This document shows, piece by piece, positions 1-64,000 of a DNA stretch of 64,000 nucleotides. Location: the NCBI RefSeq assembly GCF_000527135.1, contig NZ_AZUP01000001.1, positions 1,426,001 to 1,490,000 on the forward strand, read 5' to 3'. Position 1 is the stretch's first letter, and each line of letters opens with the position of its first letter. The position numbers and the translations under genes are program-made. The notes below the pieces were generated by a model. It was given only the letters and a program-made list of their open reading frames with translations. It searched no databases and was not told the DNA's origin. Source of the stretch: Methyloversatilis discipulorum. Lineage in GTDB: Bacteria > Pseudomonadota > Gammaproteobacteria > Burkholderiales > Rhodocyclaceae.

Positions 1-30
1 TGGGGCTTTCTGTGCCCCGTCCGGCTGTTG

Positions 31-63
31 CGCGGAGTCGCGGTGATGCGACTCCGCGTTTTT
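31..63 (+). terminator. Rho-independent terminator for a gene left of the window
   Basis: An 11-bp perfect stem (31-41 with 48-58), a 6-nt loop and five T follow one another on the plus strand. A smaller GGGGC/GCCCC hairpin lies just before it at 2-18. It should end a plus-strand transcript entering from the left edge. Confidence 0.85.
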
Positions 64-122
64 CTGGCGCGAGCGCTCCCTGCGGGCGCACCGTCAGGCA
101 CGCTCGTCAAGGTGTCGAGACG

Positions 123-138
123 CGCGCCGTGCGGCGCG
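123..138 (-). terminator. Possible weak terminator hairpin of the sulfonate operon
   Basis: A GC-only hairpin (CGCGCC, GTGC loop, GGCGCG) sits 6 bp past the stop codon of the last ABC ATPase. It has no T-tract, so it may only stabilise the 3' end. Confidence 0.35.
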
Positions 139-143
139 ACGCG

Positions 144-1037
144 TCACGCCCTCTGTGATCTCCTTGCGTAGGATTCGACGAAGTCGGCCGCCGCCTTGCT
201 GCCTCCGGAGAAGGACTTCATCGCCTCCTCGTGCAGCAGTGACAGTGCGGTCATCTTCACTTCGTTGGCGCGGTCGCCGAGGAAGAAGTCGGCTAGCTTG
301 CGCGGCCGCGGAATGTCCACCTCGATGGTGGCTCTCACCCGGGTCGGGATATTGCTCATGATGATCAAGCGGTCGGCGAGGAACAGCGCCTCGTCGATAT
401 CCGTAGTGACGAAGAAGGTGGTGCGGCGGGACTCCTCGTACAGCGCCGAGTAGTACTCCCACATCAGTTCCTTCGACATCGCGTCGAGTCCGCGGAAGGG
501 CTCGTCGAGGATCATCACCTCCGGGTTGTTGATCATTGCGCGCGCCAGTTCCGCCCTGCGCTGCATGCCCCCCGACAGCTGCATCGGATACTTCTTGCGG
601 AAGTCGCGCAGGCCCACCTTGTCGAGCAGGAACTCAGCGAGGTCACGCGCCTTCTTGTCGTCCTCACCGCGCGCGATCGGCCCGTACATGATGTTGTCGT
701 AGGACGTCATCCACGGAAAGAGCGCCGACTCCTGGAACACCACCAGTCTGTCCCGCCCCGGCCCGGTCACCGGCTTGCCATTCAGCAGGATGTTGCCGCT
801 GGTGGGTTTCTCGAACCCCGCGAGCAGCTTGATCAGTGTGCTCTTGCCGCAGCCGGAGGGGCCGATCATCACGGTGAGCTTGCCGCGTTCGACGTTGAAC
901 GAACAGTCCTTCACCACCTTCTTCTCGAACAGCCCCGTGCCGTATGACTTGCACACATTGCTGACAATCATCTCCCCGGCGTTGATCGAGATCTTGCTGG
1001 TGATCGGCGCCATCGCGCTCTGAGTTGCACTTGCCAT
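144..1037 (-). CDS. ABC transporter ATP-binding protein, nitrate/sulfonate/taurine type (second ATPase)
   Basis: This is the cytoplasmic ATPase of a NrtD/SsuB/TauB-type importer, 297 aa from the chosen start. The start at 1037 has AAGGAGG 8 bp upstream; a longer reading from 1109 would overlap the permease and has no such site. Visible motifs are Walker A (GPSGCGKST), Q-loop (FQESALFPW), a normal signature (LSGGMQRR) and Walker B (VMILDEPFRGLD). The H-loop position reads VTTDIDEA, so the usual switch histidine of VTHDIDEA is threonine. It is the last gene of the operon, 11 bp after a permease. The partner ATPase at 1874-2740 has the complementary defect, which suggests a heterodimer with one degenerate ATP site. 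Sulfonate specificity is inferred from context. Confidence 0.9.
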   Translation of the reverse strand: MASATQSAMAPITSKISINAGEMIVSNVCKSYGTGLFEKKVVKDCSFNVERGKLTVMIGPSGCGKSTLIKLLAGFEKPTSGNILLNGKPVTGPGRDRLVVFQESALFPWMTSYDNIMYGPIARGEDDKKARDLAEFLLDKVGLRDFRKKYPMQLSGGMQRRAELARAMINNPEVMILDEPFRGLDAMSKELMWEYYSALYEESRRTTFFVTTDIDEALFLADRLIIMSNIPTRVRATIEVDIPRPRKLADFFLGDRANEVKMTALSLLHEEAMKSFSGGSKAAADFVESYARRSQRA

Positions 1038-1048
1038 GATCCGCCTCC

Positions 1049-1870
1049 TTACCGTGTTCTGAGCCAGGGTGTGAAGAAGCCGCCGATACCGCGCAGAAGC
1101 TCGCTGCACGCATAGCCGGCGATGCCGATGCTGATCATTCCGATGACGATCTGCTCATAGGAGCCACCGACATAGGAGTTCCAGATGAAGAACCCGAGTC
1201 CGCCGCCCGAGCCACCGCCACCCCCACCACCGGAGATCATCTCGGCGGCCACCACCACGTTCCAGGTGATGCCCATGCCCACCGACGACCCCACCACGAT
1301 GGACGGCACGGTCGCCGGCAGCACGATGCGCTTGAAGATGTCCCACTGCGACGAGCCCATGGCCTGCGCTGACTGGTAGAAGCGCATGTCGATCGAGCGC
1401 GCACCACCCAGCACGTTGATCACCACCGTGAAGAAGGCGCCGAGGAAGGTGACGAAGGCAATCGACAGCTCTTCGGTCGGCCAGAAGATGATGGCGACCG
1501 GGACCCAGGCAAGCGGCGGAATCGGCCGCAGGATCTCGAACGACGGGAAGGTGATCGAATTGAAGGTTCGACTGACCGCCATCAGCAGACCGAGCGGTAT
1601 GCCGATCACCATTGCCGCGACGAAGCCACTCAGTACGCGCATCAGGCTCAGATACCAGCTCTGCCAGTAGCCGCTATCACCCAGCAGATCCCACCACACG
1701 GACACAACGCTGGTGGGTGGCGGTATCAGCCCGATCCAGGGCATGGTGAAGCCGGCCCATTCCTTCGACCGCGATCCCGCCTCCCACAGAATCAGGAAGA
1801 CGGTGATCGATACGATGGCGCGCAGCGTGGTGCGGCTGAACAGCGAACGCCGTATCTTCTTCATGTTCAT
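1049..1870 (-). CDS. ABC transporter permease, NrtB/SsuC/TauC family
   Basis: This 273-aa inner-membrane permease has about six hydrophobic segments. The conserved coupling (EAA-type) loop lies around the stretch FYQSAQAMGSSQWDIFKRI, followed by PATVPSIV. It starts 3 bp after the upstream ATPase stop. Near residue 210 the segment after AEMIS carries seven consecutive glycines, a serine and three more glycines before LGFFIW. The sister permease in this operon has the ordinary GQYGLGY at the same place. The run is encoded by GGT/GGC repeats at about 1200-1236, so replication slippage is a plausible origin. The family is clear; the substrate is not. Confidence 0.9.
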   Translation of the reverse strand: MNMKKIRRSLFSRTTLRAIVSITVFLILWEAGSRSKEWAGFTMPWIGLIPPPTSVVSVWWDLLGDSGYWQSWYLSLMRVLSGFVAAMVIGIPLGLLMAVSRTFNSITFPSFEILRPIPPLAWVPVAIIFWPTEELSIAFVTFLGAFFTVVINVLGGARSIDMRFYQSAQAMGSSQWDIFKRIVLPATVPSIVVGSSVGMGITWNVVVAAEMISGGGGGGGSGGGLGFFIWNSYVGGSYEQIVIGMISIGIAGYACSELLRGIGGFFTPWLRTR

Positions 1871-1873
1871 CGT

Positions 1874-2740
1874 TCAGCCCTCCTTCTCGCCGGAGGCGAA
1901 GGATTTGCGCGCCTCTTCATGCACGACCGACGAGGTTTCCTCGAGCAGTTCGCGGAAACGCGGACTGGTGAGCACGCTGTAGTCGCGCGGATGCGGTATG
2001 TCGACCTCGAGCACTTTCTTCGGGCGACATGGCCGCGTCGTCATGATCACCAGCTTGTGGCCGAGGAAGATGGCCTCTTCCAGGTCGTGAGTGATGAAGA
2101 AGATGGTGACCTTGTTCTTGTAGTAGATCTCGAGCAGCGACTCGTGCATCACCGAACGGGTCAGCGAATCGAGAGCCCGGTAGGGCTCGTCGAACAGCAG
2201 CACCTTGGGGTCGTTCATCAGCGCGCGCACGATCTCGACCCGCCGCCGCAGCCCCGACGAAACCTCGCCCGGGTAGTTGTGCTCGGTGCCGCTGAGGCCG
2301 GCATCGGCCATCATGCTGCGCGCCTTCTCGATGATCTCCTTCTTGCTCATCTTGCCCTGCATCATCGGGCCGAAGGCGACGTTCTCGAGATTCGTCTTCC
2401 ACGGAAACAGGGCGCCGTTCTGGAACACCACGATGCGGTCGGCACCCGGGTCCGCCCTCGGCTTGCCAGGGCCGCAGAGCATCTCGCCATCCATGTAGAT
2501 GGCGCCCGACGTGATGTCGTGGAAGCCGGCAATCGCGTTAAGCAGCGACGTCTTCCCGCAGCCGGATGGTCCGACGATCATGCAGATCTCGCCCGCCTTG
2601 ATGTCCAGCGTGCAGTGATCGACCGCCATGACCGCGGCCCCCTCGGGGTCGTAGATCTTGACCACGTCGTCGATCCGGATCGCCCCGTAGCGCGCCTCGT
2701 TGCCCTGCGTACGTACCTTCTCAAGCACAGCACTCATCAC
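1874..2740 (-). CDS. ABC transporter ATP-binding protein (first ATPase), degenerate signature
   Basis: This 288-aa NrtC/TauB-type ATPase has Walker A (VGPSGCGKTS), Q-loop (VFQNGALFPW), Walker B (VLLFDEPYRALD) and a normal H-loop (FITHDLEEA). The signature reads VSSGLRRR instead of LSGGQxxR, so the second residue pair of the motif is altered. The start codon overlaps the stop of the fused permease by 4 bp (ATGA), which implies translational coupling. A second ATG directly follows the first. Together with the H-loop change in the other ATPase (144-1037), the two defects fall in the same composite nucleotide site if the two subunits pair. Confidence 0.9.
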   Translation of the reverse strand: MMSAVLEKVRTQGNEARYGAIRIDDVVKIYDPEGAAVMAVDHCTLDIKAGEICMIVGPSGCGKTSLLNAIAGFHDITSGAIYMDGEMLCGPGKPRADPGADRIVVFQNGALFPWKTNLENVAFGPMMQGKMSKKEIIEKARSMMADAGLSGTEHNYPGEVSSGLRRRVEIVRALMNDPKVLLFDEPYRALDSLTRSVMHESLLEIYYKNKVTIFFITHDLEEAIFLGHKLVIMTTRPCRPKKVLEVDIPHPRDYSVLTSPRFRELLEETSSVVHEEARKSFASGEKEG

Positions 2741-4089
2741 CGACCTCCCAGAGCCATTTCACGCAGACGCCACTGCATCATGTAGTTGCCGGCAACCCGG
2801 ACCATCGCACTCGTCGTGTAACCGACGATGCCGAGCGTCACCATGCCGATGATGATGGTGGGGTATCTGACCATCGTGTAGGACGTGTTGATCACGTAGC
2901 CCAGTCCGTACTGTCCGGACACCATCTCACCGGCCACCAGCGAGAACCACGCAACGCCGACCGAGATCTGCAGTCCGGTGAACACATAGGGCATGGACCC
3001 CGGCACGATCACTTCCTTGAACACCTGCCACCGATTCGCGCCGAGACAGGCTGCGGCGCGCGTGTAGGACTCGTCGATCGACTCCACCCCCAGCATCGTG
3101 TTGAGTGCGGTCGCAAAGAAGGACGCGAGGAAGGTGAGGAAGATGACTGGCGTCTCGCTTCCCGAGAACATGATGATTGCCAGCGGCACCCATGCCAGGA
3201 TGGGGATAGGGCGAAGCAGCTCGAACACCGGGAACACGTACTCGCGGAAGCTGCGCGACCAGCCCAGGAACAGACCCAGCGGCACGCCGAGCGCGGTCGC
3301 CAGCAGGAAGGCAATGGCGACGCGCCGTATGCTCACCCATATGTGCTGGTAGTACTCAGCGGTGTAGATGGACATGCCATAGACCGGATCCTCGGCGAAC
3401 CACTCCTTCACCACCGTAGTCAGGCCGGGCAGATCCTCGAAGCGCGGCAGCTTCAGCACTTCCACCGTCAGGTACCAGAAGCCCAGCATCAGCGCGAAAC
3501 CCACCATCATCAGGTAGGGATCGGGGCTCCTGAGCCACTCTCCGGCGCGGTACATGGTCAGCGTCCACGCCGAGGCCGTCTGCGGTTCCGCCTGATTCGA
3601 GGCGGGTGTGCGCGTATCCCCCACCTTGGACAACGTGGTGGGCACGCGCCCGGACACCGACGGCGGCAGGTAGTACTGCTGGCTGATGAGCTGAGAAAAG
3701 CTCTTCAGCGCCGCCTCGCCGAAATTGACGTCCTTGCGCAGAAGCTCCAGCAGGCGGGTGCCGTCGATCTTCAGGACTTCGGCCGCCTCGATGCAGGCGA
3801 CGTCGGCAAGCCGCACCTTCTCGCCCTCGAGTATCGCCGCCCAGCCGAAGACGTCCCCGACCTGCAGTTCCTTCTCATGCACACGCGCCTTGATTTCCGG
3901 ATCGATCCGGTGCGCTACCCGGCCAGAGACCAGTACATAGACCTCTTCAGCTGGCTGACCAGCCCCGTAGATGACCTCACCCGCCTTGAAGACCTCATGT
4001 CTCGAGATCTCGGCAATGCCGTCCAGCGTTTCCGGCGACACGACCTGGAAGGGCAAGGTCCGCTTAAGCAAGCGTTCGACTTGTTCCAT
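2737..4089 (-). CDS. ABC permease with N-terminal cyclic-nucleotide-binding-like domain
   Basis: This 450-aa fusion has two parts. Residues about 1-145 form a Crp/cNMP-binding-like beta-barrel domain, including VFGWAAI and a following IDGTRLLELL helix. Residues about 185-450 form a NrtB/TauC-type permease, with membrane segments beginning near LMMVGFALMLGFWYL and the coupling loop at YTRAAACLGANRWQVFKEV. The start MEQVERLL is preferred because GAGGG lies just upstream, although its spacing is short; an ATG 12 bp earlier has no ribosome-binding site. Binding proteins, permeases and ATPases of this family normally lack such a domain. The classic phosphate-binding FGE is FGW here, so cAMP binding is doubtful. 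Two related domains occur at 5408-6133 and 17012-17470. I infer ligand-gated transport. Confidence 0.88.
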   Translation of the reverse strand: MEQVERLLKRTLPFQVVSPETLDGIAEISRHEVFKAGEVIYGAGQPAEEVYVLVSGRVAHRIDPEIKARVHEKELQVGDVFGWAAILEGEKVRLADVACIEAAEVLKIDGTRLLELLRKDVNFGEAALKSFSQLISQQYYLPPSVSGRVPTTLSKVGDTRTPASNQAEPQTASAWTLTMYRAGEWLRSPDPYLMMVGFALMLGFWYLTVEVLKLPRFEDLPGLTTVVKEWFAEDPVYGMSIYTAEYYQHIWVSIRRVAIAFLLATALGVPLGLFLGWSRSFREYVFPVFELLRPIPILAWVPLAIIMFSGSETPVIFLTFLASFFATALNTMLGVESIDESYTRAAACLGANRWQVFKEVIVPGSMPYVFTGLQISVGVAWFSLVAGEMVSGQYGLGYVINTSYTMVRYPTIIIGMVTLGIVGYTTSAMVRVAGNYMMQWRLREMALGGR

Positions 4090-4111
4090 GTTCCCTCGCA
4101 TTCAACGTGTG

Positions 4112-4136
4112 ACGCGTCCGCCCCGTGCGGACGCGT
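4112..4136 (-). other. Intercistronic hairpin after the binding-protein gene region
   Basis: A 9-bp perfect stem (ACGCGTCCG with CGGACGCGT, 7-nt loop) lies in the 55-bp gap between the binding-protein stop and the fused-permease start. Hairpins here often protect the abundant binding-protein mRNA and lower expression of the downstream membrane genes. There is no T-tract. Confidence 0.5.
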
Positions 4137-4144
4137 TCCTCAGC

Positions 4145-5284
4145 TCAGTTACCCTTGTAAGCGGATTCCGGCAGCGCCTTGACCGCACCGATCGGTGAGG
4201 TCAGTCCGCGCTCCTTGAGGACAGCCTGGGTGAATTCGGGCATCACGGCTTCCGGGCGAAGCTTGTCGACGTTGATGCTCTTGATGGCGAACAGGAAGGC
4301 GGTGGCATCGGTGATGAGTGCCTGCACTTCAGGCGTGATCGTGAAGGGAAGCAGCAGGCGCTGATCGACGCCGCCGGCGCTGTCCGGATAGCGCAGGAAC
4401 ATCGACGACCAGAGCGCCCGCTCGGTGAAGCCGGTGGTCTGTTCCATCGCCATGCGGGCGATTTCCTGCGCATTGGCGGGGTCCGCAAGGAAGAGCTGGG
4501 CGTCGAGTTCCGCGTTCAGCCAGGCCTTCACGACATCGGGACGGGTGCGAATCAGATCCTCACGCATGGTGAGAAAGCCGCCGTCACTCTCGTCCACTGT
4601 CGTTCCCGACGCGACGCGCTTTGCCAGGCCTTCCTGCACCAGGCGCGACGCGGTCGGTTCCCAGACCACCGCAGCATCCAGCTTGCCGGCACGGAAGCCG
4701 CTGGTGATGACTTCGATGTTCTGGTTCAGATAGGCACCCGGAGTGATGCTCTCCTTCTTGAAGGTCTCCTGGGCGAAACGGTCGGTGCAACTGCCTTTGG
4801 GCACCGCTACGTTCTTGCCGTTGAGCCACTTCAGCGCTTCCTTGGAGGATGCGAAGTTCGGTGCGTCCTTGCGTGCGAGGAAGATGTTGCACTGGTCCTT
4901 GCCGAGCCCGAGCGCCGCGACGATGCGGATGTCGGCGACCTGCTGCTTGGTCGTCGACACGATGCCCGGCATGTCGCCGACGTAGCCGATGTGCTGCTTG
5001 CCTGCGAGCATCGCATTGACGACCACCGCGCCCTGCAGGCCCACCGCGAAGTCGACCTTCGAGCCCTTGGGCAGGTATTTCTCGTAGAACTTCTTGCCGC
5101 GCATGACGACGCCCGACCACGACTCCGTGTAGTAAGGCTGGTAGCCCACCACCAGCTTCACCGGTTCGCCGACCTTGCCGAAGTTGATGTCGCCAGCCTG
5201 CGCGACGCCACCTGTCAGCGTGCACGCCGCCGCTGCGAGCAGCGTCGACACCATCCTGCATACCCGATTCCTGAGATTACCCAT
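4145..5284 (-). CDS. Periplasmic substrate-binding protein, NrtA/SsuA/TauA-like
   Basis: This 379-aa protein is the solute-binding component of the importer. It starts at MGNLRNRV, 10 nt after AGGAGG, and has a typical Sec signal peptide: basic N-terminus, hydrophobic stretch, and cleavage probably after AQA. The core matches the SsuA/NrtA/ThiY type: VVGYQPYYTES near the N-terminus, GYVGDMPG, VAVPKGSCTDRFAQ, and LDAAVVWEP. It is encoded between the oxygenase genes and the permease genes on one strand, so substrate uptake and oxygenation are probably co-regulated. Sulfonate as ligand is inferred from the sulfite-oxidising genes nearby; nitrate-type or other anions cannot be excluded from sequence alone. 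Confidence 0.88.
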   Translation of the reverse strand: MGNLRNRVCRMVSTLLAAAACTLTGGVAQAGDINFGKVGEPVKLVVGYQPYYTESWSGVVMRGKKFYEKYLPKGSKVDFAVGLQGAVVVNAMLAGKQHIGYVGDMPGIVSTTKQQVADIRIVAALGLGKDQCNIFLARKDAPNFASSKEALKWLNGKNVAVPKGSCTDRFAQETFKKESITPGAYLNQNIEVITSGFRAGKLDAAVVWEPTASRLVQEGLAKRVASGTTVDESDGGFLTMREDLIRTRPDVVKAWLNAELDAQLFLADPANAQEIARMAMEQTTGFTERALWSSMFLRYPDSAGGVDQRLLLPFTITPEVQALITDATAFLFAIKSINVDKLRPEAVMPEFTQAVLKERGLTSPIGAVKALPESAYKGN

Positions 5285-5342
5285 GGCAAACTCTCCTCCT
5301 GATTGTTGGTATGGACATCGAAGTCTCCGCACTGCCACATCA

Positions 5343-5360
5343 CTGCATCTGCATACCCTG
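5343..5360 (-). promoter_or_regulatory. Possible sigma-54 promoter before the binding-protein gene
   Basis: On the minus strand GG-N10-GC occurs within AGGGTATGCAGATGCAG, about 60 bp upstream of the binding-protein start. It resembles the site at 17505-17521 (TGGTATG...GTGCA). No GTTTC-N5-GAAAC dyad is visible nearby, and the gene may simply be co-transcribed from the oxygenase promoter. Confidence 0.35.
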
Positions 5361-5407
5361 GCCTCCGTTCCTTACGGATACTTCGGGACCGTCTATCCGG
5401 TCCGGTA

Positions 5408-6133
5408 CTAACTGTTCTGAGGTCCTGTCGTGTGGCGCGCGACCAGCGTCGCCAGCCGTCGCATCACCATCAGCCCCGAGATCGGATCGGCCTCCAGCGC
5501 ATCGAGCATGGCCTCGCCGTTCAGCCGCAACAGCACCGAGTCCTCGTGGCAGACCGCGCGGGCGATGCGGCGGGGATGCTGTTCGAGCAGAGCCGCCCAG
5601 CCGAACACCTCACCCTTGCGCAACATGAAGCCCGCGAGCCGCGTGCGGTCGTCGCGCCCTATCGTGAATTCCACGCGCCCTGACTCGAGCACGTAGAGGT
5701 CATCAGCCGGGTCATCGACCTCGTAGATCACCGTGCCCGCGGAGAGCTGCTCGCGTCGGGCCAGCGCTTCGAGGCGCTCGAGCGACGCAGCGGAGACGTC
5801 CTTCAACATGTCCACCGCCTTGAGCGCACTCGATTGCAGTACGAAGATCTCGCCCTCGCTGACCTCCACCTCGTACTTTTCGAGCGGCGCCTCCGCCAGG
5901 CCGACGGCTTCGCCGGTCCGGATGTCCCACTGCCACAAATGCTGGTGACAGGTGAGCAACTGGCCGTCGAAGTAACCTTCGTCGAGGCACACATCCTGGT
6001 GCGGACACAGCCCCTGATATGCATGGAAGCACTCGCCGGCATTCACCACGAGGATCTTCATGCCCTCGATGTCGTAGCTCTTCATCCCGTTGTCCGGGAC
6101 GTCAGACGCGCTGCAGATTCGCTGTTTTTGCAT
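5408..6133 (-). CDS. Rieske [2Fe-2S] ferredoxin fused to a cNMP-binding-like domain
   Basis: This 241-aa fusion starts at MQKQRICSAS, 10 bp after the reductase stop. Residues 1-105 are a small Rieske ferredoxin of the T4MoC/oxygenase-ferredoxin type; the ligands are C43-x-H45 and C62-x2-H65, separated by 16 residues. Residues about 115-235 form a cNMP-like domain with GEVFGWAALL and RIARAV, clearly related to the domain in the permease at 2737-4089 and to the protein at 17012-17470. The ferredoxin should pass electrons from the reductase to the oxygenase. A sensory domain on an oxygenase ferredoxin is unusual and suggests allosteric control of electron flow. The domain calls are strong; the regulatory role is inference. 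Confidence 0.87.
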   Translation of the reverse strand: MQKQRICSASDVPDNGMKSYDIEGMKILVVNAGECFHAYQGLCPHQDVCLDEGYFDGQLLTCHQHLWQWDIRTGEAVGLAEAPLEKYEVEVSEGEIFVLQSSALKAVDMLKDVSAASLERLEALARREQLSAGTVIYEVDDPADDLYVLESGRVEFTIGRDDRTRLAGFMLRKGEVFGWAALLEQHPRRIARAVCHEDSVLLRLNGEAMLDALEADPISGLMVMRRLATLVARHTTGPQNS

Positions 6134-6143
6134 ACCGGCGGTC

Positions 6144-7184
6144 CTAGCTGAATTTGTCGTACCGGATGTTGTCCGCGGTGACGCGCGACAGCAGCAGCAT
6201 CCGGATCGAGGCATCGACCGCCGGAGGCGGCCCTGCGAGATAGGCAATGACATTGCCCAGACGGCCCACCATGTGCCGCTTCGCCACCTCGTGCACGAAG
6301 CCGCGATCGAAGCGGATCAGCGGGTAGTCACTGACCAGGGAGGACGGTGGGTCCTCGTCGCTCAGCGCGACGGTGACCGCAAGCCCCTCGCCACAGACAC
6401 GACGCAGGCGCGTGAACTCGTCGAGAAAGTACACATCGCGCGACGTACGGATGCCGAAGAACACATCGCCCGAGTGGCGGCTGAAGTACTCGTCCTGTTC
6501 GGCGCGGGAGAGGATGGACATGACGCCGGCGATACCGCTGCCGCCCGCGATGCACAGCAGGTCGCGTCCGAGGCTGGGGTAGAAGGTTGCGTGCCCCAGC
6601 GGCCCGAACAGCGAAACGCGTGTGCCGGCGCGTGACGCACCGCCGAACAGCCAGTCGGAGAGCACGCCGTCCGGCTTGCGCCGGACGACGAAGCGCAAGG
6701 TGCGCGCATGGCGATCAAAATTGACCATCGACCACCCGCGCATGCCTTCGACATCGTCGACACCGAGCAGCACGAACTGGCCGGCGTCGAATTCCACCGG
6801 TGCGTCCGTTTCGACATCGATCAGCATCACGTCGTGCGTGAGCATCTCGGTCGAGGCGATGCGCCCGGTACCTGCGCAGGGCACGCAGGAGCCGGTATCC
6901 ATCATCTGTACGAAGGCGGGTACCTCGGCCACGACATCGGTCCGGGCCACGCACTGACACATCAGGAACTCGTCCGCCGACTTCAGGCTCTTGCGTCCGG
7001 GCGCGTCAGGCCAGGCGTCATCGATGTCGCCGGACACCCGCTTCGCCTTGCAGGTCCCACAGGTTCCACTGGCACATTCGTAGGGAAGTGCGATGCCCCG
7101 CGCCAGACCGCCGTGCAGGATCTTCTCGCCCGGTGAAGCTTCGAACAGATGCGTCCGGTTTCGTGCGTTGACCTGGATTTTCAT
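6144..7184 (-). CDS. Oxygenase electron-transfer reductase (2Fe-2S ferredoxin/FAD/NAD)
   Basis: This 346-aa reductase starts at MKIQVNARNR with GGGGA upstream. Residues about 1-90 are a plant-type [2Fe-2S] ferredoxin with cysteines in ECASGTCGTC and LMCQC. The rest is an FNR-like FAD and NAD(P)H module, with the flavin motif MRGWSMVNF (RxxS type) and the nucleotide-binding CIAGGSGIAG. It matches the class of benzoate/toluene/methanesulfonate oxygenase reductases. It starts 19 bp after the beta-subunit gene, and the Rieske ferredoxin follows. It should transfer electrons from NAD(P)H to the Rieske ferredoxin or directly to the oxygenase. Confidence 0.9.
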   Translation of the reverse strand: MKIQVNARNRTHLFEASPGEKILHGGLARGIALPYECASGTCGTCKAKRVSGDIDDAWPDAPGRKSLKSADEFLMCQCVARTDVVAEVPAFVQMMDTGSCVPCAGTGRIASTEMLTHDVMLIDVETDAPVEFDAGQFVLLGVDDVEGMRGWSMVNFDRHARTLRFVVRRKPDGVLSDWLFGGASRAGTRVSLFGPLGHATFYPSLGRDLLCIAGGSGIAGVMSILSRAEQDEYFSRHSGDVFFGIRTSRDVYFLDEFTRLRRVCGEGLAVTVALSDEDPPSSLVSDYPLIRFDRGFVHEVAKRHMVGRLGNVIAYLAGPPPAVDASIRMLLLSRVTADNIRYDKFS

Positions 7185-7203
7185 GTCGTGTCCCCGGCCG
7201 AGG

Positions 7204-7665
7204 TCAGAACGGAATGTGATAGCCGTAGCCGAGCAGCCGCGTATCGAGGCGCACGTTCCGACTGCGCAGCGCCGGGCCGTCATGGCCCAGCGTCACCGTG
7301 TCGTACAGCTTGCCCACCGCGAACAGTTCGGTCTCGCCACCATCGAGCGTGGTGCGGAACACCTCGATCGTGCTGGTGACGCTGGCCTCTTCGGCCGCTT
7401 CATCGATGTCGACCAGGCAGACATTGATGTGACGGCTGATCGGCGACTTGTCGCTGTTGTGCCGATGCAGGTTCTCGAACAGCGACTTCATGCCGGCCTT
7501 GTCATGCTCCAGCCACGTCATGTCCTTGCGGATCTCGGGGCTGTATGCGGTGATCCGGTACTGGTAATCCGGCGCACACAGGTCGAGATAGCCCTTGAAA
7601 TCCCGCTCGTCCATGATCAGACCGGATCTGTGGATGAGTTCGGTAATGGCGGTTCTGGTATCCAC
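7204..7665 (-). CDS. Ring-hydroxylating-type oxygenase beta subunit
   Basis: This 153-aa NTF2-fold beta subunit belongs to a two-component Rieske non-heme-iron oxygenase. The best start is GTG at 7665 (reading VDTRTAITELIHRSG), with GAGGG 6 nt upstream; longer readings run into the alpha-subunit gene. Family features are LIMDERDFKGYLDLCAPDYQYRI near the N-terminus and a C-terminal beta-sheet region (IEVFRTTLDGGETELFAVGK, then RNVRLDTRLL). It lies 35 bp after the alpha subunit. The partner alpha subunit sets substrate specificity. MsmB-like or aromatic-dioxygenase beta subunits are both possible. Confidence 0.85.
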   Translation of the reverse strand: MDTRTAITELIHRSGLIMDERDFKGYLDLCAPDYQYRITAYSPEIRKDMTWLEHDKAGMKSLFENLHRHNSDKSPISRHINVCLVDIDEAAEEASVTSTIEVFRTTLDGGETELFAVGKLYDTVTLGHDGPALRSRNVRLDTRLLGYGYHIPF

Positions 7666-7700
7666 GCTTGCCCTCTCGTATCGGTTCGGTTGATCAGGAG

Positions 7701-8906
7701 TCACTTCGCCGCAACGGCCTGTTCGCCGTACGGGTCGTAGGCCTTGCGTCCCATGCGGCGGCTCCACTCGGCATAGAAGTGACGCATCCCGCCTTCATCG
7801 TGGATGGTCATGTTCTCCTCGCGCCCATGGATCACCCACCGGCTGTCCGTGCGCTCGCGCATCGCGAGCCCCTGGCCATGCACGCCGAGCAGGTCTTCGT
7901 GCAGGTTGCGGCCGAACGGCCCCCAGATCATGTTGTGGTCACGGATGCGCTCGGCGCGTTGCTCGGGCGTATCGCTCTTGAGTCCGAGCCCGCGGAACTC
8001 GATCAGCAGCTTGTTCGGGCCGAGCGGGATGGCGGTGTCCATGCGCAGCACCGAGGTGCGCAGGTTGTAGGTCATGCCGGGGAAGATATCGATGAGCACC
8101 CAGCCGCCCGGCGCCAGACCAGGCCAGCCCACGCCGCGCGCCTTGCTGCCCTCGTAGGCGTCGTACTTGATCGCCATCGAACCCACCGACGCGTGTCCGT
8201 TCGGATAGCCGGTGTACTTCCGGTCGAAGTAGCCCGGCTGGATCATGCCGGTGATGCGATTGAAGTAATGCATGTAGTCGTGATAGAACTCGCTGTTCGT
8301 GTCGTGCCACAGCTTGTAGTTCGTATTCACGATCGCCTTGTGGTAGTGGAACACCTCGAGCGGCTGGTCCAGATGCTCGTCGAGCATGCCCATCGCCTCG
8401 CCGATGTATTCCTTCAGGGTGCAGCTCTCGTCATCGACGTTCACCCACACGAAGCCGCCGAAGCCCAGTTCGGTCTTCACCTCGCGCAGCCCTGCATCCT
8501 TGCAGCCAAAGCGGTCCTGATAGCCCTCCTTGCCGCGGGAGATGTCGATGCAGTCGCCTGTCGCGTTGAACGACCACGCGTGGAAGATGCAGGTAATGCG
8601 CTTGGCGTTTCCGACCGGCTCGTAAAGCAGCGTGTTGCCGCGATGCGGACAGATGTTGTAGAAGGTCCGCACCTTCATGTCCTCACCGCGAATCACGATG
8701 AGCGGCGGCCCGCCGGGATGGCTGAACGTGCGGTAGTCGTAGGCGTTCGGAATCTCCGACTCGTGGCAGGCAATGATCCAGCACTTGTTGAAGATCTTGC
8801 GCTGCTCGTCGAGAAAGATGTCTTCCTCGGTATAGATGCGCGTATCGACATAGTGAGATTCAGGGAAGCTCGGCGTCTGCTTCCACTCCACTGCGTTGCG
8901 AGACAT
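7701..8906 (-). CDS. Rieske non-heme-iron oxygenase alpha subunit, candidate sulfonate oxygenase
   Basis: This 401-aa catalytic subunit starts at MSRNAVEWKQ, 7 nt after AAAGGAC. The Rieske ligands are C86-P-H88 and C106-I-F-H109, separated by 17 residues. The mononuclear iron site reads EFYHDYMH, giving H209 and H213 with E206 where most family members have the bridging aspartate; the two histidines are closer (HxxxH) than in the naphthalene-dioxygenase pattern (HxxxxH). It is the first gene of the operon and lies behind a sigma-54 promoter. Its neighbours are an anion-type ABC importer and sulfite oxidation genes, and no ring-cleavage genes are present. Release of sulfite from a small or aromatic sulfonate is therefore inferred. 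Methanesulfonate monooxygenase is one candidate, but from memory MsmA has a longer Rieske spacing. Confidence 0.85.
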   Translation of the reverse strand: MSRNAVEWKQTPSFPESHYVDTRIYTEEDIFLDEQRKIFNKCWIIACHESEIPNAYDYRTFSHPGGPPLIVIRGEDMKVRTFYNICPHRGNTLLYEPVGNAKRITCIFHAWSFNATGDCIDISRGKEGYQDRFGCKDAGLREVKTELGFGGFVWVNVDDESCTLKEYIGEAMGMLDEHLDQPLEVFHYHKAIVNTNYKLWHDTNSEFYHDYMHYFNRITGMIQPGYFDRKYTGYPNGHASVGSMAIKYDAYEGSKARGVGWPGLAPGGWVLIDIFPGMTYNLRTSVLRMDTAIPLGPNKLLIEFRGLGLKSDTPEQRAERIRDHNMIWGPFGRNLHEDLLGVHGQGLAMRERTDSRWVIHGREENMTIHDEGGMRHFYAEWSRRMGRKAYDPYGEQAVAAK

Positions 8907-8984
8907 GTGAGGTCCTTTCCGGTACGTAACGAGGTGATGTCGTACAGCTGCTCGGATCGACGGTAATGCGTCGATAACCTGACT

Positions 8985-9002
8985 TAGCAGAAGGCGTGCC
9001 CG
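8985..9002 (-). promoter_or_regulatory. Sigma-54 promoter of the oxygenase/transport operon
   Basis: The minus strand reads CGGGCACGCCTTCTGCT, which gives GG-N10-GC with a good -24 box (GGCACG). It lies about 80 bp before the oxygenase start and about 125 bp from the nearest dyad at 9125, a normal distance for an NtrC-type activator. Confidence 0.75.
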
Positions 9003-9124
9003 CCGCTGAAAGCCGAGCGGGCCACTGCGCCAGAACCGTTGCTGCACAAGCCTTCTGCGCACACCACAGCCGCCCGCCTCGAGCGCGGCAGCGCGACCTC
9101 GACGGCGTGCCGGCCGCGTGTGCG

Positions 9125-9162
9125 GTTTCCTCGTGAAACACCGCAACGTTTCCTCAGGAAAC
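9125..9162. promoter_or_regulatory. Paired GTTTC-N5-GAAAC dyads, candidate upstream activator sites
   Basis: Two dyads lie at 9125-9139 and 9148-9162, 23 bp apart (about two helical turns). They sit midway between the two divergent sigma-54 promoters. The same dyad recurs at 17572-17586 next to the regulator gene. They are the best candidates for binding sites of the NtrC-type regulator at 17625-19073. Confidence 0.7.
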
Positions 9163-9260
9163 ATCCCCTCAGCGCCCGCGCGCAGCGGCGGGTGGCGCTG
9201 CCACACGCATCGGCTGCCAGCCCGCTCCGCAATCCCTTCCGTACGGCCTTGATGCGGCGC

Positions 9261-9287
9261 CGCGCAGGCGTTTGCGCCGCCTGCGCG
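9261..9287. repeat. Inverted repeat in the divergent promoter region
   Basis: A 10-bp perfect inverted repeat (CGCGCAGGCG with CGCCTGCGCG, 7-nt loop) lies between the activator dyads and the plus-strand sigma-54 promoter. Its role is unknown. The rest of the 496-bp gap 8907-9402 shows no gene. Confidence 0.5.
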
Positions 9288-9296
9288 CGCGTGCCG

Positions 9297-9311
9297 TGGC
9301 ACTGAACTTGC
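9297..9311 (+). promoter_or_regulatory. Consensus sigma-54 promoter of the SulP/soe operon
   Basis: TGGCACTGAACTTGC matches the sigma-54 consensus (TGGCAC-N5-TTGC), with GG and GC 10 bp apart. It is about 92 bp before the SulP start and 135-170 bp downstream of the dyads at 9125-9162. Confidence 0.85.
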
Positions 9312-9402
9312 GTAAGGGGTCGGCCATGCGCACCGACAAGTCATCGCACTTCACCGCCTCACTCAACTGCCGGCGCGCACTCTCATCACGGAAGCCCGAC
9401 GC

Positions 9403-11187
9403 TTGAATCCACTGTCCAATCGCGTGTATAGAACCGGTCTGTCATTGCTGCCGATGCGGCGCTGGTGGCCGATGGTCAACCGGGCATCGCTGCGCAGCGA
9501 TGCCATGGCAGGCCTGAGCGGAACCATCATCCTGCTGCCACAGGCGGTGGCCTATGCCCACATCGCCGGAATGCCACCCGAGTACGGTCTCTACGCCGCA
9601 ATCATTCCGGTCATCTTTGCGGCACTGTTCGGCTCGTCCAGGCATCTGGTATCCGGTCCGACCGCGGCACTTTCCATCGTGGTGTTCTCGACCATCAGCC
9701 CGCTGGCCGAGCCGGGCAGCGCGACCTATATCGCCTACGTCCTGACGCTCACTTTCATGGTCGGCCTGATGCAGCTCGCGCTCGCCTTCGCGCGCATGGG
9801 CATGCTGGTCAACTTCATCTCGCACAGCGTGGTCATCGGCTTCACGGCAGGCGCGGCCATGCTGATCGCGGTGAGCCAGCTGAAGAACTTCTTCGGTCTG
9901 CACTACGGCTCAGGCGGGGAGTTCTTCGGCACGCTGTCCCGCTTTGCGGCAGCAGCAGGTGACATCAACTGGCAGGTGGCGGGCGTGGGCGCGATGACGC
10001 TCGCAGCCGGGATACTCACCAAGCGTCACTTGCCCCGCGTGCCCTACATGATCGTGGCCATGGTCGTCGGCAGCGTTTACGCGCTCGCCGTGAAAGCGGT
10101 GCTCGGCCACGATGCAGGCATCGAGACGGTGTCGGAGATTCCACGCAGCCTGCCGCCGCTCTCCGCGCCAATGCTGTCCATGGAGGTGCTCCACCAGCTC
10201 GGCGCGATAGCGCTCGCCGTCACCCTGCTGTCGCTGACCGAGGCGCTGTCGATCGCGCGCGCCGTGGGCGCCAAGTCGGGCCAGCACATTGATGGCAATC
10301 AGGAGTTCTTCGGCCAGGGGCTGGCCAATCTGGCCGGAAGTTTCTTCTCGGGTTACGTGTCGAGCGGCTCGTTCACACGCAGCGGCATCAACTACGAGGC
10401 CGGCGCGGTCACGCCGCTGTCGTCGGTGTTCTCGGCCTGCTTCCTTGTTCTGACCTTGCTGTTCTTCGTGCCTTTGGCGCGTTACCTGCCGATCGCGTCG
10501 ATGGCGGCCATCCTGTTCATGGTCGCCTACGCGCTGATCGACGTGAAGCACATCCGGGCCGTCATGCGCACCAGCCGGCGCGAGTCTGCAGTGCTGTTCG
10601 CAACGCTGGCCTCCACGCTCGTGTTCCAGCTCGAGTTCGCAATCTACGCCGGCGTCATTCTCTCTCTGGTGCTTTACCTGGAGCGCACCGCACGACCCGG
10701 CATACGCGCCGCCGTACCGGCGCCCGGCGAGGGTCAGTACCACTTCGTTCCGCAGCGCGACGAGCCGGATTGTCCGCAGCTGAAGATGGAGTTCATCGAC
10801 GGCGAACTGTATTTCGGTGCCATCGATCACGTGAAGCGCCATCTCCATCAGCTGGAGGAAGTCCATCCGGAACAGCGCCATCTACTTGTGCTGGCACCCG
10901 GTATCAACTTCATCGACGCATCCGGTGCGGACCTGCTCGCCGAGGAGGCACGCCGGCGGCGCGCGCGCGGAGGCGGACTCTACTTCCATCGGCTGAACGA
11001 GCAGGCGCGCAGCACGCTCGAGCGCGGCGGCCAGCTCGACGACATCGGACGGGACAGGCTCTTCGCGATCGGCGACGACGTGATCGGCACGCTCTATCCG
11101 CACTTCGATCCGCAGGTCTGCGCGAACTGCCGGAACCGCATCTTCAGGCAATGCAAGGAATGGCTACCCGATGGCAGCCCCCGCTGA
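9403..11187 (+). CDS. SulP-family sulfate transporter with STAS domain
   Basis: This 594-aa SLC26/SulP anion transporter is read from a TTG at 9403 with GGAAG 8 nt upstream; an ATG at 9454 is an alternative. The SulP signature is seen in GLSGTIILLPQAVAYAHIAG and PPEYGLYAAIIPVI, and about a dozen hydrophobic segments run to about residue 425. A STAS domain follows (about 450-560), with the typical loop around INFIDASGADLL. After it there is a cysteine cluster, CANCRNRIFRQC, which could bind metal. It leads the operon that continues with the sulfite-dehydrogenase-like genes. Removal of the sulfate formed is a plausible job, though family members usually import. Confidence 0.88.
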   Translation: MNPLSNRVYRTGLSLLPMRRWWPMVNRASLRSDAMAGLSGTIILLPQAVAYAHIAGMPPEYGLYAAIIPVIFAALFGSSRHLVSGPTAALSIVVFSTISPLAEPGSATYIAYVLTLTFMVGLMQLALAFARMGMLVNFISHSVVIGFTAGAAMLIAVSQLKNFFGLHYGSGGEFFGTLSRFAAAAGDINWQVAGVGAMTLAAGILTKRHLPRVPYMIVAMVVGSVYALAVKAVLGHDAGIETVSEIPRSLPPLSAPMLSMEVLHQLGAIALAVTLLSLTEALSIARAVGAKSGQHIDGNQEFFGQGLANLAGSFFSGYVSSGSFTRSGINYEAGAVTPLSSVFSACFLVLTLLFFVPLARYLPIASMAAILFMVAYALIDVKHIRAVMRTSRRESAVLFATLASTLVFQLEFAIYAGVILSLVLYLERTARPGIRAAVPAPGEGQYHFVPQRDEPDCPQLKMEFIDGELYFGAIDHVKRHLHQLEEVHPEQRHLLVLAPGINFIDASGADLLAEEARRRRARGGGLYFHRLNEQARSTLERGGQLDDIGRDRLFAIGDDVIGTLYPHFDPQVCANCRNRIFRQCKEWLPDGSPR

Positions 11188-11233
11188 CCGCTGCCACGCG
11201 CCAAGTACGTCAATCACCACCATGGAGTCATCG

Positions 11234-14140
11234 ATGAGCACAGTCCGTCTGTCGAACCCGCATGCCGAGCCGGTGGAGGAACTGGATGTCAAGAAGACCA
11301 CCTGTTACATGTGCGCCTGTCGTTGCGGCATCCGCGTACATCTGCGTAACGGCGAGGTCCGCTACATCGACGGTAATCCGGACCATCCGCTGAACCAGGG
11401 TGTCATCTGCGCCAAGGGCGCGTCCGGCATCATGAAGCAGCAGTCGCCGGCGCGACTGACCCAGCCCCTTATCCGCAGGCCCGGTACCGAGCGCGGCGCT
11501 GGCGAGTTCGACGAGATCAGCTGGGAAGAGGTCTTCACGCTGCTCGCCGAGCGCCTGAAGAAGCTGCGCGAAACCGACCCGAAAAAATTCGCGCTGTTTA
11601 CCGGCCGCGACCAGATGCAGGCGCTCACCGGCATGTTCGCCAAGCAGTTCGGTACACCGAACTACGCAGCGCACGGCGGCTTCTGCTCGGTCAACATGGC
11701 GGCCGGCATGATCTACACGATAGGCGGTTCCTTCTGGGAGTTCGGCGGCCCCGACCTCGAACGCTCGAAGCTGTTCATCATGATCGGCACGGCGGAGGAC
11801 CACCACTCCAATCCGATGAAGGTGGCGCTGTCGAAATTCAAGCGCAACGGCGGCCGCTTCGTGTCCATCAATCCGGTGCGTACCGGCTATTCGGCGATCG
11901 CCGACGAATGGGTGCCGATCAAGCCCGGCACCGACGGCGCCCTGCTGCTGGCGCTGTGTCACGAAATCATCGCCAAGGGGCTGTACGACCGGGAGTTCCT
12001 GGCGCGTTACACCAACGCCGGCCAGCTGGTGATGCAGAACCCCGACGCCGACGATTTCGGGCTGTTCGCGATGGACCCCGAGGGCGATCCGGTGAACCCG
12101 GACTACCCGCACAACAAGTACTGGTGGGATCGCCTGACCGACAAGCTGGTACCGACCCACACGCCGGGCGCCGATCCGCGCCTGCGCGGCTGCTATGCGC
12201 TGCCGGACGGCACACCGGTGAAACCGGCGTTCCAGCTGCTGCTCGATCGCCTCAAGAGCTACACGCCGGAATGGGCGGAGGGCATCTGCGGCGTTCCGGC
12301 GGACACCATCCGCCGGCTGGCGCACGAAATGGGCGTGACGGCCCGTGACCAGAAGATCCACCTGCCGATCTCGTGGACCGACTCGTGGGGCGTCGAACAC
12401 GACCACGTCACCGGCAATCCGGTGTCCTTCCACGCGATGCGCGGACTGGCCGCTCACTCGAACGGCTTCCACACGATACGTGCGCTGGCCATCCTGATGT
12501 CGCTGCTGGGGACCATCGATCGCCCCGGTGGCTTCCGCCACAAGGCGCCCTTCCCGCGCGCTATTCCGCCGATCGCCAAGCCGCCGCGCGGCCCGCATGC
12601 GGTCAAGCCCAACAGTCCGCTGGACGGCATGCCGCTGGGCTTCCCGGCGGACCCGGCCGATCTGTGCGTCGATGACGACGGGCGGCCGGTGCGCATCGAC
12701 AAGGGCTTCTCGTGGGAGTACCCGCTGTCGGCGCACGGCCTGATGCACAACGTGATCACCAACGCATGGCGCGGTGACCCGTATCCGATCGACACCCTGC
12801 TCATCTTCATGGCGAACATGGCGTGGAACTCGACCATGAACACCAGCGAAGTGCGCCAGATGCTGAACGACAAGGGTGAGGACGGCGAGTACCGCATTCC
12901 CTTCATCGTGGTCTGCGACGCCTTCCAGTCGGAAATGACGGGATTCGCCGACCTCATCCTGCCCGACACCACCTATCTGGAACGGCACGACGTGATGTCG
13001 ATACTCGACCGGCCGATCTCCGAGTTCGACGGTCCGGTCGACTCGGTGCGCATTCCGGTGGTGGAGCCCAAGGGGCAGTGCAAGCCCTTCCAGGAAGTGC
13101 TGATCGAACTGGGCAGCCGGCTCGGTCTGCCGGCCTTCGTGCGGCCGGATGGCTCGCGCAAGTTCCGCGACTACCCCGACTTCATCGTGAACTACGAAAC
13201 CGAGCCGGGATCGGGCATCGGCTTCCTTGCCGGCTGGCGCGGCGTTGACGGCCAGAAGGCCATACGCGGCGAGCCGAACCCGAAGCAGTGGGAAATGTAT
13301 GCGAAGAACAACTGCGTCTTCCATTACGTTCTGCCCGCGTCCTATCAGTACATGCGCAACTGGAACAAGGGCTATATGGAGTGGGCGCAGCGGGTGCGCA
13401 TGCGGCGTGACGCGGACCCGATCCTGATCCACCTGTACTCCGACGTGATGCAGCGCTTCCGGCTGGCCGCGCAAGGGCGACGGCCGGGTCGCCGGCCGCC
13501 GCCGGAACTGCGCGAGCGCGTCGAGAAGTACTTCGACCCGCTGCCCTTCTACTACCCGCCGCTGGAATCGCAGAGCACCGACACCACGCGCTACCCGCTG
13601 AACGCGGTGACGCAGCGGCCGATGGCGATGTACCACTCGTGGGATTCGCAGAACGCCTGGCTGCGGCAGATACACGCGCACAACTACCTGCACGTGAATC
13701 CAGCCACCGCACGCGCCGCCGGCATCGGCGACGGCGACTGGATGTGGGCGGAATCGCCCTGGGGCAAGGTGCGCTGCATGTGCCGCTACAGCGAGGCGGT
13801 CGAGGCCGGAACCGTATGGACCTGGAACGCGATCGGCAAGGCGAGCAACGCGTGGAACCTCGGCCCGATGGCCAACGAGGCGCGCAAGGGCTTCCTGCTG
13901 AACCACCTGATCTCCGAAGAACTGCCGATGCAGGGCAGTTCGCGGCGCATGTCGAATTCCGATCCGGTGACCGGACAGGCGGCCTGGTACGACGTGCGCG
14001 TGCGCATCTATCGCGCCGGCGACGACGAGCCCAAGGAGAGCTGGCCGCAGTTCGAGCCGATGAAAACCTTGCCGGGCGTGACGAAGAAGCGCCCCGGCGT
14101 CCTGACCTACTTCGTCGGCAACTGGAAGAAGCGCTCGTGA
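11234..14140 (+). CDS. soeA: Molybdopterin oxidoreductase, SoeA-like sulfite dehydrogenase catalytic subunit
   Basis: This 968-aa member of the DMSO-reductase superfamily starts at MSTVRLSNP, 6 nt after GGAG; an ATG 12 bp earlier lacks a site. The N-terminal [4Fe-4S] ligands are in TCYMCACRCG and VICAKG. The probable molybdenum ligand is the cysteine in HGGFCSVNMAAG. No twin-arginine signal is present, so it is cytoplasmic, as known for SoeA of Allochromatium. The following genes encode the four-cluster FeS subunit and DmsC-type anchor expected for SoeBC. The reaction would be sulfite plus water to sulfate, with electrons to quinone. Related enzymes (polysulfide or thiosulfate reductases) are usually exported, so SoeA is the best reading. 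Confidence 0.8.
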   Translation: MSTVRLSNPHAEPVEELDVKKTTCYMCACRCGIRVHLRNGEVRYIDGNPDHPLNQGVICAKGASGIMKQQSPARLTQPLIRRPGTERGAGEFDEISWEEVFTLLAERLKKLRETDPKKFALFTGRDQMQALTGMFAKQFGTPNYAAHGGFCSVNMAAGMIYTIGGSFWEFGGPDLERSKLFIMIGTAEDHHSNPMKVALSKFKRNGGRFVSINPVRTGYSAIADEWVPIKPGTDGALLLALCHEIIAKGLYDREFLARYTNAGQLVMQNPDADDFGLFAMDPEGDPVNPDYPHNKYWWDRLTDKLVPTHTPGADPRLRGCYALPDGTPVKPAFQLLLDRLKSYTPEWAEGICGVPADTIRRLAHEMGVTARDQKIHLPISWTDSWGVEHDHVTGNPVSFHAMRGLAAHSNGFHTIRALAILMSLLGTIDRPGGFRHKAPFPRAIPPIAKPPRGPHAVKPNSPLDGMPLGFPADPADLCVDDDGRPVRIDKGFSWEYPLSAHGLMHNVITNAWRGDPYPIDTLLIFMANMAWNSTMNTSEVRQMLNDKGEDGEYRIPFIVVCDAFQSEMTGFADLILPDTTYLERHDVMSILDRPISEFDGPVDSVRIPVVEPKGQCKPFQEVLIELGSRLGLPAFVRPDGSRKFRDYPDFIVNYETEPGSGIGFLAGWRGVDGQKAIRGEPNPKQWEMYAKNNCVFHYVLPASYQYMRNWNKGYMEWAQRVRMRRDADPILIHLYSDVMQRFRLAAQGRRPGRRPPPELRERVEKYFDPLPFYYPPLESQSTDTTRYPLNAVTQRPMAMYHSWDSQNAWLRQIHAHNYLHVNPATARAAGIGDGDWMWAESPWGKVRCMCRYSEAVEAGTVWTWNAIGKASNAWNLGPMANEARKGFLLNHLISEELPMQGSSRRMSNSDPVTGQAAWYDVRVRIYRAGDDEPKESWPQFEPMKTLPGVTKKRPGVLTYFVGNWKKRS

Positions 14141-14198
14141 GCCGCCATCCGATCCATCCCTTCGCCCGCGAATGCGGACCGCGTGCAGGAGACATGCA

Positions 14199-14930
14199 AT
14201 GACCCAGCTGGCACTCGTGATCGATCTCAACGTCTGCGTGGGCTGCCAGGCCTGCGTGACGAGCTGCAAGTCGTGGAACACATCGGGCACGGCCGGTTCG
14301 CTGGCCGACCTCAACCCCTACGACGAGGACCCGACCGGCACCTTTTTCAACCGGGTTCAGACCTTCGAGGTCGGCAGCTACCCGAATACCGAAACGGTGC
14401 ATTTCCCGAAATCGTGTCTGCACTGCGAAGACCCGCCCTGCGTTCCGGTCTGCCCGACCGGCGCCAGCTACAAGCGGGCCGAGGACGGCATCGTGCTGGT
14501 CGACTACGACAAGTGCATCGGCTGCAAGTACTGTTCATGGGCCTGTCCTTACGGCGTCCGCGAGCTTGATCCGGAGCGCAAGGAGATGACCAAGTGCACG
14601 CTGTGCGTGGACCGCATCTACAACGAGGCGCTGCCCGAGCGCGATCGCAAACCGGCCTGCGTGCTGGCGTGCCCGACCAGCGCACGCATCTTCGGCGACG
14701 TGCACGACCCGGACTCTTCGGCCTCGAAGGCGATACGCGAGCGCGGCGGTTACCAGCTGATGCCGGAATGGGGCACCGAGCCGTCCAACCACTACCTGCC
14801 GCGGCGGAAAACCGAAATGACGATACGGCCAGACGAGATCGTACGTACCGACAATCCGCTGAAAGTGGATGGCCTGAAGCCGATGCCGGACGCCAGCACA
14901 CCGGCGCTGGACGACGCCGCAAGCTGGTAA
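14199..14930 (+). CDS. soeB: 4Fe-4S ferredoxin subunit, SoeB-like
   Basis: This 243-aa electron-transfer subunit starts at MTQLALVIDL, 8 nt after AGGAG. It has four cysteine groups for four [4Fe-4S] clusters: CVGCQACVTSC, CLHCEDPPCVPVCP, CIGCKYCSWACP, and CTLC with CVLACP. This is the NrfC/PsrB/DmsB pattern. It sits 58 bp after the catalytic subunit and 33 bp before the membrane anchor. It should carry electrons from the molybdenum subunit to the quinone site of SoeC on the cytoplasmic face. Confidence 0.85.
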   Translation: MTQLALVIDLNVCVGCQACVTSCKSWNTSGTAGSLADLNPYDEDPTGTFFNRVQTFEVGSYPNTETVHFPKSCLHCEDPPCVPVCPTGASYKRAEDGIVLVDYDKCIGCKYCSWACPYGVRELDPERKEMTKCTLCVDRIYNEALPERDRKPACVLACPTSARIFGDVHDPDSSASKAIRERGGYQLMPEWGTEPSNHYLPRRKTEMTIRPDEIVRTDNPLKVDGLKPMPDASTPALDDAASW

Positions 14931-14963
14931 GCCGCCCCCTCCCTCACTCAACAGGACGACACG

Positions 14964-15905
14964 ATGAATCCCGCCTTCTCCGTCATTCTGCTCACGACGC
15001 TCACCGGCGCCGCTCAGGGCCTCTTCCTTGCACTTTTCGGGTGTGAGCTCGCGCATGCGCTGAACCTGTCCGCGCCGACGCCGGGGCACGACTTCTACGT
15101 CGTTGGCGCACTGATCAGTCTTGCGTTGTCGGGCGCCGGGTTGATCGCATCGTTCTTCCATCTGGGTCGGCCCGAACGGGCCTGGCGCAGTGCGGCGATG
15201 TGGCGTACCTCCTGGCTGTCCCGCGAAGTCATCGTGCTGCCGGCCTTCATGGCCACGACTGCACTGTACGGGCTCAGCCATGCCATGGACTGGCCCCTGA
15301 CCCTGGCGACAGGCGCGATCGGTGCAGTGCTTGCGCTGGCGCTCTTCGTCTGCACCGGCATGATCTACGCATGCCTGAAGTTCCTGCAGGAATGGGCCAG
15401 CCCGCTCACCGTGGTCAACTATCTGGTACTGGGCTGCGCCTCCGGCCTGACACTGGCCAGCGCCTACGCCGCACTCAGCGCCGCGGAACTGATGACGATG
15501 ATGACGTCGCTGGCCATCGCCCTGACGCTGCTCGGTCTGGTCACACGCAGCGCGTCACTGCTGCGCAATGCACGACTGCGGCCTCGCTCGTCGCTGCAGA
15601 CCGCAATCGGCATCCACCACCCGCGCATCGCGCAACGCTCTCAGGGCCTGATGGGCGGCTCCTTCAACACCCGCGAGTTCTTCCACCACCGTACGCTGCA
15701 GTTCCTGCGTTCGGTGAAATGGACCTTCCTGCTGCTTGCCTTCGTGCTGCCGGTGCTGCTGCTCGCTGCGGGCGCTGCGACCACGTCCTCGCCCCTGCTG
15801 TGGCTGGCCTTCGCAGTCCAGTACACCGGTCTGCTGGCCGAGCGCTGGTACTTCTTCGCACAGGCCAACCACCCGCAGAATCTTTACTACCAGACCATCT
15901 CCTGA
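14964..15905 (+). CDS. soeC: DmsC-type membrane anchor, SoeC-like
   Basis: This 313-aa integral membrane protein has about eight hydrophobic helices, starting FSVILLTTLTGAAQGLFLALF. Conserved DmsC features include SFFHLGRPERAWRS after the second helix and WLSREVI. It is the last gene of the plus-strand operon and ends before two hairpins. It should anchor SoeAB to the inner membrane and pass electrons to quinone. Members of this family usually have 270-330 aa, so the length fits. Confidence 0.85.
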   Translation: MNPAFSVILLTTLTGAAQGLFLALFGCELAHALNLSAPTPGHDFYVVGALISLALSGAGLIASFFHLGRPERAWRSAAMWRTSWLSREVIVLPAFMATTALYGLSHAMDWPLTLATGAIGAVLALALFVCTGMIYACLKFLQEWASPLTVVNYLVLGCASGLTLASAYAALSAAELMTMMTSLAIALTLLGLVTRSASLLRNARLRPRSSLQTAIGIHHPRIAQRSQGLMGGSFNTREFFHHRTLQFLRSVKWTFLLLAFVLPVLLLAAGAATTSSPLLWLAFAVQYTGLLAERWYFFAQANHPQNLYYQTIS

Positions 15906-15913
15906 GAGCGATT

Positions 15914-15931
15914 GGCGGGCTGCGGCCCGCC
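15914..15931 (+). terminator. Hairpin downstream of soeC
   Basis: A GGCGGGC-TGCG-GCCCGCC stem lies 9 bp after the soeC stop, without a T-tract. It may act as a terminator or as a 3' stabiliser. Confidence 0.45.
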
Positions 15932-16003
15932 ACCGGTCACATCCGGTTCCGCGGTCTCATCGAAGCGCTGTCGAAGGTCTGCACGCATTCCGCATTGAAG
16001 CTG

Positions 16004-16033
16004 TTTCAGCGCCGCATCCCCGCGGCGCTGAAA
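16004..16033. terminator. Long perfect hairpin between convergent operons
   Basis: A perfect 12-bp stem (TTTCAGCGCCGC with its complement, 6-nt loop) lies in the 318-bp gap between soeC and the convergent exporter gene. It is symmetrical and could terminate both strands. The rest of the gap 15906-16223 shows nothing recognisable. Confidence 0.5.
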
Positions 16034-16223
16034 GAGCGCGCCTTGCCGTCAGTCAGTGCTCACCGTCCGGCAGCACAGACGCCGACCGCAACAGCGGCGA
16101 TGCACCATCACTTCGTCCAGGCGCGAAGCGCGCCCCCCAGGGCTCGCAACTGATCCGGGTTGTCTCCACGGAGGTCCGTCCCGACAGGAGAAGCAGGCGA
16201 TGCGGGCGCCTCGCCCACTCGTT

Positions 16224-16973
16224 CTAGTAGCCGCCGACCGCTTTGACCAGCAGCCCGCCACCAACCGCCAGGCAAAGGACACCGACCCAGAAGCGCAGAC
16301 GCTGCGCGTTGATGGCATGGACGATGCGCGCGCCGATCATGACACCCGCCAGTTCGAACAGCACCAGCGCGCCGGCGAGGCCGAAATCGATGACGCCGAA
16401 GCGCAGATTGCCGAGCGTGCCCGACGCGCCGGCCAGTATCTGTATCACCTGGCTGGTTCCTATCGTGGTCAGGGGTGCGAAGCCTGCGAGCACCATCATC
16501 GGTACCGACAGCGCCGGCCCACCGACACCGGTCAGCCCCGAGCCGAATCCGGCCACACCACCGAGACCGAAGAGCATGGCGCGCTGCAGGCCGGGGTGAC
16601 CGTGCAGCGCAGGGCGCCGTGGCCGGCCGCGCGTCGCCAGCGTGTAGACGCCGGCCAGACAGACCACCAGCGCGAGCAGCAGCATCAACAACGATGCATT
16701 GAGCAGCGCATTCACCCAGGCTCCCGCGAAGCCGCTGATCAGTGCGCCCGCGCATACCGGCACCGTGATGCGCAGGTCGATGCTGCCATGGCGCATGAAG
16801 GCGATGGTGCCGACGATGCCGGTGAATACGAAGGTGAACAGCGCGGTGGCCATCGCCGACTGTATGCTCAGGCCGCCGATCAGGTTGAGCGCCGGAATGA
16901 GCAGGATGCCGCCCACGCCCACCGCGCCGATCAAGGTGCCGACCACGAGTGCGATCAGCATCAACAACACCAT
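16224..16973 (-). CDS. TauE/SafE-family membrane protein, candidate sulfite/sulfonate exporter
   Basis: This 249-aa inner-membrane protein has two homologous hydrophobic halves: LIGAVGVGGILLIPAL in the first and FGSGLTGVGGPALSVPMMV in the second. That is the TauE/SafE (DUF81) pattern. GGGAG lies 6 nt before its start. It follows the cNMP-like gene by 38 bp, and both probably share the sigma-54 promoter at 17505-17521. TauE family members are linked to export of sulfite or sulfoacetate in sulfonate degraders, which fits this locus. Export of excess sulfite is the likely role, but the ion is not provable here. Confidence 0.83.
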   Translation of the reverse strand: MVLLMLIALVVGTLIGAVGVGGILLIPALNLIGGLSIQSAMATALFTFVFTGIVGTIAFMRHGSIDLRITVPVCAGALISGFAGAWVNALLNASLLMLLLALVVCLAGVYTLATRGRPRRPALHGHPGLQRAMLFGLGGVAGFGSGLTGVGGPALSVPMMVLAGFAPLTTIGTSQVIQILAGASGTLGNLRFGVIDFGLAGALVLFELAGVMIGARIVHAINAQRLRFWVGVLCLAVGGGLLVKAVGGY

Positions 16974-17011
16974 GATGCTCTCCCGATGCGAGCCTTGCGC
17001 CGCTTGGGCGT

Positions 17012-17470
17012 TCAGCCCGCGGCGAACGAAGTGAAAGTGCCCGTGATCAGGAGATTGAGTTGTTTCATGATGCGGTAGCCCATCGTGTGGTCCGCATCCA
17101 TCAGCATCAGAAGGCGCGTGCCGTCTATCGCCAGCACGCGACAGTCGGTCACGCAGGAAGCGGTGGCGATGCGCCCCTGCGCCTCCGGTACCAGCGCGGC
17201 CCAGCCGAACACCTGTCCGCGCTCGAGCACATCGCCCGCCGAGGTATTCCTGCCGCCTACGCCAATGGCGAACCTGACCTTGCCATCGAGCAGCACGTAG
17301 AGCGACTTCACCGGATCGCCGATGTTGTAGATCCGGCTGTGCTGCGCCCAGTCCTCGGGGCGCGCGATGAGCGTGATGGCGTGCAACTGCGCATCACTCA
17401 GCCCGGTAAAGAACGGCGCCTGCCTGAGAACACTGAAAGGCGTGTGCAGCGGACTCGAAACCCCGGTCAT
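17012..17470 (-). CDS. Stand-alone cNMP-binding-like protein without DNA-binding domain
   Basis: This 152-aa protein is almost entirely one Crp-type effector-binding domain. It contains LYVLLDGKVRFAIG, then LERGQVFGWAALVPEAQGRIATA and LAIDGTRLLMLMD. The helix-turn-helix of Crp/Fnr proteins is missing. It closely resembles the domains fused to the permease (2737-4089) and to the Rieske ferredoxin (5408-6133); all three share VFGWAA where canonical domains have FGE. It is the first gene of a short operon with the TauE-like exporter and sits behind a sigma-54 promoter and activator dyad. It might sense the same ligand as the fused domains, or associate with the exporter. Confidence 0.83.
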   Translation of the reverse strand: MTGVSSPLHTPFSVLRQAPFFTGLSDAQLHAITLIARPEDWAQHSRIYNIGDPVKSLYVLLDGKVRFAIGVGGRNTSAGDVLERGQVFGWAALVPEAQGRIATASCVTDCRVLAIDGTRLLMLMDADHTMGYRIMKQLNLLITGTFTSFAAG

Positions 17471-17504
17471 GCCAACCTCTCATTCAACCTGTCCGTACAG
17501 TGCT

Positions 17505-17521
17505 ATGCACTATCCATACCA
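17505..17521 (-). promoter_or_regulatory. Sigma-54 promoter of the cNMP/TauE operon
   Basis: The minus strand reads TGGTATGGATAGTGCAT, with GG and GC 10 bp apart. It lies about 35 bp before the start codon and about 50 bp downstream of the dyad at 17571-17587. Confidence 0.6.
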
Positions 17522-17570
17522 TGTCCGGACGGCCATCAGGACGCGCTATCGAACATCGAAATGCGTCGCG

Positions 17571-17587
17571 TGTTTCCAGGAGAAACA
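17571..17587. promoter_or_regulatory. Third GTTTC-N5-GAAAC dyad (candidate activator site)
   Basis: TGTTTCCAGGAGAAACA has 6-bp perfect arms. It shares its core and spacing with the dyads at 9125-9162. It lies between the regulator's 3' end and the cNMP gene promoter. Confidence 0.65.
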
Positions 17588-17624
17588 CAGATGGGGTTCA
17601 AAACGAAACACGACGCTTCTTCGC

Positions 17625-19073
17625 TCACGACATCTGGTGGTCCAGTTGCATGTCTTCCGCGCGTCCCCTGTCCTTCATCAGACCCCAGCGACGGCGGCGC
17701 ATCCACAGCGCCTTGCGACCGATGCCGAGCAAGGCGGCGAGATCGCGGTCGCAGTAGCTGTCCTGGTAGCGAAGAATGCTGTGGCGGATGTAGTCCTCGA
17801 TCGACATGGGCCCCAGCGCTTCACTCGCCTCATCAGCCCCGGACGACGTGCTCGGCCGCGCCAGCGTTGCCTGCGGCAGCGTGTCGAACTGGTCGTCCAG
17901 TGACAGGGTGTCGCCTTCGGCCATGATGATGGCCCGCTCCATCACGTTTTCCAGCTCACGGATGTTGCCCGGCCAGGGGTACTCCCGCAGGAAGGCGACG
18001 AACTCGTCGGACATGCCGCGGATCCGCATGCCCAGCCGCTTGCAGTGGCGCTCGAGGAAATAGCGGGCAAGAAGCTCGATGTCGTCGCCCCGCTCCCGCA
18101 AGGGCGGCACCTGGATGGTGATCACGTTCAGACGGTAGAAGAGGTCGGCCCGGAAAGTGTTGCTCTCGGTTTCCGCGCGCAGATCGCGGTTGGTCGCGGC
18201 AACGAAGCGGGTGTCGGTGTGATAGGTCTGGGTGGCGCCGACCGGTCTGACCTGACGCTCCTGTATGACGCGCAGCAGCTTCACCTGGACGTTCAACGGC
18301 AGTTCGGATATTTCGTCCAGGAACAGCGTGCCGCCACTCGCCTCGCGTATCAGGCCCTCGCTCGTGCTGACCGCACCGGTGAAGGCCCCCTTCACGTGGC
18401 CGAACAGTTCCGACTCGATCAGATCGGACGGAATGGCGCCGCAGTTGATCGCGACGAAGGGCCGCTCAGCCCGTTCGCCACCGAAGTGTATGGCTTGGGC
18501 GACCAGCTCCTTGCCGGTACCGCTCTCGCCCTGGATCAGTACGTTCGTATCGGTCGACGCAACACGGGAAATCATCGCCAGCATGCGTTTGACGCCATCG
18601 CTGTCGCCGATGATGGTGCGCTCGCCGTAGGCACGACGCAGGCTGCGCCTGAGCGATCGGTTCTCGCGGTGAGTTCGCTGTTCGGCGAGCACACGCTCGA
18701 CGGCGAACAGGAATTCGTCGTTGTCGAAGGGCTTGATCAGATAGTCGACCGCGCCCTTCCGTAATGCGTCGATGGCGTTTTCCAGCGACGAATAGCTGGT
18801 CATCAGAATGACCGGTAGGTCCGGCCTTTCAGCCTTGCTGGCGGCCAGGATGTCCAGTCCGGTGGTGTCGGGCAGCCGCAGGTCGGTGATCAGCAGATCG
18901 ACCTGCTCGGCGGCGAGATGGGCCAGCCCGGCGGCCCCGTTGTCGAACACCGTGCAGGCATAGCCGCGGGTGCTGAGCAGCATTTCGACGCAGACCGCGA
19001 TGCCGGGGTCGTCCTCGATGACCAGGATGCGCTCCGGGCGCACCACCTCATGCTTGTTCGCTTTGGCGCTCAT
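17625..19073 (-). CDS. NtrC-family sigma-54-dependent response regulator
   Basis: This 482-aa protein starts at MSAKANKHEV, 6 nt after GAGGA. Its domains are a receiver (about 13-130, phospho-acceptor D64 in LLITDLRLPD), an AAA+ sigma-54 activation domain (Walker A GESGTGKE, and GAFTGA, which contacts sigma-54), and a C-terminal Fis-type helix-turn-helix (LAALLGIGRKALWMRRRRWG). Its start lies inside the kinase gene (26-bp overlap). Given the three nearby sigma-54 promoters with shared dyads, it is the likely activator of the oxygenase, SulP/soe and cNMP/TauE operons. Confidence 0.92.
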   Translation of the reverse strand: MSAKANKHEVVRPERILVIEDDPGIAVCVEMLLSTRGYACTVFDNGAAGLAHLAAEQVDLLITDLRLPDTTGLDILAASKAERPDLPVILMTSYSSLENAIDALRKGAVDYLIKPFDNDEFLFAVERVLAEQRTHRENRSLRRSLRRAYGERTIIGDSDGVKRMLAMISRVASTDTNVLIQGESGTGKELVAQAIHFGGERAERPFVAINCGAIPSDLIESELFGHVKGAFTGAVSTSEGLIREASGGTLFLDEISELPLNVQVKLLRVIQERQVRPVGATQTYHTDTRFVAATNRDLRAETESNTFRADLFYRLNVITIQVPPLRERGDDIELLARYFLERHCKRLGMRIRGMSDEFVAFLREYPWPGNIRELENVMERAIIMAEGDTLSLDDQFDTLPQATLARPSTSSGADEASEALGPMSIEDYIRHSILRYQDSYCDRDLAALLGIGRKALWMRRRRWGLMKDRGRAEDMQLDHQMS

Positions 19074-20121
19074 GCTGTGTCCTCGCTGAATGAGCAGGCA
19101 GGTCGATCTCGAACGTCGCACCGCCATTGGGATTGTTGTAGGCGCGCAGTTCGCCGCCGTGCTCGCGCACGAATTCGTAGGCGATGGCCAGTCCGAGACC
19201 GGTGCCCTGTCCGGAGGAACGCGTCGTGAAGAAGGGCTCGAAAATGCGCGGCAGCACCTCTTCCGGGATGCCCGGACCGGTGTCCGAAATGCGGACCAGA
19301 ACCCGCCGGTCTGCAGTCATCGCGGTGGTGACGAAAATCCGCCCCGCGTCACAGACCGCGTGAGCTGCGTTGATCAGGATGTTGTAGATCACTTCCTGCA
19401 ACTGACCTGCGTTGCCGAGCACCAGCGCACCAAGTTCCGGAAAATGCTCGACCGACACGGTTTCCGTGCACAGCCCCTGACGCAGCAGCACGATGGCTTC
19501 GATGATCGAGGCGTCGATCTCGAAGGGCACCCGCGGCTCGTCGCCGACGCGTGAGAAATCGACCATGCGCCGCGATATGTCCATCACGCGGCGCACATTG
19601 TCCGAAACGATCCGCAGCCCCTTCTGCAGCGCCTCGGCACTGACGTCGGCGCGCCCCAGCAGCATCTGCATCATCGACTGCACCGCGGTCAGCGGATTGC
19701 TGATCTCGTGACACACGCCCGCCACCATGAAACCCAGTGACGCCAGCCGGTCACGCTGCAATTCCGCCTGCGAGGTGGTCATCTGCTCGCTGCGGTCCTC
19801 GACGAACAGCAGCATTCCATCGCGCACTGCGCTCATCCATACACGCTCGTGCAGCCAGCGTCCGTCGATCGCGCGGGCCACGTCGCGGAAGCGTTCGCAA
19901 GGGCCGGGACCGGCCTCGCACACCGCGTCCCAGTACGCCGGAAGCAGGTCGCGCAGATGCTGTCCGCCCGAAACGACGGTAACTCCCAGGCCCGGGAGCG
20001 GGCGGCTGAGCGCCACAACGAATCCTTGCGGGTCAAGCATGATCGTCGGCCACGGGAAGGCATGCAGCAACTCCGCATGACCCAGATCCATCCGAGCGTT
20101 ATCCATCGGCATCTTCATCAT
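19048..20121 (-). CDS. NtrB-like soluble sensor histidine kinase
   Basis: This 357-aa kinase has no membrane segment. An N-terminal PAS-like domain (about 15-115, beginning HAFPWPTIMLDPQG) is followed by a HisKA domain with phospho-site H138 in VCHEISNPLTAV. The ATPase domain then shows N (NAAHAV), G1 (SDTGPGIP), F (FEPFFTTR) and G2 (GTGLGLAI) boxes. It overlaps the regulator gene. The PAS domain must sense something in the cytoplasm, perhaps the sulfonate or sulfite. Several in-frame ATGs near the start (residues 1, 2, 4, 6 and 11) leave the exact N-terminus open. Confidence 0.88.
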   Translation of the reverse strand: MMKMPMDNARMDLGHAELLHAFPWPTIMLDPQGFVVALSRPLPGLGVTVVSGGQHLRDLLPAYWDAVCEAGPGPCERFRDVARAIDGRWLHERVWMSAVRDGMLLFVEDRSEQMTTSQAELQRDRLASLGFMVAGVCHEISNPLTAVQSMMQMLLGRADVSAEALQKGLRIVSDNVRRVMDISRRMVDFSRVGDEPRVPFEIDASIIEAIVLLRQGLCTETVSVEHFPELGALVLGNAGQLQEVIYNILINAAHAVCDAGRIFVTTAMTADRRVLVRISDTGPGIPEEVLPRIFEPFFTTRSSGQGTGLGLAIAYEFVREHGGELRAYNNPNGGATFEIDLPAHSARTQHERQSEQA

Positions 20122-20226
20122 TGGAACCGTTTGCGCGTGGCATCGACGGCAGCAATGGGTCCCCGACTGAACGCGGGGGCCTCAAGTGCCGTGCGGTCGG
20201 CCCGCCCTGGTGGCGGGAATGAGGGC

Positions 20227-20337
20227 TCAGTGCCTGAGTGGACAGGACGTCATGAGCGCGTGCGGGCCCGCCGGATCGTCGGATCGTGACGCGACTGAGT
20301 CGAAGGCGACTGCGAAGACGTCAGCTCTTTGAATCAT
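20227..20337 (-). CDS. Small ORF (36 aa) with strong ribosome-binding site upstream of the kinase
   Basis: AAGGAGG lies 5 nt before an ATG that opens a 36-codon frame starting MIQRADVFAV and ending CPLRH. It is the best Shine-Dalgarno in this region. After its stop, two GC hairpins occur in the leader (20201-20217 and 20161-20178) before the kinase start at 20121. I do not recognise the peptide; it lacks the ExxxY of PqqA and any amino-acid run typical of attenuators. It could be a leader peptide or a real small protein. Confidence 0.45.
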   Translation of the reverse strand: MIQRADVFAVAFDSVASRSDDPAGPHALMTSCPLRH

Positions 20338-21133
20338 CGTTTCCTCCTTGTCCAGACGTCCGTTCCGAGCCACCGGAAGTGGCCGGAATCGAACGAATCG
20401 GCTTGTCGTCCCGAGGGCAATGAGACGCGAGGGCAACTCGCGATGCGGTCGGGCTGCGCAGTCTGCGCACGTGCCTGGAACACGTAAAAGCAAGATCTGA
20501 ACCGAGTTGTCAGACTCGTCGCACGTGTCCCTGATGATTGGGGTTTATAACCCAGACCGATCGTTCGGTACAGAGTACGCACGAATCGGGTTTCGAGCCA
20601 CCCTTCAGTCGGCGGCATGGATGCCGCATCCTCCCCTCCGCTTGCGCGGATCGTGTCGCCGCGTTCGCCTGCCCGGCGCGCGGAGTTGATGCGCACCGGG
20701 CTTCGGCCCAAGACAATCCGGATCACGGCGCCGACGCGCGGCCTCGATCATCGCGACGGTCGGCATCAATGAAGCCAGCGGGCCACTCGACGATACCGGT
20801 CCGCCGCGTCAGGGTCGGCACGGAAGATGCGGCAGCAGGCGCCGTGTCCGAGCCGGCGCCGCGCACATGCCTGATCGTCGTAGGGAAATGTCTTCGGCGC
20901 GCCCGCACTGGAGCGCCGATCGGCCGGACGATGCGCCCCCCCCGCCATGGTCGGACGGGCCAGGCACCGATGTGCAAGCCCGCCTTGCATTGCGGCACGC
21001 TTCTTCGGAGAACCGGTCACCGGATCGGGGAACGGGATGCCCTCAGCCCTCGGGGGGGGGGCCGGCCGGCAGGTGTCGAATGCCGCCGCTGCCGGCGCGT
21101 CAGTCAGCGACCACCCGCGATGGGCATCGAACG
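20338..21133. other. Apparently non-coding stretch, about 0.8 kb
   Basis: No reading frame here has family-like content. It holds homopolymer tracts (eight C at 20936-20943, ten G at 21052-21061), a small hairpin GGGTT-TAT-AACCC at 20541-20553 and the palindrome at 20556-20569. The end near 20340-20600 probably contains the promoter for the small ORF and kinase. The rest looks like unconstrained or decayed sequence. Confidence 0.5.
20556..20569. promoter_or_regulatory. Palindrome, candidate repressor operator
   Basis: ACCGA-TCGT-TCGGT lies about 220 bp upstream of the small ORF, beside a TATAAA-like element on the minus strand. Short dyads of this kind are typical of TetR-family operators. 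A TetR gene lies 0.6 kb away, but the link is a guess. Confidence 0.35.
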
Positions 21134-21793
21134 CTAAGCGGCGGTCGCGCGCACCACGCCGTCGACGATGTCGTCTATCAGGCAGCCACGCATCCGCGCG
21201 AGATCCGAGAAGGGGTAGCGCCCTACCGTGAGCACGCCGTGCAGGTAACCCAGGGCCTTCAGGAAAACAAGGTCACTGTGCAGGTGAATCTGCTCCGCGG
21301 CGATCGGGCGGCCGCATGCGCAATCACTCACCCGCTCTCTGGTCAGGCTCAGCAGTTGCTGCGCGACCACATCCTCCTCGTCGAAAACAATGCGTTCGCG
21401 CTCATCGTCGACACTGGATGACAGATACACCATGCGATAGCGCTCGGGATGTCTTTCCCAGTAGTCCAGATACGCATCGACATGGGCTTTCAGTCGCTCG
21501 GCCGGCGACTGGTCAAGGTTGCTCGCCTGCTTCAGACACTCGAACAGCTCGCAGAAGAAGTCGAGCCAGATGTGTTTGACGAGATCCTGCTTGCTGACGA
21601 AATAACCATAGAAGGCCATCGGCGATATGCCGACCGCCTTGGTGACGGCGCGTACCGACACGGCTTCATAGCCTTGTCGGCTGTAGATGTCCTTGGCTTC
21701 GGCAAGGAGTTGCTCACGAAACCTAGCCTTGCCTTCCTGGCCACGTATCCGCGAGCGTTTTTCCGGGGTCGCGATTTTTGAATTGTTTGGCAT
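21134..21793 (-). CDS. TetR-family transcriptional regulator
   Basis: This 219-aa protein has an N-terminal TetR helix-turn-helix (about 22-72): AKDIYSRQGYEAVSVRAVTKAVGISPMAFYGYF, read in parts, with the conserved Tyr-Gly-Tyr-Phe end. The C-terminal ligand domain contains a WERHPERYRMVYL stretch typical of the family and a cysteine pair, CACG. It has its own promoter region at 21794-21870 with nested palindromes. It sits between the sulfonate block and the flagellar block, so its target is unclear: itself, the kinase promoter, or something outside the window. Confidence 0.85.
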   Translation of the reverse strand: MPNNSKIATPEKRSRIRGQEGKARFREQLLAEAKDIYSRQGYEAVSVRAVTKAVGISPMAFYGYFVSKQDLVKHIWLDFFCELFECLKQASNLDQSPAERLKAHVDAYLDYWERHPERYRMVYLSSSVDDERERIVFDEEDVVAQQLLSLTRERVSDCACGRPIAAEQIHLHSDLVFLKALGYLHGVLTVGRYPFSDLARMRGCLIDDIVDGVVRATAA

Positions 21794-21821
21794 GGGCTGA
21801 ACAACGTTGGTCAGACAGCGC

Positions 21822-21865
21822 GTACTGGCAAAGTGTAATGAAATTACCTCGATTTATACCAGTAC
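21822..21865. promoter_or_regulatory. Nested palindromes upstream of the TetR gene
   Basis: GTACTGG (21822-21828) and CCAGTAC (21859-21865) form an outer dyad. GTAAT-GAA-ATTAC (21835-21847) lies almost at its centre. The site is AT-rich and just upstream of the TetR start, so autoregulation is the simplest reading. Confidence 0.45.
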
Positions 21866-21938
21866 AGTTTGTCGACAATCGTTTCCACACCCCTTTATTC
21901 CGGAACTATTCCCTGGCCATCCAGCCCCGCAAGTGAAC

Positions 21939-22967
21939 TCAGCGGACAGCGAGCAAGGCTTGCACGCGTTCCCGCCGGATACCGGCCAGAGCACCGGAGA
22001 ACTCGCTAAGGGCACGATAGCTGCGCGATTCGCCCAGCGCGGCAAAGGCCTCGGCAAAGCCCGCCGCGCGCCCTGCGGCGTTCTGCGGGAGGACGGCATC
22101 GGCACTTTGCGCCGCGTCGAGCAGCACGTCATCGACCCGCCGCCGGGCGAGCGTGAAGGCGTCCAGCGCGCGGGTGGCCTGGGCAAGCGTCGCGCGCATG
22201 GCGTCGGCGTCATCGACCGACCAGCGCGCGGGATCGATACCATCGGGCAGGGCTTGCGCCTGCACCCGACTGAACTGGCCGGTTGGCCAGCGGATGCCGC
22301 CGCCGCGCAGCATCAGCGTGTCGCGCACGCCAGGCCAGGCCTGTTCGGCCACGCTGAAGACCAGCCTGCCCTGGTCGTCGGCCGTCGCGCGCACACCGGT
22401 CGACGCCAGCGCCTGATCCATGCGGCGCACTATCTCCACGTCCGGAAGACCCGCTTCGAGTGCGACCGACGGCGTACGCCGGCCGGCTCCCGCCACCGAA
22501 AAGCTCAGGTTTTCGCTGTCGCCCTCGCGCAGCGAAGCCAGGTCCAGTCCGCGTACGGTGAACTGACGCAGCGGCGGATTGACCGCATCGAACGTCAGCG
22601 CCGGGTCAAGGCTGCCGGCCGTCTGCGCCGGACGCGACTGCCACAGCGCGGCGAACTGACTGATCCGGCGTTGCAGCAAGACGTCACCTTCTCCGGCCGC
22701 GATCTGCTGGCCAAGCAGGCTGCGCACCGACTTCAGCTGGCCGATGCCGCGATCGAGATAGTCGGCCGCAAGCTGCGCCTTGCCGACCTGCTCGTTGAAG
22801 CGCGGGCTCCATGTCTTCAGCCCGGCCGATCCGGCCGGCGCGCGTTCGTCATTGCGCGTCCGCGGCGTGTCGCGCGTCGGCGGCGCGGCGTTGCCGGCAG
22901 CATGCGCCCTGCCCGGGCCGATCGCGTCGACCGGACGGGCAGAAGAAAGATGAGGACCGATCTGCAT
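21939..22967 (-). CDS. Flagellar-locus protein in the LafW position, function unknown
   Basis: This 342-aa protein starts 17 bp after flgL and ends the flg operon. No export signal is seen, which also fits flagellar axial or hook-associated proteins. The sequence has a disordered, proline- and arginine-rich N-terminal 50 residues. A helical region follows (AQLAADYLDRGIGQLKSV), then a mixed middle part and a helical C-terminus (ALDAFTLARRRVDDVLLDAA). I cannot assign a family from sequence. Lateral flagellar (Flag-2) loci carry the putative hook-associated gene lafW right after flgL, so a LafW-like role is inferred from position only. Confidence 0.6.
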   Translation of the reverse strand: MQIGPHLSSARPVDAIGPGRAHAAGNAAPPTRDTPRTRNDERAPAGSAGLKTWSPRFNEQVGKAQLAADYLDRGIGQLKSVRSLLGQQIAAGEGDVLLQRRISQFAALWQSRPAQTAGSLDPALTFDAVNPPLRQFTVRGLDLASLREGDSENLSFSVAGAGRRTPSVALEAGLPDVEIVRRMDQALASTGVRATADDQGRLVFSVAEQAWPGVRDTLMLRGGGIRWPTGQFSRVQAQALPDGIDPARWSVDDADAMRATLAQATRALDAFTLARRRVDDVLLDAAQSADAVLPQNAAGRAAGFAEAFAALGESRSYRALSEFSGALAGIRRERVQALLAVR

Positions 22968-22984
22968 TCAGTGCATACGGCCGA

Positions 22985-23896
22985 TCAGATCGTGTCGAAC
23001 AGCGACAGCGCGCTGACCTTGGCATAGGCCTTCTGCGTCGCCTGCACCGCGGTGGTGTAGCCATTGAGCTTGACCGCCGCATCGCCATAGTCGAGCTGAC
23101 CGAGCGTGATCATCGCCTGCTTGTTCGACAGGCTCACGTTGGCGTGATTGGTTTCCAGCGTTTCCAGCGTCGTCTGCGCACCGCCGAGGCGGGCGATCTT
23201 CGCGCTGACCGCGTCCAGCCCGGTGTCGAGACCGTTCAGCGTGCCCACCAGCACCGTACGCACCGCCGGATCGTTGGCCGTCGCACCCGGCACCTGCAGC
23301 GCGTCGATGGACAGATCGAGCCGGTTCAGCACGTCAGCCATCTCCTGCAGATGCACGTTGGCGTCCTGCGTCACGCCGTTGCCGACCACCACGCGCTGCG
23401 GATCGGTGTTGCCGGCGAAGCTGTAGCGCGTACCGGCAGCCGCCGCGCCATTGAAGGCGATCGGTGCGGTGGCGGTTGCCGTACCCGAAAACAGGTAGCG
23501 CCCCTCCTGGTCGATGCTGTTCGCCGAGTACATCAGGCTGTCGCGCAGCGCGATCAGCGAGGTGCTCATCGCCTGCAGGTCCTGCGTGGTGTTGGTGCCG
23601 TCGGCCGCCCAAACCATCAGGTCGCGCGCCTGCATGATGTCACGGCTCATGCCGTCGAGCAGTTCCTCGTTCTGCCGCAGCCGGCTGCGCAGTGCGCCGA
23701 TGTTCTCCAGGTACTGGTCGAGCGCGGCCTCCTCGCGCGTCAACCGCGCGATACGCACACTGGCGATCGGGTCGTCCGACGGCTTCTGCACGCGCAGACC
23801 GTTCGACATCTGCTGCAGGATGCCCTCCAGTCGGCTGTTCGCGTCCTGCAGGGCGGTATTCATCGTTGCGTGGAACTGTGTGCTGGCGACCCGCAT
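22985..23896 (-). CDS. flgL: Hook-filament junction protein FlgL
   Basis: This 303-aa junction protein (HAP3) starts at MRVASTQFH, 7 nt after GAGGAG. The N-terminal flagellin-like helix (LEGILQQMSNGLRVQKPSDDP) and the C-terminal coiled region (NHANVSLSNKQAMITLGQLD) match FlgL. It is exported by the flagellar type III apparatus and joins the hook to the flagellin filament together with FlgK. It follows flgK after 10 bp. Confidence 0.92.
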   Translation of the reverse strand: MRVASTQFHATMNTALQDANSRLEGILQQMSNGLRVQKPSDDPIASVRIARLTREEAALDQYLENIGALRSRLRQNEELLDGMSRDIMQARDLMVWAADGTNTTQDLQAMSTSLIALRDSLMYSANSIDQEGRYLFSGTATATAPIAFNGAAAAGTRYSFAGNTDPQRVVVGNGVTQDANVHLQEMADVLNRLDLSIDALQVPGATANDPAVRTVLVGTLNGLDTGLDAVSAKIARLGGAQTTLETLETNHANVSLSNKQAMITLGQLDYGDAAVKLNGYTTAVQATQKAYAKVSALSLFDTI

Positions 23897-23906
23897 GTCC
23901 GTCTCC

Positions 23907-25286
23907 TCAACCCATCATCGCCAGCGTGCTGTCGAACAGCTCGTTGGCGACGGTGATCACTTTCATGTTGGCCTGATACATCTGCTGGAACTGGATCAGG
24001 TTCACTGCCTCTTCGTCGTTGTTCACGCCGCTGGTGGACTTCCAGCCCTCTTCCGCCTGGTTGCGCACCGTGGTCGCCGTGGTCAGGGACGCCTGGTTCT
24101 GCTGGCTGTCCATGCCCAGCTTGCCGATCAGCTGCGTATTGGCGTCGCCGACCCGTACCGTGCCGAGCGAGGTCACGGTGATGGGCTGGTTGCGCAGCGC
24201 GATCATGGCCAGCAGGTTGTCGCTGTTGCCGGGCTTGGTCGGGTCGGACGAGAAGCCCAGATCCTGCGGCAGCACGCCCGGCGCGACCGACAGCATCGAG
24301 GTCGAGCTCGATGCGTCATAGACGAACAGCGGACCGCCCGCGGCTCCGCCCAGCGTGTAGCCGGCGCCGAGCTGGGTGTTCATCAGCGTGGCGATCTCCG
24401 AAGCGATGTCGCCGATGGACTGGCGCAGCGGCAGCAGCGTGCCGTACTCGAAATCGGCCAGTCCGCCGAGCTGCCCGCCCAGTCCTTCGTCGCGCACGGC
24501 GAACACTTCGCTGGCGAACTTCAGCGTCAGCGCCTGCGTGCCGGCCGGCGTGTCCTGCACTTCGAGACGCGAGGCCGTGGTGCCGACCACCAGCGGCTGC
24601 CCGCTCTTCAGCGACACGTTGCGCGAGCCGTCCGGATGGTTGACCACCTGTATCGACACCATGCCGGCCAGCCCGTCGATCGCCTGATCGCGCGCGTCCA
24701 TCAGGCCCGACGCATTGACACCGGCCGCCTCGGCCAGCGAGATGCGCTTGTTCAGATCGGCGATCAGCGCAGTGCTGGAATTGATCTGCGACACCAGCGT
24801 CGTGCGCTGCTGCGCGATCGAGGCGCGCTGATTGGCGAGCACGGTGGTGAGGTTGTTGAAGCGCTGTGCCAGCGCGTCGGCCGCGGTGATCACCTGCGCA
24901 CGCAGCGGCACCGAGCTCGGTTCCACGCTGGCGGCGTTCAACGCGCTGAAAAAGGCATCCAGACCGTTGTTGATGCCGGAAGCATCGTCGCCCATCACCT
25001 GTTCGAGCTGGTCGAGATAGGGCTGCCGGGTCGAGCGGTTCGACAGTTCCGACGCCGCCTGCCACATCTGCAGGTTCTTGTAATCGTCGCTGAAGCGCTG
25101 CAGCGACGACACCGCCACACCGCTGCCGGCCGACAGCGCACCGCTCTGCATCGGCTGCACCGAAGCCAGCACGGCGGCCTGGCGGGTGTAGCCCGGTGTC
25201 ATCACATTGGCGATGTTCTGGCCGGTGGCGCTGAGCGCGGCCTGCGCCGCCAGCGTTCCGGTCAATGCGTTGTTGATCAGGCTCAT
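23907..25286 (-). CDS. flgK: Hook-filament junction protein FlgK
   Basis: This 459-aa HAP1 has the FlgK N-terminus (LINNALTGTLAAQAALSATG, then NIANVMTPGYTRQ) and the C-terminal helix (NLIQFQQMYQANMKVITVAN). Its start overlaps the flgJ stop by 4 bp. FlgK proteins range from about 450 to 650 aa, so this is a compact version, as in lateral systems. Confidence 0.93.
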   Translation of the reverse strand: MSLINNALTGTLAAQAALSATGQNIANVMTPGYTRQAAVLASVQPMQSGALSAGSGVAVSSLQRFSDDYKNLQMWQAASELSNRSTRQPYLDQLEQVMGDDASGINNGLDAFFSALNAASVEPSSVPLRAQVITAADALAQRFNNLTTVLANQRASIAQQRTTLVSQINSSTALIADLNKRISLAEAAGVNASGLMDARDQAIDGLAGMVSIQVVNHPDGSRNVSLKSGQPLVVGTTASRLEVQDTPAGTQALTLKFASEVFAVRDEGLGGQLGGLADFEYGTLLPLRQSIGDIASEIATLMNTQLGAGYTLGGAAGGPLFVYDASSSTSMLSVAPGVLPQDLGFSSDPTKPGNSDNLLAMIALRNQPITVTSLGTVRVGDANTQLIGKLGMDSQQNQASLTTATTVRNQAEEGWKSTSGVNNDEEAVNLIQFQQMYQANMKVITVANELFDSTLAMMG

Positions 25287-25705
25287 CGGATATCCCGGGT
25301 CGTTGCGTGGCCGGGAGCGCCTTCCGCACGCTCCCCTTCGACAGAGGCGACCGCCGGCGCAGATGCATTAAATGCGACCGGCGCCGGTTGCGGCAGCAGC
25401 TGCCGCAGCAGCATGTCGGCAATGCCGAAAGCGCGCTGCGAGGCCATCGCGTCGGCGACCAGGCCGTCGGCCAGGTCCAGCATGTCCTCGTTCACGCGGT
25501 CCTTGAAAATGCTGTCTTCGCCCGCCATCTCGCGCGTGCTGCGGCGCATCTGGCGCAGGGTTTCGCTGATGAAGAAGCTCTCGAACTTGACGGCCGCTTC
25601 GGTCGCCTTCTTCAACAGGGCGGGATCGACCTGCGGTGCGACGAGTGCGGGCTGCGCCTCCGTCTGAACGGTCGCTGCGGACGATGCGATGTCGTGGACG
25701 TTCAT
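25283..25705 (-). CDS. flgJ: FlgJ N-terminal (rod cap) domain only
   Basis: This 140-aa protein matches only the N-terminal rod-scaffold half of FlgJ: KFESFFISETLRQMRRSTRE and DMLDLADGLVADAMASQRAFGIADMLLRQL, read in parts. The C-terminal muramidase half found in dual-domain FlgJ (about 310 aa) is missing here. A matching hydrolase is encoded separately at 32701-33420. The gene lies between flgI (2-bp gap) and flgK (4-bp overlap). Confidence 0.9.
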   Translation of the reverse strand: MNVHDIASSAATVQTEAQPALVAPQVDPALLKKATEAAVKFESFFISETLRQMRRSTREMAGEDSIFKDRVNEDMLDLADGLVADAMASQRAFGIADMLLRQLLPQPAPVAFNASAPAVASVEGERAEGAPGHATTRDIR

Positions 25706-25707
25706 GT

Positions 25708-26862
25708 TCAGATCACGATCAGTTCGCCATCGATTGCGCCGGCCTGATCGAGCGCCTGCAGGATGGCCATGATGTCGTCCGGCGTGGCGCCGATGCTGTT
25801 TACTGTGTCGATGATGGTCTGCAGCTTGGCACCGGCCGGCCAGTTGAACATGCGCCCGTCGCCCTGCTCCACCTCGACCTTGGAACGTGGCGTGACGGCT
25901 GTCTCGCCGCGGCTCAGCGGTGCCGGCTGACTCACGTTCGAACTTTCCGAAATGATCACCTTCAGCGAACCGTGCGACACCGCGGCCGGCCGCACGGTCA
26001 CGCCCTCGGCGATGACGACGGTGCCGGTGCGCGAGTTGAACACGACACGCGGCGTCGTCTCGCCGACCACCACGGGCAGCGCTTCGAGCTGGGCGACGAA
26101 GGCCACCCGCTGCGTCGGATCAGCCGGCGCCACGACTTCGATGGCGGTGGCGTCACGGGTCGACGCGACCTCGCCGAAACGGCCGTTGATCGCACCCACG
26201 ATATTGGTCGCCGTCTGGAAATGCGGGCGCTTCAGGCTGAGCAGCACGGTCGGTCGCACATCGAAGTCGGTCATGATTTCGCGTTCCACCGTCGCGCCGT
26301 TCGGAATGCGTCCGGAGGTCGGCGTATTGACGGTCACGCTGGATCCGCTGCGGCCGCTCGCGCTGAGGCCGCCGACCACCAGATTGCCCTGGGCCAGCGC
26401 ATAGATTTCGCCGTCTGCCGCGCGCAACTGGGTCAGCAACAGCGTGCCGCCGCGCAGGCTTTTCGAGTCGCCGAGCGAGGACACCGTCACGTCGATGCTC
26501 TGCCCCTTGCGATAGCCCGGCGGGAACACCGCGCTGACCATCACGGTGGCCACGTTCTTGCTGCGGCTCTGCGTGCCCTCCGGCAGCTTGAGGCCGAACT
26601 GCTTGAGCAGGTTGGATACCGACTGCCCGGCCGACTTGACCTGCGTGCTGTCGCCGGTACCGTGCAGACCGACCACCAGACCGAAGCCGATCAGCTGGTT
26701 CTCGCGCACGCCTTCGACGCTGACCAGATTGCGCAAGGGCTGGGTGGCGGGTGCGGCGGCAACCGCTGCCGTGCGTGCCGTCGCCGCCGGCTTCGGCGCC
26801 GCAAAGGCGCCCCAGGCGAGAAGGCAGGACAGGACGGCCAGGAGGGTCCGGCGGAAGATCAT
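25708..26862 (-). CDS. flgI: Flagellar P-ring protein FlgI
   Basis: This 384-aa periplasmic protein has a Sec signal peptide ([20 protein letters not shown], cleavage after AFA). The core shows the FlgI hallmarks [32 protein letters not shown] and [11 protein letters not shown]. It assembles the P ring in the peptidoglycan layer around the rod. GAGGA precedes the start. It follows flgH by 10 bp. Confidence 0.95.
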
Positions 26863-26872
26863 CGTTGCGTCC

Positions 26873-27538
26873 TCAGAAGGGCATCAGCGCGCCGACGAAG
26901 AAGCGCAGCAGCCAGCCCGGGCTGTTGGCGTCCGCCAGCACGCCTTCGCCGGAATAGGAAATGCGGGCATTGGCCACGCGTTGCGAGGACACGGTGTTGT
27001 CCGAACTGATGTCGGACGCACGCACATAGCCCTGCAGGCGCACGGTCTCGTCGCCCTGGTTCAGGTACAGCGTCTTCTCGCCGCTGACGCGCAGCAGGCC
27101 GTTGGGCAGCACCTCGTGCACGATGACGGTGATCGAGCCCTGCAGCCGGTTCTGCTGCGAACTGGTCGAGTTGCCCTTGAAGTCGGTCTGTGCGTCGACG
27201 CTGACGTCGGTCTTGAAGCGCTTGCCGGCGATCACCGTCGGCTGCATCGCGACACCGCTTTCCTTGCCGAAGGTGGTACCGGCCGCCTTGCTCGCCTGCG
27301 TCGTTTCCTGCAGCACCACGGTGACCACGTCGCCGGTGCGGAAGGCGCGGCTGTCCGAGGTGAGCGACCAGGCCGATGCAGGCTGGAACACGCCGCCGCC
27401 CGCCCCCGCCAGCGGCGGCTGTACCGGCGGCGGCAGGCGGTCGGTCTCCGCCAGCGGCGGCGCCTTGTGCTCGAGGCTTGCGCAGGCGGTGAGGCACAGC
27501 GGCACGAGCAGCGCGATGAGGCGGGCCGGATGGCGCAT
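26873..27538 (-). CDS. flgH: Flagellar L-ring lipoprotein FlgH
   Basis: This 221-aa lipoprotein has signal and lipobox PLCLTAC, so the mature protein is lipid-modified at the cysteine and sits in the outer membrane. FlgH features include [38 protein letters not shown] and a C-terminal ISYSGEG. Its ATG shares one base with the flgG stop. Confidence 0.95.
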
Positions 27539-28326
27539 CAGCGAACGGCCTGGGCGAGGTACTGCATCATGTTGTCGGCGGCCGACAGCACCTTGGTGTT
27601 CATTTCATAGGTGCGCTGGGCGGCGATCATGTCCACCATTTCCTCGACCACCTGCACGTTGGACCCTTCGAGCGCGCCCTGCTTGAGCTTGCCCAGACCT
27701 TCCTCGCCGGGGTTGCCTTCGGTCGGCACGCCGCTGGCGGCCGTCTCCTGATAGAGGTTGTCGCCCATCGCCAGCAGACCGGCCGGATTGACGAAGCTCA
27801 CCAGCGTGAGCTGGCCGACTTCCTGCGGCGCGGCCTGACCCGGCACCGTGACCGACACCATGCCGTTCTCGCCTATCGTGATCGCGGTGGCGTTCTGCGG
27901 GATGTTGATTTCCGGAATGATGGGCAGGCCCTGCGCGGTCACCAGCAGGCCTTCGGCGTTCTTCTGCAGCTGGCCGGCGCGGGTGTAGGCGATGTCGCCG
28001 TTCGGGCGCTGCACCTGCAGGAAGCCGATGCCGGAGATGGCGACGTCGAGCGACTGGCCAGTGGTCTGCAGATTGCCGGTGGTAAACACCTTCTGCGTGG
28101 CGACCAGCCGGGTGCCGGTGCCCAGCTGCACGCCGCCCGGGCTCACCGTGTTGTCGTCGCGCTGCGCGCCCGGTTCGCGTTCGATCTGGTAGAACAGATC
28201 CTCGAACAGCACGCGGTCGCGCTTGAAGCCGACCGTGTTCACGTTGGCCAGGTTGTTGGCGATGGCCTGCAGCTTCGCGTCCTGCGCCTGCACGCCGGTC
28301 TTGCTGATCCACATTGCGGGATTCAT
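27538..28326 (-). CDS. flgG: Distal rod protein FlgG
   Basis: This 262-aa rod protein has the N-terminal SKTGVQAQDAKLQAIANNLA and ANVNTVGFKRDRVLFEDL, and the C-terminal VEEMVDMIAAQRTYEMNTKV shared by rod and hook proteins. The length matches FlgG (about 260 aa). An AGGAG site precedes the start. It forms the distal rod that crosses the P and L rings. Confidence 0.95.
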   Translation of the reverse strand: MNPAMWISKTGVQAQDAKLQAIANNLANVNTVGFKRDRVLFEDLFYQIEREPGAQRDDNTVSPGGVQLGTGTRLVATQKVFTTGNLQTTGQSLDVAISGIGFLQVQRPNGDIAYTRAGQLQKNAEGLLVTAQGLPIIPEINIPQNATAITIGENGMVSVTVPGQAAPQEVGQLTLVSFVNPAGLLAMGDNLYQETAASGVPTEGNPGEEGLGKLKQGALEGSNVQVVEEMVDMIAAQRTYEMNTKVLSAADNMMQYLAQAVR

Positions 28327-28360
28327 GTCGTCTCTCCTGTGTCGGCAGTGCTGCCGTTCG

Positions 28361-29086
28361 TCATTCGCGGATCAGGCGGTTGCCCGTATCGGCCATCGAA
28401 TCGGCGGCCTTGTAAAGCTTCATCTGCAGTTCGAATTCGCGGTTCAGTGCCATCGTCGCGACCATTTCCTCGACCGCGGACACATTGCTGCCTTCGAGAA
28501 AACCGGCGCGCACACGCACCGTCGGGTCGGCCGGCAGTTCGTCCTGACCGCGGCTCACCAGCAGGCCGGCCTCGTTCTTGATCACCGTTGCCGGATCCGG
28601 ACGCACCAGCTTCAGGCGTTCCAGCGGCTGCATCAATGGCTGCCCGGGCGGACGGATCGAAATCGTGCCGTCCTCGCCGATCGCCAGCTGTGAGTACGGC
28701 GGCAGCACGATGGTGCCACCCTCGCCCATCACCGCGCGGCCATTCACGGTCAGCGTGCCTTCGGCATCGACGGTGAGCGCGCCGGCCCGCGTATAGGCCT
28801 CGCCGTCGCCCCACTGCACGGCGAGATAGCCGTCGCCGGAAATGGCGACGTCGAGGTCGCGGTCGGTCTGCTTCAGCGTGCCCTGGCGGTTGGACACCGA
28901 GTCGGCGCGCAGCCGGCCGAGGTGGCGGGCGTCGTAACCGTAGCCCTGCACCGCCTCGCTGACCGACATTTCGAGATCGGCACGAAAGCCGGGCGTGTCC
29001 GCGTTGGCGAGGTTGTTGGCGCGCACCTGCTGCGCATGCAGCGCGCGCTCGGCGCCGCTCATCGCGGTATAGATCAGCGCATCCAT
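28361..29086 (-). CDS. flgF: Proximal rod protein FlgF
   Basis: This 241-aa rod protein starts at MDALIYTAMSGAERALHAQQ, followed by RANNLANADTPGFRADLEM. The C-terminal half contains VEEMVATMALNREFELQMKL. The length matches FlgF (about 240-250 aa) and the order flgE-flgF-flgG is standard. A 34-bp gap separates it from flgG. Confidence 0.94.
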   Translation of the reverse strand: MDALIYTAMSGAERALHAQQVRANNLANADTPGFRADLEMSVSEAVQGYGYDARHLGRLRADSVSNRQGTLKQTDRDLDVAISGDGYLAVQWGDGEAYTRAGALTVDAEGTLTVNGRAVMGEGGTIVLPPYSQLAIGEDGTISIRPPGQPLMQPLERLKLVRPDPATVIKNEAGLLVSRGQDELPADPTVRVRAGFLEGSNVSAVEEMVATMALNREFELQMKLYKAADSMADTGNRLIRE

Positions 29087-29098
29087 GGCCGGTCTCTG

Positions 29099-30286
29099 TT
29101 ACAGCGCCTGCATCAGCGACTGCATCATTTCGGTCTGCGTCGAGATCACCTTGCTGTTGGCCTGGTAATTGCGCTGTGCCGACATCAGGCCCACCAGTTC
29201 CGAGGTCATATCGACGTTCGACTGCTCCAGCGCGCCACCGGTCAGCGCGCCGGCCATGCCGGTGCCGGGCGTGAAATAAAGCGGATCGCCGGACAGCGAC
29301 GAACTGGTCCAGCTGGTGTCGCTGACCGGGGTCAGCGAGGCCTCGTCCGGGAACACCGCCAGCGCGATGCGGCCGACCGGCTCCTTCACGTTGTTGCTGT
29401 ACTGCGCGATGACCGAGCCGTCTTCGGCGATCTGCACGCCTATCATCGTGCCCGAAGCGTAACCGTTGGCCGCGTTGACCCGCACGGTGGCGTCGCCGCC
29501 GAACTGCGTGGTGCCGGTGTAGTCGATGTCCACGCTCAGCGCGGCAGCCCCCGCCGGCGTGCCGAGCGCCAGCGCGACCGGTGCGGCCGGCGTGACCAGC
29601 GCGCCGCTGGTGTTGAAGTCCATCACCGTCGTCGTCGGCAGTGCCGCGCCGTCGAAGGTGTAGTGGGCGGTGATCTGGTTGGTGCCGGTCTTGACGAAGT
29701 ACTGGCCGACGCTGTGCTTGCCGCCCAGCGAGTCATAGACGACCGCCACCTGCGAACTGTTGAAGGTGAGCGGATTGGCCGGATCGAAAGGCGCGGCCGC
29801 CGGTGCAGCCCAGTCGGCCGACATGTTGCCGACGTACTGCAGCGTGTCGCTCGGCTTCGCGGGCACCTGGCCGGCGGGCACCTTGAGGTCGCCCATGGCG
29901 CCCAGCGTGGTGCTGCCGGATTGCATTTCGTAGCCCTGCAGGCGGCGGCCGAAGGTGTCGACGACGAAGCCGTCCTTGTCGGTCGAGAAGATGCCGACGC
30001 GGCTGAACAGTGAGGCGCCGGCGGTGTCGCGCGTCACGAAGAAGCCGCGGCCCTGGATCGCCGCATCGAGGCCGCGACCGGTGGTGAGCACGCCGCCGCC
30101 GATGTCTATGCTCTGCGTCAGCGAAGCCACCTCGACGCCGGTCGGCTGGGTACCGGCATACATCGCGGCGAAGTTCGCACGACTGGACTTGAAGCCATAG
30201 GTGCCGGTGTTGGCGATGTTGTTGCTGATGGTTTCGAGCTGGGTGTTGATCGCATTGATGCCGGACAGCGCGATTTCATAACTCAT
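29099..30286 (-). CDS. flgE: Flagellar hook protein FlgE
   Basis: This 395-aa hook subunit has the N-terminal SGINAINTQLETISNNIANT and YGFKSSRANFAAMYAG, and the C-terminal LVGLMSAQRNYQANSKVIST. It polymerises into the hook under control of FliK. It starts 17 bp after flgD. The length is normal for a compact FlgE. Confidence 0.95.
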   Translation of the reverse strand: MSYEIALSGINAINTQLETISNNIANTGTYGFKSSRANFAAMYAGTQPTGVEVASLTQSIDIGGGVLTTGRGLDAAIQGRGFFVTRDTAGASLFSRVGIFSTDKDGFVVDTFGRRLQGYEMQSGSTTLGAMGDLKVPAGQVPAKPSDTLQYVGNMSADWAAPAAAPFDPANPLTFNSSQVAVVYDSLGGKHSVGQYFVKTGTNQITAHYTFDGAALPTTTVMDFNTSGALVTPAAPVALALGTPAGAAALSVDIDYTGTTQFGGDATVRVNAANGYASGTMIGVQIAEDGSVIAQYSNNVKEPVGRIALAVFPDEASLTPVSDTSWTSSSLSGDPLYFTPGTGMAGALTGGALEQSNVDMTSELVGLMSAQRNYQANSKVISTQTEMMQSLMQAL

Positions 30287-30303
30287 GGACCGTATCCTCT
30301 CTT

Positions 30304-30972
30304 TCAGTTGACCGACGTGGCCGGACGGCCGTTGAAACGTGTGATGTAGGCCGGCGACACCTCGCCCAGGCCGGCGACGTTGAGGGCGACATTGCCGCTG
30401 CCGGCCATGCGCACGCTGAGCAGCCGGCCGGCGATCTCGGTGGCCGGCGTCTCGCCTGTTTCCGTCTCGACGCGCAGCGTGTGCGCGCCGGGCGGCAGGC
30501 CGAGCTCGGCAGGATCGATCTCGAACGGCACTTCGCCGGCCGCCCGGGTGCCCAGCTCGATGCGGCGCTCGACGCCGTCCGGGCCACTCAGAACGAGCGT
30601 CGTGCGCGCGCTCGACGACGTCAGCGTGAATGCGCCGCTGACCGGCTCGCTGCCGACCTCGACGGTGTCGGTATTCACCATGATTTCCGAACCGACCTGC
30701 GCGCCGAGCGCCAGCACCTGCAGGCTGGACAGCACCGACGCGTTGGCGCCGGTCTGTTCGGCCAGCGCCTGCAGCGACTCGACCTGGCTGAGCTGCGTCA
30801 GCTGATTGACGAAGTCGCTCGGGTCGGTCGGCTCCAGCGGGTTCTGGTTGCGGATCTGCGCCACCAGCAGCTTGGTGAACAGTTCGGTCGGCGAACCCTG
30901 TTCGCCGTTCGCCGCCTGCACGGCGTCGGACGCGCTGCCCTGGCTGCCGCCTACTACCTGACTGGTCTGCAT
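30304..30972 (-). CDS. flgD: Hook-capping protein FlgD
   Basis: This 222-aa cap protein has the FlgD N-terminus (TELFTKLLVAQIRNQNPLEP, then TDPSDFVNQLTQLSQVESL). The middle to C-terminal part is a FlgD Ig/tudor-like region including SGPDGVERRIELG and PGAHTLRVETETG. It scaffolds hook growth and is later released. It is 4 bp after flgC. Confidence 0.94.
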   Translation of the reverse strand: MQTSQVVGGSQGSASDAVQAANGEQGSPTELFTKLLVAQIRNQNPLEPTDPSDFVNQLTQLSQVESLQALAEQTGANASVLSSLQVLALGAQVGSEIMVNTDTVEVGSEPVSGAFTLTSSSARTTLVLSGPDGVERRIELGTRAAGEVPFEIDPAELGLPPGAHTLRVETETGETPATEIAGRLLSVRMAGSGNVALNVAGLGEVSPAYITRFNGRPATSVN

Positions 30973-30976
30973 GGCC

Positions 30977-31402
30977 TCACCCCTCTCCGAGTTTCAGAAG
31001 GGCCTGCTGCATCGACTTGACGCGACCGAGCACTTCCACGTTGGTTTCAAAGGCACGCGACGCCGACATCATGTCGGTCATCTCGGCCACCGAATTCACA
31101 TTGGTGTAGAACACCATGCCGTCCTCATCGGCCAGCGGATTGTCAGGTTCGTACACCGAACGCAGAGGTTCGGTGCTCTCGACCACGTCGAGCACCTGCA
31201 CGCGACCGGCCACCGCCGGCGCGCCGCCGACGTCCTCGCCGCCGAGCAGCGTGGCGAACACCGGCTTGCGCGCGCGGTAGGCCGTCTCTTCCGATCCGGA
31301 CGCCGAATGCGCATTGGCGAGGTTGCTGGAAATGGTGTTGAGCCGCACGGTCTGGGCGGCCATGGCCGAGCCGGCGATCTGGGTGATGTCGCGGAATGAC
31401 AT
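30977..31402 (-). CDS. flgC: Proximal rod protein FlgC
   Basis: This 141-aa rod protein starts at MSFRDITQIAGSAMAAQTVR. It has NTISSNLANAHSASGSEETA and the C-terminal VAEMTDMMSASRAFETNVEV. A longer upstream reading overlaps flgB and was rejected. It starts 2 bp after the flgB stop. Confidence 0.94.
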   Translation of the reverse strand: MSFRDITQIAGSAMAAQTVRLNTISSNLANAHSASGSEETAYRARKPVFATLLGGEDVGGAPAVAGRVQVLDVVESTEPLRSVYEPDNPLADEDGMVFYTNVNSVAEMTDMMSASRAFETNVEVLGRVKSMQQALLKLGEG

Positions 31403-31404
31403 GG

Positions 31405-31770
31405 CTATTGTCCGGCGATGGCTTTCGCCAGCCCCTTGAGTTTCATGTTGGCGAAGGTGAGGCTGATCTGGAAATCGGAGGTGTTCTGCGAGAAGGCGGC
31501 CTGCTCGACACCGAGTTCGACCGTGTTGCCGTCCTGTGCCGCGTGAAAAGGCACGCGATAGAGCGTTTCGCCCCCCTCGCTGTCGAGTGACAGACCTCCG
31601 GCCTCGCCCGCCATCGCCTGGCGCAGACTGGCGCCGAAGTCGACGTCGCGCGCCTGGTAACCCGGCGTGTTCTGGTTGGCGATGTTCTCGGCGATCACCC
31701 GCGTGCGCTCCGCACGCAGCTGCAGGGCCTGGCCGTGCACGCCGAGCGCCTTCCCGAAATCGATACCCAT
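31405..31770 (-). CDS. flgB: Proximal rod protein FlgB
   Basis: This 121-aa rod protein starts at MGIDFGKALGVHGQALQLRA, 6 nt after AGGAG, and continues with IAENIANQNTPGYQARDVDF. It is first in the eleven-gene flg operon plus the LafW-position gene. Upstream lies a 202-bp divergent region shared with flgA, holding the conserved motif at 31852-31866. Confidence 0.93.
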   Translation of the reverse strand: MGIDFGKALGVHGQALQLRAERTRVIAENIANQNTPGYQARDVDFGASLRQAMAGEAGGLSLDSEGGETLYRVPFHAAQDGNTVELGVEQAAFSQNTSDFQISLTFANMKLKGLAKAIAGQ

Positions 31771-31851
31771 GTCGGCTCCTGTCTGTATCGCCGGCAAGCT
31801 GATCGGGGCGTCGCGCTGATGCGACACCGGCGTTCATCCGGTCGGCGTTTG

Positions 31852-31866
31852 TTAAGCGTATGCGTA
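31852..31866 (-). promoter_or_regulatory. Conserved flagellar motif TAnnCGTACGGTTAA (flgB/flgA copy)
   Basis: The minus strand reads TACGCATACGCTTAA. It matches the copies upstream of fliE (TACACGTACGGTTAA) and fliM (TAGGCGTACGGTTAA, TATCCGTACGGTTGA). It lies 82 bp before flgB and 107 bp before the divergent flgA, so it could control both. Confidence 0.6.
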
Positions 31867-31972
31867 TAGTTCAGGGACACCATCGACAATCCGCCGGCGA
31901 ACTTGAGGCCCCGGATGCGGATATTTCTCACGCCCGCATTGCTGTTACCTTCACCGGCCACAGGAGACCCCG

Positions 31973-32707
31973 ATGCACCGAAGAACTCATCCGAACCGCA
32001 TGCGCCACGCCCTCTGCATGGTCGTCGCGCTGTCCTGCCTGCCCGCTGCCGCGCAGGCCGACGGCACCGCACAGATCGTCGGCCAGGTCGAGGCCGCCGC
32101 GCGGCTGCAGCTCGAACAGCAGGCCGAGCGCATGGGGCTGACCGATGCGCGCATCAGCGTGACCGTGCAGCCCCCGTACAAGCCGCCACCGCCCTGCGCC
32201 GGGCGCATCGAGGTCGAGGCGCTGGACGTCAGATCACCGTCGCACCTGCGCTATGCCGCGCGCTGCGCCGGCGACGGCGGCTGGACGCGCAAGGTGCAGG
32301 CTCGCGCCCGCATCGTTGCCGACGTGGTCGTCGCGGCGACCGATATCGCGGCCGGACATCCGATCGGCGACGCCGACATCGACGTCGACGCGCGCGACGT
32401 GACCGCCGTCGCCGACTTTTTCGCCGATCCGTCCGAGGTGATCGGCATGACCGGTCGCCGCCCGCTGAAAGCGGGCGATCTGTTGCGCAAGCGCCTGCTG
32501 ACGGCCGCCCTGCTGGTGAAGCGCGGCGACGCGGTACGCATCGTCGCGCGCAACGAAGGCATCGAAGTACAGGTGGCCGGCGAAGCGCTCGATGCGGGTG
32601 GCATCGGCGACATGGTGCGCGTGCGCAATCTGTCTTCCGGCACGGTGTTGCGCGCCCGCGTCATCGGCGCCGGTGACGTCGAGACGGTCACGCGCGGCGC
32701 TCAATAG
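31973..32707 (+). CDS. flgA: P-ring chaperone FlgA
   Basis: This 244-aa periplasmic chaperone for FlgI has a Sec signal (MRHALCMVVALSCLPAAAQA, which ends at the likely cleavage). The C-terminal SAF-type domain is typical: AATDIAAGHPIGDADIDVDA, then GRRPLKAGDLLRKRLL and VRVRNLSSGTVLRARVIG. An AGGAG site lies 7 nt before the start. It is divergent from flgB. Its last codons overlap the 3' end of the convergent muramidase gene by 7 bp. Confidence 0.92.
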   Translation: MHRRTHPNRMRHALCMVVALSCLPAAAQADGTAQIVGQVEAAARLQLEQQAERMGLTDARISVTVQPPYKPPPPCAGRIEVEALDVRSPSHLRYAARCAGDGGWTRKVQARARIVADVVVAATDIAAGHPIGDADIDVDARDVTAVADFFADPSEVIGMTGRRPLKAGDLLRKRLLTAALLVKRGDAVRIVARNEGIEVQVAGEALDAGGIGDMVRVRNLSSGTVLRARVIGAGDVETVTRGAQ

Positions 32708-33420
32708 CCGCGCGTGCGGATCTGGCCGGCCAGCCGCACCAGCTTGTCGGCATAGGCCGGATCGGTGGCGTAGCCACCCTGCACCAGCCCGTCGGCGAAC
32801 GCCTGCACATTGCTGCCCGCATTCAGCGCGCCGGCATAGCGCGGATTGTCGAGAAGCAAGCGGGCGTAGTCGCTGAAGGCACCGGCGCGGTCGGCATAGC
32901 TGCGGAAGCTGGCGCTCACCGATGCATCGACACCTTCCAGGTATTCGGTCGTGCGCGCCTCGACCGTGGCGCCGCGCCACGCCCCGCTCGCCTTGATGCC
33001 GAACAGGTTATGACTGTCGCTGCCGTCGGCCGCACGCAGCGGCTTCTGTCCCCAACCGGATTCCAGCGCAGCATGCGCGATCACCGCTTCGCTGCTCACG
33101 CCCAGCCTCTGCGCGACCTCGGTCGCCCACGGGCGTATGCCGGCGACGAAATCGCGCCGACCGGCATCGTCCGCGCCGGTCACCGTGCTCGCGCCGGCGC
33201 TCCGCGTCGTGTTGCGCAGCAGCTGCGCTTCCGGGCTGAGCGTGGCCGCGCTGCCGGCGAAGTCTGCTCCGCCGGCCGAGCCCTGACGGATGAAGCGGTC
33301 GACCTCAGCCGACACTTCGCCGAACAGCGGCGCGAACTGTCCGGCGGCGCCGGTCGGCGCCAGCGGGCGCGTCGGCTCGACGTTGGGCGTCAGCGCACGC
33401 GCCGCCTCAGGTCGGAGCAT
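32701..33420 (-). CDS. Separate flagellar muramidase (FlgJ C-terminal-like, GH73 glucosaminidase)
   Basis: This 239-aa protein has a disordered N-terminus and a GH73-type domain from about residue 90 (RRDFVAGIRPWATEVAQRLG). The catalytic-glutamate motif is AHAALESGWGQK, followed by NLFGIKASGAWRG and TTEYLEG. This is the half missing from the short FlgJ at 25283-25705. It has no Sec signal, as expected if exported through the flagellar apparatus. It overlaps flgN by 14 bp and ends the minus-strand operon, converging on flgA. The role would be clearing peptidoglycan for the rod. Confidence 0.87.
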   Translation of the reverse strand: MLRPEAARALTPNVEPTRPLAPTGAAGQFAPLFGEVSAEVDRFIRQGSAGGADFAGSAATLSPEAQLLRNTTRSAGASTVTGADDAGRRDFVAGIRPWATEVAQRLGVSSEAVIAHAALESGWGQKPLRAADGSDSHNLFGIKASGAWRGATVEARTTEYLEGVDASVSASFRSYADRAGAFSDYARLLLDNPRYAGALNAGSNVQAFADGLVQGGYATDPAYADKLVRLAGQIRTRGY

Positions 33421-33826
33421 AGGTCTGGTCCTCGCCGTGCAGCACGCGCTGCATGATTTCGTACTGGTCGGTCATCAGCAGGCAGTTGCGCGCATTGAGC
33501 CGCTTGCAGTCGGCAACCCGCGCCTGCAGCCCGGACCACATGGCGCGACAGCGTTCACGGTTGTCTTCCGGCAGTTCGGCGAACACCTGCTCCATGCGGC
33601 CGTCACTTCCGTAGAGGCCGGTCACCAGACGGGCGCGCAACAGGCGCCGCGCGTCGAGCGCCTGAACCGCATCGGAAATGCGCGTCGCGAGGTCGCGCAG
33701 CGTCGCGGCGTCATGGCGCAGCGCGGCGTCGAACTGGCTGTCGAGCAGCAAGCGCAAGGCGCCGTAGTCGGCCACGTCGCTGATCAGGTCACGCAGCAGA
33801 CGGGCGATGGCCTCGCCGCGCTTCAT
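33407..33826 (-). CDS. flgN: Flagellar export chaperone FlgN
   Basis: This 139-aa, mostly helical protein lies directly downstream of flgM (ATGA overlap). It fits FlgN by length, by position and by helices such as LLRDLISDVADYGALRLLLD. FlgN keeps FlgK and FlgL unfolded before export. Sequence recognition is moderate and the context is strong. Confidence 0.78.
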   Translation of the reverse strand: MKRGEAIARLLRDLISDVADYGALRLLLDSQFDAALRHDAATLRDLATRISDAVQALDARRLLRARLVTGLYGSDGRMEQVFAELPEDNRERCRAMWSGLQARVADCKRLNARNCLLMTDQYEIMQRVLHGEDQTYAPT

Positions 33827-34098
33827 CCCTTGCCGCCATGGAAGCGTTCGATCAGGCCGGCCAGCTTGTCCGGATCGAACGGTACCTCGCCGCGCGCCAG
33901 CGCTTCGCGCAGCGCATCCACACGCGCCTGGTCGATCTCCGGCAATGCACGCATCGCCTCCATCGCCGGCTGCAACGCAGACGACTGCAAGGTTGCGGGC
34001 GCCATCGGTGCGACCGCCGGTGTTGCCTCGACCGGCCCGTTGCCGCTCACCGAACCCGGCGCATTGACCCCGGCAGCAGCGCTACTGGTAATTCTCAT
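33823..34098 (-). CDS. flgM: Anti-sigma-28 factor FlgM
   Basis: This 91-aa protein starts at MRITSSAAAG after GAGGA. The N-terminal half is disordered and rich in Ala and Pro. The C-terminal half has the FlgM-type sigma-binding helices (IDQARVDALREALARGEVPF, then DPDKLAGLIERF). It binds FliA until hook completion, then is exported. It lies 52 bp after motB, in the same transcription unit as fliA. Confidence 0.88.
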   Translation of the reverse strand: MRITSSAAAGVNAPGSVSGNGPVEATPAVAPMAPATLQSSALQPAMEAMRALPEIDQARVDALREALARGEVPFDPDKLAGLIERFHGGKG

Positions 34099-34150
34099 CT
34101 GATGTCCTCTCGATCGTGTCCGCATGCAAGCTCACCTGTTCCCGCGCGAC

Positions 34151-35137
34151 TCAGCGCAATTCGCCGGCCGACGGTGCGGCCAGCTGCGTGCGCAGCTGTT
34201 CCAGCGCCGCGCGATCCGGCATGGCCGCGTGCGCGCCCTCGGCAAAGGGCAGCCGCTCGTTAGGCAAACCATACATCGCGGCCACCAGTTCGGCTTGTCG
34301 GCTGGTGAGTATCAACAGTTCGATGCGCCGGTTCACGCCGGCCGTCGCATCTTCGGTATTCAACGGCGCGCGGTCCGCCATGCCGACCACCTGCAGCACG
34401 CTGCCGTTCGGCATGCCGCCGGCCAGCAGCTGCGAGCGCGCGGTCAGCGCGCGGTTGCTCGACAATGTCCAGTTCGAGAAGGCCGCGTGATCGCGATTCG
34501 CATACTGCACCGAATCGGTGTGACCGACGATCAGCATCTGGTTCTCCATCTGCGCGAACAGCGGTCCCAGCGAACGCAACAGCTTGCGGAAGCGCTCGGT
34601 GGCGAAGGAACTGCCGCGGTCGAACATGCCCTGCTGGTCGGTATCGTGCAGCATCACGCGCAGGCCATATGGTGTGATCACCGACTGCAGATTGCCTTCG
34701 AGCCCGGCGTCCGCGCTCATTTTCTTCATCACGCGGGCCAGCGCTTCCATATCGGCCGGGGATTCGTAGCGCACGCGCGCCGTGCGCGGCCCGTCCGCCG
34801 GGGCGGTTTCGCCGCGGGCCGCGCTTTCGCCCGGCGCCGACATGCCCTCGCGCGGCGGCATCGGTTCGCGTTCGATCAGGCTGCCGCGCGGCCCGCCGAG
34901 CGACTGCGCCATCAGGCCGCTGCCTTCGTCGATGCGGCTGCTGTCGGACGCGCGCAGCACCTGCTCCAGCGATTCCTGCTCGCGCGACGCGAGCAGCCAC
35001 AGCACCAGGAAGAGGCAGAGCAAGGCCAGGCAGAAATCGGCGAAAGCCACTTTCCACGAGCCGCCATGCGACTCCTCGTGTCCCTTTCCGGACACGCGCT
35101 TGACGACGGTTGCGCCGTGCGCATCAGGCTTCGACAC
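34151..35137 (-). CDS. motB: Stator protein MotB (LafU-like)
   Basis: This is a 328-aa stator subunit. I prefer the GTG at 35137 (SKPDAHGATVVKR after the start residue), which has GGAGA 7 nt upstream and a 14-bp overlap with motA; an ATG at 35170 lacks a site. The single membrane helix includes the proton-pathway aspartate in VAFADFCLALLCLFLVLWLL. The OmpA-like peptidoglycan-binding domain shows LIVGHTDS and VNRRIELLIL. The Asp and the lack of sodium-type PomB features suggest a proton-driven stator. Confidence 0.9.
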   Translation of the reverse strand: MSKPDAHGATVVKRVSGKGHEESHGGSWKVAFADFCLALLCLFLVLWLLASREQESLEQVLRASDSSRIDEGSGLMAQSLGGPRGSLIEREPMPPREGMSAPGESAARGETAPADGPRTARVRYESPADMEALARVMKKMSADAGLEGNLQSVITPYGLRVMLHDTDQQGMFDRGSSFATERFRKLLRSLGPLFAQMENQMLIVGHTDSVQYANRDHAAFSNWTLSSNRALTARSQLLAGGMPNGSVLQVVGMADRAPLNTEDATAGVNRRIELLILTSRQAELVAAMYGLPNERLPFAEGAHAAMPDRAALEQLRTQLAAPSAGELR

Positions 35138-36041
35138 GTTTGTCTCCGGCGCGGCGGCGCGGCGTGGCATCCGGATCGCCCGCGCCCTGCATCGCGTTGA
35201 TCCAGCTTTCGAGGCGGGCGAAGCTGGGCTTGATGTTCAGCTGCACCAGACGACGTCCGGCGTCGATCGCCAGCAGCGGCGGCTTGCCCGATACGTGGGT
35301 GACCAGCACCACCTTCACCGACTCCAGTGCCTGCAGTTCCTCGCCGACCAGCTGCTTCATCATGTTGCTGATCGGGTCGAGCACGCCGTAGCAGAAGAAG
35401 ATGCCGATGAAGGTGCCGACCATGGCCGAACCGACGCGCACCGCGATCTCGCCGGTACCGGCGCCGTCAGCCACGACATTCATCGTCATCACGATGCCGA
35501 GCACCGCGGCCAGGATGCCGAAGCCCGGCATCGCCTCGCCGATCTTGCCGAGCGAGCGCGCCGGCTGCGACATTTCCTCGTGGATCGCCTCGATCTCCTG
35601 TTCGAGCACGCCTTCGAGTTCGTGCGCATTGATCTTGCCCATCGCCATCAGCCGGAAGTTGTCGACGATGAAGTGCAGCAGCTTGGGTTCTTCGAGTATC
35701 AGCGGGTAGCGGCGGAACATTTCGCTCTCCTGCGGCGCCTCGACGTGAGCATCCAGCGCCTTCAGGCCACCGGCCGCGGTCTGCAGCAGCTCGTACATCA
35801 GCAGCAGCAGCTGACGCTGGAATTCCTCGCCCTGCTTGCGCCGCAGCATCACCTTGCGCAGCTGCAGCCACATTTCCTTCAGCACGTGACCGGGGTTGCC
35901 GAGCACGATGGCGCCGGCCGCAGCGCCGACGATGATGATCAGTTCGATCGGTTCCCAGATCACGGCGAGCTTCCCGCCATGCAGCATGAAGCCGCCGAAC
36001 ACGCTGATCAGGATGATGGCGACGCCTACGATGGACTGCAT
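35124..36041 (-). CDS. motA: Stator protein MotA (LafT-like)
   Basis: This 305-aa MotA has the N-terminal helices (GVAIILISVFGGFMLHGG, then ELIIIVGAAAGAIVLGN) and the C-terminal pair around MPGFGILAAVLGIVMTM and VGTFIGIFFCYGVLDP. The cytoplasmic loop contains the charged residues that contact FliG. The start has AAGAGGAAA upstream. It follows fliA by 30 bp and overlaps motB. Confidence 0.93.
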   Translation of the reverse strand: MQSIVGVAIILISVFGGFMLHGGKLAVIWEPIELIIIVGAAAGAIVLGNPGHVLKEMWLQLRKVMLRRKQGEEFQRQLLLLMYELLQTAAGGLKALDAHVEAPQESEMFRRYPLILEEPKLLHFIVDNFRLMAMGKINAHELEGVLEQEIEAIHEEMSQPARSLGKIGEAMPGFGILAAVLGIVMTMNVVADGAGTGEIAVRVGSAMVGTFIGIFFCYGVLDPISNMMKQLVGEELQALESVKVVLVTHVSGKPPLLAIDAGRRLVQLNIKPSFARLESWINAMQGAGDPDATPRRRAGDKRVEA

Positions 36042-36071
36042 GATTCGTTTCCTCTTGGTTTTCCCGGGCGG

Positions 36072-36785
36072 TCAGCCGAGGAAGGCCTTCATTTTCCTGA
36101 GCGCGCCCTTGTTGATCTGGCAGATGCGCGCCTCGGTCAAGTCCAGTACCGCCGCAATCTCGCGGTAGCTGAGTTCGAATTCGTAATAGAGCTGGATCAC
36201 GCGCTGTTCGCGCTCGTCCAGCCGGGTCAGCGCCTGCGCCAGGCTGCGCCGGGTCATCAGTTGTTCTTCCGGCGACTGGCCGGCCGCCGCCATCTCGTGC
36301 ATCTGGCCGACCAGTTCGTCGAAGCTGGCGATGGTTTCGGCGTTCTCCGCCAGCAGGTGCGCCTGGAAGGCGTCGGCCGCAATGCCAAGCGCAGCGCACG
36401 CTTCGGCCTCGGTCGGCTCGCGCCCGAGCTGACGGGTCAGCGCGCGCACCGCGTCGCGGGTGCGGTGGCTGTCCTGGCGCACGGTGCGCGGCCGCCAGTC
36501 CTGCCGCCGCAGTTCGTCGAGGATGGCGCCGCGCACGCGCAGCGCCGCGTAGCCGGCAAAACCCTGATCGGGCGTGCCGTAGCGGCGCAACGATTCGAGC
36601 AGGCCGAGCAGGCCGATCTGTTCCATGTCCTCGCGATCCATCGCTCCGGACACCTGCGACAGCAGCTGGCGCACGATGCGCTTCACCAGCGGTGCGTACT
36701 CCACCAGCCAGCGCTGCTCCTCGGCGGCGTCCAGCGTGCGCGCCGCCGCGCTGCTCACCTCGGCGTAGTCCGAATGCATGTCCAT
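36072..36785 (-). CDS. fliA: Flagellar sigma factor 28 (FliA, LafS-like)
   Basis: This 237-aa sigma factor starts at MDMHSDYAEV, 1 bp after the fliL stop. ATG 36779 and TTG 36794 are alternatives. It has region 2 (LVKRIVRQLLSQVSGAMDRE, DMEQIGLLGLLESLRRY), region 3 (ALTRQLGREPTEAEACAALG) and region 4 (EREQRVIQLYYEFELSYREI, then AAVLDLTEARICQI). It should read the TAAR-N15-GTCG promoters of this locus. Its position between fliL and motA copies lateral systems, where the equivalent is LafS. Confidence 0.93.
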   Translation of the reverse strand: MDMHSDYAEVSSAAARTLDAAEEQRWLVEYAPLVKRIVRQLLSQVSGAMDREDMEQIGLLGLLESLRRYGTPDQGFAGYAALRVRGAILDELRRQDWRPRTVRQDSHRTRDAVRALTRQLGREPTEAEACAALGIAADAFQAHLLAENAETIASFDELVGQMHEMAAAGQSPEEQLMTRRSLAQALTRLDEREQRVIQLYYEFELSYREIAAVLDLTEARICQINKGALRKMKAFLG

Positions 36786-36786
36786 G

Positions 36787-37236
36787 TCATTCAACGATCA
36801 GCTTGCCGACCATCGCCTCGACGAAGGGCTTGCTTCGATGCGCCTTGTCGTAGTCCTCGGAGAAGGCGCGATTGACCTCGGCCGCCAGTTCGTCGATGGT
36901 CATCGCGCTGACCTGCTGCGCGGTCATCGACGCCAGCGCGCGCACCGCGATGCTGCGCAGCAGCGGCAGGTGCTCCTTGGTGTCCTTCTCCTTCTCGATC
37001 GCCGTGGTGAACACCAGGTCCATCGACATGTAGCGCGTCACGTTCTCCTCCGGCGCGCGTCGCAGCATGACGACCACCTTGTCGAGGCTCACGTACTTCT
37101 GCGGCACGGCCTCCTTCGGCACTGCAGCCTGAGCATCGGCGCCGCCGGCATCCTTCATGCCGAACCACCAGACCGCGCCGCCGCCGGCCGCCGCCAGCAC
37201 GACGCCGACCACCGCGAAAATGATCGCCTTCTTCAT
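36787..37236 (-). CDS. fliL: Flagellar basal-body protein FliL
   Basis: This 149-aa protein has an N-terminal membrane helix (IIFAVVGVVLAAAGGGAVWW). Its periplasmic domain has the FliL features VSLDKVVVMLR and YMSMDLVFTT. FliL surrounds MotAB stators and supports torque. It is 5 bp after fliK. Confidence 0.88.
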   Translation of the reverse strand: MKKAIIFAVVGVVLAAAGGGAVWWFGMKDAGGADAQAAVPKEAVPQKYVSLDKVVVMLRRAPEENVTRYMSMDLVFTTAIEKEKDTKEHLPLLRSIAVRALASMTAQQVSAMTIDELAAEVNRAFSEDYDKAHRSKPFVEAMVGKLIVE

Positions 37237-37241
37237 CGGAT

Positions 37242-38282
37242 TCAGCTCCCGTCCGTCGTCAGGGCGAAGCGCGACGCGCCAGCCCCGGCCTGTGCTTCGG
37301 CCAGTGCGTCACCCGGGTTGTCGTCGTCCCTGCCCTGCTGTTGTTGTCCCGAGCGCGAGCGGCCATCGGCGTCGCGGCCGTTGGCATCGCGACCGGATTC
37401 GGCCACCACCACGGTGACGTCGCCCTGCGCATGGCGCTGGCCAAGATCGGCGCGCAGGCTGTCGCCGATGGCGTGCAGCTGGCGCAGCACCTCGCCATTG
37501 CTGGCGCTCAGATGAACCTGCAGCGCACCACCGGCGTCCTGGTGCACGATGATTTCGATGCGGCCGAGCGTCGGCGGGTCGAGGCGGATCACCGCACGCT
37601 CGCCCTGTTGCACGCTCTGCAACTGCAGACGATCGCCCAGCGCATCGGTCAGCGGCTGCTGCCAGCTCTGCGGTGAGGCCGGCGCGAGCTTCAGTACGGT
37701 CTCCGTCGCGACCGGCGTGGACTGCGATGTCGTCGGAAGCGCGCCGTGTGTGGACTGCGGCAGAGGCTGCGCCGCCGCGACGACCTCGGCGTCCGGCCCG
37801 TCGACCGGCAGAAGCTGCGGCGCAACCGACGTGCCGCCGGCCAACGCCACCGGTGCGACCTCACCGCGCCGTGCCGCGGCAGGCGCCACCTGCTGCGTCT
37901 GCGCCGGCAGCGGAAGGGGTACGGTCGGCGCAGCGATCGGCATGTTCATCGCCTCGCCGGATGGCAGTTCGTCGGTCTCCGCCTCGCGTCCGGTGACGCC
38001 GCTGCCGGCATGCAGCGCGGCCGGCAGCGCCGATTGCGACGGCAGGCTGACGTCGTTGGGGGGCACCTCGGAGGCGCCCGCCTCGGCATCGACCAGCGGC
38101 GGCATCGCGGCAGTCTCGGCGGCGCTCGAAGCCAGACCCAGCGCGCGGAATACGTCGACGAAGGGCAGCGGTGCGGCCGCATTCGCGGCCGTCAGCAGGC
38201 CGGCCGGCGGCGCCGGCAGCACCGGCGTCGATGTCGGGAACGCGGCCGTGGCGGGCGCGAGCGTGAGGATGGATTGCGTCAT
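37242..38282 (-). CDS. fliK: Hook-length control protein FliK (LafE-like)
   Basis: This 346-aa protein has a long Ala/Pro-rich low-complexity N-terminal ruler region (about 1-215). The conserved C-terminal Flg_hook domain follows: RAVIRLDPPTLGRIEIIVHQ, then LQVHLSASNGEVLRQLHAIG and SLRADLGQRH. A Gln/Asp-rich tail ends it. The start overlaps the fliT stop (ATGA). FliK measures hook length and switches FlhB specificity. A second FliK-like gene lies at 47298-48266. Confidence 0.88.
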   Translation of the reverse strand: MTQSILTLAPATAAFPTSTPVLPAPPAGLLTAANAAAPLPFVDVFRALGLASSAAETAAMPPLVDAEAGASEVPPNDVSLPSQSALPAALHAGSGVTGREAETDELPSGEAMNMPIAAPTVPLPLPAQTQQVAPAAARRGEVAPVALAGGTSVAPQLLPVDGPDAEVVAAAQPLPQSTHGALPTTSQSTPVATETVLKLAPASPQSWQQPLTDALGDRLQLQSVQQGERAVIRLDPPTLGRIEIIVHQDAGGALQVHLSASNGEVLRQLHAIGDSLRADLGQRHAQGDVTVVVAESGRDANGRDADGRSRSGQQQQGRDDDNPGDALAEAQAGAGASRFALTTDGS

Positions 38283-38590
38283 GAGTGGCTACCGGAAAGT
38301 TCGACATCGTGTGCGTAGGCCAGCCAGCCGTCGCGCCCGGCGTCCAGCTCGGCCAGCCGGCCACTGACCTGCCCAGCTGCTTCGACGCAGCGCGCAAGCG
38401 CGCCGTCGTGCACCTTGCGCAGCGCAGACAACGCGTCGCGATCGGCCGCCGACAGCTCGCGCCGGGTGGCGACCGCCTGCAGCACGGTGGCCAGTTCGCG
38501 GTCGGCCGCGGCCAGCGTGGCCCAGTCGTCGCTGAGCGCAGCGGTTTCGAGGCGGCGGGCGATGCGGGCGAAGGTGTGGCGGTCAGTCAT
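38279..38590 (-). CDS. fliT: FliT-like flagellar chaperone (LafD position)
   Basis: This 103-aa helical protein lies between fliS (8-bp overlap) and fliK (4-bp overlap). The position, length and helix content fit FliT, the FliD chaperone, which is LafD in lateral loci. The sequence itself is poorly conserved, so the name rests on context. Confidence 0.7.
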   Translation of the reverse strand: MTDRHTFARIARRLETAALSDDWATLAAADRELATVLQAVATRRELSAADRDALSALRKVHDGALARCVEAAGQVSGRLAELDAGRDGWLAYAHDVELSGSHS

Positions 38591-38969
38591 GGCCGTCCGC
38601 CAGTCCGACCCAGCCGCGGCGCAGCGTGCCGAGCAGGCCGCTCACTTCGTCCAGCGGCGCGGTGTCGAGCTTGATGCCGCCTTCGCTCAGACGCCACGCG
38701 CAGTAGTCATACAGCCAGTCCAGATTGGCCACGACATCGCCGCCGCTGTCCACGTCGAGCGAGCTCGCCAGACCATTCAGCATGTCGACGCAGCGGTCGA
38801 GGCTGAGCGCCTTCTGTTCGTAACGCCCGGCTTCGATATGGGCGCGTGCGCGGGCGATCTCCTCGAGCAGGCCGTCCATCAGGATCAGCACCAGCTGCAC
38901 CGGGGTCGCGCGCGCCGTCTGCGCGTTCAGATTGACGGCGTGGTAGCTCTGGTAGGCGTCGTAGTTCAA
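38583..38969 (-). CDS. fliS: Flagellin export chaperone FliS (LafC-like)
   Basis: This 128-aa protein starts at a TTG (38969) with GAAGAGGA 5 nt upstream. It reads NYDAYQSYHAVNLNAQTARA after the start residue, then LVLILMDGLLEEIARAR, both classic FliS. The much longer frame upstream is antisense noise within fliD. FliS binds the flagellin C-terminus before export. It follows fliD by 38 bp. Confidence 0.92.
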   Translation of the reverse strand: MNYDAYQSYHAVNLNAQTARATPVQLVLILMDGLLEEIARARAHIEAGRYEQKALSLDRCVDMLNGLASSLDVDSGGDVVANLDWLYDYCAWRLSEGGIKLDTAPLDEVSGLLGTLRRGWVGLADGHD

Positions 38970-39007
38970 GGCATCCTCTTCCGGTTTCGTTGTCGGGCAG
39001 GCAGTCC

Positions 39008-40381
39008 TCAGCCGGCCGACGAGCTCGCGAACAGCGCGTCGAACATGCTGGTGGTCTGCCCCATCTGCGACTGCAGCGACTGCAGTTGCGTGAATTGCAC
39101 GAGGTAGCGCTGATAGGCGTTGTCGTACTGCAGGTCGATACGGGTCTGGCGCGTGCCGAGTGCCTTCTGCTGGCTCTGCACGGTGTCCTTGCGGCGCTGG
39201 ATCTGGCCGCCGGCGGAGTCGAGCCAGACGTCCATATAGCTGGCGAAACCGCCGAGCAGGCCGCTGCCCGAGGTCATGCTGGCGCTGCCGAACAGGGTGT
39301 CGATGGCGTCCGGATTGGCGGCGATCGCCTTGTCCAGCTTGGACGCGTCGAGTGACAGCTTGCCGCTGCGGTCGGCGCTGACGCCGAAGTCCATCAGGCG
39401 CAGGCCACCGACCTGCTGGCGGACCAGGCTGTCGAGACGGTTGCGCAGCGACCGTATGCCGGCGTCGGAGGCAAAAGCCGCCGCCGCGACGCCGCTGTCG
39501 GCGTCGCCGGTGCTGGTCAGCTCGTCCAGGCTGGTCTTCAGCTTGTTGAAGGCATCGATGAAGCTCTGCACATTGGCTGCGGTACCGCTGCTGTCGCCCG
39601 CCACCTTCAGCGTCAGCGGCGCCTCGCCCGCCGTCATCGCGCGGGTGAAGGTCATCGTGACGCCCTCGATCGCGGTGAAGGTGTTCGACGCCTGCTGCAG
39701 TCGCACGCCGCTTCCCTGCGCGCCCAGCCATACGACGGCATCGCGCGCCGCGGTCAGTTCGCTGCCGTTGTCGAGCGAGTCCTTGAACGCGCCTGCGGGC
39801 AGGCCGCTGGTATCCAGCGTGATCTGGCCGTCGGCACCGGTTTCGGTCGACGACAGCACCAGCTGCGTCTGGCCGCCGGCCGTCATCACCATGGCCGTGA
39901 CCTTGCCCTGGTTGCCGCTGGCCTGGTTGATGGCGCGCGCCATTTCGGTCTGCGACAGCGTGCCGTCGGCGTCCATGTCGGCGCCGGAGAAATCGACGCC
40001 TATCGTCGCGCCGCCGGCGAGATTGATGCTGAGCATGCCGCTCATCGGCACCGGCACCGCCGGCAGATCGGTGAACACCACCTGGTGGGCGCTGGCGACC
40101 TGCTCGACGAACAGCGGATACTCGCCCGCCACCGCGCCGGGCGATGCGCTCGCCGTGCCGACGCCGGTGCTGCTCAGCGTGGCCGTGTTCTGCGTGACGC
40201 CCTTTTTCGACGACAGCGTCGACAAGGCGCTGTCGAAGGCCTGCAGCGCACTTTGCAGCTTGGTCAGCGCCGACGTCGTGGCCTGCGCTTTCTTGCTCTG
40301 CGTGTCGACCTGGGTCTGCGACGCACTGATGTAGGCGGTCGCAAGCTGCGAGGCGGTGGTGACGGGATCGAAAGTGCTCAT
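39008..40381 (-). CDS. fliD: Filament cap protein FliD (LafB-like)
   Basis: This 457-aa cap protein starts at MSTFDPVTTASQLATAYISA. The FliD N-terminal and C-terminal coiled regions are present (ALTKLQSALQAFDSALSTLS; YQRYLVQFTQLQSLQSQMGQ). The inner domain includes LDELTSTGDADSG. It leads the operon fliD-S-T-K-L-A-motA-motB-flgM-flgN-muramidase, with a sigma-28 promoter 44 bp upstream. Confidence 0.93.
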   Translation of the reverse strand: MSTFDPVTTASQLATAYISASQTQVDTQSKKAQATTSALTKLQSALQAFDSALSTLSSKKGVTQNTATLSSTGVGTASASPGAVAGEYPLFVEQVASAHQVVFTDLPAVPVPMSGMLSINLAGGATIGVDFSGADMDADGTLSQTEMARAINQASGNQGKVTAMVMTAGGQTQLVLSSTETGADGQITLDTSGLPAGAFKDSLDNGSELTAARDAVVWLGAQGSGVRLQQASNTFTAIEGVTMTFTRAMTAGEAPLTLKVAGDSSGTAANVQSFIDAFNKLKTSLDELTSTGDADSGVAAAAFASDAGIRSLRNRLDSLVRQQVGGLRLMDFGVSADRSGKLSLDASKLDKAIAANPDAIDTLFGSASMTSGSGLLGGFASYMDVWLDSAGGQIQRRKDTVQSQQKALGTRQTRIDLQYDNAYQRYLVQFTQLQSLQSQMGQTTSMFDALFASSSAG

Positions 40382-40424
40382 GGCTGGCTCCTGTGAACGG
40401 TTAGCGGACGCGTCCACCTGTCAA

Positions 40425-40451
40425 GGCGACCGGAACGGCCAGAAACTGAAA
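40425..40451 (-). promoter_or_regulatory. Sigma-28 promoter of the fliD operon
   Basis: The minus strand reads TTTCAG-N15-GTCGCC. The spacing and -10 are identical to the three flagellin promoters (TTTAAG-N15-GTCGCC). It lies in the 88-bp gap between fliJ and fliD. Confidence 0.65.
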
Positions 40452-40469
40452 TCGATCGATAGCGGGACA

Positions 40470-40901
40470 TCACGGCGCGCATCTCCACATCTGGGCGGCG
40501 ATGTCGTCCTGCCCCTTCTGTTCCTTCACCCGCGCGCCATCGGCGACGATGCGGCGCTGGCGCAGCAGCACCTGGTCGAGCACTTCGCAGCGGCGCGAAA
40601 CGAGCGCCAGCTCGCGTCGCGCGAGGTCGATCTCGATCTCATGGGCCGCCAGTTCCTGCCGGTGCACCGCCACCATTTCGGCCACCGACTGCTTGTAGCC
40701 GGCGCTGTTCATCGACAGCAGCGGGTTCAGCGAGCCGGTCTGTGGCGCGCCGTCGCACAGCGACTGCAGCCGTTCGATGTTGCCGAGATAGCGCTGGCGC
40801 AGCGCCACCTTGCCGGCCATGTCGGCCTGCAGGCGGTCCACCTCGCGCTCGCGCACGTCCACCAGTCGCGCCAGCGCGCGGATCGATGTCTTCGTCGTCA
40901 T
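40470..40901 (-). CDS. fliJ: Flagellar export protein FliJ
   Basis: This 143-aa protein starts at MTTKTSIRALARLVDVRERE, overlapping the fliI stop (ATGA). It is almost wholly a coiled coil, as expected for FliJ, which inserts into the FliI hexamer and links it to FlhA. It is last in the fliEFGHIJ operon. Confidence 0.85.
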   Translation of the reverse strand: MTTKTSIRALARLVDVREREVDRLQADMAGKVALRQRYLGNIERLQSLCDGAPQTGSLNPLLSMNSAGYKQSVAEMVAVHRQELAAHEIEIDLARRELALVSRRCEVLDQVLLRQRRIVADGARVKEQKGQDDIAAQMWRCAP

Positions 40902-42208
40902 GCCGCCAGCTCCTGGATGCGCGCCACGCACTGCGCCATCGGCGCGGCTTCGGCCACGCCCTGGCGCAGATAGGCTTCGATGTCCGGATAGAGCGACACC
41001 GCGTGATCGGTCTGCGGATCGGCGCCGGCGACATAGGCGCCGAGCGGAATCAGATCGCGCACCTGGGCGTGCCGCGACGCCATCTCCTTCACCATGCGCG
41101 CGGCGTTCAGATGGGCCTTGTCGACCACCAGCGCCATGCAGCGGCTGATCGACGCGGCGATGTCGATGGCCGGGTAGTGACCGCGTTCGGCCAGTTCGCG
41201 CGTCAGCACGATGTGACCGTCGAGGATGGCGCGGGCGGTGTCGACCACCGGGTCCTGCTGGTCGTCGCCTTCGGCCAGCACGGTGTAGATCGCACTCATG
41301 CTGCCTTGAGGGTTCTCGCCGTTGCCGGCGCTCTCGACCAGCTGCGGCAGCAGCGAGAACACCGACGGCGGATAGCCGCGCGTGGCCGGCGGCTCACCCA
41401 GTGCCAGCGCCACTTCGCGCCGCGCCATCGCGTAGCGGGTGAGCGAGTCGACCAGCAGCAGCACGTCCTTGCCCTGGTCGCGGAAATGGGCGGCGATGGA
41501 ATGGCACAGCTCGGTCGCCATCAGCCGCATCAGCGGCGATTCGTCGGCCGGCGCGATGACGACGACCGCCTTCTTCAGCCCTTCCTCGCCCAGCGACAGT
41601 TCGACGAATTCGCGCACCTCGCGGCCGCGCTCGCCGATCAGGCCGACGACGACCACGTCCACCGCGGTCTGGCGGGTGATGGTGCCGAGCAGCACGCTCT
41701 TGCCGACGCCGCTGCCTGCCATCAGGCCGACGCGCTGGCCCTTGCCCAGCGTGAGCATGCCGTTGATCGCGCGCACGCCGACGTCGAGCGGCTCGGACAC
41801 GCGCTTCTTCTTCAGCGGATGTACCCGCGGCGGATGCGGGTCGAGCGGATGTTCGCCGCCGAGGCGGCCGAGGCCGTCTATCGGTTCACCGAGGCCGTTG
41901 ACCATGCGTCCCAGCCAGGACGGGCCGATCATCAGATCGAGCTTGTCCTGCACCGGCAGCACGCGGGCACCGGTGGTCAGGCCGACCGGCTTCTTGAACG
42001 GCATCAGGAAGGACAGCTTGTCGCGGAAGCCGACGACCTGCGCATCCAGCCAGCCACCGTCCATCGTTTCGATCTGGCAGCGCTGGCCGGTATAGAGCGG
42101 GCAGCCGGCGCTTTCGAGCAGCAGGCCCGAAGCCCCGACCAGGCGGCCGGTGGGCGTGGCCACCGGCACGTCGTCGATTTCGAGGCGGCGCAGCACGTCG
42201 GTAATCAT
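40898..42208 (-). CDS. fliI: Flagellar export ATPase FliI
   Basis: This 436-aa ATPase starts at MITDVLRRLEIDDVPVATPT, overlapping fliH by 4 bp. It has Walker A (GLMAGSGVGKSVLLG), Walker B (DVLLLVDSLTRYAMA), and the F1-beta-like motif ATRGYPPSVFSLLPQLVE. It energises protein export with FliH and FliJ. The length matches FliI. Confidence 0.95.
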   Translation of the reverse strand: MITDVLRRLEIDDVPVATPTGRLVGASGLLLESAGCPLYTGQRCQIETMDGGWLDAQVVGFRDKLSFLMPFKKPVGLTTGARVLPVQDKLDLMIGPSWLGRMVNGLGEPIDGLGRLGGEHPLDPHPPRVHPLKKKRVSEPLDVGVRAINGMLTLGKGQRVGLMAGSGVGKSVLLGTITRQTAVDVVVVGLIGERGREVREFVELSLGEEGLKKAVVVIAPADESPLMRLMATELCHSIAAHFRDQGKDVLLLVDSLTRYAMARREVALALGEPPATRGYPPSVFSLLPQLVESAGNGENPQGSMSAIYTVLAEGDDQQDPVVDTARAILDGHIVLTRELAERGHYPAIDIAASISRCMALVVDKAHLNAARMVKEMASRHAQVRDLIPLGAYVAGADPQTDHAVSLYPDIEAYLRQGVAEAAPMAQCVARIQELAA

Positions 42209-42918
42209 GCGGCCTCCGCGGTGAAGGGCACGTCGATCACCGACTGCGGCACATCGCCACCGTCGAGCAATTGGGCGCGCACCTGCTCGACGCAGGCGGC
42301 CAGCCGCTGCGCGCAGCCGGCGTCGGCCTCGTGATCGCCCGCCTTCACCAGGCATTCGCCCAGTTCCAGGCGCGGATCGGCGACCAGATGCCAGCGCGCG
42401 GCACGCGACGCATCGATGTCGGCAATGCGCTTCAGGTCTTCCGGATTCAGGTGAACCTCGATGCCCTGACGGGTCGGCGGCATCGCCGCCAGCGTCTCGT
42501 CGACCAGGGACAGCAGCTGCGCCGGCTGCAGCGCCAGCTCGCAACGGATGACCTGACGGGCGACGCGCGCCACCAGGTCGACCACTTCCTTGCGCAGCGC
42601 GGTCTGGTAATCCGCCTGCAGACTGTGCAGCCGTTCGAGCATGGCATCGAGCGGCCGCGCCAGTTGTTCGAACGACGCCAGCGTCTGCTGCATCGCCTCC
42701 TCGCGCCCCGCCTGCAGACCTTCCTGGCGGCCGCTTTCCCGCCCCTCGGCCAACCCGTCGGCATGACCGGATTCGTGGCCGACGCGATAGCCCTCGTCCA
42801 TGCCCTGACGGAATCCGTCGGCCAGCGACTGCTGGTACTGCGCGGCGGACTGACCGTCCGCGCGGCCGGCGGCGATCTGCGCCAGCGGCGGAAAGCGGTG
42901 TGGGCGCACGCCGCTCAT
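42205..42918 (-). CDS. fliH: Flagellar assembly protein FliH
   Basis: This 237-aa protein starts at MSGVRPHRFPPLAQ, overlapping the fliG stop (ATGA). It has the FliH glycine-repeat helix (GxxxG repeats in RQGMDEGYRVGHESGHADGL and the residues after it) and a V/A-ATPase-E-like C-terminal domain. It is the negative regulator and docking partner of FliI. Confidence 0.88.
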   Translation of the reverse strand: MSGVRPHRFPPLAQIAAGRADGQSAAQYQQSLADGFRQGMDEGYRVGHESGHADGLAEGRESGRQEGLQAGREEAMQQTLASFEQLARPLDAMLERLHSLQADYQTALRKEVVDLVARVARQVIRCELALQPAQLLSLVDETLAAMPPTRQGIEVHLNPEDLKRIADIDASRAARWHLVADPRLELGECLVKAGDHEADAGCAQRLAACVEQVRAQLLDGGDVPQSVIDVPFTAEAA

Positions 42919-43952
42919 TCGACGACGGCCTCGGCGAACAGCTGCACCTCGATCTCGCCGGCGTCCACCAGCGTTTTCACCTGGGCCATGATCTCGCGGC
43001 GGGTCTGTTCGATGCGGCTCAGCGGCACCGGGCCGGTGCGGCGCATCGTGTCCTCGAAGCTCTGCGCCTGGCGGCGTGGCATGGTCTGCATGATGGCATC
43101 GCGCACTTCCGGCTCGGCACCCTTGAGCGCGATCGCCCACTGTTCCAGCGGCACGTCTTCGAGCAGGCGCTGCAGCACCGTGTCGGACTGGCGCGACAGG
43201 ATGTAGAAGTCGTACATGCTCATTTCGATCTCGGACACCACCTGCGGATCGCGTGCGCGCAGCTGTTCCACCATCTGCTGCTTGTTGCCGGACAGACGGT
43301 TCAGTATCTCGGCAGCCTGGCGCGTACCCTCGACGCTGGCGCTCTGCGAGCCGAGGCTGGCAAGGCAGCGGTTCACCAGTTCTTCCAGCTCGACCAGCAG
43401 TTCGTGGTCGATCTCCTTCAGCCGCGCCACGTTCAGCAGCAGCAGGTCGCGGCCGTCGACCGGCAGCGCGTCGATGACGGCGCCGGCCAGCGCCGGCGGC
43501 AGGAAGGCGAGGAACACCGCCTGCATGCGCACATGTTCGTCAGCGATGAAGTCGGCCAGCCACTTCGGCGACGCCCACTGCAGGCGCGCCATCAGCGGGC
43601 GGATGGCGTCGCCGTAGAGACTGTTCAGCACGCTGCTGGCGATCTCGCCGCCGAGCGCCAGATCGAGCGAGCGCTTCAGATAGGCGCGCGAGGCGCCATG
43701 CACGCCGCTCTGTTCGCGGTACTCGTCGAAGAAGCGCTGGATCGCGGTGCGCACGCTCTCGACCTTGATGCTGCTCAGGCGCGACATGACGCCGGTCACT
43801 TCGAGCAGTTCCTCACGCGACAGGCAGCGCAGCACGCCTGCCGCCGGCTCCTCGCCCATGCTCAGCAGCACGATGGCCGCCTGTTCAAGCGGGCTCAGAT
43901 TGCTGCCCGACGGAATGATGGGATTACTCAGCGGGTTGTTCGGATCGGCCAT
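42915..43952 (-). CDS. fliG: Flagellar motor switch protein FliG
   Basis: This 345-aa rotor protein has the N-terminal FliF-binding part (LSPLEQAAIVLLSMGEEPAA), a middle armadillo domain with the EHVR-like motif (DEHVRMQAVFLAFLPP), and the C-terminal torque helix region (VPLEQWAIALKGAEPEVRDA). It overlaps the end of fliF by 29 bp. It couples stator ion flow to rotation. Confidence 0.95.
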   Translation of the reverse strand: MADPNNPLSNPIIPSGSNLSPLEQAAIVLLSMGEEPAAGVLRCLSREELLEVTGVMSRLSSIKVESVRTAIQRFFDEYREQSGVHGASRAYLKRSLDLALGGEIASSVLNSLYGDAIRPLMARLQWASPKWLADFIADEHVRMQAVFLAFLPPALAGAVIDALPVDGRDLLLLNVARLKEIDHELLVELEELVNRCLASLGSQSASVEGTRQAAEILNRLSGNKQQMVEQLRARDPQVVSEIEMSMYDFYILSRQSDTVLQRLLEDVPLEQWAIALKGAEPEVRDAIMQTMPRRQAQSFEDTMRRTGPVPLSRIEQTRREIMAQVKTLVDAGEIEVQLFAEAVVE

Positions 43953-45645
43953 TTTTCTGCACCCATTGCTTGACGACTTCGGCGACCCGCTCCGGCTCCT
44001 TGCCGGCCAGGACCTTCAGATGTTCGACCAGCACGTCGACCGGGGAACCCGGCGGCGGCAGATCGTAGTTTTCGAGCAGCGACACCACCGGACTGCCACC
44101 GGCGGCCGGTGCGCCATCCAGCGCCAGCGCGGGTGCTGCGCCAGCGGTGGCGGCCGGTGCGTCCGGCGTGGCATCGCGCACCGGAATGTCGTCGTCCCGT
44201 GCGGCTGGCGGCGCGATGCGCTGCTGCGCCGCGCGCACCAGCGGTCGCACGACGAACAGCAGCGCCAGCAGTCCGCCGGCGGCGTACAGCAGCCAGGACC
44301 CCATATCGACGATGTTGTCGCGCTGCGCCCACCAGGCCGGCGCTTCCGGCTGCGCCGGGAAGCTCATCGCGGACACGACGAGCTGGTCGCCACGTTCGGC
44401 GTTGATGCCCAGGCCGTTGGCGAGGATGCGCTGGATGTTTCCGATCTCGGCCTCGCTCCAGCCCTTGGCCGGATCGGCCGCCGCCGCGTTGTTGAGCACG
44501 ACCGCCACGTTGAGCTTCTGCAGCCGGCCGCGGCTGCGCTTGATCTGCGTGATGCTGCGGTCGTAGGCGTACTGGCGGGTCGAGGCATTCTTGCGCGCGC
44601 CGGCGGCATCGGCCGCAGCGGCCGGCGGCTGTTCTCCGGCCGCACCCGGCTGCGCTGGCGCCTGGGCGGCCGGTGCGGCGACCGGGCGGTTGCTGAGCGA
44701 ACCGGGTACACCGAGCGCAACGCGATTGCGGTCCTGCTCCTCGCGCGTGGCCTCGCTGGTGACGCGCGGCGCTTCGCCATACTTCTCGTGCGTTTCCTCG
44801 ACGCGGTCGTTGTCGACCTCGGCGGTCACGCTGACGCGGTAGTTGTGCTCGCCGAGCACCGGCGACAGCAGGTCGCGCACATTGGCGCGCGCCTCGCTCT
44901 GGAAGCGATGTGCGGCCTCGTTGCCGCCGTGCGTCTCGAAGCCGTCGCTCAGATCGACGCGCGCCGACAGGTAGTTGCCGGCCTGGTCGACCAGGCTGAC
45001 GCGCTGCGGGTCCAGCGTCGACACGCTGCCGGCCACCAGATTGATGATGGCGGCGATCTGCTCGGGGCTCAGCGTGCGCCCGGGCTTGAGTCCGAGCACC
45101 ACGGAGGCGGTGCTCTTCTCGCCGTCGGTGGCGACGAAGGAGGTCGAGCGGGCGATGGACAGATGCACGCGCACAGAATCGACAGCGTCCAGTGTCAGGA
45201 TGCTCTGCGCCAGCTCACCTTCCAGGCCGCGGCGATAACGCACGTCCTGCACGAACTGACTGACACCGAGCGGATCGTTCTGGTCCATCAGTTCGAGGCC
45301 GGCCGGCAGTTGCGCCGATACGCCCTTGGCGGCGAGCAGCATGCGTACGCGGCCGAGCTGGGCGTCCGGTACCAGCACCTGTCCGCTCTCCGGATGCAGC
45401 CGGTAGGGAATGCCTTCGGCATCGAGCACCGACATCATGTCGGCCGTCGCCACTTTCTGTCGGGCGCCGAACACCGGTTTGTAACTCGCCTGGTCCTGCC
45501 ACAGATACATGAGGACGAGCGCGGTCACCGCGACGGCGATCACCATCAGCGGAACCAGGCTCTTGAGGAAGGCCGGCGGCAGCGAGGGCATGGCCCCGGA
45601 GCCGGCGCGCAGGCGTTGCAGGCCGCCGCGTACGGTTGCGATCAC
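43924..45645 (-). CDS. fliF: MS-ring protein FliF
   Basis: This 573-aa protein has two membrane helices, near residues 28-50 (LVPLMVIAVAVTALVLMYLW) and about 460-485 (MGSWLLYAAGGLLALLFVV). The periplasmic ring-building motifs in between include GIPYRLHPESGQVLVPD and LGVSQFVQDVRYRRGLEGEL. The C-terminal tail binds FliG. An Ala/Pro-rich insert lies around residues 315-350. It follows fliE by 21 bp. Confidence 0.95.
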   Translation of the reverse strand: MIATVRGGLQRLRAGSGAMPSLPPAFLKSLVPLMVIAVAVTALVLMYLWQDQASYKPVFGARQKVATADMMSVLDAEGIPYRLHPESGQVLVPDAQLGRVRMLLAAKGVSAQLPAGLELMDQNDPLGVSQFVQDVRYRRGLEGELAQSILTLDAVDSVRVHLSIARSTSFVATDGEKSTASVVLGLKPGRTLSPEQIAAIINLVAGSVSTLDPQRVSLVDQAGNYLSARVDLSDGFETHGGNEAAHRFQSEARANVRDLLSPVLGEHNYRVSVTAEVDNDRVEETHEKYGEAPRVTSEATREEQDRNRVALGVPGSLSNRPVAAPAAQAPAQPGAAGEQPPAAAADAAGARKNASTRQYAYDRSITQIKRSRGRLQKLNVAVVLNNAAAADPAKGWSEAEIGNIQRILANGLGINAERGDQLVVSAMSFPAQPEAPAWWAQRDNIVDMGSWLLYAAGGLLALLFVVRPLVRAAQQRIAPPAARDDDIPVRDATPDAPAATAGAAPALALDGAPAAGGSPVVSLLENYDLPPPGSPVDVLVEHLKVLAGKEPERVAEVVKQWVQKNGRSEQPAE

Positions 45646-45666
45646 GTGAGCTGTTCCGGGTCAGTA

Positions 45667-46011
45667 TCAGAGAGGCAGCTTGATGAGGTCCTCGACGGCC
45701 CCCACAACCTTGTTGCGCACCTGCATCAGCATCGAGAAGGACAGGCTCGCCTCCTGGCTGGCCAGCATGGCGCCGACCAAGTCATCGCTCTGGCCGCTGT
45801 CGACCGCTTCCATGCGCTGCGAAGCCTCGTGCTGCATCGCGTCGACACGCTGCACGGCGTCCTGCATGGCGCTCGCGAACCCGGCGCCGTCTGCGCCCCC
45901 GAAGCGGGAAGCCGACTGGAGCGGCATGGCGACGCTCGCGGCAATGTTGGTGGCATCGGCCTCGATCAGGGCCTTGCTGGCGCCGATCGCGTTGGCGAAC
46001 TCATATCCCAT
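45667..46011 (-). CDS. fliE: Hook-basal body protein FliE
   Basis: This 114-aa protein starts at MGYEFANAIGASKALIEADA and ends with the FliE signature SFSMLMQVRNKVVGAVEDLI. It links the MS ring to the rod. It is first in the fliEFGHIJ operon, and a weak AAGG site precedes it. A sigma-28-like promoter lies about 85 bp upstream. Confidence 0.9.
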   Translation of the reverse strand: MGYEFANAIGASKALIEADATNIAASVAMPLQSASRFGGADGAGFASAMQDAVQRVDAMQHEASQRMEAVDSGQSDDLVGAMLASQEASLSFSMLMQVRNKVVGAVEDLIKLPL

Positions 46012-46080
46012 ACGTGCATTACCTTTTTGTCTTGCCGGTGGCAGAGGCCGGCAGGTTTTGTGTGGCACAGCATGCGCTGC

Positions 46081-46095
46081 TTAACCGTACGTGTA
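46081..46095 (-). promoter_or_regulatory. Conserved flagellar motif TAnnCGTACGGTTAA (fliE copy)
   Basis: The minus strand reads TACACGTACGGTTAA. It lies just downstream of the sigma-28 -10 box, so it covers the expected start of transcription. It is the best match to the fliM copies. Confidence 0.6.
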
Positions 46096-46096
46096 T

Positions 46097-46123
46097 GTAT
46101 CGACGCCCAGAGACAAAACTTTA
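46097..46123 (-). promoter_or_regulatory. Near-consensus sigma-28 promoter of the fliE operon
   Basis: The minus strand reads TAAAGTTT-N11-GTCGATAC. The E. coli sigma-28 consensus is TAAAGTTT-N11-GCCGATAA, so the -35 is perfect and the -10 matches at six of eight bases. The remaining 46124-46268 is an AT-rich stretch without a gene. Confidence 0.72.
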
Positions 46124-46268
46124 CGTGTAAATACAAACTTCATATTGAGACTATCTATATGAAAAACCACGTTTTTTCGTGAGGAAGGAAAAATTCCTGA
46201 AGGTCCGGAGTGACCAGATGTGACGAGCGCTCACGGTCGGGTGCCGGAATCGAGCCGGTGAATCCTGA

Positions 46269-46295
46269 TTTAAGGCCGGCGGGTCGACGGTCGCC
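46269..46295 (+). promoter_or_regulatory. Sigma-28 promoter of flagellin gene 1
   Basis: TTTAAG-N15-GTCGCC lies 62 bp before the start codon. The same boxes with the same spacing precede the other two flagellins. Confidence 0.7.
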
Positions 46296-46357
46296 TGTGA
46301 CTGATGACGGCGCATGACGCCCGATCCGTGCCCACCGACCTAGACCAGGAGAATTCC

Positions 46358-47200
46358 ATGCTGAGCCTGCACACCAACGCCGCCGCCCTGACCGCCCAGA
46401 ACTCGGTGGGCGGTACCCAGAAAGCCCTGTCCACCTCGATGACCCGCCTGGGCACCGGCTTCCGCGTCAACTCCGCGATGGACGACGCCGCCGGCCTGCA
46501 GATCGCCACCCGCCTGAGCGCCCAGACCCGCGGCATGGCGGTCGCCCAGCGCAACGCGCAGAACGGCATTTCGATGATGCAGACCGCCGAGGGCGCCTTC
46601 ACCGAGATCACCAACATCCTGCTGCGCATGAAGGATCTGGCGACCGAAGCCCGTAACGGCGCATCGAACACCGACGACAAGACGGCGATGGATGCCGAGT
46701 ACCAGGAACTGGGCTCGGAACTGGGCAACATCCTGAACAACACCAAGTTCGGCGGTCAGGCGCTGCTCAACGGCGCAGGCTCGCTGCAGGCCGGCGCCAT
46801 CACCTACCAGATCGGTGCCGCCGCGGCGGAAACGATGACGGTCGACGTATCGACCGATCTGGCCGCACTGGTGACCGACCTGACCACCGCCGCCACGCTC
46901 GGCGACATCACGACCGCGGCCAACGCAGCAACGGCGATCGGCGACATCGAAGGCTGGATCAACGACGTCGGCGGTGTGCGCGCCCAGCTCGGTGCGGCGT
47001 CGAACCGCCTCGACCATGTCTACAACAACCTGGCCAACATGAAGACCAATACCGAACAGGCGCGCGGGCGCATCATGGACGTCGACTACGCCTCCGAAAC
47101 CGCCAACATGACTTCCAAGCAGATGCTCATGCAGGCCGGCACCTCCATGCTCAAGCAGAGCTCCAGCATGTCCCAGCTCGTCATGTCGCTGATGCAGTAA
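46358..47200 (+). CDS. fliC1: Flagellin 1 (lateral-type, LafA-like)
   Basis: This 280-aa flagellin starts at MLSLHTNAAALTAQ after AGGAG. It has the conserved N-terminal D0/D1 helices (LSTSMTRLGTGFRVNSAMDD, AAGLQIATRL) and C-terminal D0 (LMQAGTSMLKQSSSMSQLVM). The central domain is short (about residues 150-215), which is typical of lateral flagellins. It has no signal peptide and exits via the flagellar channel. It is the first of three paralogues, with its own promoter and terminator. Confidence 0.95.
   Translation: MLSLHTNAAALTAQNSVGGTQKALSTSMTRLGTGFRVNSAMDDAAGLQIATRLSAQTRGMAVAQRNAQNGISMMQTAEGAFTEITNILLRMKDLATEARNGASNTDDKTAMDAEYQELGSELGNILNNTKFGGQALLNGAGSLQAGAITYQIGAAAAETMTVDVSTDLAALVTDLTTAATLGDITTAANAATAIGDIEGWINDVGGVRAQLGAASNRLDHVYNNLANMKTNTEQARGRIMDVDYASETANMTSKQMLMQAGTSMLKQSSSMSQLVMSLMQ
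47071..47200 (+). repeat. Direct repeat: identical flagellin 3' ends
   Basis: The 130 bp ending at the flagellin 1 stop read the same as 49100-49229 at the end of flagellin 2. The matching end of flagellin 3 (50165-50294) differs at only a few positions. The first roughly 280 bp of the three genes are also nearly identical. Gene conversion or recombination among the copies is likely. Confidence 0.8.
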
Positions 47201-47244
47201 GACATGATGCCCCGCGCGGACCCGGGGTCCGCGCGCCGCAGGAC

Positions 47245-47278
47245 GAGCCAACCGTGCCCGCCGGACGGTTGGCTCTTT
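47245..47278 (+). terminator. Rho-independent terminator after flagellin 1
   Basis: A perfect 11-bp stem (GAGCCAACCGT with its complement, 9-nt loop) is followed by TTT. It separates flagellin 1 from the FliK-like gene. Confidence 0.85.
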
Positions 47279-47297
47279 CACATCCGGAGCATTCGCC

Positions 47298-48266
47298 ATG
47301 ACGATAGAGAGGATTCCGCGTCTTGCGCTGGCGCTGCCCTTGCGGCGCCCGCCGGAAGGCCTGCCGACCGCCTTGCCCACCGCCGAGGATCCGGCGCCGA
47401 TGATCGACGGCGACGCGGTGGCCTCACGCCTGCAAGGGCTGGCCGCCCTTGGGCGACCGCTGGTGGCCGGCGAGCGGCTGGCCGTCCGCGTGCTGTCCAC
47501 CTCGCCAGCGGTCGAACTTCAGATCGATGCCGACGCAGCCACGCCGCCGGCCCGGCCGTCGGTGCCGGCGGCCGACGGACTTCCGGCGGCGATGCGGCCG
47601 GACCAGCTCCTGCTGCGTCATCTGCGCTGGCGCGCACCGGGTGCGCTGGACCTCGCCACCGCGCTGCGCACCCGCGTGTTCCGGCAGGTCACGACCGAAC
47701 TTGCGCGCGCCGACATCGCCGCCGCCGTGACGCCCGCGCAAGCCGGCGATCCGGGCCGTGTCGCTGCCCCGCCCCTGCTCCCGATGCCGGGCGCCGAGCG
47801 CTGGCTCTTTCCGGTGCATCTGAGCGACGGTCAGTCGGCACATCTGCTGATCGGCGACGACGGTGACGACGGGCATGGCGGCGGCGCCGCCGCCTCGGCC
47901 GTGCTGCTGATCGAGACGGAACTGCCGGACATGGGACTCGTACAGGTCCGGCTGCAGATCGCGGGCGGCGTCCACCTGCAGTTCCGTATCGACGGCGACA
48001 AGGCGGTCGCGCATGTGCGCGACATCCTGCCCGCGCTGGCCGCGGCACTGGTGCGCGCCGGCACCCGGCTCGCGTCGTGCCGCCTGCTGCGCGTAACGTC
48101 GGGACGGCCGCACATCCGCGCTCTCGACATCTCGCGCCCGTCGATCCTGCACGCGCACCTGCCGCTGCCGCTGTTCCGCGTCGCCGCCGAAGTGCTGCTC
48201 GCGCTGACCGCGCCGCCGACCAGCCGCACCGACCTCGCGGCAACAAAAAGGATGTCGCCGATTTAA
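47298..48266 (+). CDS. Second FliK-like protein between flagellin genes
   Basis: This 322-aa protein has GGAG 9 nt before MTIERIPRLALALPLRRPPE. The last 120 residues resemble the FliK C-terminal (Flg_hook) domain: ETELPDMGLVQVRLQIAGG, VHLQFRIDGDKAVAHVRDIL, PALAAALVRAGTRL. The N-terminal part is Ala/Arg/Pro-rich, with a DGDDGHGGG linker near residue 195. It starts 20 bp after the flagellin 1 terminator, and its TAA stop is part of the -35 box of flagellin 2. Genuine FliK is at 37242-38282, so this is either a paralogue with a new role or an alternative ruler. The domain call is moderate. Confidence 0.62.
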   Translation: MTIERIPRLALALPLRRPPEGLPTALPTAEDPAPMIDGDAVASRLQGLAALGRPLVAGERLAVRVLSTSPAVELQIDADAATPPARPSVPAADGLPAAMRPDQLLLRHLRWRAPGALDLATALRTRVFRQVTTELARADIAAAVTPAQAGDPGRVAAPPLLPMPGAERWLFPVHLSDGQSAHLLIGDDGDDGHGGGAAASAVLLIETELPDMGLVQVRLQIAGGVHLQFRIDGDKAVAHVRDILPALAAALVRAGTRLASCRLLRVTSGRPHIRALDISRPSILHAHLPLPLFRVAAEVLLALTAPPTSRTDLAATKRMSPI

Positions 48267-48288
48267 GGTTGGCCGCGCCGGCGTCGCC
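48262..48288 (+). promoter_or_regulatory. Sigma-28 promoter of flagellin gene 2
   Basis: TTTAAG-N15-GTCGCC lies 80 bp before the start codon. Its -35 box overlaps the stop codon of the preceding FliK-like gene. Confidence 0.7.
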
Positions 48289-48368
48289 TTCTCCGGACAA
48301 GGACATCGGAATCGCGCGTCGTCGCACCGGTGGCCCGAAGCCAGACCCCCTTCCATACGGAGACACCC

Positions 48369-49229
48369 ATGCTGAGCCTGCACACCAACGCCGCCGCCCT
48401 GACCGCACAGAACTCGGTGGGCGGTACCCAGAAAGCCCTGTCGACCTCGATGACCCGCCTGGGCACCGGCTTCCGCGTCAATTCCGCGATGGACGACGCC
48501 GCCGGCCTGCAGATCGCCACCCGCCTGAACGCACAGACCCGCGGCATGGCCGTGGCCCAGCGCAACACGCAGAACGGCATTTCGATGATGCAGACCGCCG
48601 AAGGCGCCTTCACCGAAGTGACCAACATCCTGCTGCGCATGAAGGACCTGGCGACCGAAGCCGCCAACGGCGCATCGAACGCCAATGACAAGACCGCGAT
48701 GAACGCCGAGTACCAGCAGCTCGCGGCGGAAATCGGCAACATCATGACCAACACCAAGTTCGGCGGTCAGGCGCTGCTCAAGGGCGCAGGCTCGCTGGGC
48801 GCAGCCACCACCACCTTCCAGATCGGTGCCGCCGCGGCGGAAACGATGACGGTGGACGTGGTGACCAAGCTGACCGATCTGGACGCCGCCTTTGCCACCG
48901 GCGCCGGCAACGCGACCGCCACCTCGCTCGGTGAAATCCTGACCTCGGCCAACGCGACGGCCGCCATCGGCCAGCTCGAGTCGCGCATCAACGAAGTGGG
49001 CTCGGTGCGTGCCGACCTGGGTGCGGCGTCGAACCGCCTGGACCACGTCTACAACAACCTGGCCAACATGAAGACCAATACCGAACAGGCACGCGGTCGC
49101 ATCATGGACGTCGACTACGCCTCCGAAACCGCCAACATGACTTCCAAGCAGATGCTCATGCAGGCCGGCACCTCCATGCTCAAGCAGAGCTCCAGCATGT
49201 CCCAGCTCGTCATGTCGCTGATGCAGTAA
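48369..49229 (+). CDS. fliC2: Flagellin 2 (lateral-type, LafA-like)
   Basis: This 286-aa flagellin starts at MLSLHTNAAALTAQ. Its N- and C-terminal parts are almost identical to flagellins 1 and 3, and it differs mainly in the central segment (about residues 150-220, with AAFATGAGNATATSLGEILT). The last 130 bp look identical to flagellin 1. It has its own promoter and a strong terminator. Confidence 0.95.
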   Translation: MLSLHTNAAALTAQNSVGGTQKALSTSMTRLGTGFRVNSAMDDAAGLQIATRLNAQTRGMAVAQRNTQNGISMMQTAEGAFTEVTNILLRMKDLATEAANGASNANDKTAMNAEYQQLAAEIGNIMTNTKFGGQALLKGAGSLGAATTTFQIGAAAAETMTVDVVTKLTDLDAAFATGAGNATATSLGEILTSANATAAIGQLESRINEVGSVRADLGAASNRLDHVYNNLANMKTNTEQARGRIMDVDYASETANMTSKQMLMQAGTSMLKQSSSMSQLVMSLMQ

Positions 49230-49276
49230 CCCTCCCTCCGCGGCACGTGCCCCCCCGGGCCGTGTGCAGCAGGCTG

Positions 49277-49313
49277 AGCCAGTCGTGCCCGTCGGTGCGG
49301 CTGGCTTTTTTTT
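49277..49313 (+). terminator. Rho-independent terminator after flagellin 2
   Basis: An AGCCAGTCG/CGGCTGGCT stem with one wobble pair is followed by eight T. Confidence 0.88.
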
Positions 49314-49354
49314 CTGCGCACCGGCGGCGTGTCGCAAAACGGACACGCCGGCCA

Positions 49355-49381
49355 TTTAAGTTTGCGTCCTTCCGCGTCGCC
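49355..49381 (+). promoter_or_regulatory. Sigma-28 promoter of flagellin gene 3
   Basis: TTTAAG-N15-GTCGCC lies 79 bp before the start codon. The -35 extends to TTTAAGTTT, close to the full consensus. Confidence 0.72.
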
Positions 49382-49460
49382 CTTTCCTGATGAGGCCAAC
49401 GAGGCGGCGAACATGCCCCTGCCGGTGGCCGATCCCCGCCCCTCGACCCGGAGAACATTC

Positions 49461-50294
49461 ATGCTCAGCCTTCATACCAACGCCGCCGCCCTGACCGCCC
49501 AGAACTCGGTAGGTGGTACCCAGAAAGCCCTGTCGACCTCGATGACCCGTCTGGGCACCGGCTTCCGCGTCAATTCCGCGATGGACGACGCCGCCGGCCT
49601 GCAGATCGCCACCCGCCTGAGCGCCCAGACCCGCGGCATGGGGGTCGCCCAGCGCAACACCCAGAACGGCATTTCGATGATGCAGACCGCCGAAGGCGCG
49701 TTCACCGAAATCACCAACATCGTGCTGCGCATGAAGGACCTGGCGACCGAAGCGTCGAACGGTGCGTCGAACGCGGACGACAAGACCGCGATGAAGGCGG
49801 AATACGACCAGCTGGGCCTGGAACTGACCAACATCATGACCAACACGAAGTTCGGCGGTCAGGCGCTGCTGACCGGCGGCACGCTGGCCACCGCCGGCGG
49901 CGTGACCTTCCAGATCGGCGCCGACGCCGCCGAAACGATGGTGGTCGACACCTCGGCCAACTTCACGGCGCTGACCACGGCGGTCACCGCACTCAACGGC
50001 GGTGATATCTCCACCGCCGCCAACGCCGCGATCACGCTGGCCGAGACGACGATCACCGCCGTCGGCACGCTGCGCTCGCAGATCGGCGCCGCGTCGAACC
50101 GCCTGGATCACGTCTATAACAACCTGGCGAATATGAAAACCAATACCGAACAGGCACGCGGTCGCATCATGGATGTAGACTACGCGTCCGAAACCGCCAA
50201 CATGACCTCGAAGCAGATGCTCATGCAGGCCGGCACTTCCATGCTCAAGCAGAGCTCCAGCATGTCCCAGCTCGTCATGTCGCTGATGCAGTAA
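49461..50294 (+). CDS. fliC3: Flagellin 3 (lateral-type, LafA-like)
   Basis: This 277-aa flagellin starts at MLSLHTNAAALTAQ; the longer upstream frame is promoter DNA. The ends match the other two flagellins. The central segment is the most different and shortest (VDTSANFTALTTAVTALNGG, then DISTAANAAITLAETTITAV). The 3' end of the coding sequence differs at a few silent positions from copies 1 and 2, so it is slightly less homogenised. Confidence 0.95.
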   Translation: MLSLHTNAAALTAQNSVGGTQKALSTSMTRLGTGFRVNSAMDDAAGLQIATRLSAQTRGMGVAQRNTQNGISMMQTAEGAFTEITNIVLRMKDLATEASNGASNADDKTAMKAEYDQLGLELTNIMTNTKFGGQALLTGGTLATAGGVTFQIGADAAETMVVDTSANFTALTTAVTALNGGDISTAANAAITLAETTITAVGTLRSQIGAASNRLDHVYNNLANMKTNTEQARGRIMDVDYASETANMTSKQMLMQAGTSMLKQSSSMSQLVMSLMQ

Positions 50295-50343
50295 TACGGC
50301 GACTGCCGGCGCTCCGGCGTCCGGCAACTCCCGCTCCGCGTCC

Positions 50344-50370
50344 GCCCGCCCCGGCATCACCGGTGCGGGC
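50344..50370 (+). terminator. Hairpin terminator after flagellin 3
   Basis: GCCCGC-C-CCGG, loop CATCA, CCGG-T-GCGGGC forms a strong stem with one internal mismatch, followed by GTTCGTCCT. The T-tract is weak. Confidence 0.6.
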
Positions 50371-50420
50371 GTTCGTCCTGGCGTCGGCGGCGTACCCCCA
50401 AACGGAAGGATGATTCATAT

Positions 50421-50873
50421 ATGAGGAACCGCTGCGAATCCGCGATCTGCGATTCACACTCGGAAGCGACGATAGACGCGATCTGGCATCTGATCGGCGA
50501 CGGCCAGCGCTACGCCACGCACGACGCGCCGGACACCGATTTCGAAATCCTGCACGAGACGGACCGTCCCTTTGTGCGCATCGTGCCGCACGACATCCGC
50601 ATCGCCCGCGCCGCCTTCGTGGTGGCGCTGCAGTTCCTGATCGAGAACGGGCACGACCGCCTGTCGCCCTGCGAGGTCGAGTCCGATGACGATCTGCGAC
50701 GCACCGGACTGCTGTGCCGCGCGACCCGCGATGCCAATGGCGGCGTGCGCTGCATCGACTACATACTGCCCGTGCTGGCGCGCCATCGCATCGTAGCGAC
50801 CGAGGTCGCCGCCTTTCGTACCGTCTGGCTCACCCACGCCTTCCTGTACGCGCGCGGCGGCAGGCTCTGCTGA
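50421..50873 (+). CDS. Hypothetical protein between flagellin 3 and flhA
   Basis: This 150-aa protein starts with GGAAGGA about 11 nt before MRNRCESAIC. It looks soluble with mixed secondary structure: FEILHETDRPFVRIVPHDIR, then ARAAFVVALQFLIENGHDRL and a C-terminal VAAFRTVWLTHAFLYARGGR. It has four scattered cysteines (including the last residue) and no membrane segment or signal. I do not recognise the family. It converges with flhA (9-bp gap) and lies inside the flagellar locus, so a filament-related or regulatory role is possible. Confidence 0.65.
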   Translation: MRNRCESAICDSHSEATIDAIWHLIGDGQRYATHDAPDTDFEILHETDRPFVRIVPHDIRIARAAFVVALQFLIENGHDRLSPCEVESDDDLRRTGLLCRATRDANGGVRCIDYILPVLARHRIVATEVAAFRTVWLTHAFLYARGGRLC

Positions 50874-50882
50874 GCGCCGCGC

Positions 50883-52970
50883 TCAGCCCAGCGTACCGAC
50901 AACACTGACGTCGCGCTGTTCCGGCACTTCGTTGTACGACAGCACCTGCAGGCCGGGCGCGAACAGCCGCGCATAGCGTGCGAGCAAGGGGCGTATCTGC
51001 GGCATCACCAGCAGCAGCGGCGTGCCGCCCTGCTGTTTCATCTGGTCGCGTGCCAGCGGCATGTGGGTCTGCAGCTGGGCCAGCAGATTGGGATCGATCG
51101 GGTAGTTGTCCAGCGCCGCCTTGCCGGTCTGGCGCGCCTGGTTCAGCGAGCCGAGCAGCATGTTCTCCAGCTCGCTGCCCAGATTGAACACCTTCATGTC
51201 CGCCAGCGGGCCGACCAGCGCACCGACGATCTGCCGGCGCAGCGCGCAACGCACTTCGGCCGCCAGCAGGATGGGGTCCTTGGTCACCTCGGCGTTCTCG
51301 ACCAGCGTCGTCGCGATCGGCACGATGTCCTTCAGCGACACGTTCTCGGCGAGCAGCACGCGGAACACGCGCAGCAACTGGGTGTGCGTCATCGCCTTGT
51401 CCAGCGCCGCCGACAGCTTGGGCGTCAGCGCGGACAGCCGCTCCAGCAGCGCCGGCACGTCCTCGTGGCCGAACAGTTCGGCCAGATGTTCGCGCGCCAG
51501 CTTGGACAGATGCGTGGTGATGACCGACGCGCATTCGACCACCTGGTAGCCGAGACCCAGCGCGTGCGCCTTGTCCTCCGGCGCGATCCAGGTGACCGGC
51601 ATGCCGTAGGCCGGCTCGATGCCCGGAATGCCGTCGAGCGTGCCATAGGTCTTCGGTGACGGAATGGCCATCAGGCGGTCGGCGAACACCTCGGCCTGGG
51701 CAATCACCGCGCCGCTGAGCAGCACCGAGTACTGCGACGGCTTCAGAGAAAGATCGTCGCGTACGCCGATCTGTGGCAGCAGGAAGCCCATGGTTTCGCT
51801 CAGGCTCTGGCGCACGCCCTTGATCCGCCGCGTCAGCGGCGCGCCCTGCGCCGCGTCGATCAGGCCGACCAGCTTGTAGCCGAGCATGACGGTGACCGGC
51901 TCGACCACCGGCAGATCGCTCCAGTCGAGTTCCGGCGCACGCGCGTTCATCAGCGCGCTTTCGACCTCGCCCAGATCGGTCTGCGCCGGTCGCTCGGCCA
52001 TGCCCGACAGTCGCCAGCCGACGAAACCGAGCACGCCGGCGAACAGCGAGAACATGAGCCAGGGCATGCCCGGGATGACCGCCAGCACCGCCATCATCGC
52101 CGCCGCGCCGTACATGACGGTCGGCGAGGTCAGCAACTGGGTGCTGATCTGCTGTTCGAAGTCGCCGGAATCGCTGATGCGGGTGACGATGATGGCTGCC
52201 GCCGCCGACAGCAGCAGCGCCGGGATCTGCGCCACCAGGCCGTCGCCGATGGTCAGCAGCGCGTACTGGCGGAAAGCGTCACCGAGGCTCAGGTCGTACA
52301 TCAGCGCGCCGATGATGACGCCGCCCACCATATTGATCAGCAGGATGAGGATGCTGGCGATGGCGTCGCCGCGGACGAACTTCGAGGCGCCGTCCATGGC
52401 GCCGTAGAAATCCGCCTCCATCGCCACGTCGCGGCGACGGGCCTGGGCCTTCTCCTGGTTGATCAGGCCGGCGTTCAGATCGGCGTCGATGGCCATCTGC
52501 TTGCCCGGCAGCGCGTCCAGCGTGAAACGGGCGGACACTTCGGAAATGCGCTCGGCACCCTTGGTCACGACGACGAAGTTGATGATCATCAGGATGACGA
52601 ACACCACCAGACCGACCACGAAGTTACCGCCGATCACCACGTTGCCGAAGGATTCGATCACCTGGCCGGCGGCGTGCGTGCCCTCGTGACCGTGCAGCAG
52701 CACCACCCGCGTCGAGGCGACGTTGAGCGTCAGCCGCATCAGCGTGGTGGCGAGAATGATGGTCGGGAACACCGAGAAGTCGAGCGGCCGCCGCGCCGAC
52801 ACGCTGACCAGGATGACGATCAGCGCGAGCACGATGTTGAAGGTGAACAGCACGTCGAGCAGCACCGGCGGCAGCGGCAGTATCACCATCGCCAGTATCA
52901 GCAGCAGGAACACCGGTGTGGCGACGCGGTGCCGGCGCATGGCGTCGCCCAGGCGGTTCAGGAAGTTCAT
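50883..52970 (-). CDS. flhA: Flagellar export gate protein FlhA
   Basis: This 695-aa export-gate protein has eight N-terminal membrane helices (beginning VFLLLILAMVILPLPPVLLD). The conserved cytoplasmic loop includes ISEVSARFTLDALPGKQMAI, and the C-terminal docking domain includes IDAAQGAPLTRRIKGVRQSL. It is the last gene of the fliMNPQR-flhB-flhA operon and overlaps flhB by 4 bp. The length is normal. Confidence 0.96.
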   Translation of the reverse strand: MNFLNRLGDAMRRHRVATPVFLLLILAMVILPLPPVLLDVLFTFNIVLALIVILVSVSARRPLDFSVFPTIILATTLMRLTLNVASTRVVLLHGHEGTHAAGQVIESFGNVVIGGNFVVGLVVFVILMIINFVVVTKGAERISEVSARFTLDALPGKQMAIDADLNAGLINQEKAQARRRDVAMEADFYGAMDGASKFVRGDAIASILILLINMVGGVIIGALMYDLSLGDAFRQYALLTIGDGLVAQIPALLLSAAAAIIVTRISDSGDFEQQISTQLLTSPTVMYGAAAMMAVLAVIPGMPWLMFSLFAGVLGFVGWRLSGMAERPAQTDLGEVESALMNARAPELDWSDLPVVEPVTVMLGYKLVGLIDAAQGAPLTRRIKGVRQSLSETMGFLLPQIGVRDDLSLKPSQYSVLLSGAVIAQAEVFADRLMAIPSPKTYGTLDGIPGIEPAYGMPVTWIAPEDKAHALGLGYQVVECASVITTHLSKLAREHLAELFGHEDVPALLERLSALTPKLSAALDKAMTHTQLLRVFRVLLAENVSLKDIVPIATTLVENAEVTKDPILLAAEVRCALRRQIVGALVGPLADMKVFNLGSELENMLLGSLNQARQTGKAALDNYPIDPNLLAQLQTHMPLARDQMKQQGGTPLLLVMPQIRPLLARYARLFAPGLQVLSYNEVPEQRDVSVVGTLG

Positions 52971-54112
52971 GCGGGCATCACCTCGCTCAGATGTTTCGGA
53001 ATGACCAGATCGGTCGGCAAGCGCGGCTCGCCCCGGCGCTGCCCGCGGCGGAAGGCCTTGAGCTGCAGCACATAGGTGAGCACCTGCGCCACCGCGCGAT
53101 ACAGCGGCAGCGGAATCTGCTGATTGACCTGACTGGTGTTGTAGATGGCGCGCGCGAGCGGCGGCAGCTCGACCGTCTCGACGCTGTGTTCGGCCGCGAT
53201 GCTGCGGATGTAGAGGGCCATTTCGTCCACACCCTTGGCGACGACGAAAGGCGCCTGCGCGCGGCGCTCGTCATACTTCAGCGCAACGGCGTAGTGCTCC
53301 GGATTGACGATGACCACGTCAGCCCCCGGTACGGCCTTGCGCACGCCGCGCCGCGCCATCTGCCGCTGCAGCTGGCGGATGCGCTGCTTCACTTCGGGCC
53401 GCCCTTCGTTCGACTTGTGCTCCTCCTTCACCTCCTGCTTGGTCATGCGCAGATTGCGCAGGAAGAAGAAGGCCTGCGCCGGCACATCGACCAGCGCGAA
53501 CACGACGAACACAGCACACAGCGCCATGATGCTGTCCAGCATCAGGTCGGCGCCGGCAATGAGCGCGCGGTCCAGCGGCAGCGACTGCAGCATCAGGAAA
53601 TCGGTGACACCGCGGCTGCAGACGTACCACAGCACGCAGCACAGCGCGGTCGCCTTCAGCACCGAGGTCGCCACCTCGAACAGGTGCTTGGGCGACACCA
53701 GCCGACCCAGATTCTTGATCGGGCTCAGGCGTTCCAGCTTGGGCTGCCAGTGCTCGACGTTGAGCACCCAGCCGCCGGGCAGCAGCGACGCAATCAGGAT
53801 GGCCAGCGGCACCGCGCACAGCGGCAGCAGCATCTTCAGCAGCAGTGTCGAGGCGGCGGCAAAGCGCGCCGACCACGCGTTGTCCAGCGCGCCGTCGCCG
53901 TCCAGCGGCACGAAGCCGAGCGCGAAAAGGCCACGGAAGTCGTCGAGCAGCGACGGCATCATCAGCACGATGAGCTTGAGGCTGACCAGGATGCCGACCG
54001 CCGTCGCCAGATCGCGTGAGCGCACGACCTGCCCTTTCTCGCGCGTCTTCCGGAGCTTCTGCTGCGAAGCCTTCTCGGACTTGTCGCCGCTGCTGCCGGA
54101 CTCGTCAGCCAT
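52967..54112 (-). CDS. flhB: Flagellar export switch protein FlhB, with NPEH at the cleavage site
   Basis: This 381-aa protein has an N-terminal basic segment (KLRKTREKGQVVRSRDLATA), four membrane helices, and the cytoplasmic domain with KEEHKSNEGRPEVKQRIRQL. The autocleavage motif, normally NPTH, reads NPEH (VIVNPEHYAVALKYDE). The Asn-Pro scissile bond and His remain. After the motif come the usual APFVVAKGVDEMAL residues. The start overlaps fliR by 8 bp. Confidence 0.94.
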   Translation of the reverse strand: MADESGSSGDKSEKASQQKLRKTREKGQVVRSRDLATAVGILVSLKLIVLMMPSLLDDFRGLFALGFVPLDGDGALDNAWSARFAAASTLLLKMLLPLCAVPLAILIASLLPGGWVLNVEHWQPKLERLSPIKNLGRLVSPKHLFEVATSVLKATALCCVLWYVCSRGVTDFLMLQSLPLDRALIAGADLMLDSIMALCAVFVVFALVDVPAQAFFFLRNLRMTKQEVKEEHKSNEGRPEVKQRIRQLQRQMARRGVRKAVPGADVVIVNPEHYAVALKYDERRAQAPFVVAKGVDEMALYIRSIAAEHSVETVELPPLARAIYNTSQVNQQIPLPLYRAVAQVLTYVLQLKAFRRGQRRGEPRLPTDLVIPKHLSEVMPA

Positions 54113-54887
54113 GCGGCACCGCCCTCATCTGTTGCTGCAGCATGTCGAGCACCTGCCCGCACATGCGCAGGTAGTGCTGCGGAACCACGCGCGCGACGTG
54201 GCCCAGCATGAACAGGCCGAACACGGTCACCAGCGAGAAGCCGAGCGAGAACAGGTTCAGCGAAGGCGCCACACGGTTCAGGAAGCCGAAGCCGATCTGC
54301 ACGACCATGGTTGCGAACACCATGGGCACCGCGAGCAGCAGCGCCGCCGAGAACACCCAGGCGACATTGAACGCGATCGCCTGCAGCGTGGACAGCGGAA
54401 TGCCGCCGCCGACCGGCCAGGCAGCGAAACTGGCGCCGATGACGCCGGCCAGCAGCAGGTGGCCATCGACGGCGAAGAACACCAGCGCGCACATGGTCGC
54501 CAGCAGGCTGGACACGACGTCGGACGAGGCGCCGTTGAGCGGGTCGTTCATCAGCGCCATCGACAGGCCGATCTGCGACGACACCAGGAAGCCGAGCACC
54601 ATGATGACCGCCATCGCCAGGTGGAAGGCCAGCCCCATCACGAAGCCGATCAGCACCTCCTGTACCGTGGTGGCGACGCCGTTCAGCGAGAAGGGGTCGA
54701 TCTGTGCACCGCCCGGCACCAGCGGCAGCATGACCACCGCCAGCACCAGCGACAGCAGGATGCGCACCGGCATCGGCAGCGTGGTTTCGCCGATCAGCGG
54801 CGCCGCGCTGAACATCGCGAGGATGCGGCAGAACGGCCACCACAGCGTGTGCAGCAAGGGCAGCATCTGGTTGAACAGCGGTTCCAC
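54105..54887 (-). CDS. fliR: Flagellar export protein FliR
   Basis: This 260-aa membrane protein starts at GTG (EPLFNQMLPLLHTLWW after the start residue). It has about six helices, with FliR features such as RILAMFSAAPLIGETTLPMP near the N-terminus and VAFATMVVQIGFGFLNRVAP-like residues further on. It forms the FliPQR export pore. It lies 15 bp after fliQ. Confidence 0.93.
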   Translation of the reverse strand: MEPLFNQMLPLLHTLWWPFCRILAMFSAAPLIGETTLPMPVRILLSLVLAVVMLPLVPGGAQIDPFSLNGVATTVQEVLIGFVMGLAFHLAMAVIMVLGFLVSSQIGLSMALMNDPLNGASSDVVSSLLATMCALVFFAVDGHLLLAGVIGASFAAWPVGGGIPLSTLQAIAFNVAWVFSAALLLAVPMVFATMVVQIGFGFLNRVAPSLNLFSLGFSLVTVFGLFMLGHVARVVPQHYLRMCGQVLDMLQQQMRAVPHG

Positions 54888-54902
54888 GACGTGCGCGCCC
54901 GT

Positions 54903-55175
54903 TCAGCCGACCAGCGCCGACGCCCGCTGGAACACCGACACGCAGAAGTCCATCAGGTAGCCGGTCATCCAGCGTCCGGCGAAGATGATGGCCAGCAGCG
55001 TGACCAGCAGTCGGGGCAGGAAGCTCAGCGTCTGTTCGTTGATCTGCGTGGCCGCCTGGAACAGCGCGACGATCAGGCCCATCACCAGCCCCGGGCCGAC
55101 CAGCAGCAGCACCAGCACCATGGTGATGTGCAGGCTTTCGCTGACCAGATCAACCGCAATGTCGGGCGTCAGCAT
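54903..55175 (-). CDS. fliQ: Flagellar export protein FliQ
   Basis: This 90-aa protein has two membrane helices (LVLLLVGPGLVMGLIVALFQ; LVTLLAIIFAGRWM) and the conserved TQINEQTLSFLPR loop. It is part of the FliPQR core. It starts 4 bp after fliP. Confidence 0.95.
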   Translation of the reverse strand: MLTPDIAVDLVSESLHITMVLVLLLVGPGLVMGLIVALFQAATQINEQTLSFLPRLLVTLLAIIFAGRWMTGYLMDFCVSVFQRASALVG

Positions 55176-55179
55176 CGCA

Positions 55180-55953
55180 TCAGACCTGGATGCTGGTGAC
55201 CAGCGTGTTGACCGTGAGCGTCCAGCCGTCGACCAGCACGAACAGCAGCAGCTTCAGCGGCAGCGAAATGACCAGCGGCGACAGCATCATCATGCCCATG
55301 GCCATCAGCACCGAGGACACGACGAGGTCGATCACCAGGAAGGGAATGAACAGCATGCAGCCGATCTGGAAGGCGGTCTTCAGCTCGCTCAGCACGAAGG
55401 CGGCCAGACGCACCAGGAAGGGGTGGTCCATCGGCTGCGCGACCGGCCCGGAGCCGGACAGGCGGGCGATCTGTTCGAGCGCGGCCTTGCCGGTCTGCGC
55501 CATCATGAAGCGCGACACCGGCGCCTCGGCGATCTTCAGCGCCTGTTCGAGGCTGATGCTGTCGCGGTCGTAGGGCACGAAGGCCTCGGCCCAGATCTGC
55601 TCGCCGATCGGGCGCATCACCAGCAAGGTAAGGATGAGCGCGATGCCGGTGACGATGCGGTTGGGCAGGCCCTGCTGCAGGCCCAGCGCCTGGCGCAGCA
55701 GCGACAGCACGATGACGAAGCGGGTGAAGCTGGTCATCATCATGACCATGACGGGCAGCAGCCCGAGCAGGGTCATGATGATCAGTATCTGCGTCTTCAC
55801 CGAGAACTCGGTGCTGGCGCCGCGGGTGGTCGATTCGAGCAGCGGGATCTCCGCCGCCCCGGCCGATGCGCAGACGAGCAGCGCGGCACCGGCCGGCAAC
55901 AGCCAGCAGGCGCGACGCGCCCACGACGGCTCGCAGGACGATCGGTCGGTCAT
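55180..55953 (-). CDS. fliP: Flagellar export protein FliP
   Basis: This 257-aa protein has a signal peptide (cleavage near SAGAAE), then four helices with FliP motifs: ILIIMTLLGLLPVMVMMMTS, FTRFVIVLSLLRQALGLQQG, and FLVIDLVVSSVLMAMGMMML. Its start overlaps the fliN stop, so fliO, usual between them, is absent. Confidence 0.95.
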   Translation of the reverse strand: MTDRSSCEPSWARRACWLLPAGAALLVCASAGAAEIPLLESTTRGASTEFSVKTQILIIMTLLGLLPVMVMMMTSFTRFVIVLSLLRQALGLQQGLPNRIVTGIALILTLLVMRPIGEQIWAEAFVPYDRDSISLEQALKIAEAPVSRFMMAQTGKAALEQIARLSGSGPVAQPMDHPFLVRLAAFVLSELKTAFQIGCMLFIPFLVIDLVVSSVLMAMGMMMLSPLVISLPLKLLLFVLVDGWTLTVNTLVTSIQV

Positions 55954-56315
55954 TGCGCCAGGGTGTCCAGATCGAGGCCGTCGAGATCGACCACGCGCAG
56001 GCCGTGGTTGTCGCCGACCAGCACCACCTCGGCGTGACCGATGGGCGTGCCATTGACCTTGATCACCAGCGGCTGACCGGCCAGCGAATCCAGTTCGAGC
56101 ACGCTCGACGGTCCGATTTCCATCAGATCCTGCAGCGATACGCGCGCGGAACCGACCTCCAGCGTCAGCGTGACCGGTATGCGCCGCATCATCTGCGGAA
56201 TGTTCCGTCGCGGTGCAGCCGGTGTGGCCGGCGCTTCGTTGCCGAGCAGCGCCAGGTCGTCGCCTGCCTCGTCCAGTCCGTCCAGCAGCGTGTCGATTCC
56301 GGAAGTGTTGTCCAT
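55950..56315 (-). CDS. fliN: Flagellar motor switch protein FliN
   Basis: This 121-aa protein starts at MDNTSGIDTLLDGL. The SpoA (C-ring) domain follows from about residue 45 (RRIPVTLTLEVGSARVSLQD, LMEIGPSSVLELDSLAGQPL, VIKVNGTPIGHAEVVLVGDN). It forms the lower C ring with FliM. It is 4 bp after fliM and overlaps fliP by 4 bp. Confidence 0.93.
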   Translation of the reverse strand: MDNTSGIDTLLDGLDEAGDDLALLGNEAPATPAAPRRNIPQMMRRIPVTLTLEVGSARVSLQDLMEIGPSSVLELDSLAGQPLVIKVNGTPIGHAEVVLVGDNHGLRVVDLDGLDLDTLAQ

Positions 56316-56319
56316 GGCA

Positions 56320-57195
56320 TCAGTCCATATCGTTGAATGAGGTGAGGCAGAGCTTGCCCCGGTGTTCGGCGACAGCTGCCGTAAAGAGGCGCGAGTCGTC
56401 GACCAGCACGTCGGCTTCGCCGACGAAGACCGGAATGACATCGCCGACACGCAGGTCGAACAGTTCACCGAGCTGGATGTCCCTGCTCAGCAGGCGGCCG
56501 GTGAGCGTCATCTGCAGTCGGTGGGCAAACGGCGTGTCGGCGCCGGCTGCGTCCTTTTTTTCCCGCGGCGGCGCGAGGCCGCGCAGCAGTCTGTCCATGC
56601 AGGCGTCGTCGAGCACGAACCACATGCGGCTGTCCTCGCCGAGCAGCGGGTCGGCCACCGTGCAGCTGAGCGTCCAGGCGCCCGCGGCCGGAGGCGGTGC
56701 CGGCGCGATCGAGAAGGCCGGCGTTGCGACGGCGTCGAGCGGCCGGTCGAGGTCACCGGTTTCGATGCGGGCGGCGACCACGGCGGCCAGTTCCTCACCC
56801 AGGGCGACCGCCACACGTTCCTCGGTCGCGGTTGCGCGACCGTTGCCGTCGGCCTGCGCCGGCGCCGCTGCACCGCTGCGCCCGATCAGGCCGAAGCGGT
56901 ATCCGAGCAGGGTGAGTACGAGCGGACGTTCGGCGGCGAACAGGATGCGCCCTGTCTCGCCGGTGTAGGCCGTCCAGCGGATCAGGTCGCCGGCGTGTCC
57001 GGTGCGGTCGATGCTGACCGAGCGCAGATCGAAGGCGGCCCGGTAGCGGCGGTTCACGCCACCGCGGAATGCCTCGGCCAGATCCCTGGACAATCTGTCG
57101 GCGAAGGCATCCAGACGATGGACGGGACGGCCGAGCGCGCTCGCGTCCAGCACCCTGGAAGCGACCGGATCGCCACTCCTGGAATTCGAGTTCAT
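56320..57195 (-). CDS. fliM: Divergent FliM-like motor switch protein lacking the CheY-binding motif
   Basis: This 291-aa protein is first in its operon. The N-terminus (MNSNSRSGDPVASRVLDAS) has no LSQDEIDALL-type motif, the CheY-P docking site of ordinary FliM (about 330 aa). The middle part (VHRLDAFADRLSRDLAEAFR, RWTAYTGETGRILFAAERPL) fits the FliM core. The C-terminal SpoA domain reads IQLGELFDLRVGDVIPVFVG, then VLVDDSRLFTAAVAEHRGKL. Position before fliN supports FliM. Short FliM variants are known in lateral systems. Confidence 0.85.
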   Translation of the reverse strand: MNSNSRSGDPVASRVLDASALGRPVHRLDAFADRLSRDLAEAFRGGVNRRYRAAFDLRSVSIDRTGHAGDLIRWTAYTGETGRILFAAERPLVLTLLGYRFGLIGRSGAAAPAQADGNGRATATEERVAVALGEELAAVVAARIETGDLDRPLDAVATPAFSIAPAPPPAAGAWTLSCTVADPLLGEDSRMWFVLDDACMDRLLRGLAPPREKKDAAGADTPFAHRLQMTLTGRLLSRDIQLGELFDLRVGDVIPVFVGEADVLVDDSRLFTAAVAEHRGKLCLTSFNDMD

Positions 57196-57266
57196 GACAG
57201 TTCTGTGTGCGTTGTATTGCGAAAGTCCGGCCGGACAAGGCTGTCAGCGACCACCTGCTGTGCAGG

Positions 57267-57328
57267 ATTACGAACCCTGGAGGCGAAACTTTAGGCGTAC
57301 GGTTAATTAACTGTATCCGTACGGTTGA
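57267..57328. promoter_or_regulatory. fliM promoter region with two TAnnCGTACGGTTAA motifs
   Basis: Plus-strand copies TAGGCGTACGGTTAA (57292-57306) and TATCCGTACGGTTGA (57314-57328) lie 22 bp apart, two helical turns. On the minus strand TAAAGTTT (57293-57286) is followed after 11 bp by TTCGTAAT, a weak sigma-28-like -10. The region lies 70-135 bp before fliM. Confidence 0.6.
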
Positions 57329-57390
57329 TTGATCACCGCGGCGGGAAGATATCCCGGAGAACGTGAGAGGACGACGGAAAAGGCAGGACC

Positions 57391-57415
57391 GCCTGCACAC
57401 GCGAGGTGTGCAGGC
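57391..57415 (-). terminator. Terminator of the greB/DUF2946/PCu(A)C operon
   Basis: A perfect 10-bp stem (GCCTGCACAC, 5-nt loop, GTGTGCAGGC) is followed on the minus strand by GGTCCTGCCTTTTCC. It lies 75 bp after the PCu(A)C stop. Confidence 0.65.
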
Positions 57416-57490
57416 AGCGGACAGCGGGGAGCAGAAGACCGCGAGGGGCGCTCGGGGACGCGCGGCCCGCGCGCGGAAACGTCGCTTCGC

Positions 57491-57940
57491 TCAGTGGTGG
57501 TCGTGCGACGCGGCCGCGCCAAGCGGGCGCACCGGGGCCTTGACCTCCAGCGTCTCGCGCCGGCCGTCGGCGGTCTCGACGGTCAGGCTGAGCGGCACGA
57601 CCTGCCCATCGACCAGCGGCGCGCGCAGATCCATCAGCATCAGGTGGTAGCCGCCAGGCTTGAGTTCGACCGCCTTGCCGGCCGGCAGATCGATCGCCGG
57701 GATGGCACGCATGCGCATCACATTGTTGTTCATCGACATTTCGTGGATTTCCGCGACGCCGGCCACCGGCGATTGAACGCCGACCAGCCGCGCAGCCTTC
57801 GGCGCGGTGATCTGCATGAAGGCGCCGGTGGCTTTCTGTTCGGCCACGGTGGCGCGTACCCAAGGATCCTTCACCGTAACGTCGGCCATGGCGGCGGCGC
57901 AGGCGATGGAAAGGAGAGTGGCGGTCAGGACTGATTTCAT
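57491..57940 (-). CDS. Periplasmic copper chaperone, PCu(A)C family
   Basis: This 149-aa secreted protein has a signal peptide (MKSVLTATLLSIACAAAMA) with GGAG 9 nt before the start. The Cu(I)-binding H-x(n)-M...H-x-M pattern is visible in EIHEMSMNNNVMRM and GGYHLMLMDL. A histidine tail, SHDHH, ends it. It probably delivers copper to the CuA or CuB site of cytochrome oxidase. It follows a DUF2946 gene, a common pairing. Confidence 0.9.
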   Translation of the reverse strand: MKSVLTATLLSIACAAAMADVTVKDPWVRATVAEQKATGAFMQITAPKAARLVGVQSPVAGVAEIHEMSMNNNVMRMRAIPAIDLPAGKAVELKPGGYHLMLMDLRAPLVDGQVVPLSLTVETADGRRETLEVKAPVRPLGAAASHDHH

Positions 57941-58003
57941 TTCTGTGCTCCGGAAAGGACTGGGCGATGACGTGTCGGGCACCGGCAGAGCAGGCGCCGC
58001 GCG

Positions 58004-58399
58004 TCAGTCGGGAATGCTGTGCAAGGGTCGGGCGGAGGGACGGTGGGCGCCGGGAGGCGCCCTCGCCTCCGGTCGCATTCCGCGCTCGTCACCGCCGCAT
58101 TCGCTCGTCGGCGCGAGGCGTTCCCGCCCGGGACGTGAACCGAAGACAAGGGCCGGCATCGCGCGGACCGGAACGGCACCGCCGGCATGAGTACCGCACA
58201 GCTGGCAATGCGCTCCGCCATGCTGAACCGGGGCCGGCATGCCGTCGTCCGCCGCGCGTGCGCCGGTGCAGATGTCGGCGGCCAGCGCGATTCCTGCGCT
58301 GCGTGCGAGTCCCTGCGCCAGCACCGGCACCGCCGGCAGCGCGAGCAGCGCCAGCAGAAGCAGGCGCGCAACGACACGCACATGTCGCTGTGCGCTCAC
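58004..58399 (-). CDS. DUF2946 family protein, probable copper-related membrane/periplasmic protein
   Basis: This 131-aa protein is read from GTG (58399), whose codon overlaps the greB stop (GTGA). It has one N-terminal hydrophobic segment (VARLLLLALLALPAVPVLAQ). A Cys/His region ICTGAR...HGGAHCQLCGTHAG is the DUF2946 hallmark, and a long Arg/Pro-rich tail follows. The next gene encodes a copper chaperone, which suggests a role in metal handling. Confidence 0.72.
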   Translation of the reverse strand: MSAQRHVRVVARLLLLALLALPAVPVLAQGLARSAGIALAADICTGARAADDGMPAPVQHGGAHCQLCGTHAGGAVPVRAMPALVFGSRPGRERLAPTSECGGDERGMRPEARAPPGAHRPSARPLHSIPD

Positions 58400-58938
58400 T
58401 CGTAGCGCACCTCGATCACCTCGATCTCGCGCAGTCCGGCCGGACTCTGGAAGCGCACGGTGTCGCCCTCGCGTGCCTTGAGCAGCGCGCGGGCAAGCGG
58501 CGATATCCATGAAATGCGGCCGTCGGATGCGTTGGCTTCGTCGACGCCGACGATCTGCACCGTGTGCGGGCCGTCCTCGTCCTCGTAGTCAACGGTGGCG
58601 CCGAAGAACACCTGTTCAGGGTTCTGCTGTTCCCTGGGGTCGACCACGGTGGCCGATTCGAGTCGCTTGATCAGGAAGCGGATGCGGCGATCGATCTCGC
58701 GCAGGCGCTTCTTGCCGTAGATGTAGTCGCCGTTCTCGGAGCGGTCGCCATTGGAGGCGGCCCAGGCGACGGTTTCGACGATGCGCGGGCGCTCGCTGCG
58801 CACCAGATCGTCAAGTTCGGCCCGCAGACGGCCGTAGCCGGCGAGCGTCATGTAGTTCTTGCTGCCAGGTGGCAGCGCGCTGACCGATTCGGGATCGTCC
58901 TCTTCGGTGTCGGTTTCCTTGGTGAAGGCCTTGCTCAT
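58396..58938 (-). CDS. greB: Transcription elongation factor GreB
   Basis: This 180-aa Gre factor starts at MSKAFTKETD. It has the coiled-coil N-terminal domain with the acidic tip region (ENGDYIYGKKRLREIDRRIR) and the C-terminal FKBP-like domain (VFFGATVDYEDEDGPHTVQI, ISWISPLARALLKAREGDTV). FLIKRLESA in the linker is typical of GreB. It rescues backtracked RNA polymerase. Confidence 0.93.
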   Translation of the reverse strand: MSKAFTKETDTEEDDPESVSALPPGSKNYMTLAGYGRLRAELDDLVRSERPRIVETVAWAASNGDRSENGDYIYGKKRLREIDRRIRFLIKRLESATVVDPREQQNPEQVFFGATVDYEDEDGPHTVQIVGVDEANASDGRISWISPLARALLKAREGDTVRFQSPAGLREIEVIEVRYE

Positions 58939-59030
58939 CGGAATGCGGAGGCTGCGTGCAGATTCTGCGGACACGCATCTTACCGAAGCGGCCGCCTGCG
59001 GCGAAACACCGCGGGCGGCCGGTGGGTGCG

Positions 59031-59270
59031 TCAGTGGTAGATCGCCGGCTGCGTCAGCAGCGCCTCCCACGGCACCATGAAGGCATCGAACTCTTCCGGT
59101 CCGACCTCTTCGTCGTGGTCGACCAGTTCCTTCAGTTCCTCGCGGAAACGGCGTGCTGCGTCGTCGCGGATCAGGGCGCCACGTCCGATGCGCTTGTCGA
59201 TCACCTCGACGGCTTCCAGACCTGCGTACTCGACCACATAGACCAGCGGATTGTTGAACATGATGTGCAT
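59031..59270 (-). CDS. DUF3567 family protein
   Basis: This 79-aa protein starts at MHIMFNNPLVYVVEYAGLEA, 7 nt after AAGGAGAG, and continues with VEVIDKRIGRGALIRDDAAR. It matches DUF3567, which I know mainly from betaproteobacteria. No function is known. It lies 92 bp upstream of greB on the same strand. Confidence 0.85.
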   Translation of the reverse strand: MHIMFNNPLVYVVEYAGLEAVEVIDKRIGRGALIRDDAARRFREELKELVDHDEEVGPEEFDAFMVPWEALLTQPAIYH

Positions 59271-59502
59271 GATTTCTCTCCTTGGCTGGTGCGGCTGTAC
59301 AACACGCAACGGCAGAATGCCCGTCGCAGCTTCCTGCACCGCGTCCCTGCAGTGCAGATGGGGCACACCCGCCGCCTTTCAAGTGAACTAACGGCCGGGT
59401 ACTGCTTTGCTGAAGGGCGCTTGCGCCCCCGCTGTGTGACACCTAACATCCGGGCCTGTCCCCGAAACGGAGTAGGCGCCGCCTCCCGGCAGCGCGCCAG
59501 GC

Positions 59503-59700
59503 ATGGAAGAACAGGAACTGCGCGCCACGCTGGACGCGCTTCGCGCCGAACACCGTGACCTCGATCAGGCCATCGCCGACCTGCATGACGTGCAGTCGCG
59601 CGACGAGCTTCTGCTGCGACGACTGAAGAAACGAAAACTATTGTTGCGCGACCGTATCGCGACGATAGAGCGCCTGCTCGACCCCGACGACATCGCCTGA
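59503..59700 (+). CDS. DUF465 (YdcH-like) small coiled-coil protein
   Basis: This 65-aa protein has two helices (LRATLDALRAEHRDLDQAIA and DELLLRRLKKRKLLLRDRIA), the DUF465 pattern with its conserved H-x-x-L-D and L-K-K-x-K-L-x-L-x-D. The function is unknown. Confidence 0.85.
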   Translation: MEEQELRATLDALRAEHRDLDQAIADLHDVQSRDELLLRRLKKRKLLLRDRIATIERLLDPDDIA

Positions 59701-59748
59701 CGACGACCGATTCCGGGCGATCAGCCCTGCATGGATGATGACTGCGCT

Positions 59749-60600
59749 TCAGTCGCGCAGTTCCACCCGCAAGGGCTGATGATCCGAAGCGTCCGTGCCG
59801 CCGTTCACATCGATGCCGACCACGCGCGGCAGCAAGGCCGGCGTCGCCAGACCGAAATCGCAGCAGTACGGATGGTCGGGCCAGTCGGCACCATGCAGGC
59901 CGACGGTGTGCGCGTGCGGCTGACTGCCGTGGCAGTGCGTCCACAGATCGATCCAGTCGGCGCCTGCTTCGTCCGCCGGCGCAGTCAGCCGCGCGTGTTC
60001 CGCACTGTGCGGCTCGCAGTTGAAATCGCCGCACAGCAACGCCGCGGCAGGGCGCGGCGGCGGCAGAAAAGCCGGGTTCGCGTCCTTGCTCCGGGGCGGC
60101 GCACGCAGGTGAGCCAGCGCCTCTGCTGACAGCGCGCGCAAAGCCTCCACCTGCGCCATGCGCTGCATCGCCGAGTAGTACTCGAGGTGCGTGTTCAGCA
60201 CGCGCAGTGGTCCGCCCGGAGAAGCGACGGTCACTTCCGCGACCGCGCGCTGCATGCCGGGTACGCTGTCGTCGGCCGGCCACGGCAGCAGACGGCGCCA
60301 GACGGCGAGCACCGGCAGGCGCGACAGCGTCAGGTTGCCGAACTGCACGCGCTGGCCGTCGTCAGCGAGGCGGTCGCTGCCCGGCGCAAAGACCGCGGTA
60401 AAGTCCGGAAACAGCGCGCCGAACTGCGCCACCTGGTCTTCGCCCTGCATTCCGGGCAAGGTGTCGAAACCGACCGCCACCTCCTGCAGACAGATCACGT
60501 CCGCGTCGCCCCAGGCACGCACGATGTCGGCGATACGCCCGGTGCTGACGCGGCCGTCGCAACCGCGCGCCCACTGGATGTTCCAGCTGACCAGCTTCAT
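59749..60600 (-). CDS. Endonuclease/exonuclease/phosphatase family protein
   Basis: This 283-aa protein starts at MKLVSWNIQWARGCDGRV. It has the EEP catalytic motifs: SWNIQ (Asn), ICLQEV (Glu), NTHLEYYS (His), CGDFNCEP (Asp and Asn), and SDHQPLRVEL (final Asp-His). The substrate could be nucleic acid or a phosphodiester. It is divergent from the next gene with a 60-bp spacer. The much longer frame that extends it is antisense to that gene. Confidence 0.9.
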   Translation of the reverse strand: MKLVSWNIQWARGCDGRVSTGRIADIVRAWGDADVICLQEVAVGFDTLPGMQGEDQVAQFGALFPDFTAVFAPGSDRLADDGQRVQFGNLTLSRLPVLAVWRRLLPWPADDSVPGMQRAVAEVTVASPGGPLRVLNTHLEYYSAMQRMAQVEALRALSAEALAHLRAPPRSKDANPAFLPPPRPAAALLCGDFNCEPHSAEHARLTAPADEAGADWIDLWTHCHGSQPHAHTVGLHGADWPDHPYCCDFGLATPALLPRVVGIDVNGGTDASDHQPLRVELRD

Positions 60601-60660
60601 GTTCGCTCCACTGCGGAACACCGGCGCCGCAGGCCGGTCGATTCCGCATCTGATGACGGA

Positions 60661-61782
60661 ATGACCACCATGATACGAAGCCTCCTGCTCGCCGGCGCGC
60701 TTTCGCTCGGCTCCGCCCTCGCCCACGCCGAAACCGCTATCGAGAAACTGCGCGTGCCGCCTGGATTCACGATAGAGCTGTGGGCGCAGGTCGACAATCC
60801 GCGCGCGATGACGCTGGGCGCCCCCGGCCGGCTCTATGTCGGCTCGCGCGCCGGCCATGTCAGTGCCGTCGCTTTCGACCCGGCGACGATGAAGGCCGGC
60901 AAGGCGGTCAGGATTGCGGACCAGCTGAACATGCCGGTCGGCGTCGCGTGGCGCAAGGGCGACCTCTACGTTTCGTCGCTGGACCGCATCGTGAAACTGC
61001 CCGCCATCGACGACAGGCTGGCGGCGCCACCGAAGCCGGTGCTGGTGAGCGACCGCTTCCCGAAGGAAAGCGCGCACGGCTGGAAATTCATCGCCTTCGG
61101 CCCGGACGACAAGCTCTACGTTCCGGTCGGCGCCCCGTGCAACATCTGCGACCGCGACAAGGATGGCTTTTCCAACATCATGCGCATGAACGCGGACGGC
61201 ACCGGGCTGGAAATCTACGCCCGCGGCGTGCGCAACAGCGTCGGCTTCGACTGGCACCCGAAGTCGCGCGAGCTGTGGTTCACCGACAATGGCCGCGACT
61301 GGATGGGCGACGACACGCCGCCGTGTGAACTGAACCGCGTCAGCAAGGCCGGCGAGCATTTCGGTTACCCCTACTGTCACGGCGGCAACATTGCCGATCC
61401 GGAATTCGGCAAGGGCCGGTCCTGCGCCGACTACACGCCGCCGGTGCTGCGGCTCGGCGCCCACGTGGCACCGCTGGGCATGCGCTTCTACACCGGATCG
61501 CAGTTCCCGGACGAATACCGCGGTGCGGTGTTCATCGCCGAACACGGTTCGTGGAACCGCAGCGTGCGCGACGGCTACCGCGTCATGGTGGCGCGTCTCG
61601 ACGGCAATACCGTCACCAGCTACACGCCCTTCATCGAAGGCTTCCTCGGCCGCAACGACGCAGTATCCGGCCGGCCGGCCGACGTGCTGGTGCTGCCCGA
61701 CGGTTCGCTGCTGGTGTCCGACGACGCCGCGGACGCGATCTACCGCGTGCGCTGGAACGGCACCCGGCACGCCGCGCGCTGA
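60661..61782 (+). CDS. Sorbosone dehydrogenase-like (PQQ-type beta-propeller) secreted protein
   Basis: This 373-aa protein has a signal peptide (IRSLLLAGALSLGSALAHA). The start is either ATG 60661 or ATG 60670. The beta-propeller has the GSDH family features: GFTIELWAQVDNPRAMTLG, RGVRNSVGFDWHP, LWFTDNGRDWMGDD, YPYCHGG, and FIAEHGSWNR. Cysteines occur in PCNICDRD, PPCELN and YCHGG. The family oxidises sugars or aldoses with PQQ, but many members are untested. Confidence 0.85.
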   Translation: MTTMIRSLLLAGALSLGSALAHAETAIEKLRVPPGFTIELWAQVDNPRAMTLGAPGRLYVGSRAGHVSAVAFDPATMKAGKAVRIADQLNMPVGVAWRKGDLYVSSLDRIVKLPAIDDRLAAPPKPVLVSDRFPKESAHGWKFIAFGPDDKLYVPVGAPCNICDRDKDGFSNIMRMNADGTGLEIYARGVRNSVGFDWHPKSRELWFTDNGRDWMGDDTPPCELNRVSKAGEHFGYPYCHGGNIADPEFGKGRSCADYTPPVLRLGAHVAPLGMRFYTGSQFPDEYRGAVFIAEHGSWNRSVRDGYRVMVARLDGNTVTSYTPFIEGFLGRNDAVSGRPADVLVLPDGSLLVSDDAADAIYRVRWNGTRHAAR

Positions 61783-61879
61783 AACAGTCTGCACCCGCCA
61801 TTCACGCTTTCCTTGACCGGCGCGATTGACAGCGCGCGCCGGTCGGCGTTGACTGGCATGACAAACGGGGAGACTGATC

Positions 61880-62962
61880 ATGAACACCGACACCACACTC
61901 GAAGACAGCCGCATCGAGAGCTTTTCGGTGATGCCGGCGCCGGGCGACATCAAGAGCGAAGCGCCGCTCAGCGAAGCGGCGAAGGCAACCGTGCGGGCCG
62001 GCCGCGAGGCGGTGCGCGCCATCCTGGAACGGACCGACCCGCGCCTGTTCGTCGTCGTCGGCCCCTGCTCGATGCACGACCCGCAGGCCTGCATGGACTA
62101 CGCACGCCGACTGCGCGCCCTGTCGGACGAACTGTCGCCGACGCTGCTGCTGGTGATGCGCGTGTATTTCGAGAAGCCGCGCACCGCGGTCGGCTGGAAG
62201 GGGTACATCAACGACCCCTTCATGGACGACAGCTTCCAGATCGAGGAAGGCATGCGCCTGGCGCGCCGCTTCCTGCTCGACGTCGCCGAACTGGGGCTGC
62301 CGGCGGCGACCGAGGCACTGGACCCGATCTCGCCGCAATATCTGGGCGACCTGATCTCATGGACGGCGATCGGCGCGCGCACGTCCGAGTCGCAGACGCA
62401 CCGGGAAATGTCGAGCGGGCTGTCGACGCCGGTCGGCTTCAAGAACGCCACCGACGGCGACCTCGACGCGGCGATCAACGGCATCATTTCCGCCTCGCGC
62501 CCGCACAGCTTTCTCGGCATCAACCGCTACGGCCGCTCCAGCATCATCCGCACGCGCGGCAACCCGCACGGCCACATGGTGCTGCGCGGTGGCGCGGGCC
62601 GGCCGAACTATGATTCGGTCAGCATCGCGCTGGCCGAACAGGCGCTGATCAAGGCCGGCCTGCCGCCCAATATCGTGGTCGATTGTTCGCACGCCAACTC
62701 GTTCAAGAAGCCCGAGATGCAGCCGCTGGTGCTGGCCGACGTGGCGGGGCAGATCCGCGACGGCAACCGCTCCATCGTCGGCGTCATGATCGAAAGTCAT
62801 CTCGAAGCAGGCAACCAGCCGATTCCGAAGGATCTGTCGCAGTTGCGCTATGGCTGTTCGGTCACCGATGGATGCGTGGACTGGGCCACCACCGAGCGCA
62901 TGCTGCGCGAACTGGCCGCCACCGCAGGCCCGGCACTGAAGCGCCGGATGGCTGCCGGCTGA
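61880..62962 (+). CDS. 3-deoxy-7-phosphoheptulonate (DAHP) synthase, class I
   Basis: This 360-aa enzyme makes DAHP from phosphoenolpyruvate and erythrose 4-phosphate, the first step of aromatic amino acid synthesis. Family motifs are VVVGPCSMHDPQACMDYA, YFEKPRTAVGWKGYINDP, SARTS-like IGARTSESQTHREMSSGL, VDCSHANSFKK, and IVGVMIESHLEAGNQ. GGGGAG lies 7 nt before the start. Which feedback type (AroF, AroG or AroH) cannot be told. Confidence 0.95.
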   Translation: MNTDTTLEDSRIESFSVMPAPGDIKSEAPLSEAAKATVRAGREAVRAILERTDPRLFVVVGPCSMHDPQACMDYARRLRALSDELSPTLLLVMRVYFEKPRTAVGWKGYINDPFMDDSFQIEEGMRLARRFLLDVAELGLPAATEALDPISPQYLGDLISWTAIGARTSESQTHREMSSGLSTPVGFKNATDGDLDAAINGIISASRPHSFLGINRYGRSSIIRTRGNPHGHMVLRGGAGRPNYDSVSIALAEQALIKAGLPPNIVVDCSHANSFKKPEMQPLVLADVAGQIRDGNRSIVGVMIESHLEAGNQPIPKDLSQLRYGCSVTDGCVDWATTERMLRELAATAGPALKRRMAAG

Positions 62963-62969
62963 GGCCTGC

Positions 62970-63770
62970 TCAGGCGGTGTGCCGCAGCGCGCCCTTCAGC
63001 AGTGTGCGTATGGTGGCTGGCTCGAAGGGCTTGTCGCAGATGCCGGACACGCCGGCCTGCTCCACGGCGGCCAGGCGCCCCATGTCGGATTCGCTGGTCA
63101 CCATCAGGATGGGCACGGAAGCCTGCCAGCTTTGCTGGCGCACGTACTCGACCAGCGCCTGTCCGTCCATCTCCGGCATGTTGTAGTCGGTCACCACCAG
63201 ATCGAACAGGGTCTGCTCCAGCAACTTCACCGCTTCGCTGCCATCGCCAGCCTCGACGATGTCGCTGAGCCCCATGTTCTCCAGCACGCGGCGCATGAAG
63301 CGGCGCGCATTGCCGCTGTCATCGACCAGCAGCACGCGCAGCGATTCGTAGTCGATGTCTTCATCGGGCGATGCATCGTCGGCGAGAAAATCGAGCGTAG
63401 CCGCCAGTACCCGCTGCAGTTGGGCGCTGCTGAAGGGCTTGGGCAGGATGCCGCAGACGCCGGACTGGCGCACCGCGTCGAGCGCCTGCGGCCGGGTTTC
63501 GCTGGACACCAGCACGAAGGCGACATGCTGCAGTTCGGGCGTGTTGCGCATGGCCTGGACCAGGCCGGTGCCATCGCCATCCGGCAGGTAGAGCGCGCTG
63601 ATGACCACGTCGGGCACCTTGGCCTGCATCGCCGCCAGCGCCGACTGAACACCCTCGGCTTCGCGCATCTGCATGATGCCGACCGCCGCCGCGCGCTCGC
63701 GGATGATCCTGTTCTGCGTCGGGGAAGGTTCGACCAGCAGCACGTCGAGATTGAACAGGTCAGGCGTCAT
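62970..63770 (-). CDS. Double-receiver response regulator, first receiver lacks the phospho-acceptor
   Basis: This 266-aa protein has two CheY-like receiver domains (about 8-130 and 143-262) and no output domain. The second is complete: LLVDDSGN, phospho-acceptor D in VVTDYNMPEMDG, T in MVTSES, K in CDKPFEP. In the first, the acceptor position reads VISALYLPDG, so Asp is Ala; the acidic pocket is also reduced (LLVEPSP). K is kept (PKPFSS). It converges on the DAHP synthase gene (7-bp gap). It could act as a phosphate relay or protein-interaction switch. Confidence 0.9.
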   Translation of the reverse strand: MTPDLFNLDVLLVEPSPTQNRIIRERAAAVGIMQMREAEGVQSALAAMQAKVPDVVISALYLPDGDGTGLVQAMRNTPELQHVAFVLVSSETRPQALDAVRQSGVCGILPKPFSSAQLQRVLAATLDFLADDASPDEDIDYESLRVLLVDDSGNARRFMRRVLENMGLSDIVEAGDGSEAVKLLEQTLFDLVVTDYNMPEMDGQALVEYVRQQSWQASVPILMVTSESDMGRLAAVEQAGVSGICDKPFEPATIRTLLKGALRHTA

Positions 63771-63936
63771 GGGCGTGGCCCGCAGGATGTGGTGCTGTAC
63801 TTGACGGCACCATCGCGCTGCAACATGAGCAGCGCTTCGTCACGCACTCGACCTGCCGACGCGCCTCGCCGCCGCATTTCGGCGTGAGGCCCCCGTCCGG
63901 CGTCGGCTGCGATGCCGGCATTACGGTGCGACAGGC

Positions 63937-63965
63937 AAAAAAAACGGCCCGCAATCGCGGGCCGT
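63937..63965 (-). terminator. Terminator for a minus-strand gene beyond the right edge
   Basis: ACGGCCCGC, loop AATC, GCGGGCCGT forms a perfect 9-bp stem, followed on the minus strand by eight T. The 230 bp from 63771 to the edge hold no gene that I can support; the end of a gene entering from the right may lie in the last 30 bp. Confidence 0.82.
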
Positions 63966-64000
63966 CTTCACTGCGTGCTGCGAACGACGATCAGACCGTC

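Follow-up and report, generated by a model that had tools for sequence, protein, structure and literature searches.

FGW-motif domains of the cyclic-nucleotide-binding fold on a permease, a Rieske ferredoxin and a free protein of a Methyloversatilis discipulorum oxygenase cluster

The window, the whole stretch of 64,000 nucleotides analysed here (Methyloversatilis discipulorum contig NZ_AZUP01000001.1, positions 1,426,001 to 1,490,000), encodes a Rieske oxygenase and an ABC transport system (Table 1). Three of its minus-strand genes, for an SsuC/TauC-like ABC permease, a Rieske ferredoxin and a free protein, each encode a related domain of the cyclic-nucleotide-binding fold (CNBD; PF00027) with a common VFGWAA motif, called the FGW domain below. 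PF00027 scored above cut-off in each. It covers residues 33-120 of the permease (53.6 bits), followed by BPD_transp_1 at 268-424; residues 128-215 of the ferredoxin (61.1 bits), preceded by the Rieske domain at 3-80; and residues 41-126 of the free protein (50.2 bits). No NCBIfam cut-off was reached by the top matches of this permease, the models SaoP, TauC and NtrB, and none of the best 25 NCBIfam models passed cut-off for the molybdopterin oxidoreductase. A search of the three FGW proteins at an E-value of 0.01 gave no Pfam match for a helix-turn-helix or an HK97-fold shell domain. By sequence, the top solved match to the Rieske half of the ferredoxin was the toluene-4-monooxygenase ferredoxin T4moC (1vm9; E-value 3.7e-18), from which the second domain is absent.

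Table 1. Genes, domains and candidate promoter elements of the cluster, in window coordinates
Feature	Position	Strand	Basis
ABC ATPase 1	144..1037	-	PF00005
ABC permease 1, without FGW domain	1052..1864	-	PF00528
ABC ATPase 2	1874..2737	-	PF00005
ABC permease, NitT/TauT/Ssu type, 450 aa, N-terminal FGW CNBD-like domain	2737..4089	-	Pfam PF00027 + PF00528
FGW domain, permease copy, residues 4-140	3670..4080	-	joint alignment of 365 copies
Substrate-binding protein, NMT1/SsuA-like	4145..5284	-	PF13379; TIGR01728 below cut-off
Rieske ferredoxin, 241 aa, C-terminal FGW CNBD-like domain	5408..6133	-	Pfam Rieske + PF00027
FGW domain, ferredoxin copy, residues 101-236	5426..5833	-	joint alignment of 365 copies; structure model
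Ferredoxin/FAD reductase	6144..7184	-	PF00111, PF00970, PF00175
Oxygenase beta subunit	7204..7665	-	PF00866
Rieske oxygenase alpha subunit, CXH-X17-CXXH	7701..8906	-	PF00355 + PF00848; spacer 17
Candidate sigma-54 -24/-12 promoter, alpha operon	8986..9001	-	2 mismatches; 8/11 consensus letters; comparably placed in related loci
Palindrome GTTTC-N5-GAAAC, site 1	9125..9139	.	pattern scan of window
Palindrome GTTTC-N5-GAAAC, site 2, begins 23 bp past site 1	9148..9162	.	pattern scan of window
Candidate sigma-54 -24/-12 promoter toward SulP	9297..9312	+	1 mismatch; pattern not above chance window-wide
SulP-family transporter with STAS domain	9403..11187	+	PF00916, PF01740
Molybdopterin oxidoreductase, probable sulfite-oxidising SoeA (from context)	11234..14140	+	PF00384, PF04879, PF01568
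4Fe-4S subunit, probable SoeB (from context)	14199..14930	+	PF13247
DmsC-like membrane subunit, probable SoeC (from context)	14964..15905	+	PF04976
TauE/SafE exporter, 38 nt downstream of free FGW gene	16224..16973	-	PF01925
Free FGW CNBD-like protein, 152 aa	17012..17470	-	PF00027 only
FGW domain, free copy, residues 11-146	17033..17440	-	joint alignment of 365 copies
Palindrome GTTTC-N5-GAAAC upstream of free FGW gene	17572..17586	.	pattern scan of window
NtrC-type sigma-54 response regulator	17625..19073	-	PF00158 + PF00072
Histidine kinase	19048..20121	-	PF00512 + PF02518

The three domains are homologous. Their pairwise identities are 40/104, 45/115 and 40/116 (34-39%), and their Smith-Waterman scores (185, 205 and 161) lie far above the maximum of 50 reached in 300 shuffles each. 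Elsewhere in the 4.3-Mb genome 10 further PF00027 domains were found; none of them has FGW, and the top score of the trio with any of them was 115. In a tree built from few columns and with long outgroup branches, on which the program issued a warning, the FGW domains form one clade apart from those ten with support of 99/98. Chance resemblance was ruled out by the shuffles and the tree. The ferredoxin copy, the one that was modelled, aligns to CNBD structures. The initial annotation had reported three related VFGWAA domains, at the coordinates confirmed here but without giving their strand, and had proposed to check them by alignment and to abandon the idea if phylogeny separated them; the Pfam matches, identities and shuffles confirmed the domains, and the tree kept them together.

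Its sequences mark the cluster as a relative of methanesulfonate (MSA) monooxygenase with a short spacer (CXH-X17-CXXH). The MSA monooxygenase system comprises MsmABCD and a transport operon MsmEFGH, with MsmC a 16-kDa ferredoxin (PMC4433239). The window likewise has alpha, beta, Rieske ferredoxin and reductase as neighbouring genes, with a substrate-binding protein, an ATPase, two permeases and TauE nearby, and its alpha subunit shares 60% identity with the X26-type alpha of Variovorax WS11 (L060). It differs in its alpha spacer (17 in place of the CXH-X26-CXXH of Msm), in a 241-residue ferredoxin that joins Rieske and PF00027 domains where Msm has a small single-domain one, in the extra FGW domain on the ferredoxin and one permease, and in a second ATPase. 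With its spacer of 17, the enzyme was rejected as a proven MSA monooxygenase. Henriques and De Marco mention 'MsmA' proteins with a short spacer in Methyloversatilis, Methylibium, Ralstonia and Thiobacillus and call MSA use by them unproven (PMC4433239); these come from the same genera and share the spacer of 17. The term 'cyclic nucleotide' does not occur in the text of that article, so that the extra domain is not discussed there under that name, and no paper on the FGW fusion architecture was found in the open-licence PMC literature, a scope outside which the founding Msm papers lie.

The distribution of the domain was examined in 399 genomes of the order, with at most 10 candidates per genome scored, an FGW-family call set at 150 bits or more and a close alpha subunit defined by an E-value below 1e-200. 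The genomes with domains of at least 150 bits were precisely those with such an alpha, 10 in number and from 7 families. The next FGW-domain matches scored 101 bits, in a genome (G374) whose alpha match spans 210 residues and contains an in-frame stop, and 82 bits. G107 and G659 have a distant alpha (43-45% identical), and neither had an FGW-domain match at an E-value of 1e-12 or below. On this scoring of at most 10 candidates per genome, the idea that the FGW domain serves these genomes as a general CNBD was rejected. If genomes were picked by alpha alone (E-value below 1e-200), both fusions were present in 15 of 15 (on another contig in G415), and the free copy was seen in 12. At all 18 loci with a free copy, its nearest recognised neighbour is TauE and/or an NtrC-type regulator. 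The search for the FGWAA fusion in other genomes that the initial annotation had suggested thus ties the family, in the genomes sampled, to one oxygenase/transport cluster. Among ten X26 clusters (L032, L037, L054, L060, L091, L092, L105, L113, L172 and L173) the domain was found in three, two of which (L032 and L037) are near relatives, and no FGW domain lies within 24 kb at L172 of Methylobacterium nodulans, L173 of Paraburkholderia graminis or a toluene-monooxygenase locus (L174). PLSDB plasmid records gave 93 matches, none of which covered 80% of the query, and so did not yield the fusion. Beyond the cluster, distant CNBDs (L154 and L155) likewise contain FGW.

The GTTTC-N5-GAAAC palindrome is found three times in the window (0.04 expected). 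Several related loci have the pair of sites 1 and 2 upstream of their alpha as well, and the palindrome is present in 38 of 59 alpha-upstream regions as well as upstream of the window's free copy; it is absent from the other 21, including the domain-bearing L017, L021 and L099. Sigma-54 consensus matches over the whole window (19) fell below the 33 expected by chance, and therefore only position upstream of alpha was used. There, 29 of the 59 regions score at least 9/11, the window's own region scoring 8, and the mean of 7.49 compares with at most 6.05 in 200 mononucleotide shuffles. Three loci with no FGW domain on the components seen (L056, L058 and L059) lack the palindrome upstream of alpha and also the sigma-54 site there; in L057 the palindrome is present and the domain is on neither component.

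In the structure of E. coli CRP, the Glu of the FGE motif touches the ribose 2'-OH and an Arg of the same cassette touches the phosphate. The Glu position is Trp in all three window domains, and what we take to be the phosphate-contacting Arg is present in each at the CRP spacing. The initial annotation was accordingly right that FGE has become FGW in all three, and wrong in calling FGE the phosphate-binding part. In the pocket Ile or Leu also replaces the neighbouring Ser, the residue after Arg is hydrophobic, and the FG turn and Arg are retained. Across 365 copies in three subfamilies, drawn from best-120 match lists and hence biased to close relatives, F-G-W is conserved at 99-100% and Arg at 97-100% in each subfamily. 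Of 16 columns more than 95% invariant, eight fall inside the 19-position cassette (hypergeometric p 2e-4, for a span picked after looking). Where a lineage has lost one copy, the remaining ones retain FGW; the permease copy of L053 has His for the cassette Arg. Ordinary cAMP binding is unlikely, because Trp replaces the Glu that holds the ribose, a reading of the sequence that favours the earlier suggestion of a ligand other than cAMP. Together with the replaced Ser and the preserved Arg and FG turn, this means that the pocket is probably not one for cyclic nucleotides.

The same domain on an uptake transporter and an electron carrier, and often also free, suggests control of the entire pathway by a single signal. 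We tentatively favour, at somewhat short of an even chance, a dedicated and probably non-cyclic-nucleotide sensor that would bind a ligand and gate uptake and electron supply, perhaps as a sulfite brake. All three copies would read one intracellular signal: the permease copy, placed by prediction on the cytoplasmic side before the first transmembrane segment, would gate uptake, the ferredoxin copy would gate the flow of electrons towards the oxygenase, and the free copy, made beside TauE and the NtrC regulator, may tune export or induction. As ligand we would bet on a small sulfur oxyanion. Sulfite, the toxic product of the pathway, is the likeliest and would put a feedback brake on it. In favour of this reading are the confinement of the domain to the cluster in the genomes sampled, the conserved cassette, the linkage of the free copy to TauE and/or the NtrC regulator, and the palindrome upstream of both alpha and the free copy. 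The domain-free loci, the alpha-upstream regions without a palindrome, the small share of X26 clusters with the domain and the FGW of distant CNBDs weigh against it. That a nucleotide-binding fold became a pathway-private sulfur-oxyanion sensor, with copies on transporter, electron carrier and a free partner, throttling uptake, catalysis and sulfite export of an organosulfonate pathway together post-translationally atop NtrC/sigma-54 induction, is possible but on the unlikely side. Two known groups frame the comparison. Window domains differ from CRP/FNR-type CNBDs (PF00027) in having FGW for FGE, no DNA-binding domain and a fusion to permease or ferredoxin. Family 2B encapsulins provide a precedent: they carry PF00027 domains (CBD) with a divergent site in a non-regulator protein, reported not to bind cyclic nucleotides (PMC12407261). 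The match of NF041163 to each of the three FGW proteins is weak and lies far under its cut-off; the window proteins differ in having no HK97 shell, another host protein and another pathway.

The main alternative, itself rather unlikely, is that FGW domains pair with one another, the free copy serving as an adaptor, so that permease, ferredoxin/oxygenase and TauE are held together and substrate and sulfite are channelled with no need of a small ligand. The domain's presence on two pathway components and an adaptor-like free protein, its exclusivity to the system in the genomes sampled and the tandem copies within one permease (L036/L098) would all fit such docking, but conservation centres on the ligand cassette, including Trp and Arg, and one fusion has been lost while the other stays in L053, L055 and L041. 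On the other hand, these residues could equally be conserved for docking, and ordinary CNBDs too have a well-conserved cassette. Domain losses among the 44 clusters in which alpha, ferredoxin and permease were assessable number three from both components, two from the ferredoxin only and one from the permease only. With three changes each and three independent pairs, too few for power (sign test, median p 0.5), these events are too few to show mutual dependence of the copies.

It is improbable that the domains still bind a cyclic nucleotide or another nucleotide second messenger with altered chemistry, such as a base- or ribose-modified ligand. The fold and the phosphate Arg are kept, and the genome also has CRP-like FGE proteins, so that the cell may contain a cyclic nucleotide. 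However, the near-invariant Trp at the ribose-Glu position and the hydrophobic residue after Arg argue against this, and confinement of family domains of at least 150 bits to cluster-bearing genomes of the order sample would be odd for a global messenger. Less probable still is a redox- or sulfite-reactive site made up of Trp and a Cys six residues after Arg, with a covalent or redox signal in place of a bound ligand. That Cys is conserved in 93% of permease, 99% of ferredoxin and 74% of free copies among the 365, and its position is Ala or Thr, read by eye, in this genome's five other domains that keep Arg (L001, L002, L004, L007 and L008); about a quarter of free copies do without it, and it is therefore not essential for them. 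A structural or relic domain with no regulatory role is the least credible reading: the domain is dispensable in some lineages, being absent from both components in the otherwise complete L057 and L059 and in L056, which is cut at a contig end, but its cassette is near-invariant in three subfamilies at only 34-39% identity between the window copies, and both fusions occur in every alpha-sampled genome.

If the domain senses a pathway metabolite, one sensor domain would be spread over the import, the electron transfer and perhaps the export of a catabolic pathway. Methanesulfonate is a main atmospheric product of dimethyl sulfide, and the host bacteria may turn it over. The FGWAA fusion together with the X17 spacer may serve as a sequence marker that helps to distinguish 'MsmA' annotations of unproven function from the proven X26 enzymes, and the FGW proteins would offer a defined set in which to seek a non-nucleotide ligand of the PF00027 fold.

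The three genes to which the initial annotation had assigned related cNMP-like domains were confirmed as real at their positions, and PF00027 was found in the products of all three, each over the cut-off set by Pfam. These domains, which carry FGW in place of FGE (FGW domains), share 34-39% pairwise identity and score 161-205 against one another (shuffle maximum 50), with a top score of 115 against the ten other PF00027 domains found in the genome. The proposed relatedness was checked by phylogeny and is borne out by both the mutual scores and a tree of 73 domains, in which FGW domains form a single clade against those ten (support 99/98). The tree is based on few columns, and its outgroup branches are long; in it, the ferredoxin copies form one clade (98/98) and the free copies another (97/97), and the permease copies are monophyletic only when two related free domains from other loci (L027 and L047) are included (100/100). 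A further FGW protein, in locus L152, resembles these two by eye. Two FGW domains in tandem were directly observed in the permease of L036/L098, and four proteins of 616-625 aa (P0128-P0131) match it in length.

Positions of features in the window or, where named, in related loci
Feature	Position	Strand	Remark
Permease with FGW domain	2737-4089	minus	
Rieske ferredoxin with FGW domain	5408-6133	minus	
Free FGW protein	17012-17470	minus	
Palindrome pair	9125-9162		between alpha and SulP, 23 bp apart
Palindrome, single	17572-17586		upstream of the free copy
Permease 1	1052-1864		glycine-rich stretch
Three flagellin-like genes	46304-50294		in a row
Additional FGW protein	L027:4332-4994		with permease copies in tree
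Additional FGW protein	L047:3913-4872		with permease copies in tree
Free FGW gene of X26 cluster	L091:6719-7150		adjoins reductase

An alignment of 365 copies (124 permease, 121 ferredoxin, and 120 free) was built from the 120 best matches of each search and is hence skewed to close relatives. F-G-W is conserved in 99-100% of these copies, and an Arg ten residues past the Trp in 97%, 99%, and 100% of the permease, ferredoxin, and free copies, respectively, followed by Leu/Met or Ile. A Cys six residues past the Arg is present in 93% of permease, 99% of ferredoxin, and 74% of free copies, and the 19-position cassette holds 8 of the 16 columns that are more than 95% invariant. Relative to the equivalent positions of CRP, Glu72 is replaced by Trp, Arg82 is retained, and Ser83 is replaced by Ile/Leu. 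Such a pattern would be expected of a site with new chemistry, and not of one that has simply decayed.

The oxygenase alpha subunit and the FGW domain were searched for independently. Genomes with alpha numbered 4 of 369 at class level, 13 of 399 at order level, and 6 of 399 and 3 of 4 in two families (overlapping samples; E cut-offs of 1e-80 or 1e-120). All 15 distinct genomes with alpha at E<1e-200 have the domain on both permease and ferredoxin, in one case (G415) on a different contig from alpha, and 12 have the free copy; of the other three, two (G447, G712) lack a further copy of at least 150 bits and G055 is seen only as far as a contig end. With at most 10 candidates scored per genome, and a draw apparently identical to that for alpha, judging by genome handles, matches of at least 150 bits among the 399 genomes of the order occurred in exactly the 10 with alpha at E<1e-200, eight of which have the free copy. 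The next-best match (101 bits) is in G374, whose alpha match spans 210 residues and contains an in-frame stop; matches below it score 82 bits or less, and the Trp position is mostly Glu at the loci inspected. In genomes G107 and G659, whose X17 alpha is distant (43-45% identical), no FGW-domain match was obtained at E<=1e-12. The association has a Fisher p of 4e-20 on the assumption, which does not hold, that genomes are independent. The ten genomes belong to 7 families. Among 398 genomes of the phylum, under the same candidate limit, only G000 and G629 reached 150 bits (next match 80). A few distant CNBDs also have the FGW motif itself (L154, L155).

Among 44 clusters with assessable alpha, ferredoxin, and permease, counted after removal of 8 duplicate records, both fusions are present in 38 and both absent from 3, while 2 have the permease fusion only and 1 the ferredoxin fusion only; since most were found via the fused ferredoxin, these proportions are skewed toward it. 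Parsimony requires three changes for each fusion. The module is accessory to catalysis, and either copy can be lost separately. The domain is not limited to the X17 enzyme, as two X26 clusters (L032 and L037) carry both fusions alongside a plain ferredoxin, and a third (L091) has a free FGW gene that is intermediate in the tree, with free copies on one side and ferredoxin and permease copies on the other; 7 of the 10 X26 clusters examined lack the domain.

In the genome collection, the cluster is best matched by that of a Methyloversatilis discipulorum MAG (94-99% identity across the 13 genes on its locus). The order alpha, beta, reductase, Rieske-FGW, SBP, permease-FGW, ATPase, permease, ATPase also recurs in Thiobacillus thioparus, Methylibium, Rubrivivax, Glaciimonas, Polaromonas, and Thioalkalivibrio records and in many MAGs. 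The ferredoxin matched 1187 database proteins, the best 120 of which all carry both domains, as do the best 120 of at least 3679 permease matches (7997 candidates scored, those sharing most words). The stretch AAEMISGGG...GGGLGFFIW of permease 1, variable in length, recurs in 47 of the 49 rows of related permeases when duplicates are counted. Farther along the window, the flagellin-like genes, recognised by eye, encode 298, 299, and 321 aa.

Among genes recognised by a window homologue, the one nearest to the free copy is TauE and/or NtrC at all 18 loci with such a copy (unrecognised genes may intervene); in 12 the copy shares the strand of TauE and lies upstream of it, and in 10 it lies downstream of NtrC. 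This count omits L061, where the domain alone was recognised, and the duplicates L109 and L110. The 64-kb window contains three copies of the palindrome GTTTC-N5-GAAAC (0.04 expected); related loci totalling 1.09 Mb contain 63, and 38 of 59 alpha-upstream regions of 320 bp contain at least one. Many of these regions have a sigma-54-type site between palindrome and alpha. The palindromes are probable NtrC-type enhancer sites, at which the neighbouring regulator would bind. Distant second alpha/beta pairs (alpha 55-65% identical) occur in the same genomes or loci (L034, L035, L044, L090, L103, L104, L106), and the palindrome also lies upstream of those in L044, L103, L104, and L106.

The window alpha has the motif CXH-X17-CXXH and yet shares 60% identity with an X26 alpha, that of Variovorax WS11 (L060). 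X26 is the spacer of methanesulfonate monooxygenases from strains with proven growth on MSA; Henriques and De Marco list short-spacer proteins from Methyloversatilis universalis FAM5, Methylibium, Ralstonia, and Thiobacillus, for which they are aware of no hard data on MSA oxidation (PMC4433239). WS11 showed no growth on MSA when tested in the study that describes its cluster (PMC7143210), and methanesulfonate-use genes were among the silent ones in FAM5 on methanol or methylamine (PMC5023235). The SsuA-like SBP, TauE, the SulP transporter, and the DmsABC-like molybdoenzyme, which is probably sulfite oxidising, make a sulfonate that frees sulfite the likely substrate class, with methanesulfonate as our best guess.

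A search of open-licence PMC returned no paper whose listing combines a CNBD with either a Rieske ferredoxin or a sulfonate permease. The component parts are known; their combination, and its restriction to a single pathway, seem to be undescribed in the searchable literature. A PF00027 domain that does not bind cyclic nucleotides has a reported precedent in Family 2B encapsulin (PMC12407261). The strongest rival to ligand sensing is that the domains dock with one another, which predicts pathway exclusivity just as a sensor does; conservation of the cassette tilts the balance from docking toward a ligand. We favour the FGW domain as a shared sensor of a small oxyanion, with sulfite the first choice. 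The free copy would act at TauE or at the regulator, and the ligand would put a brake on both uptake and electron flow.
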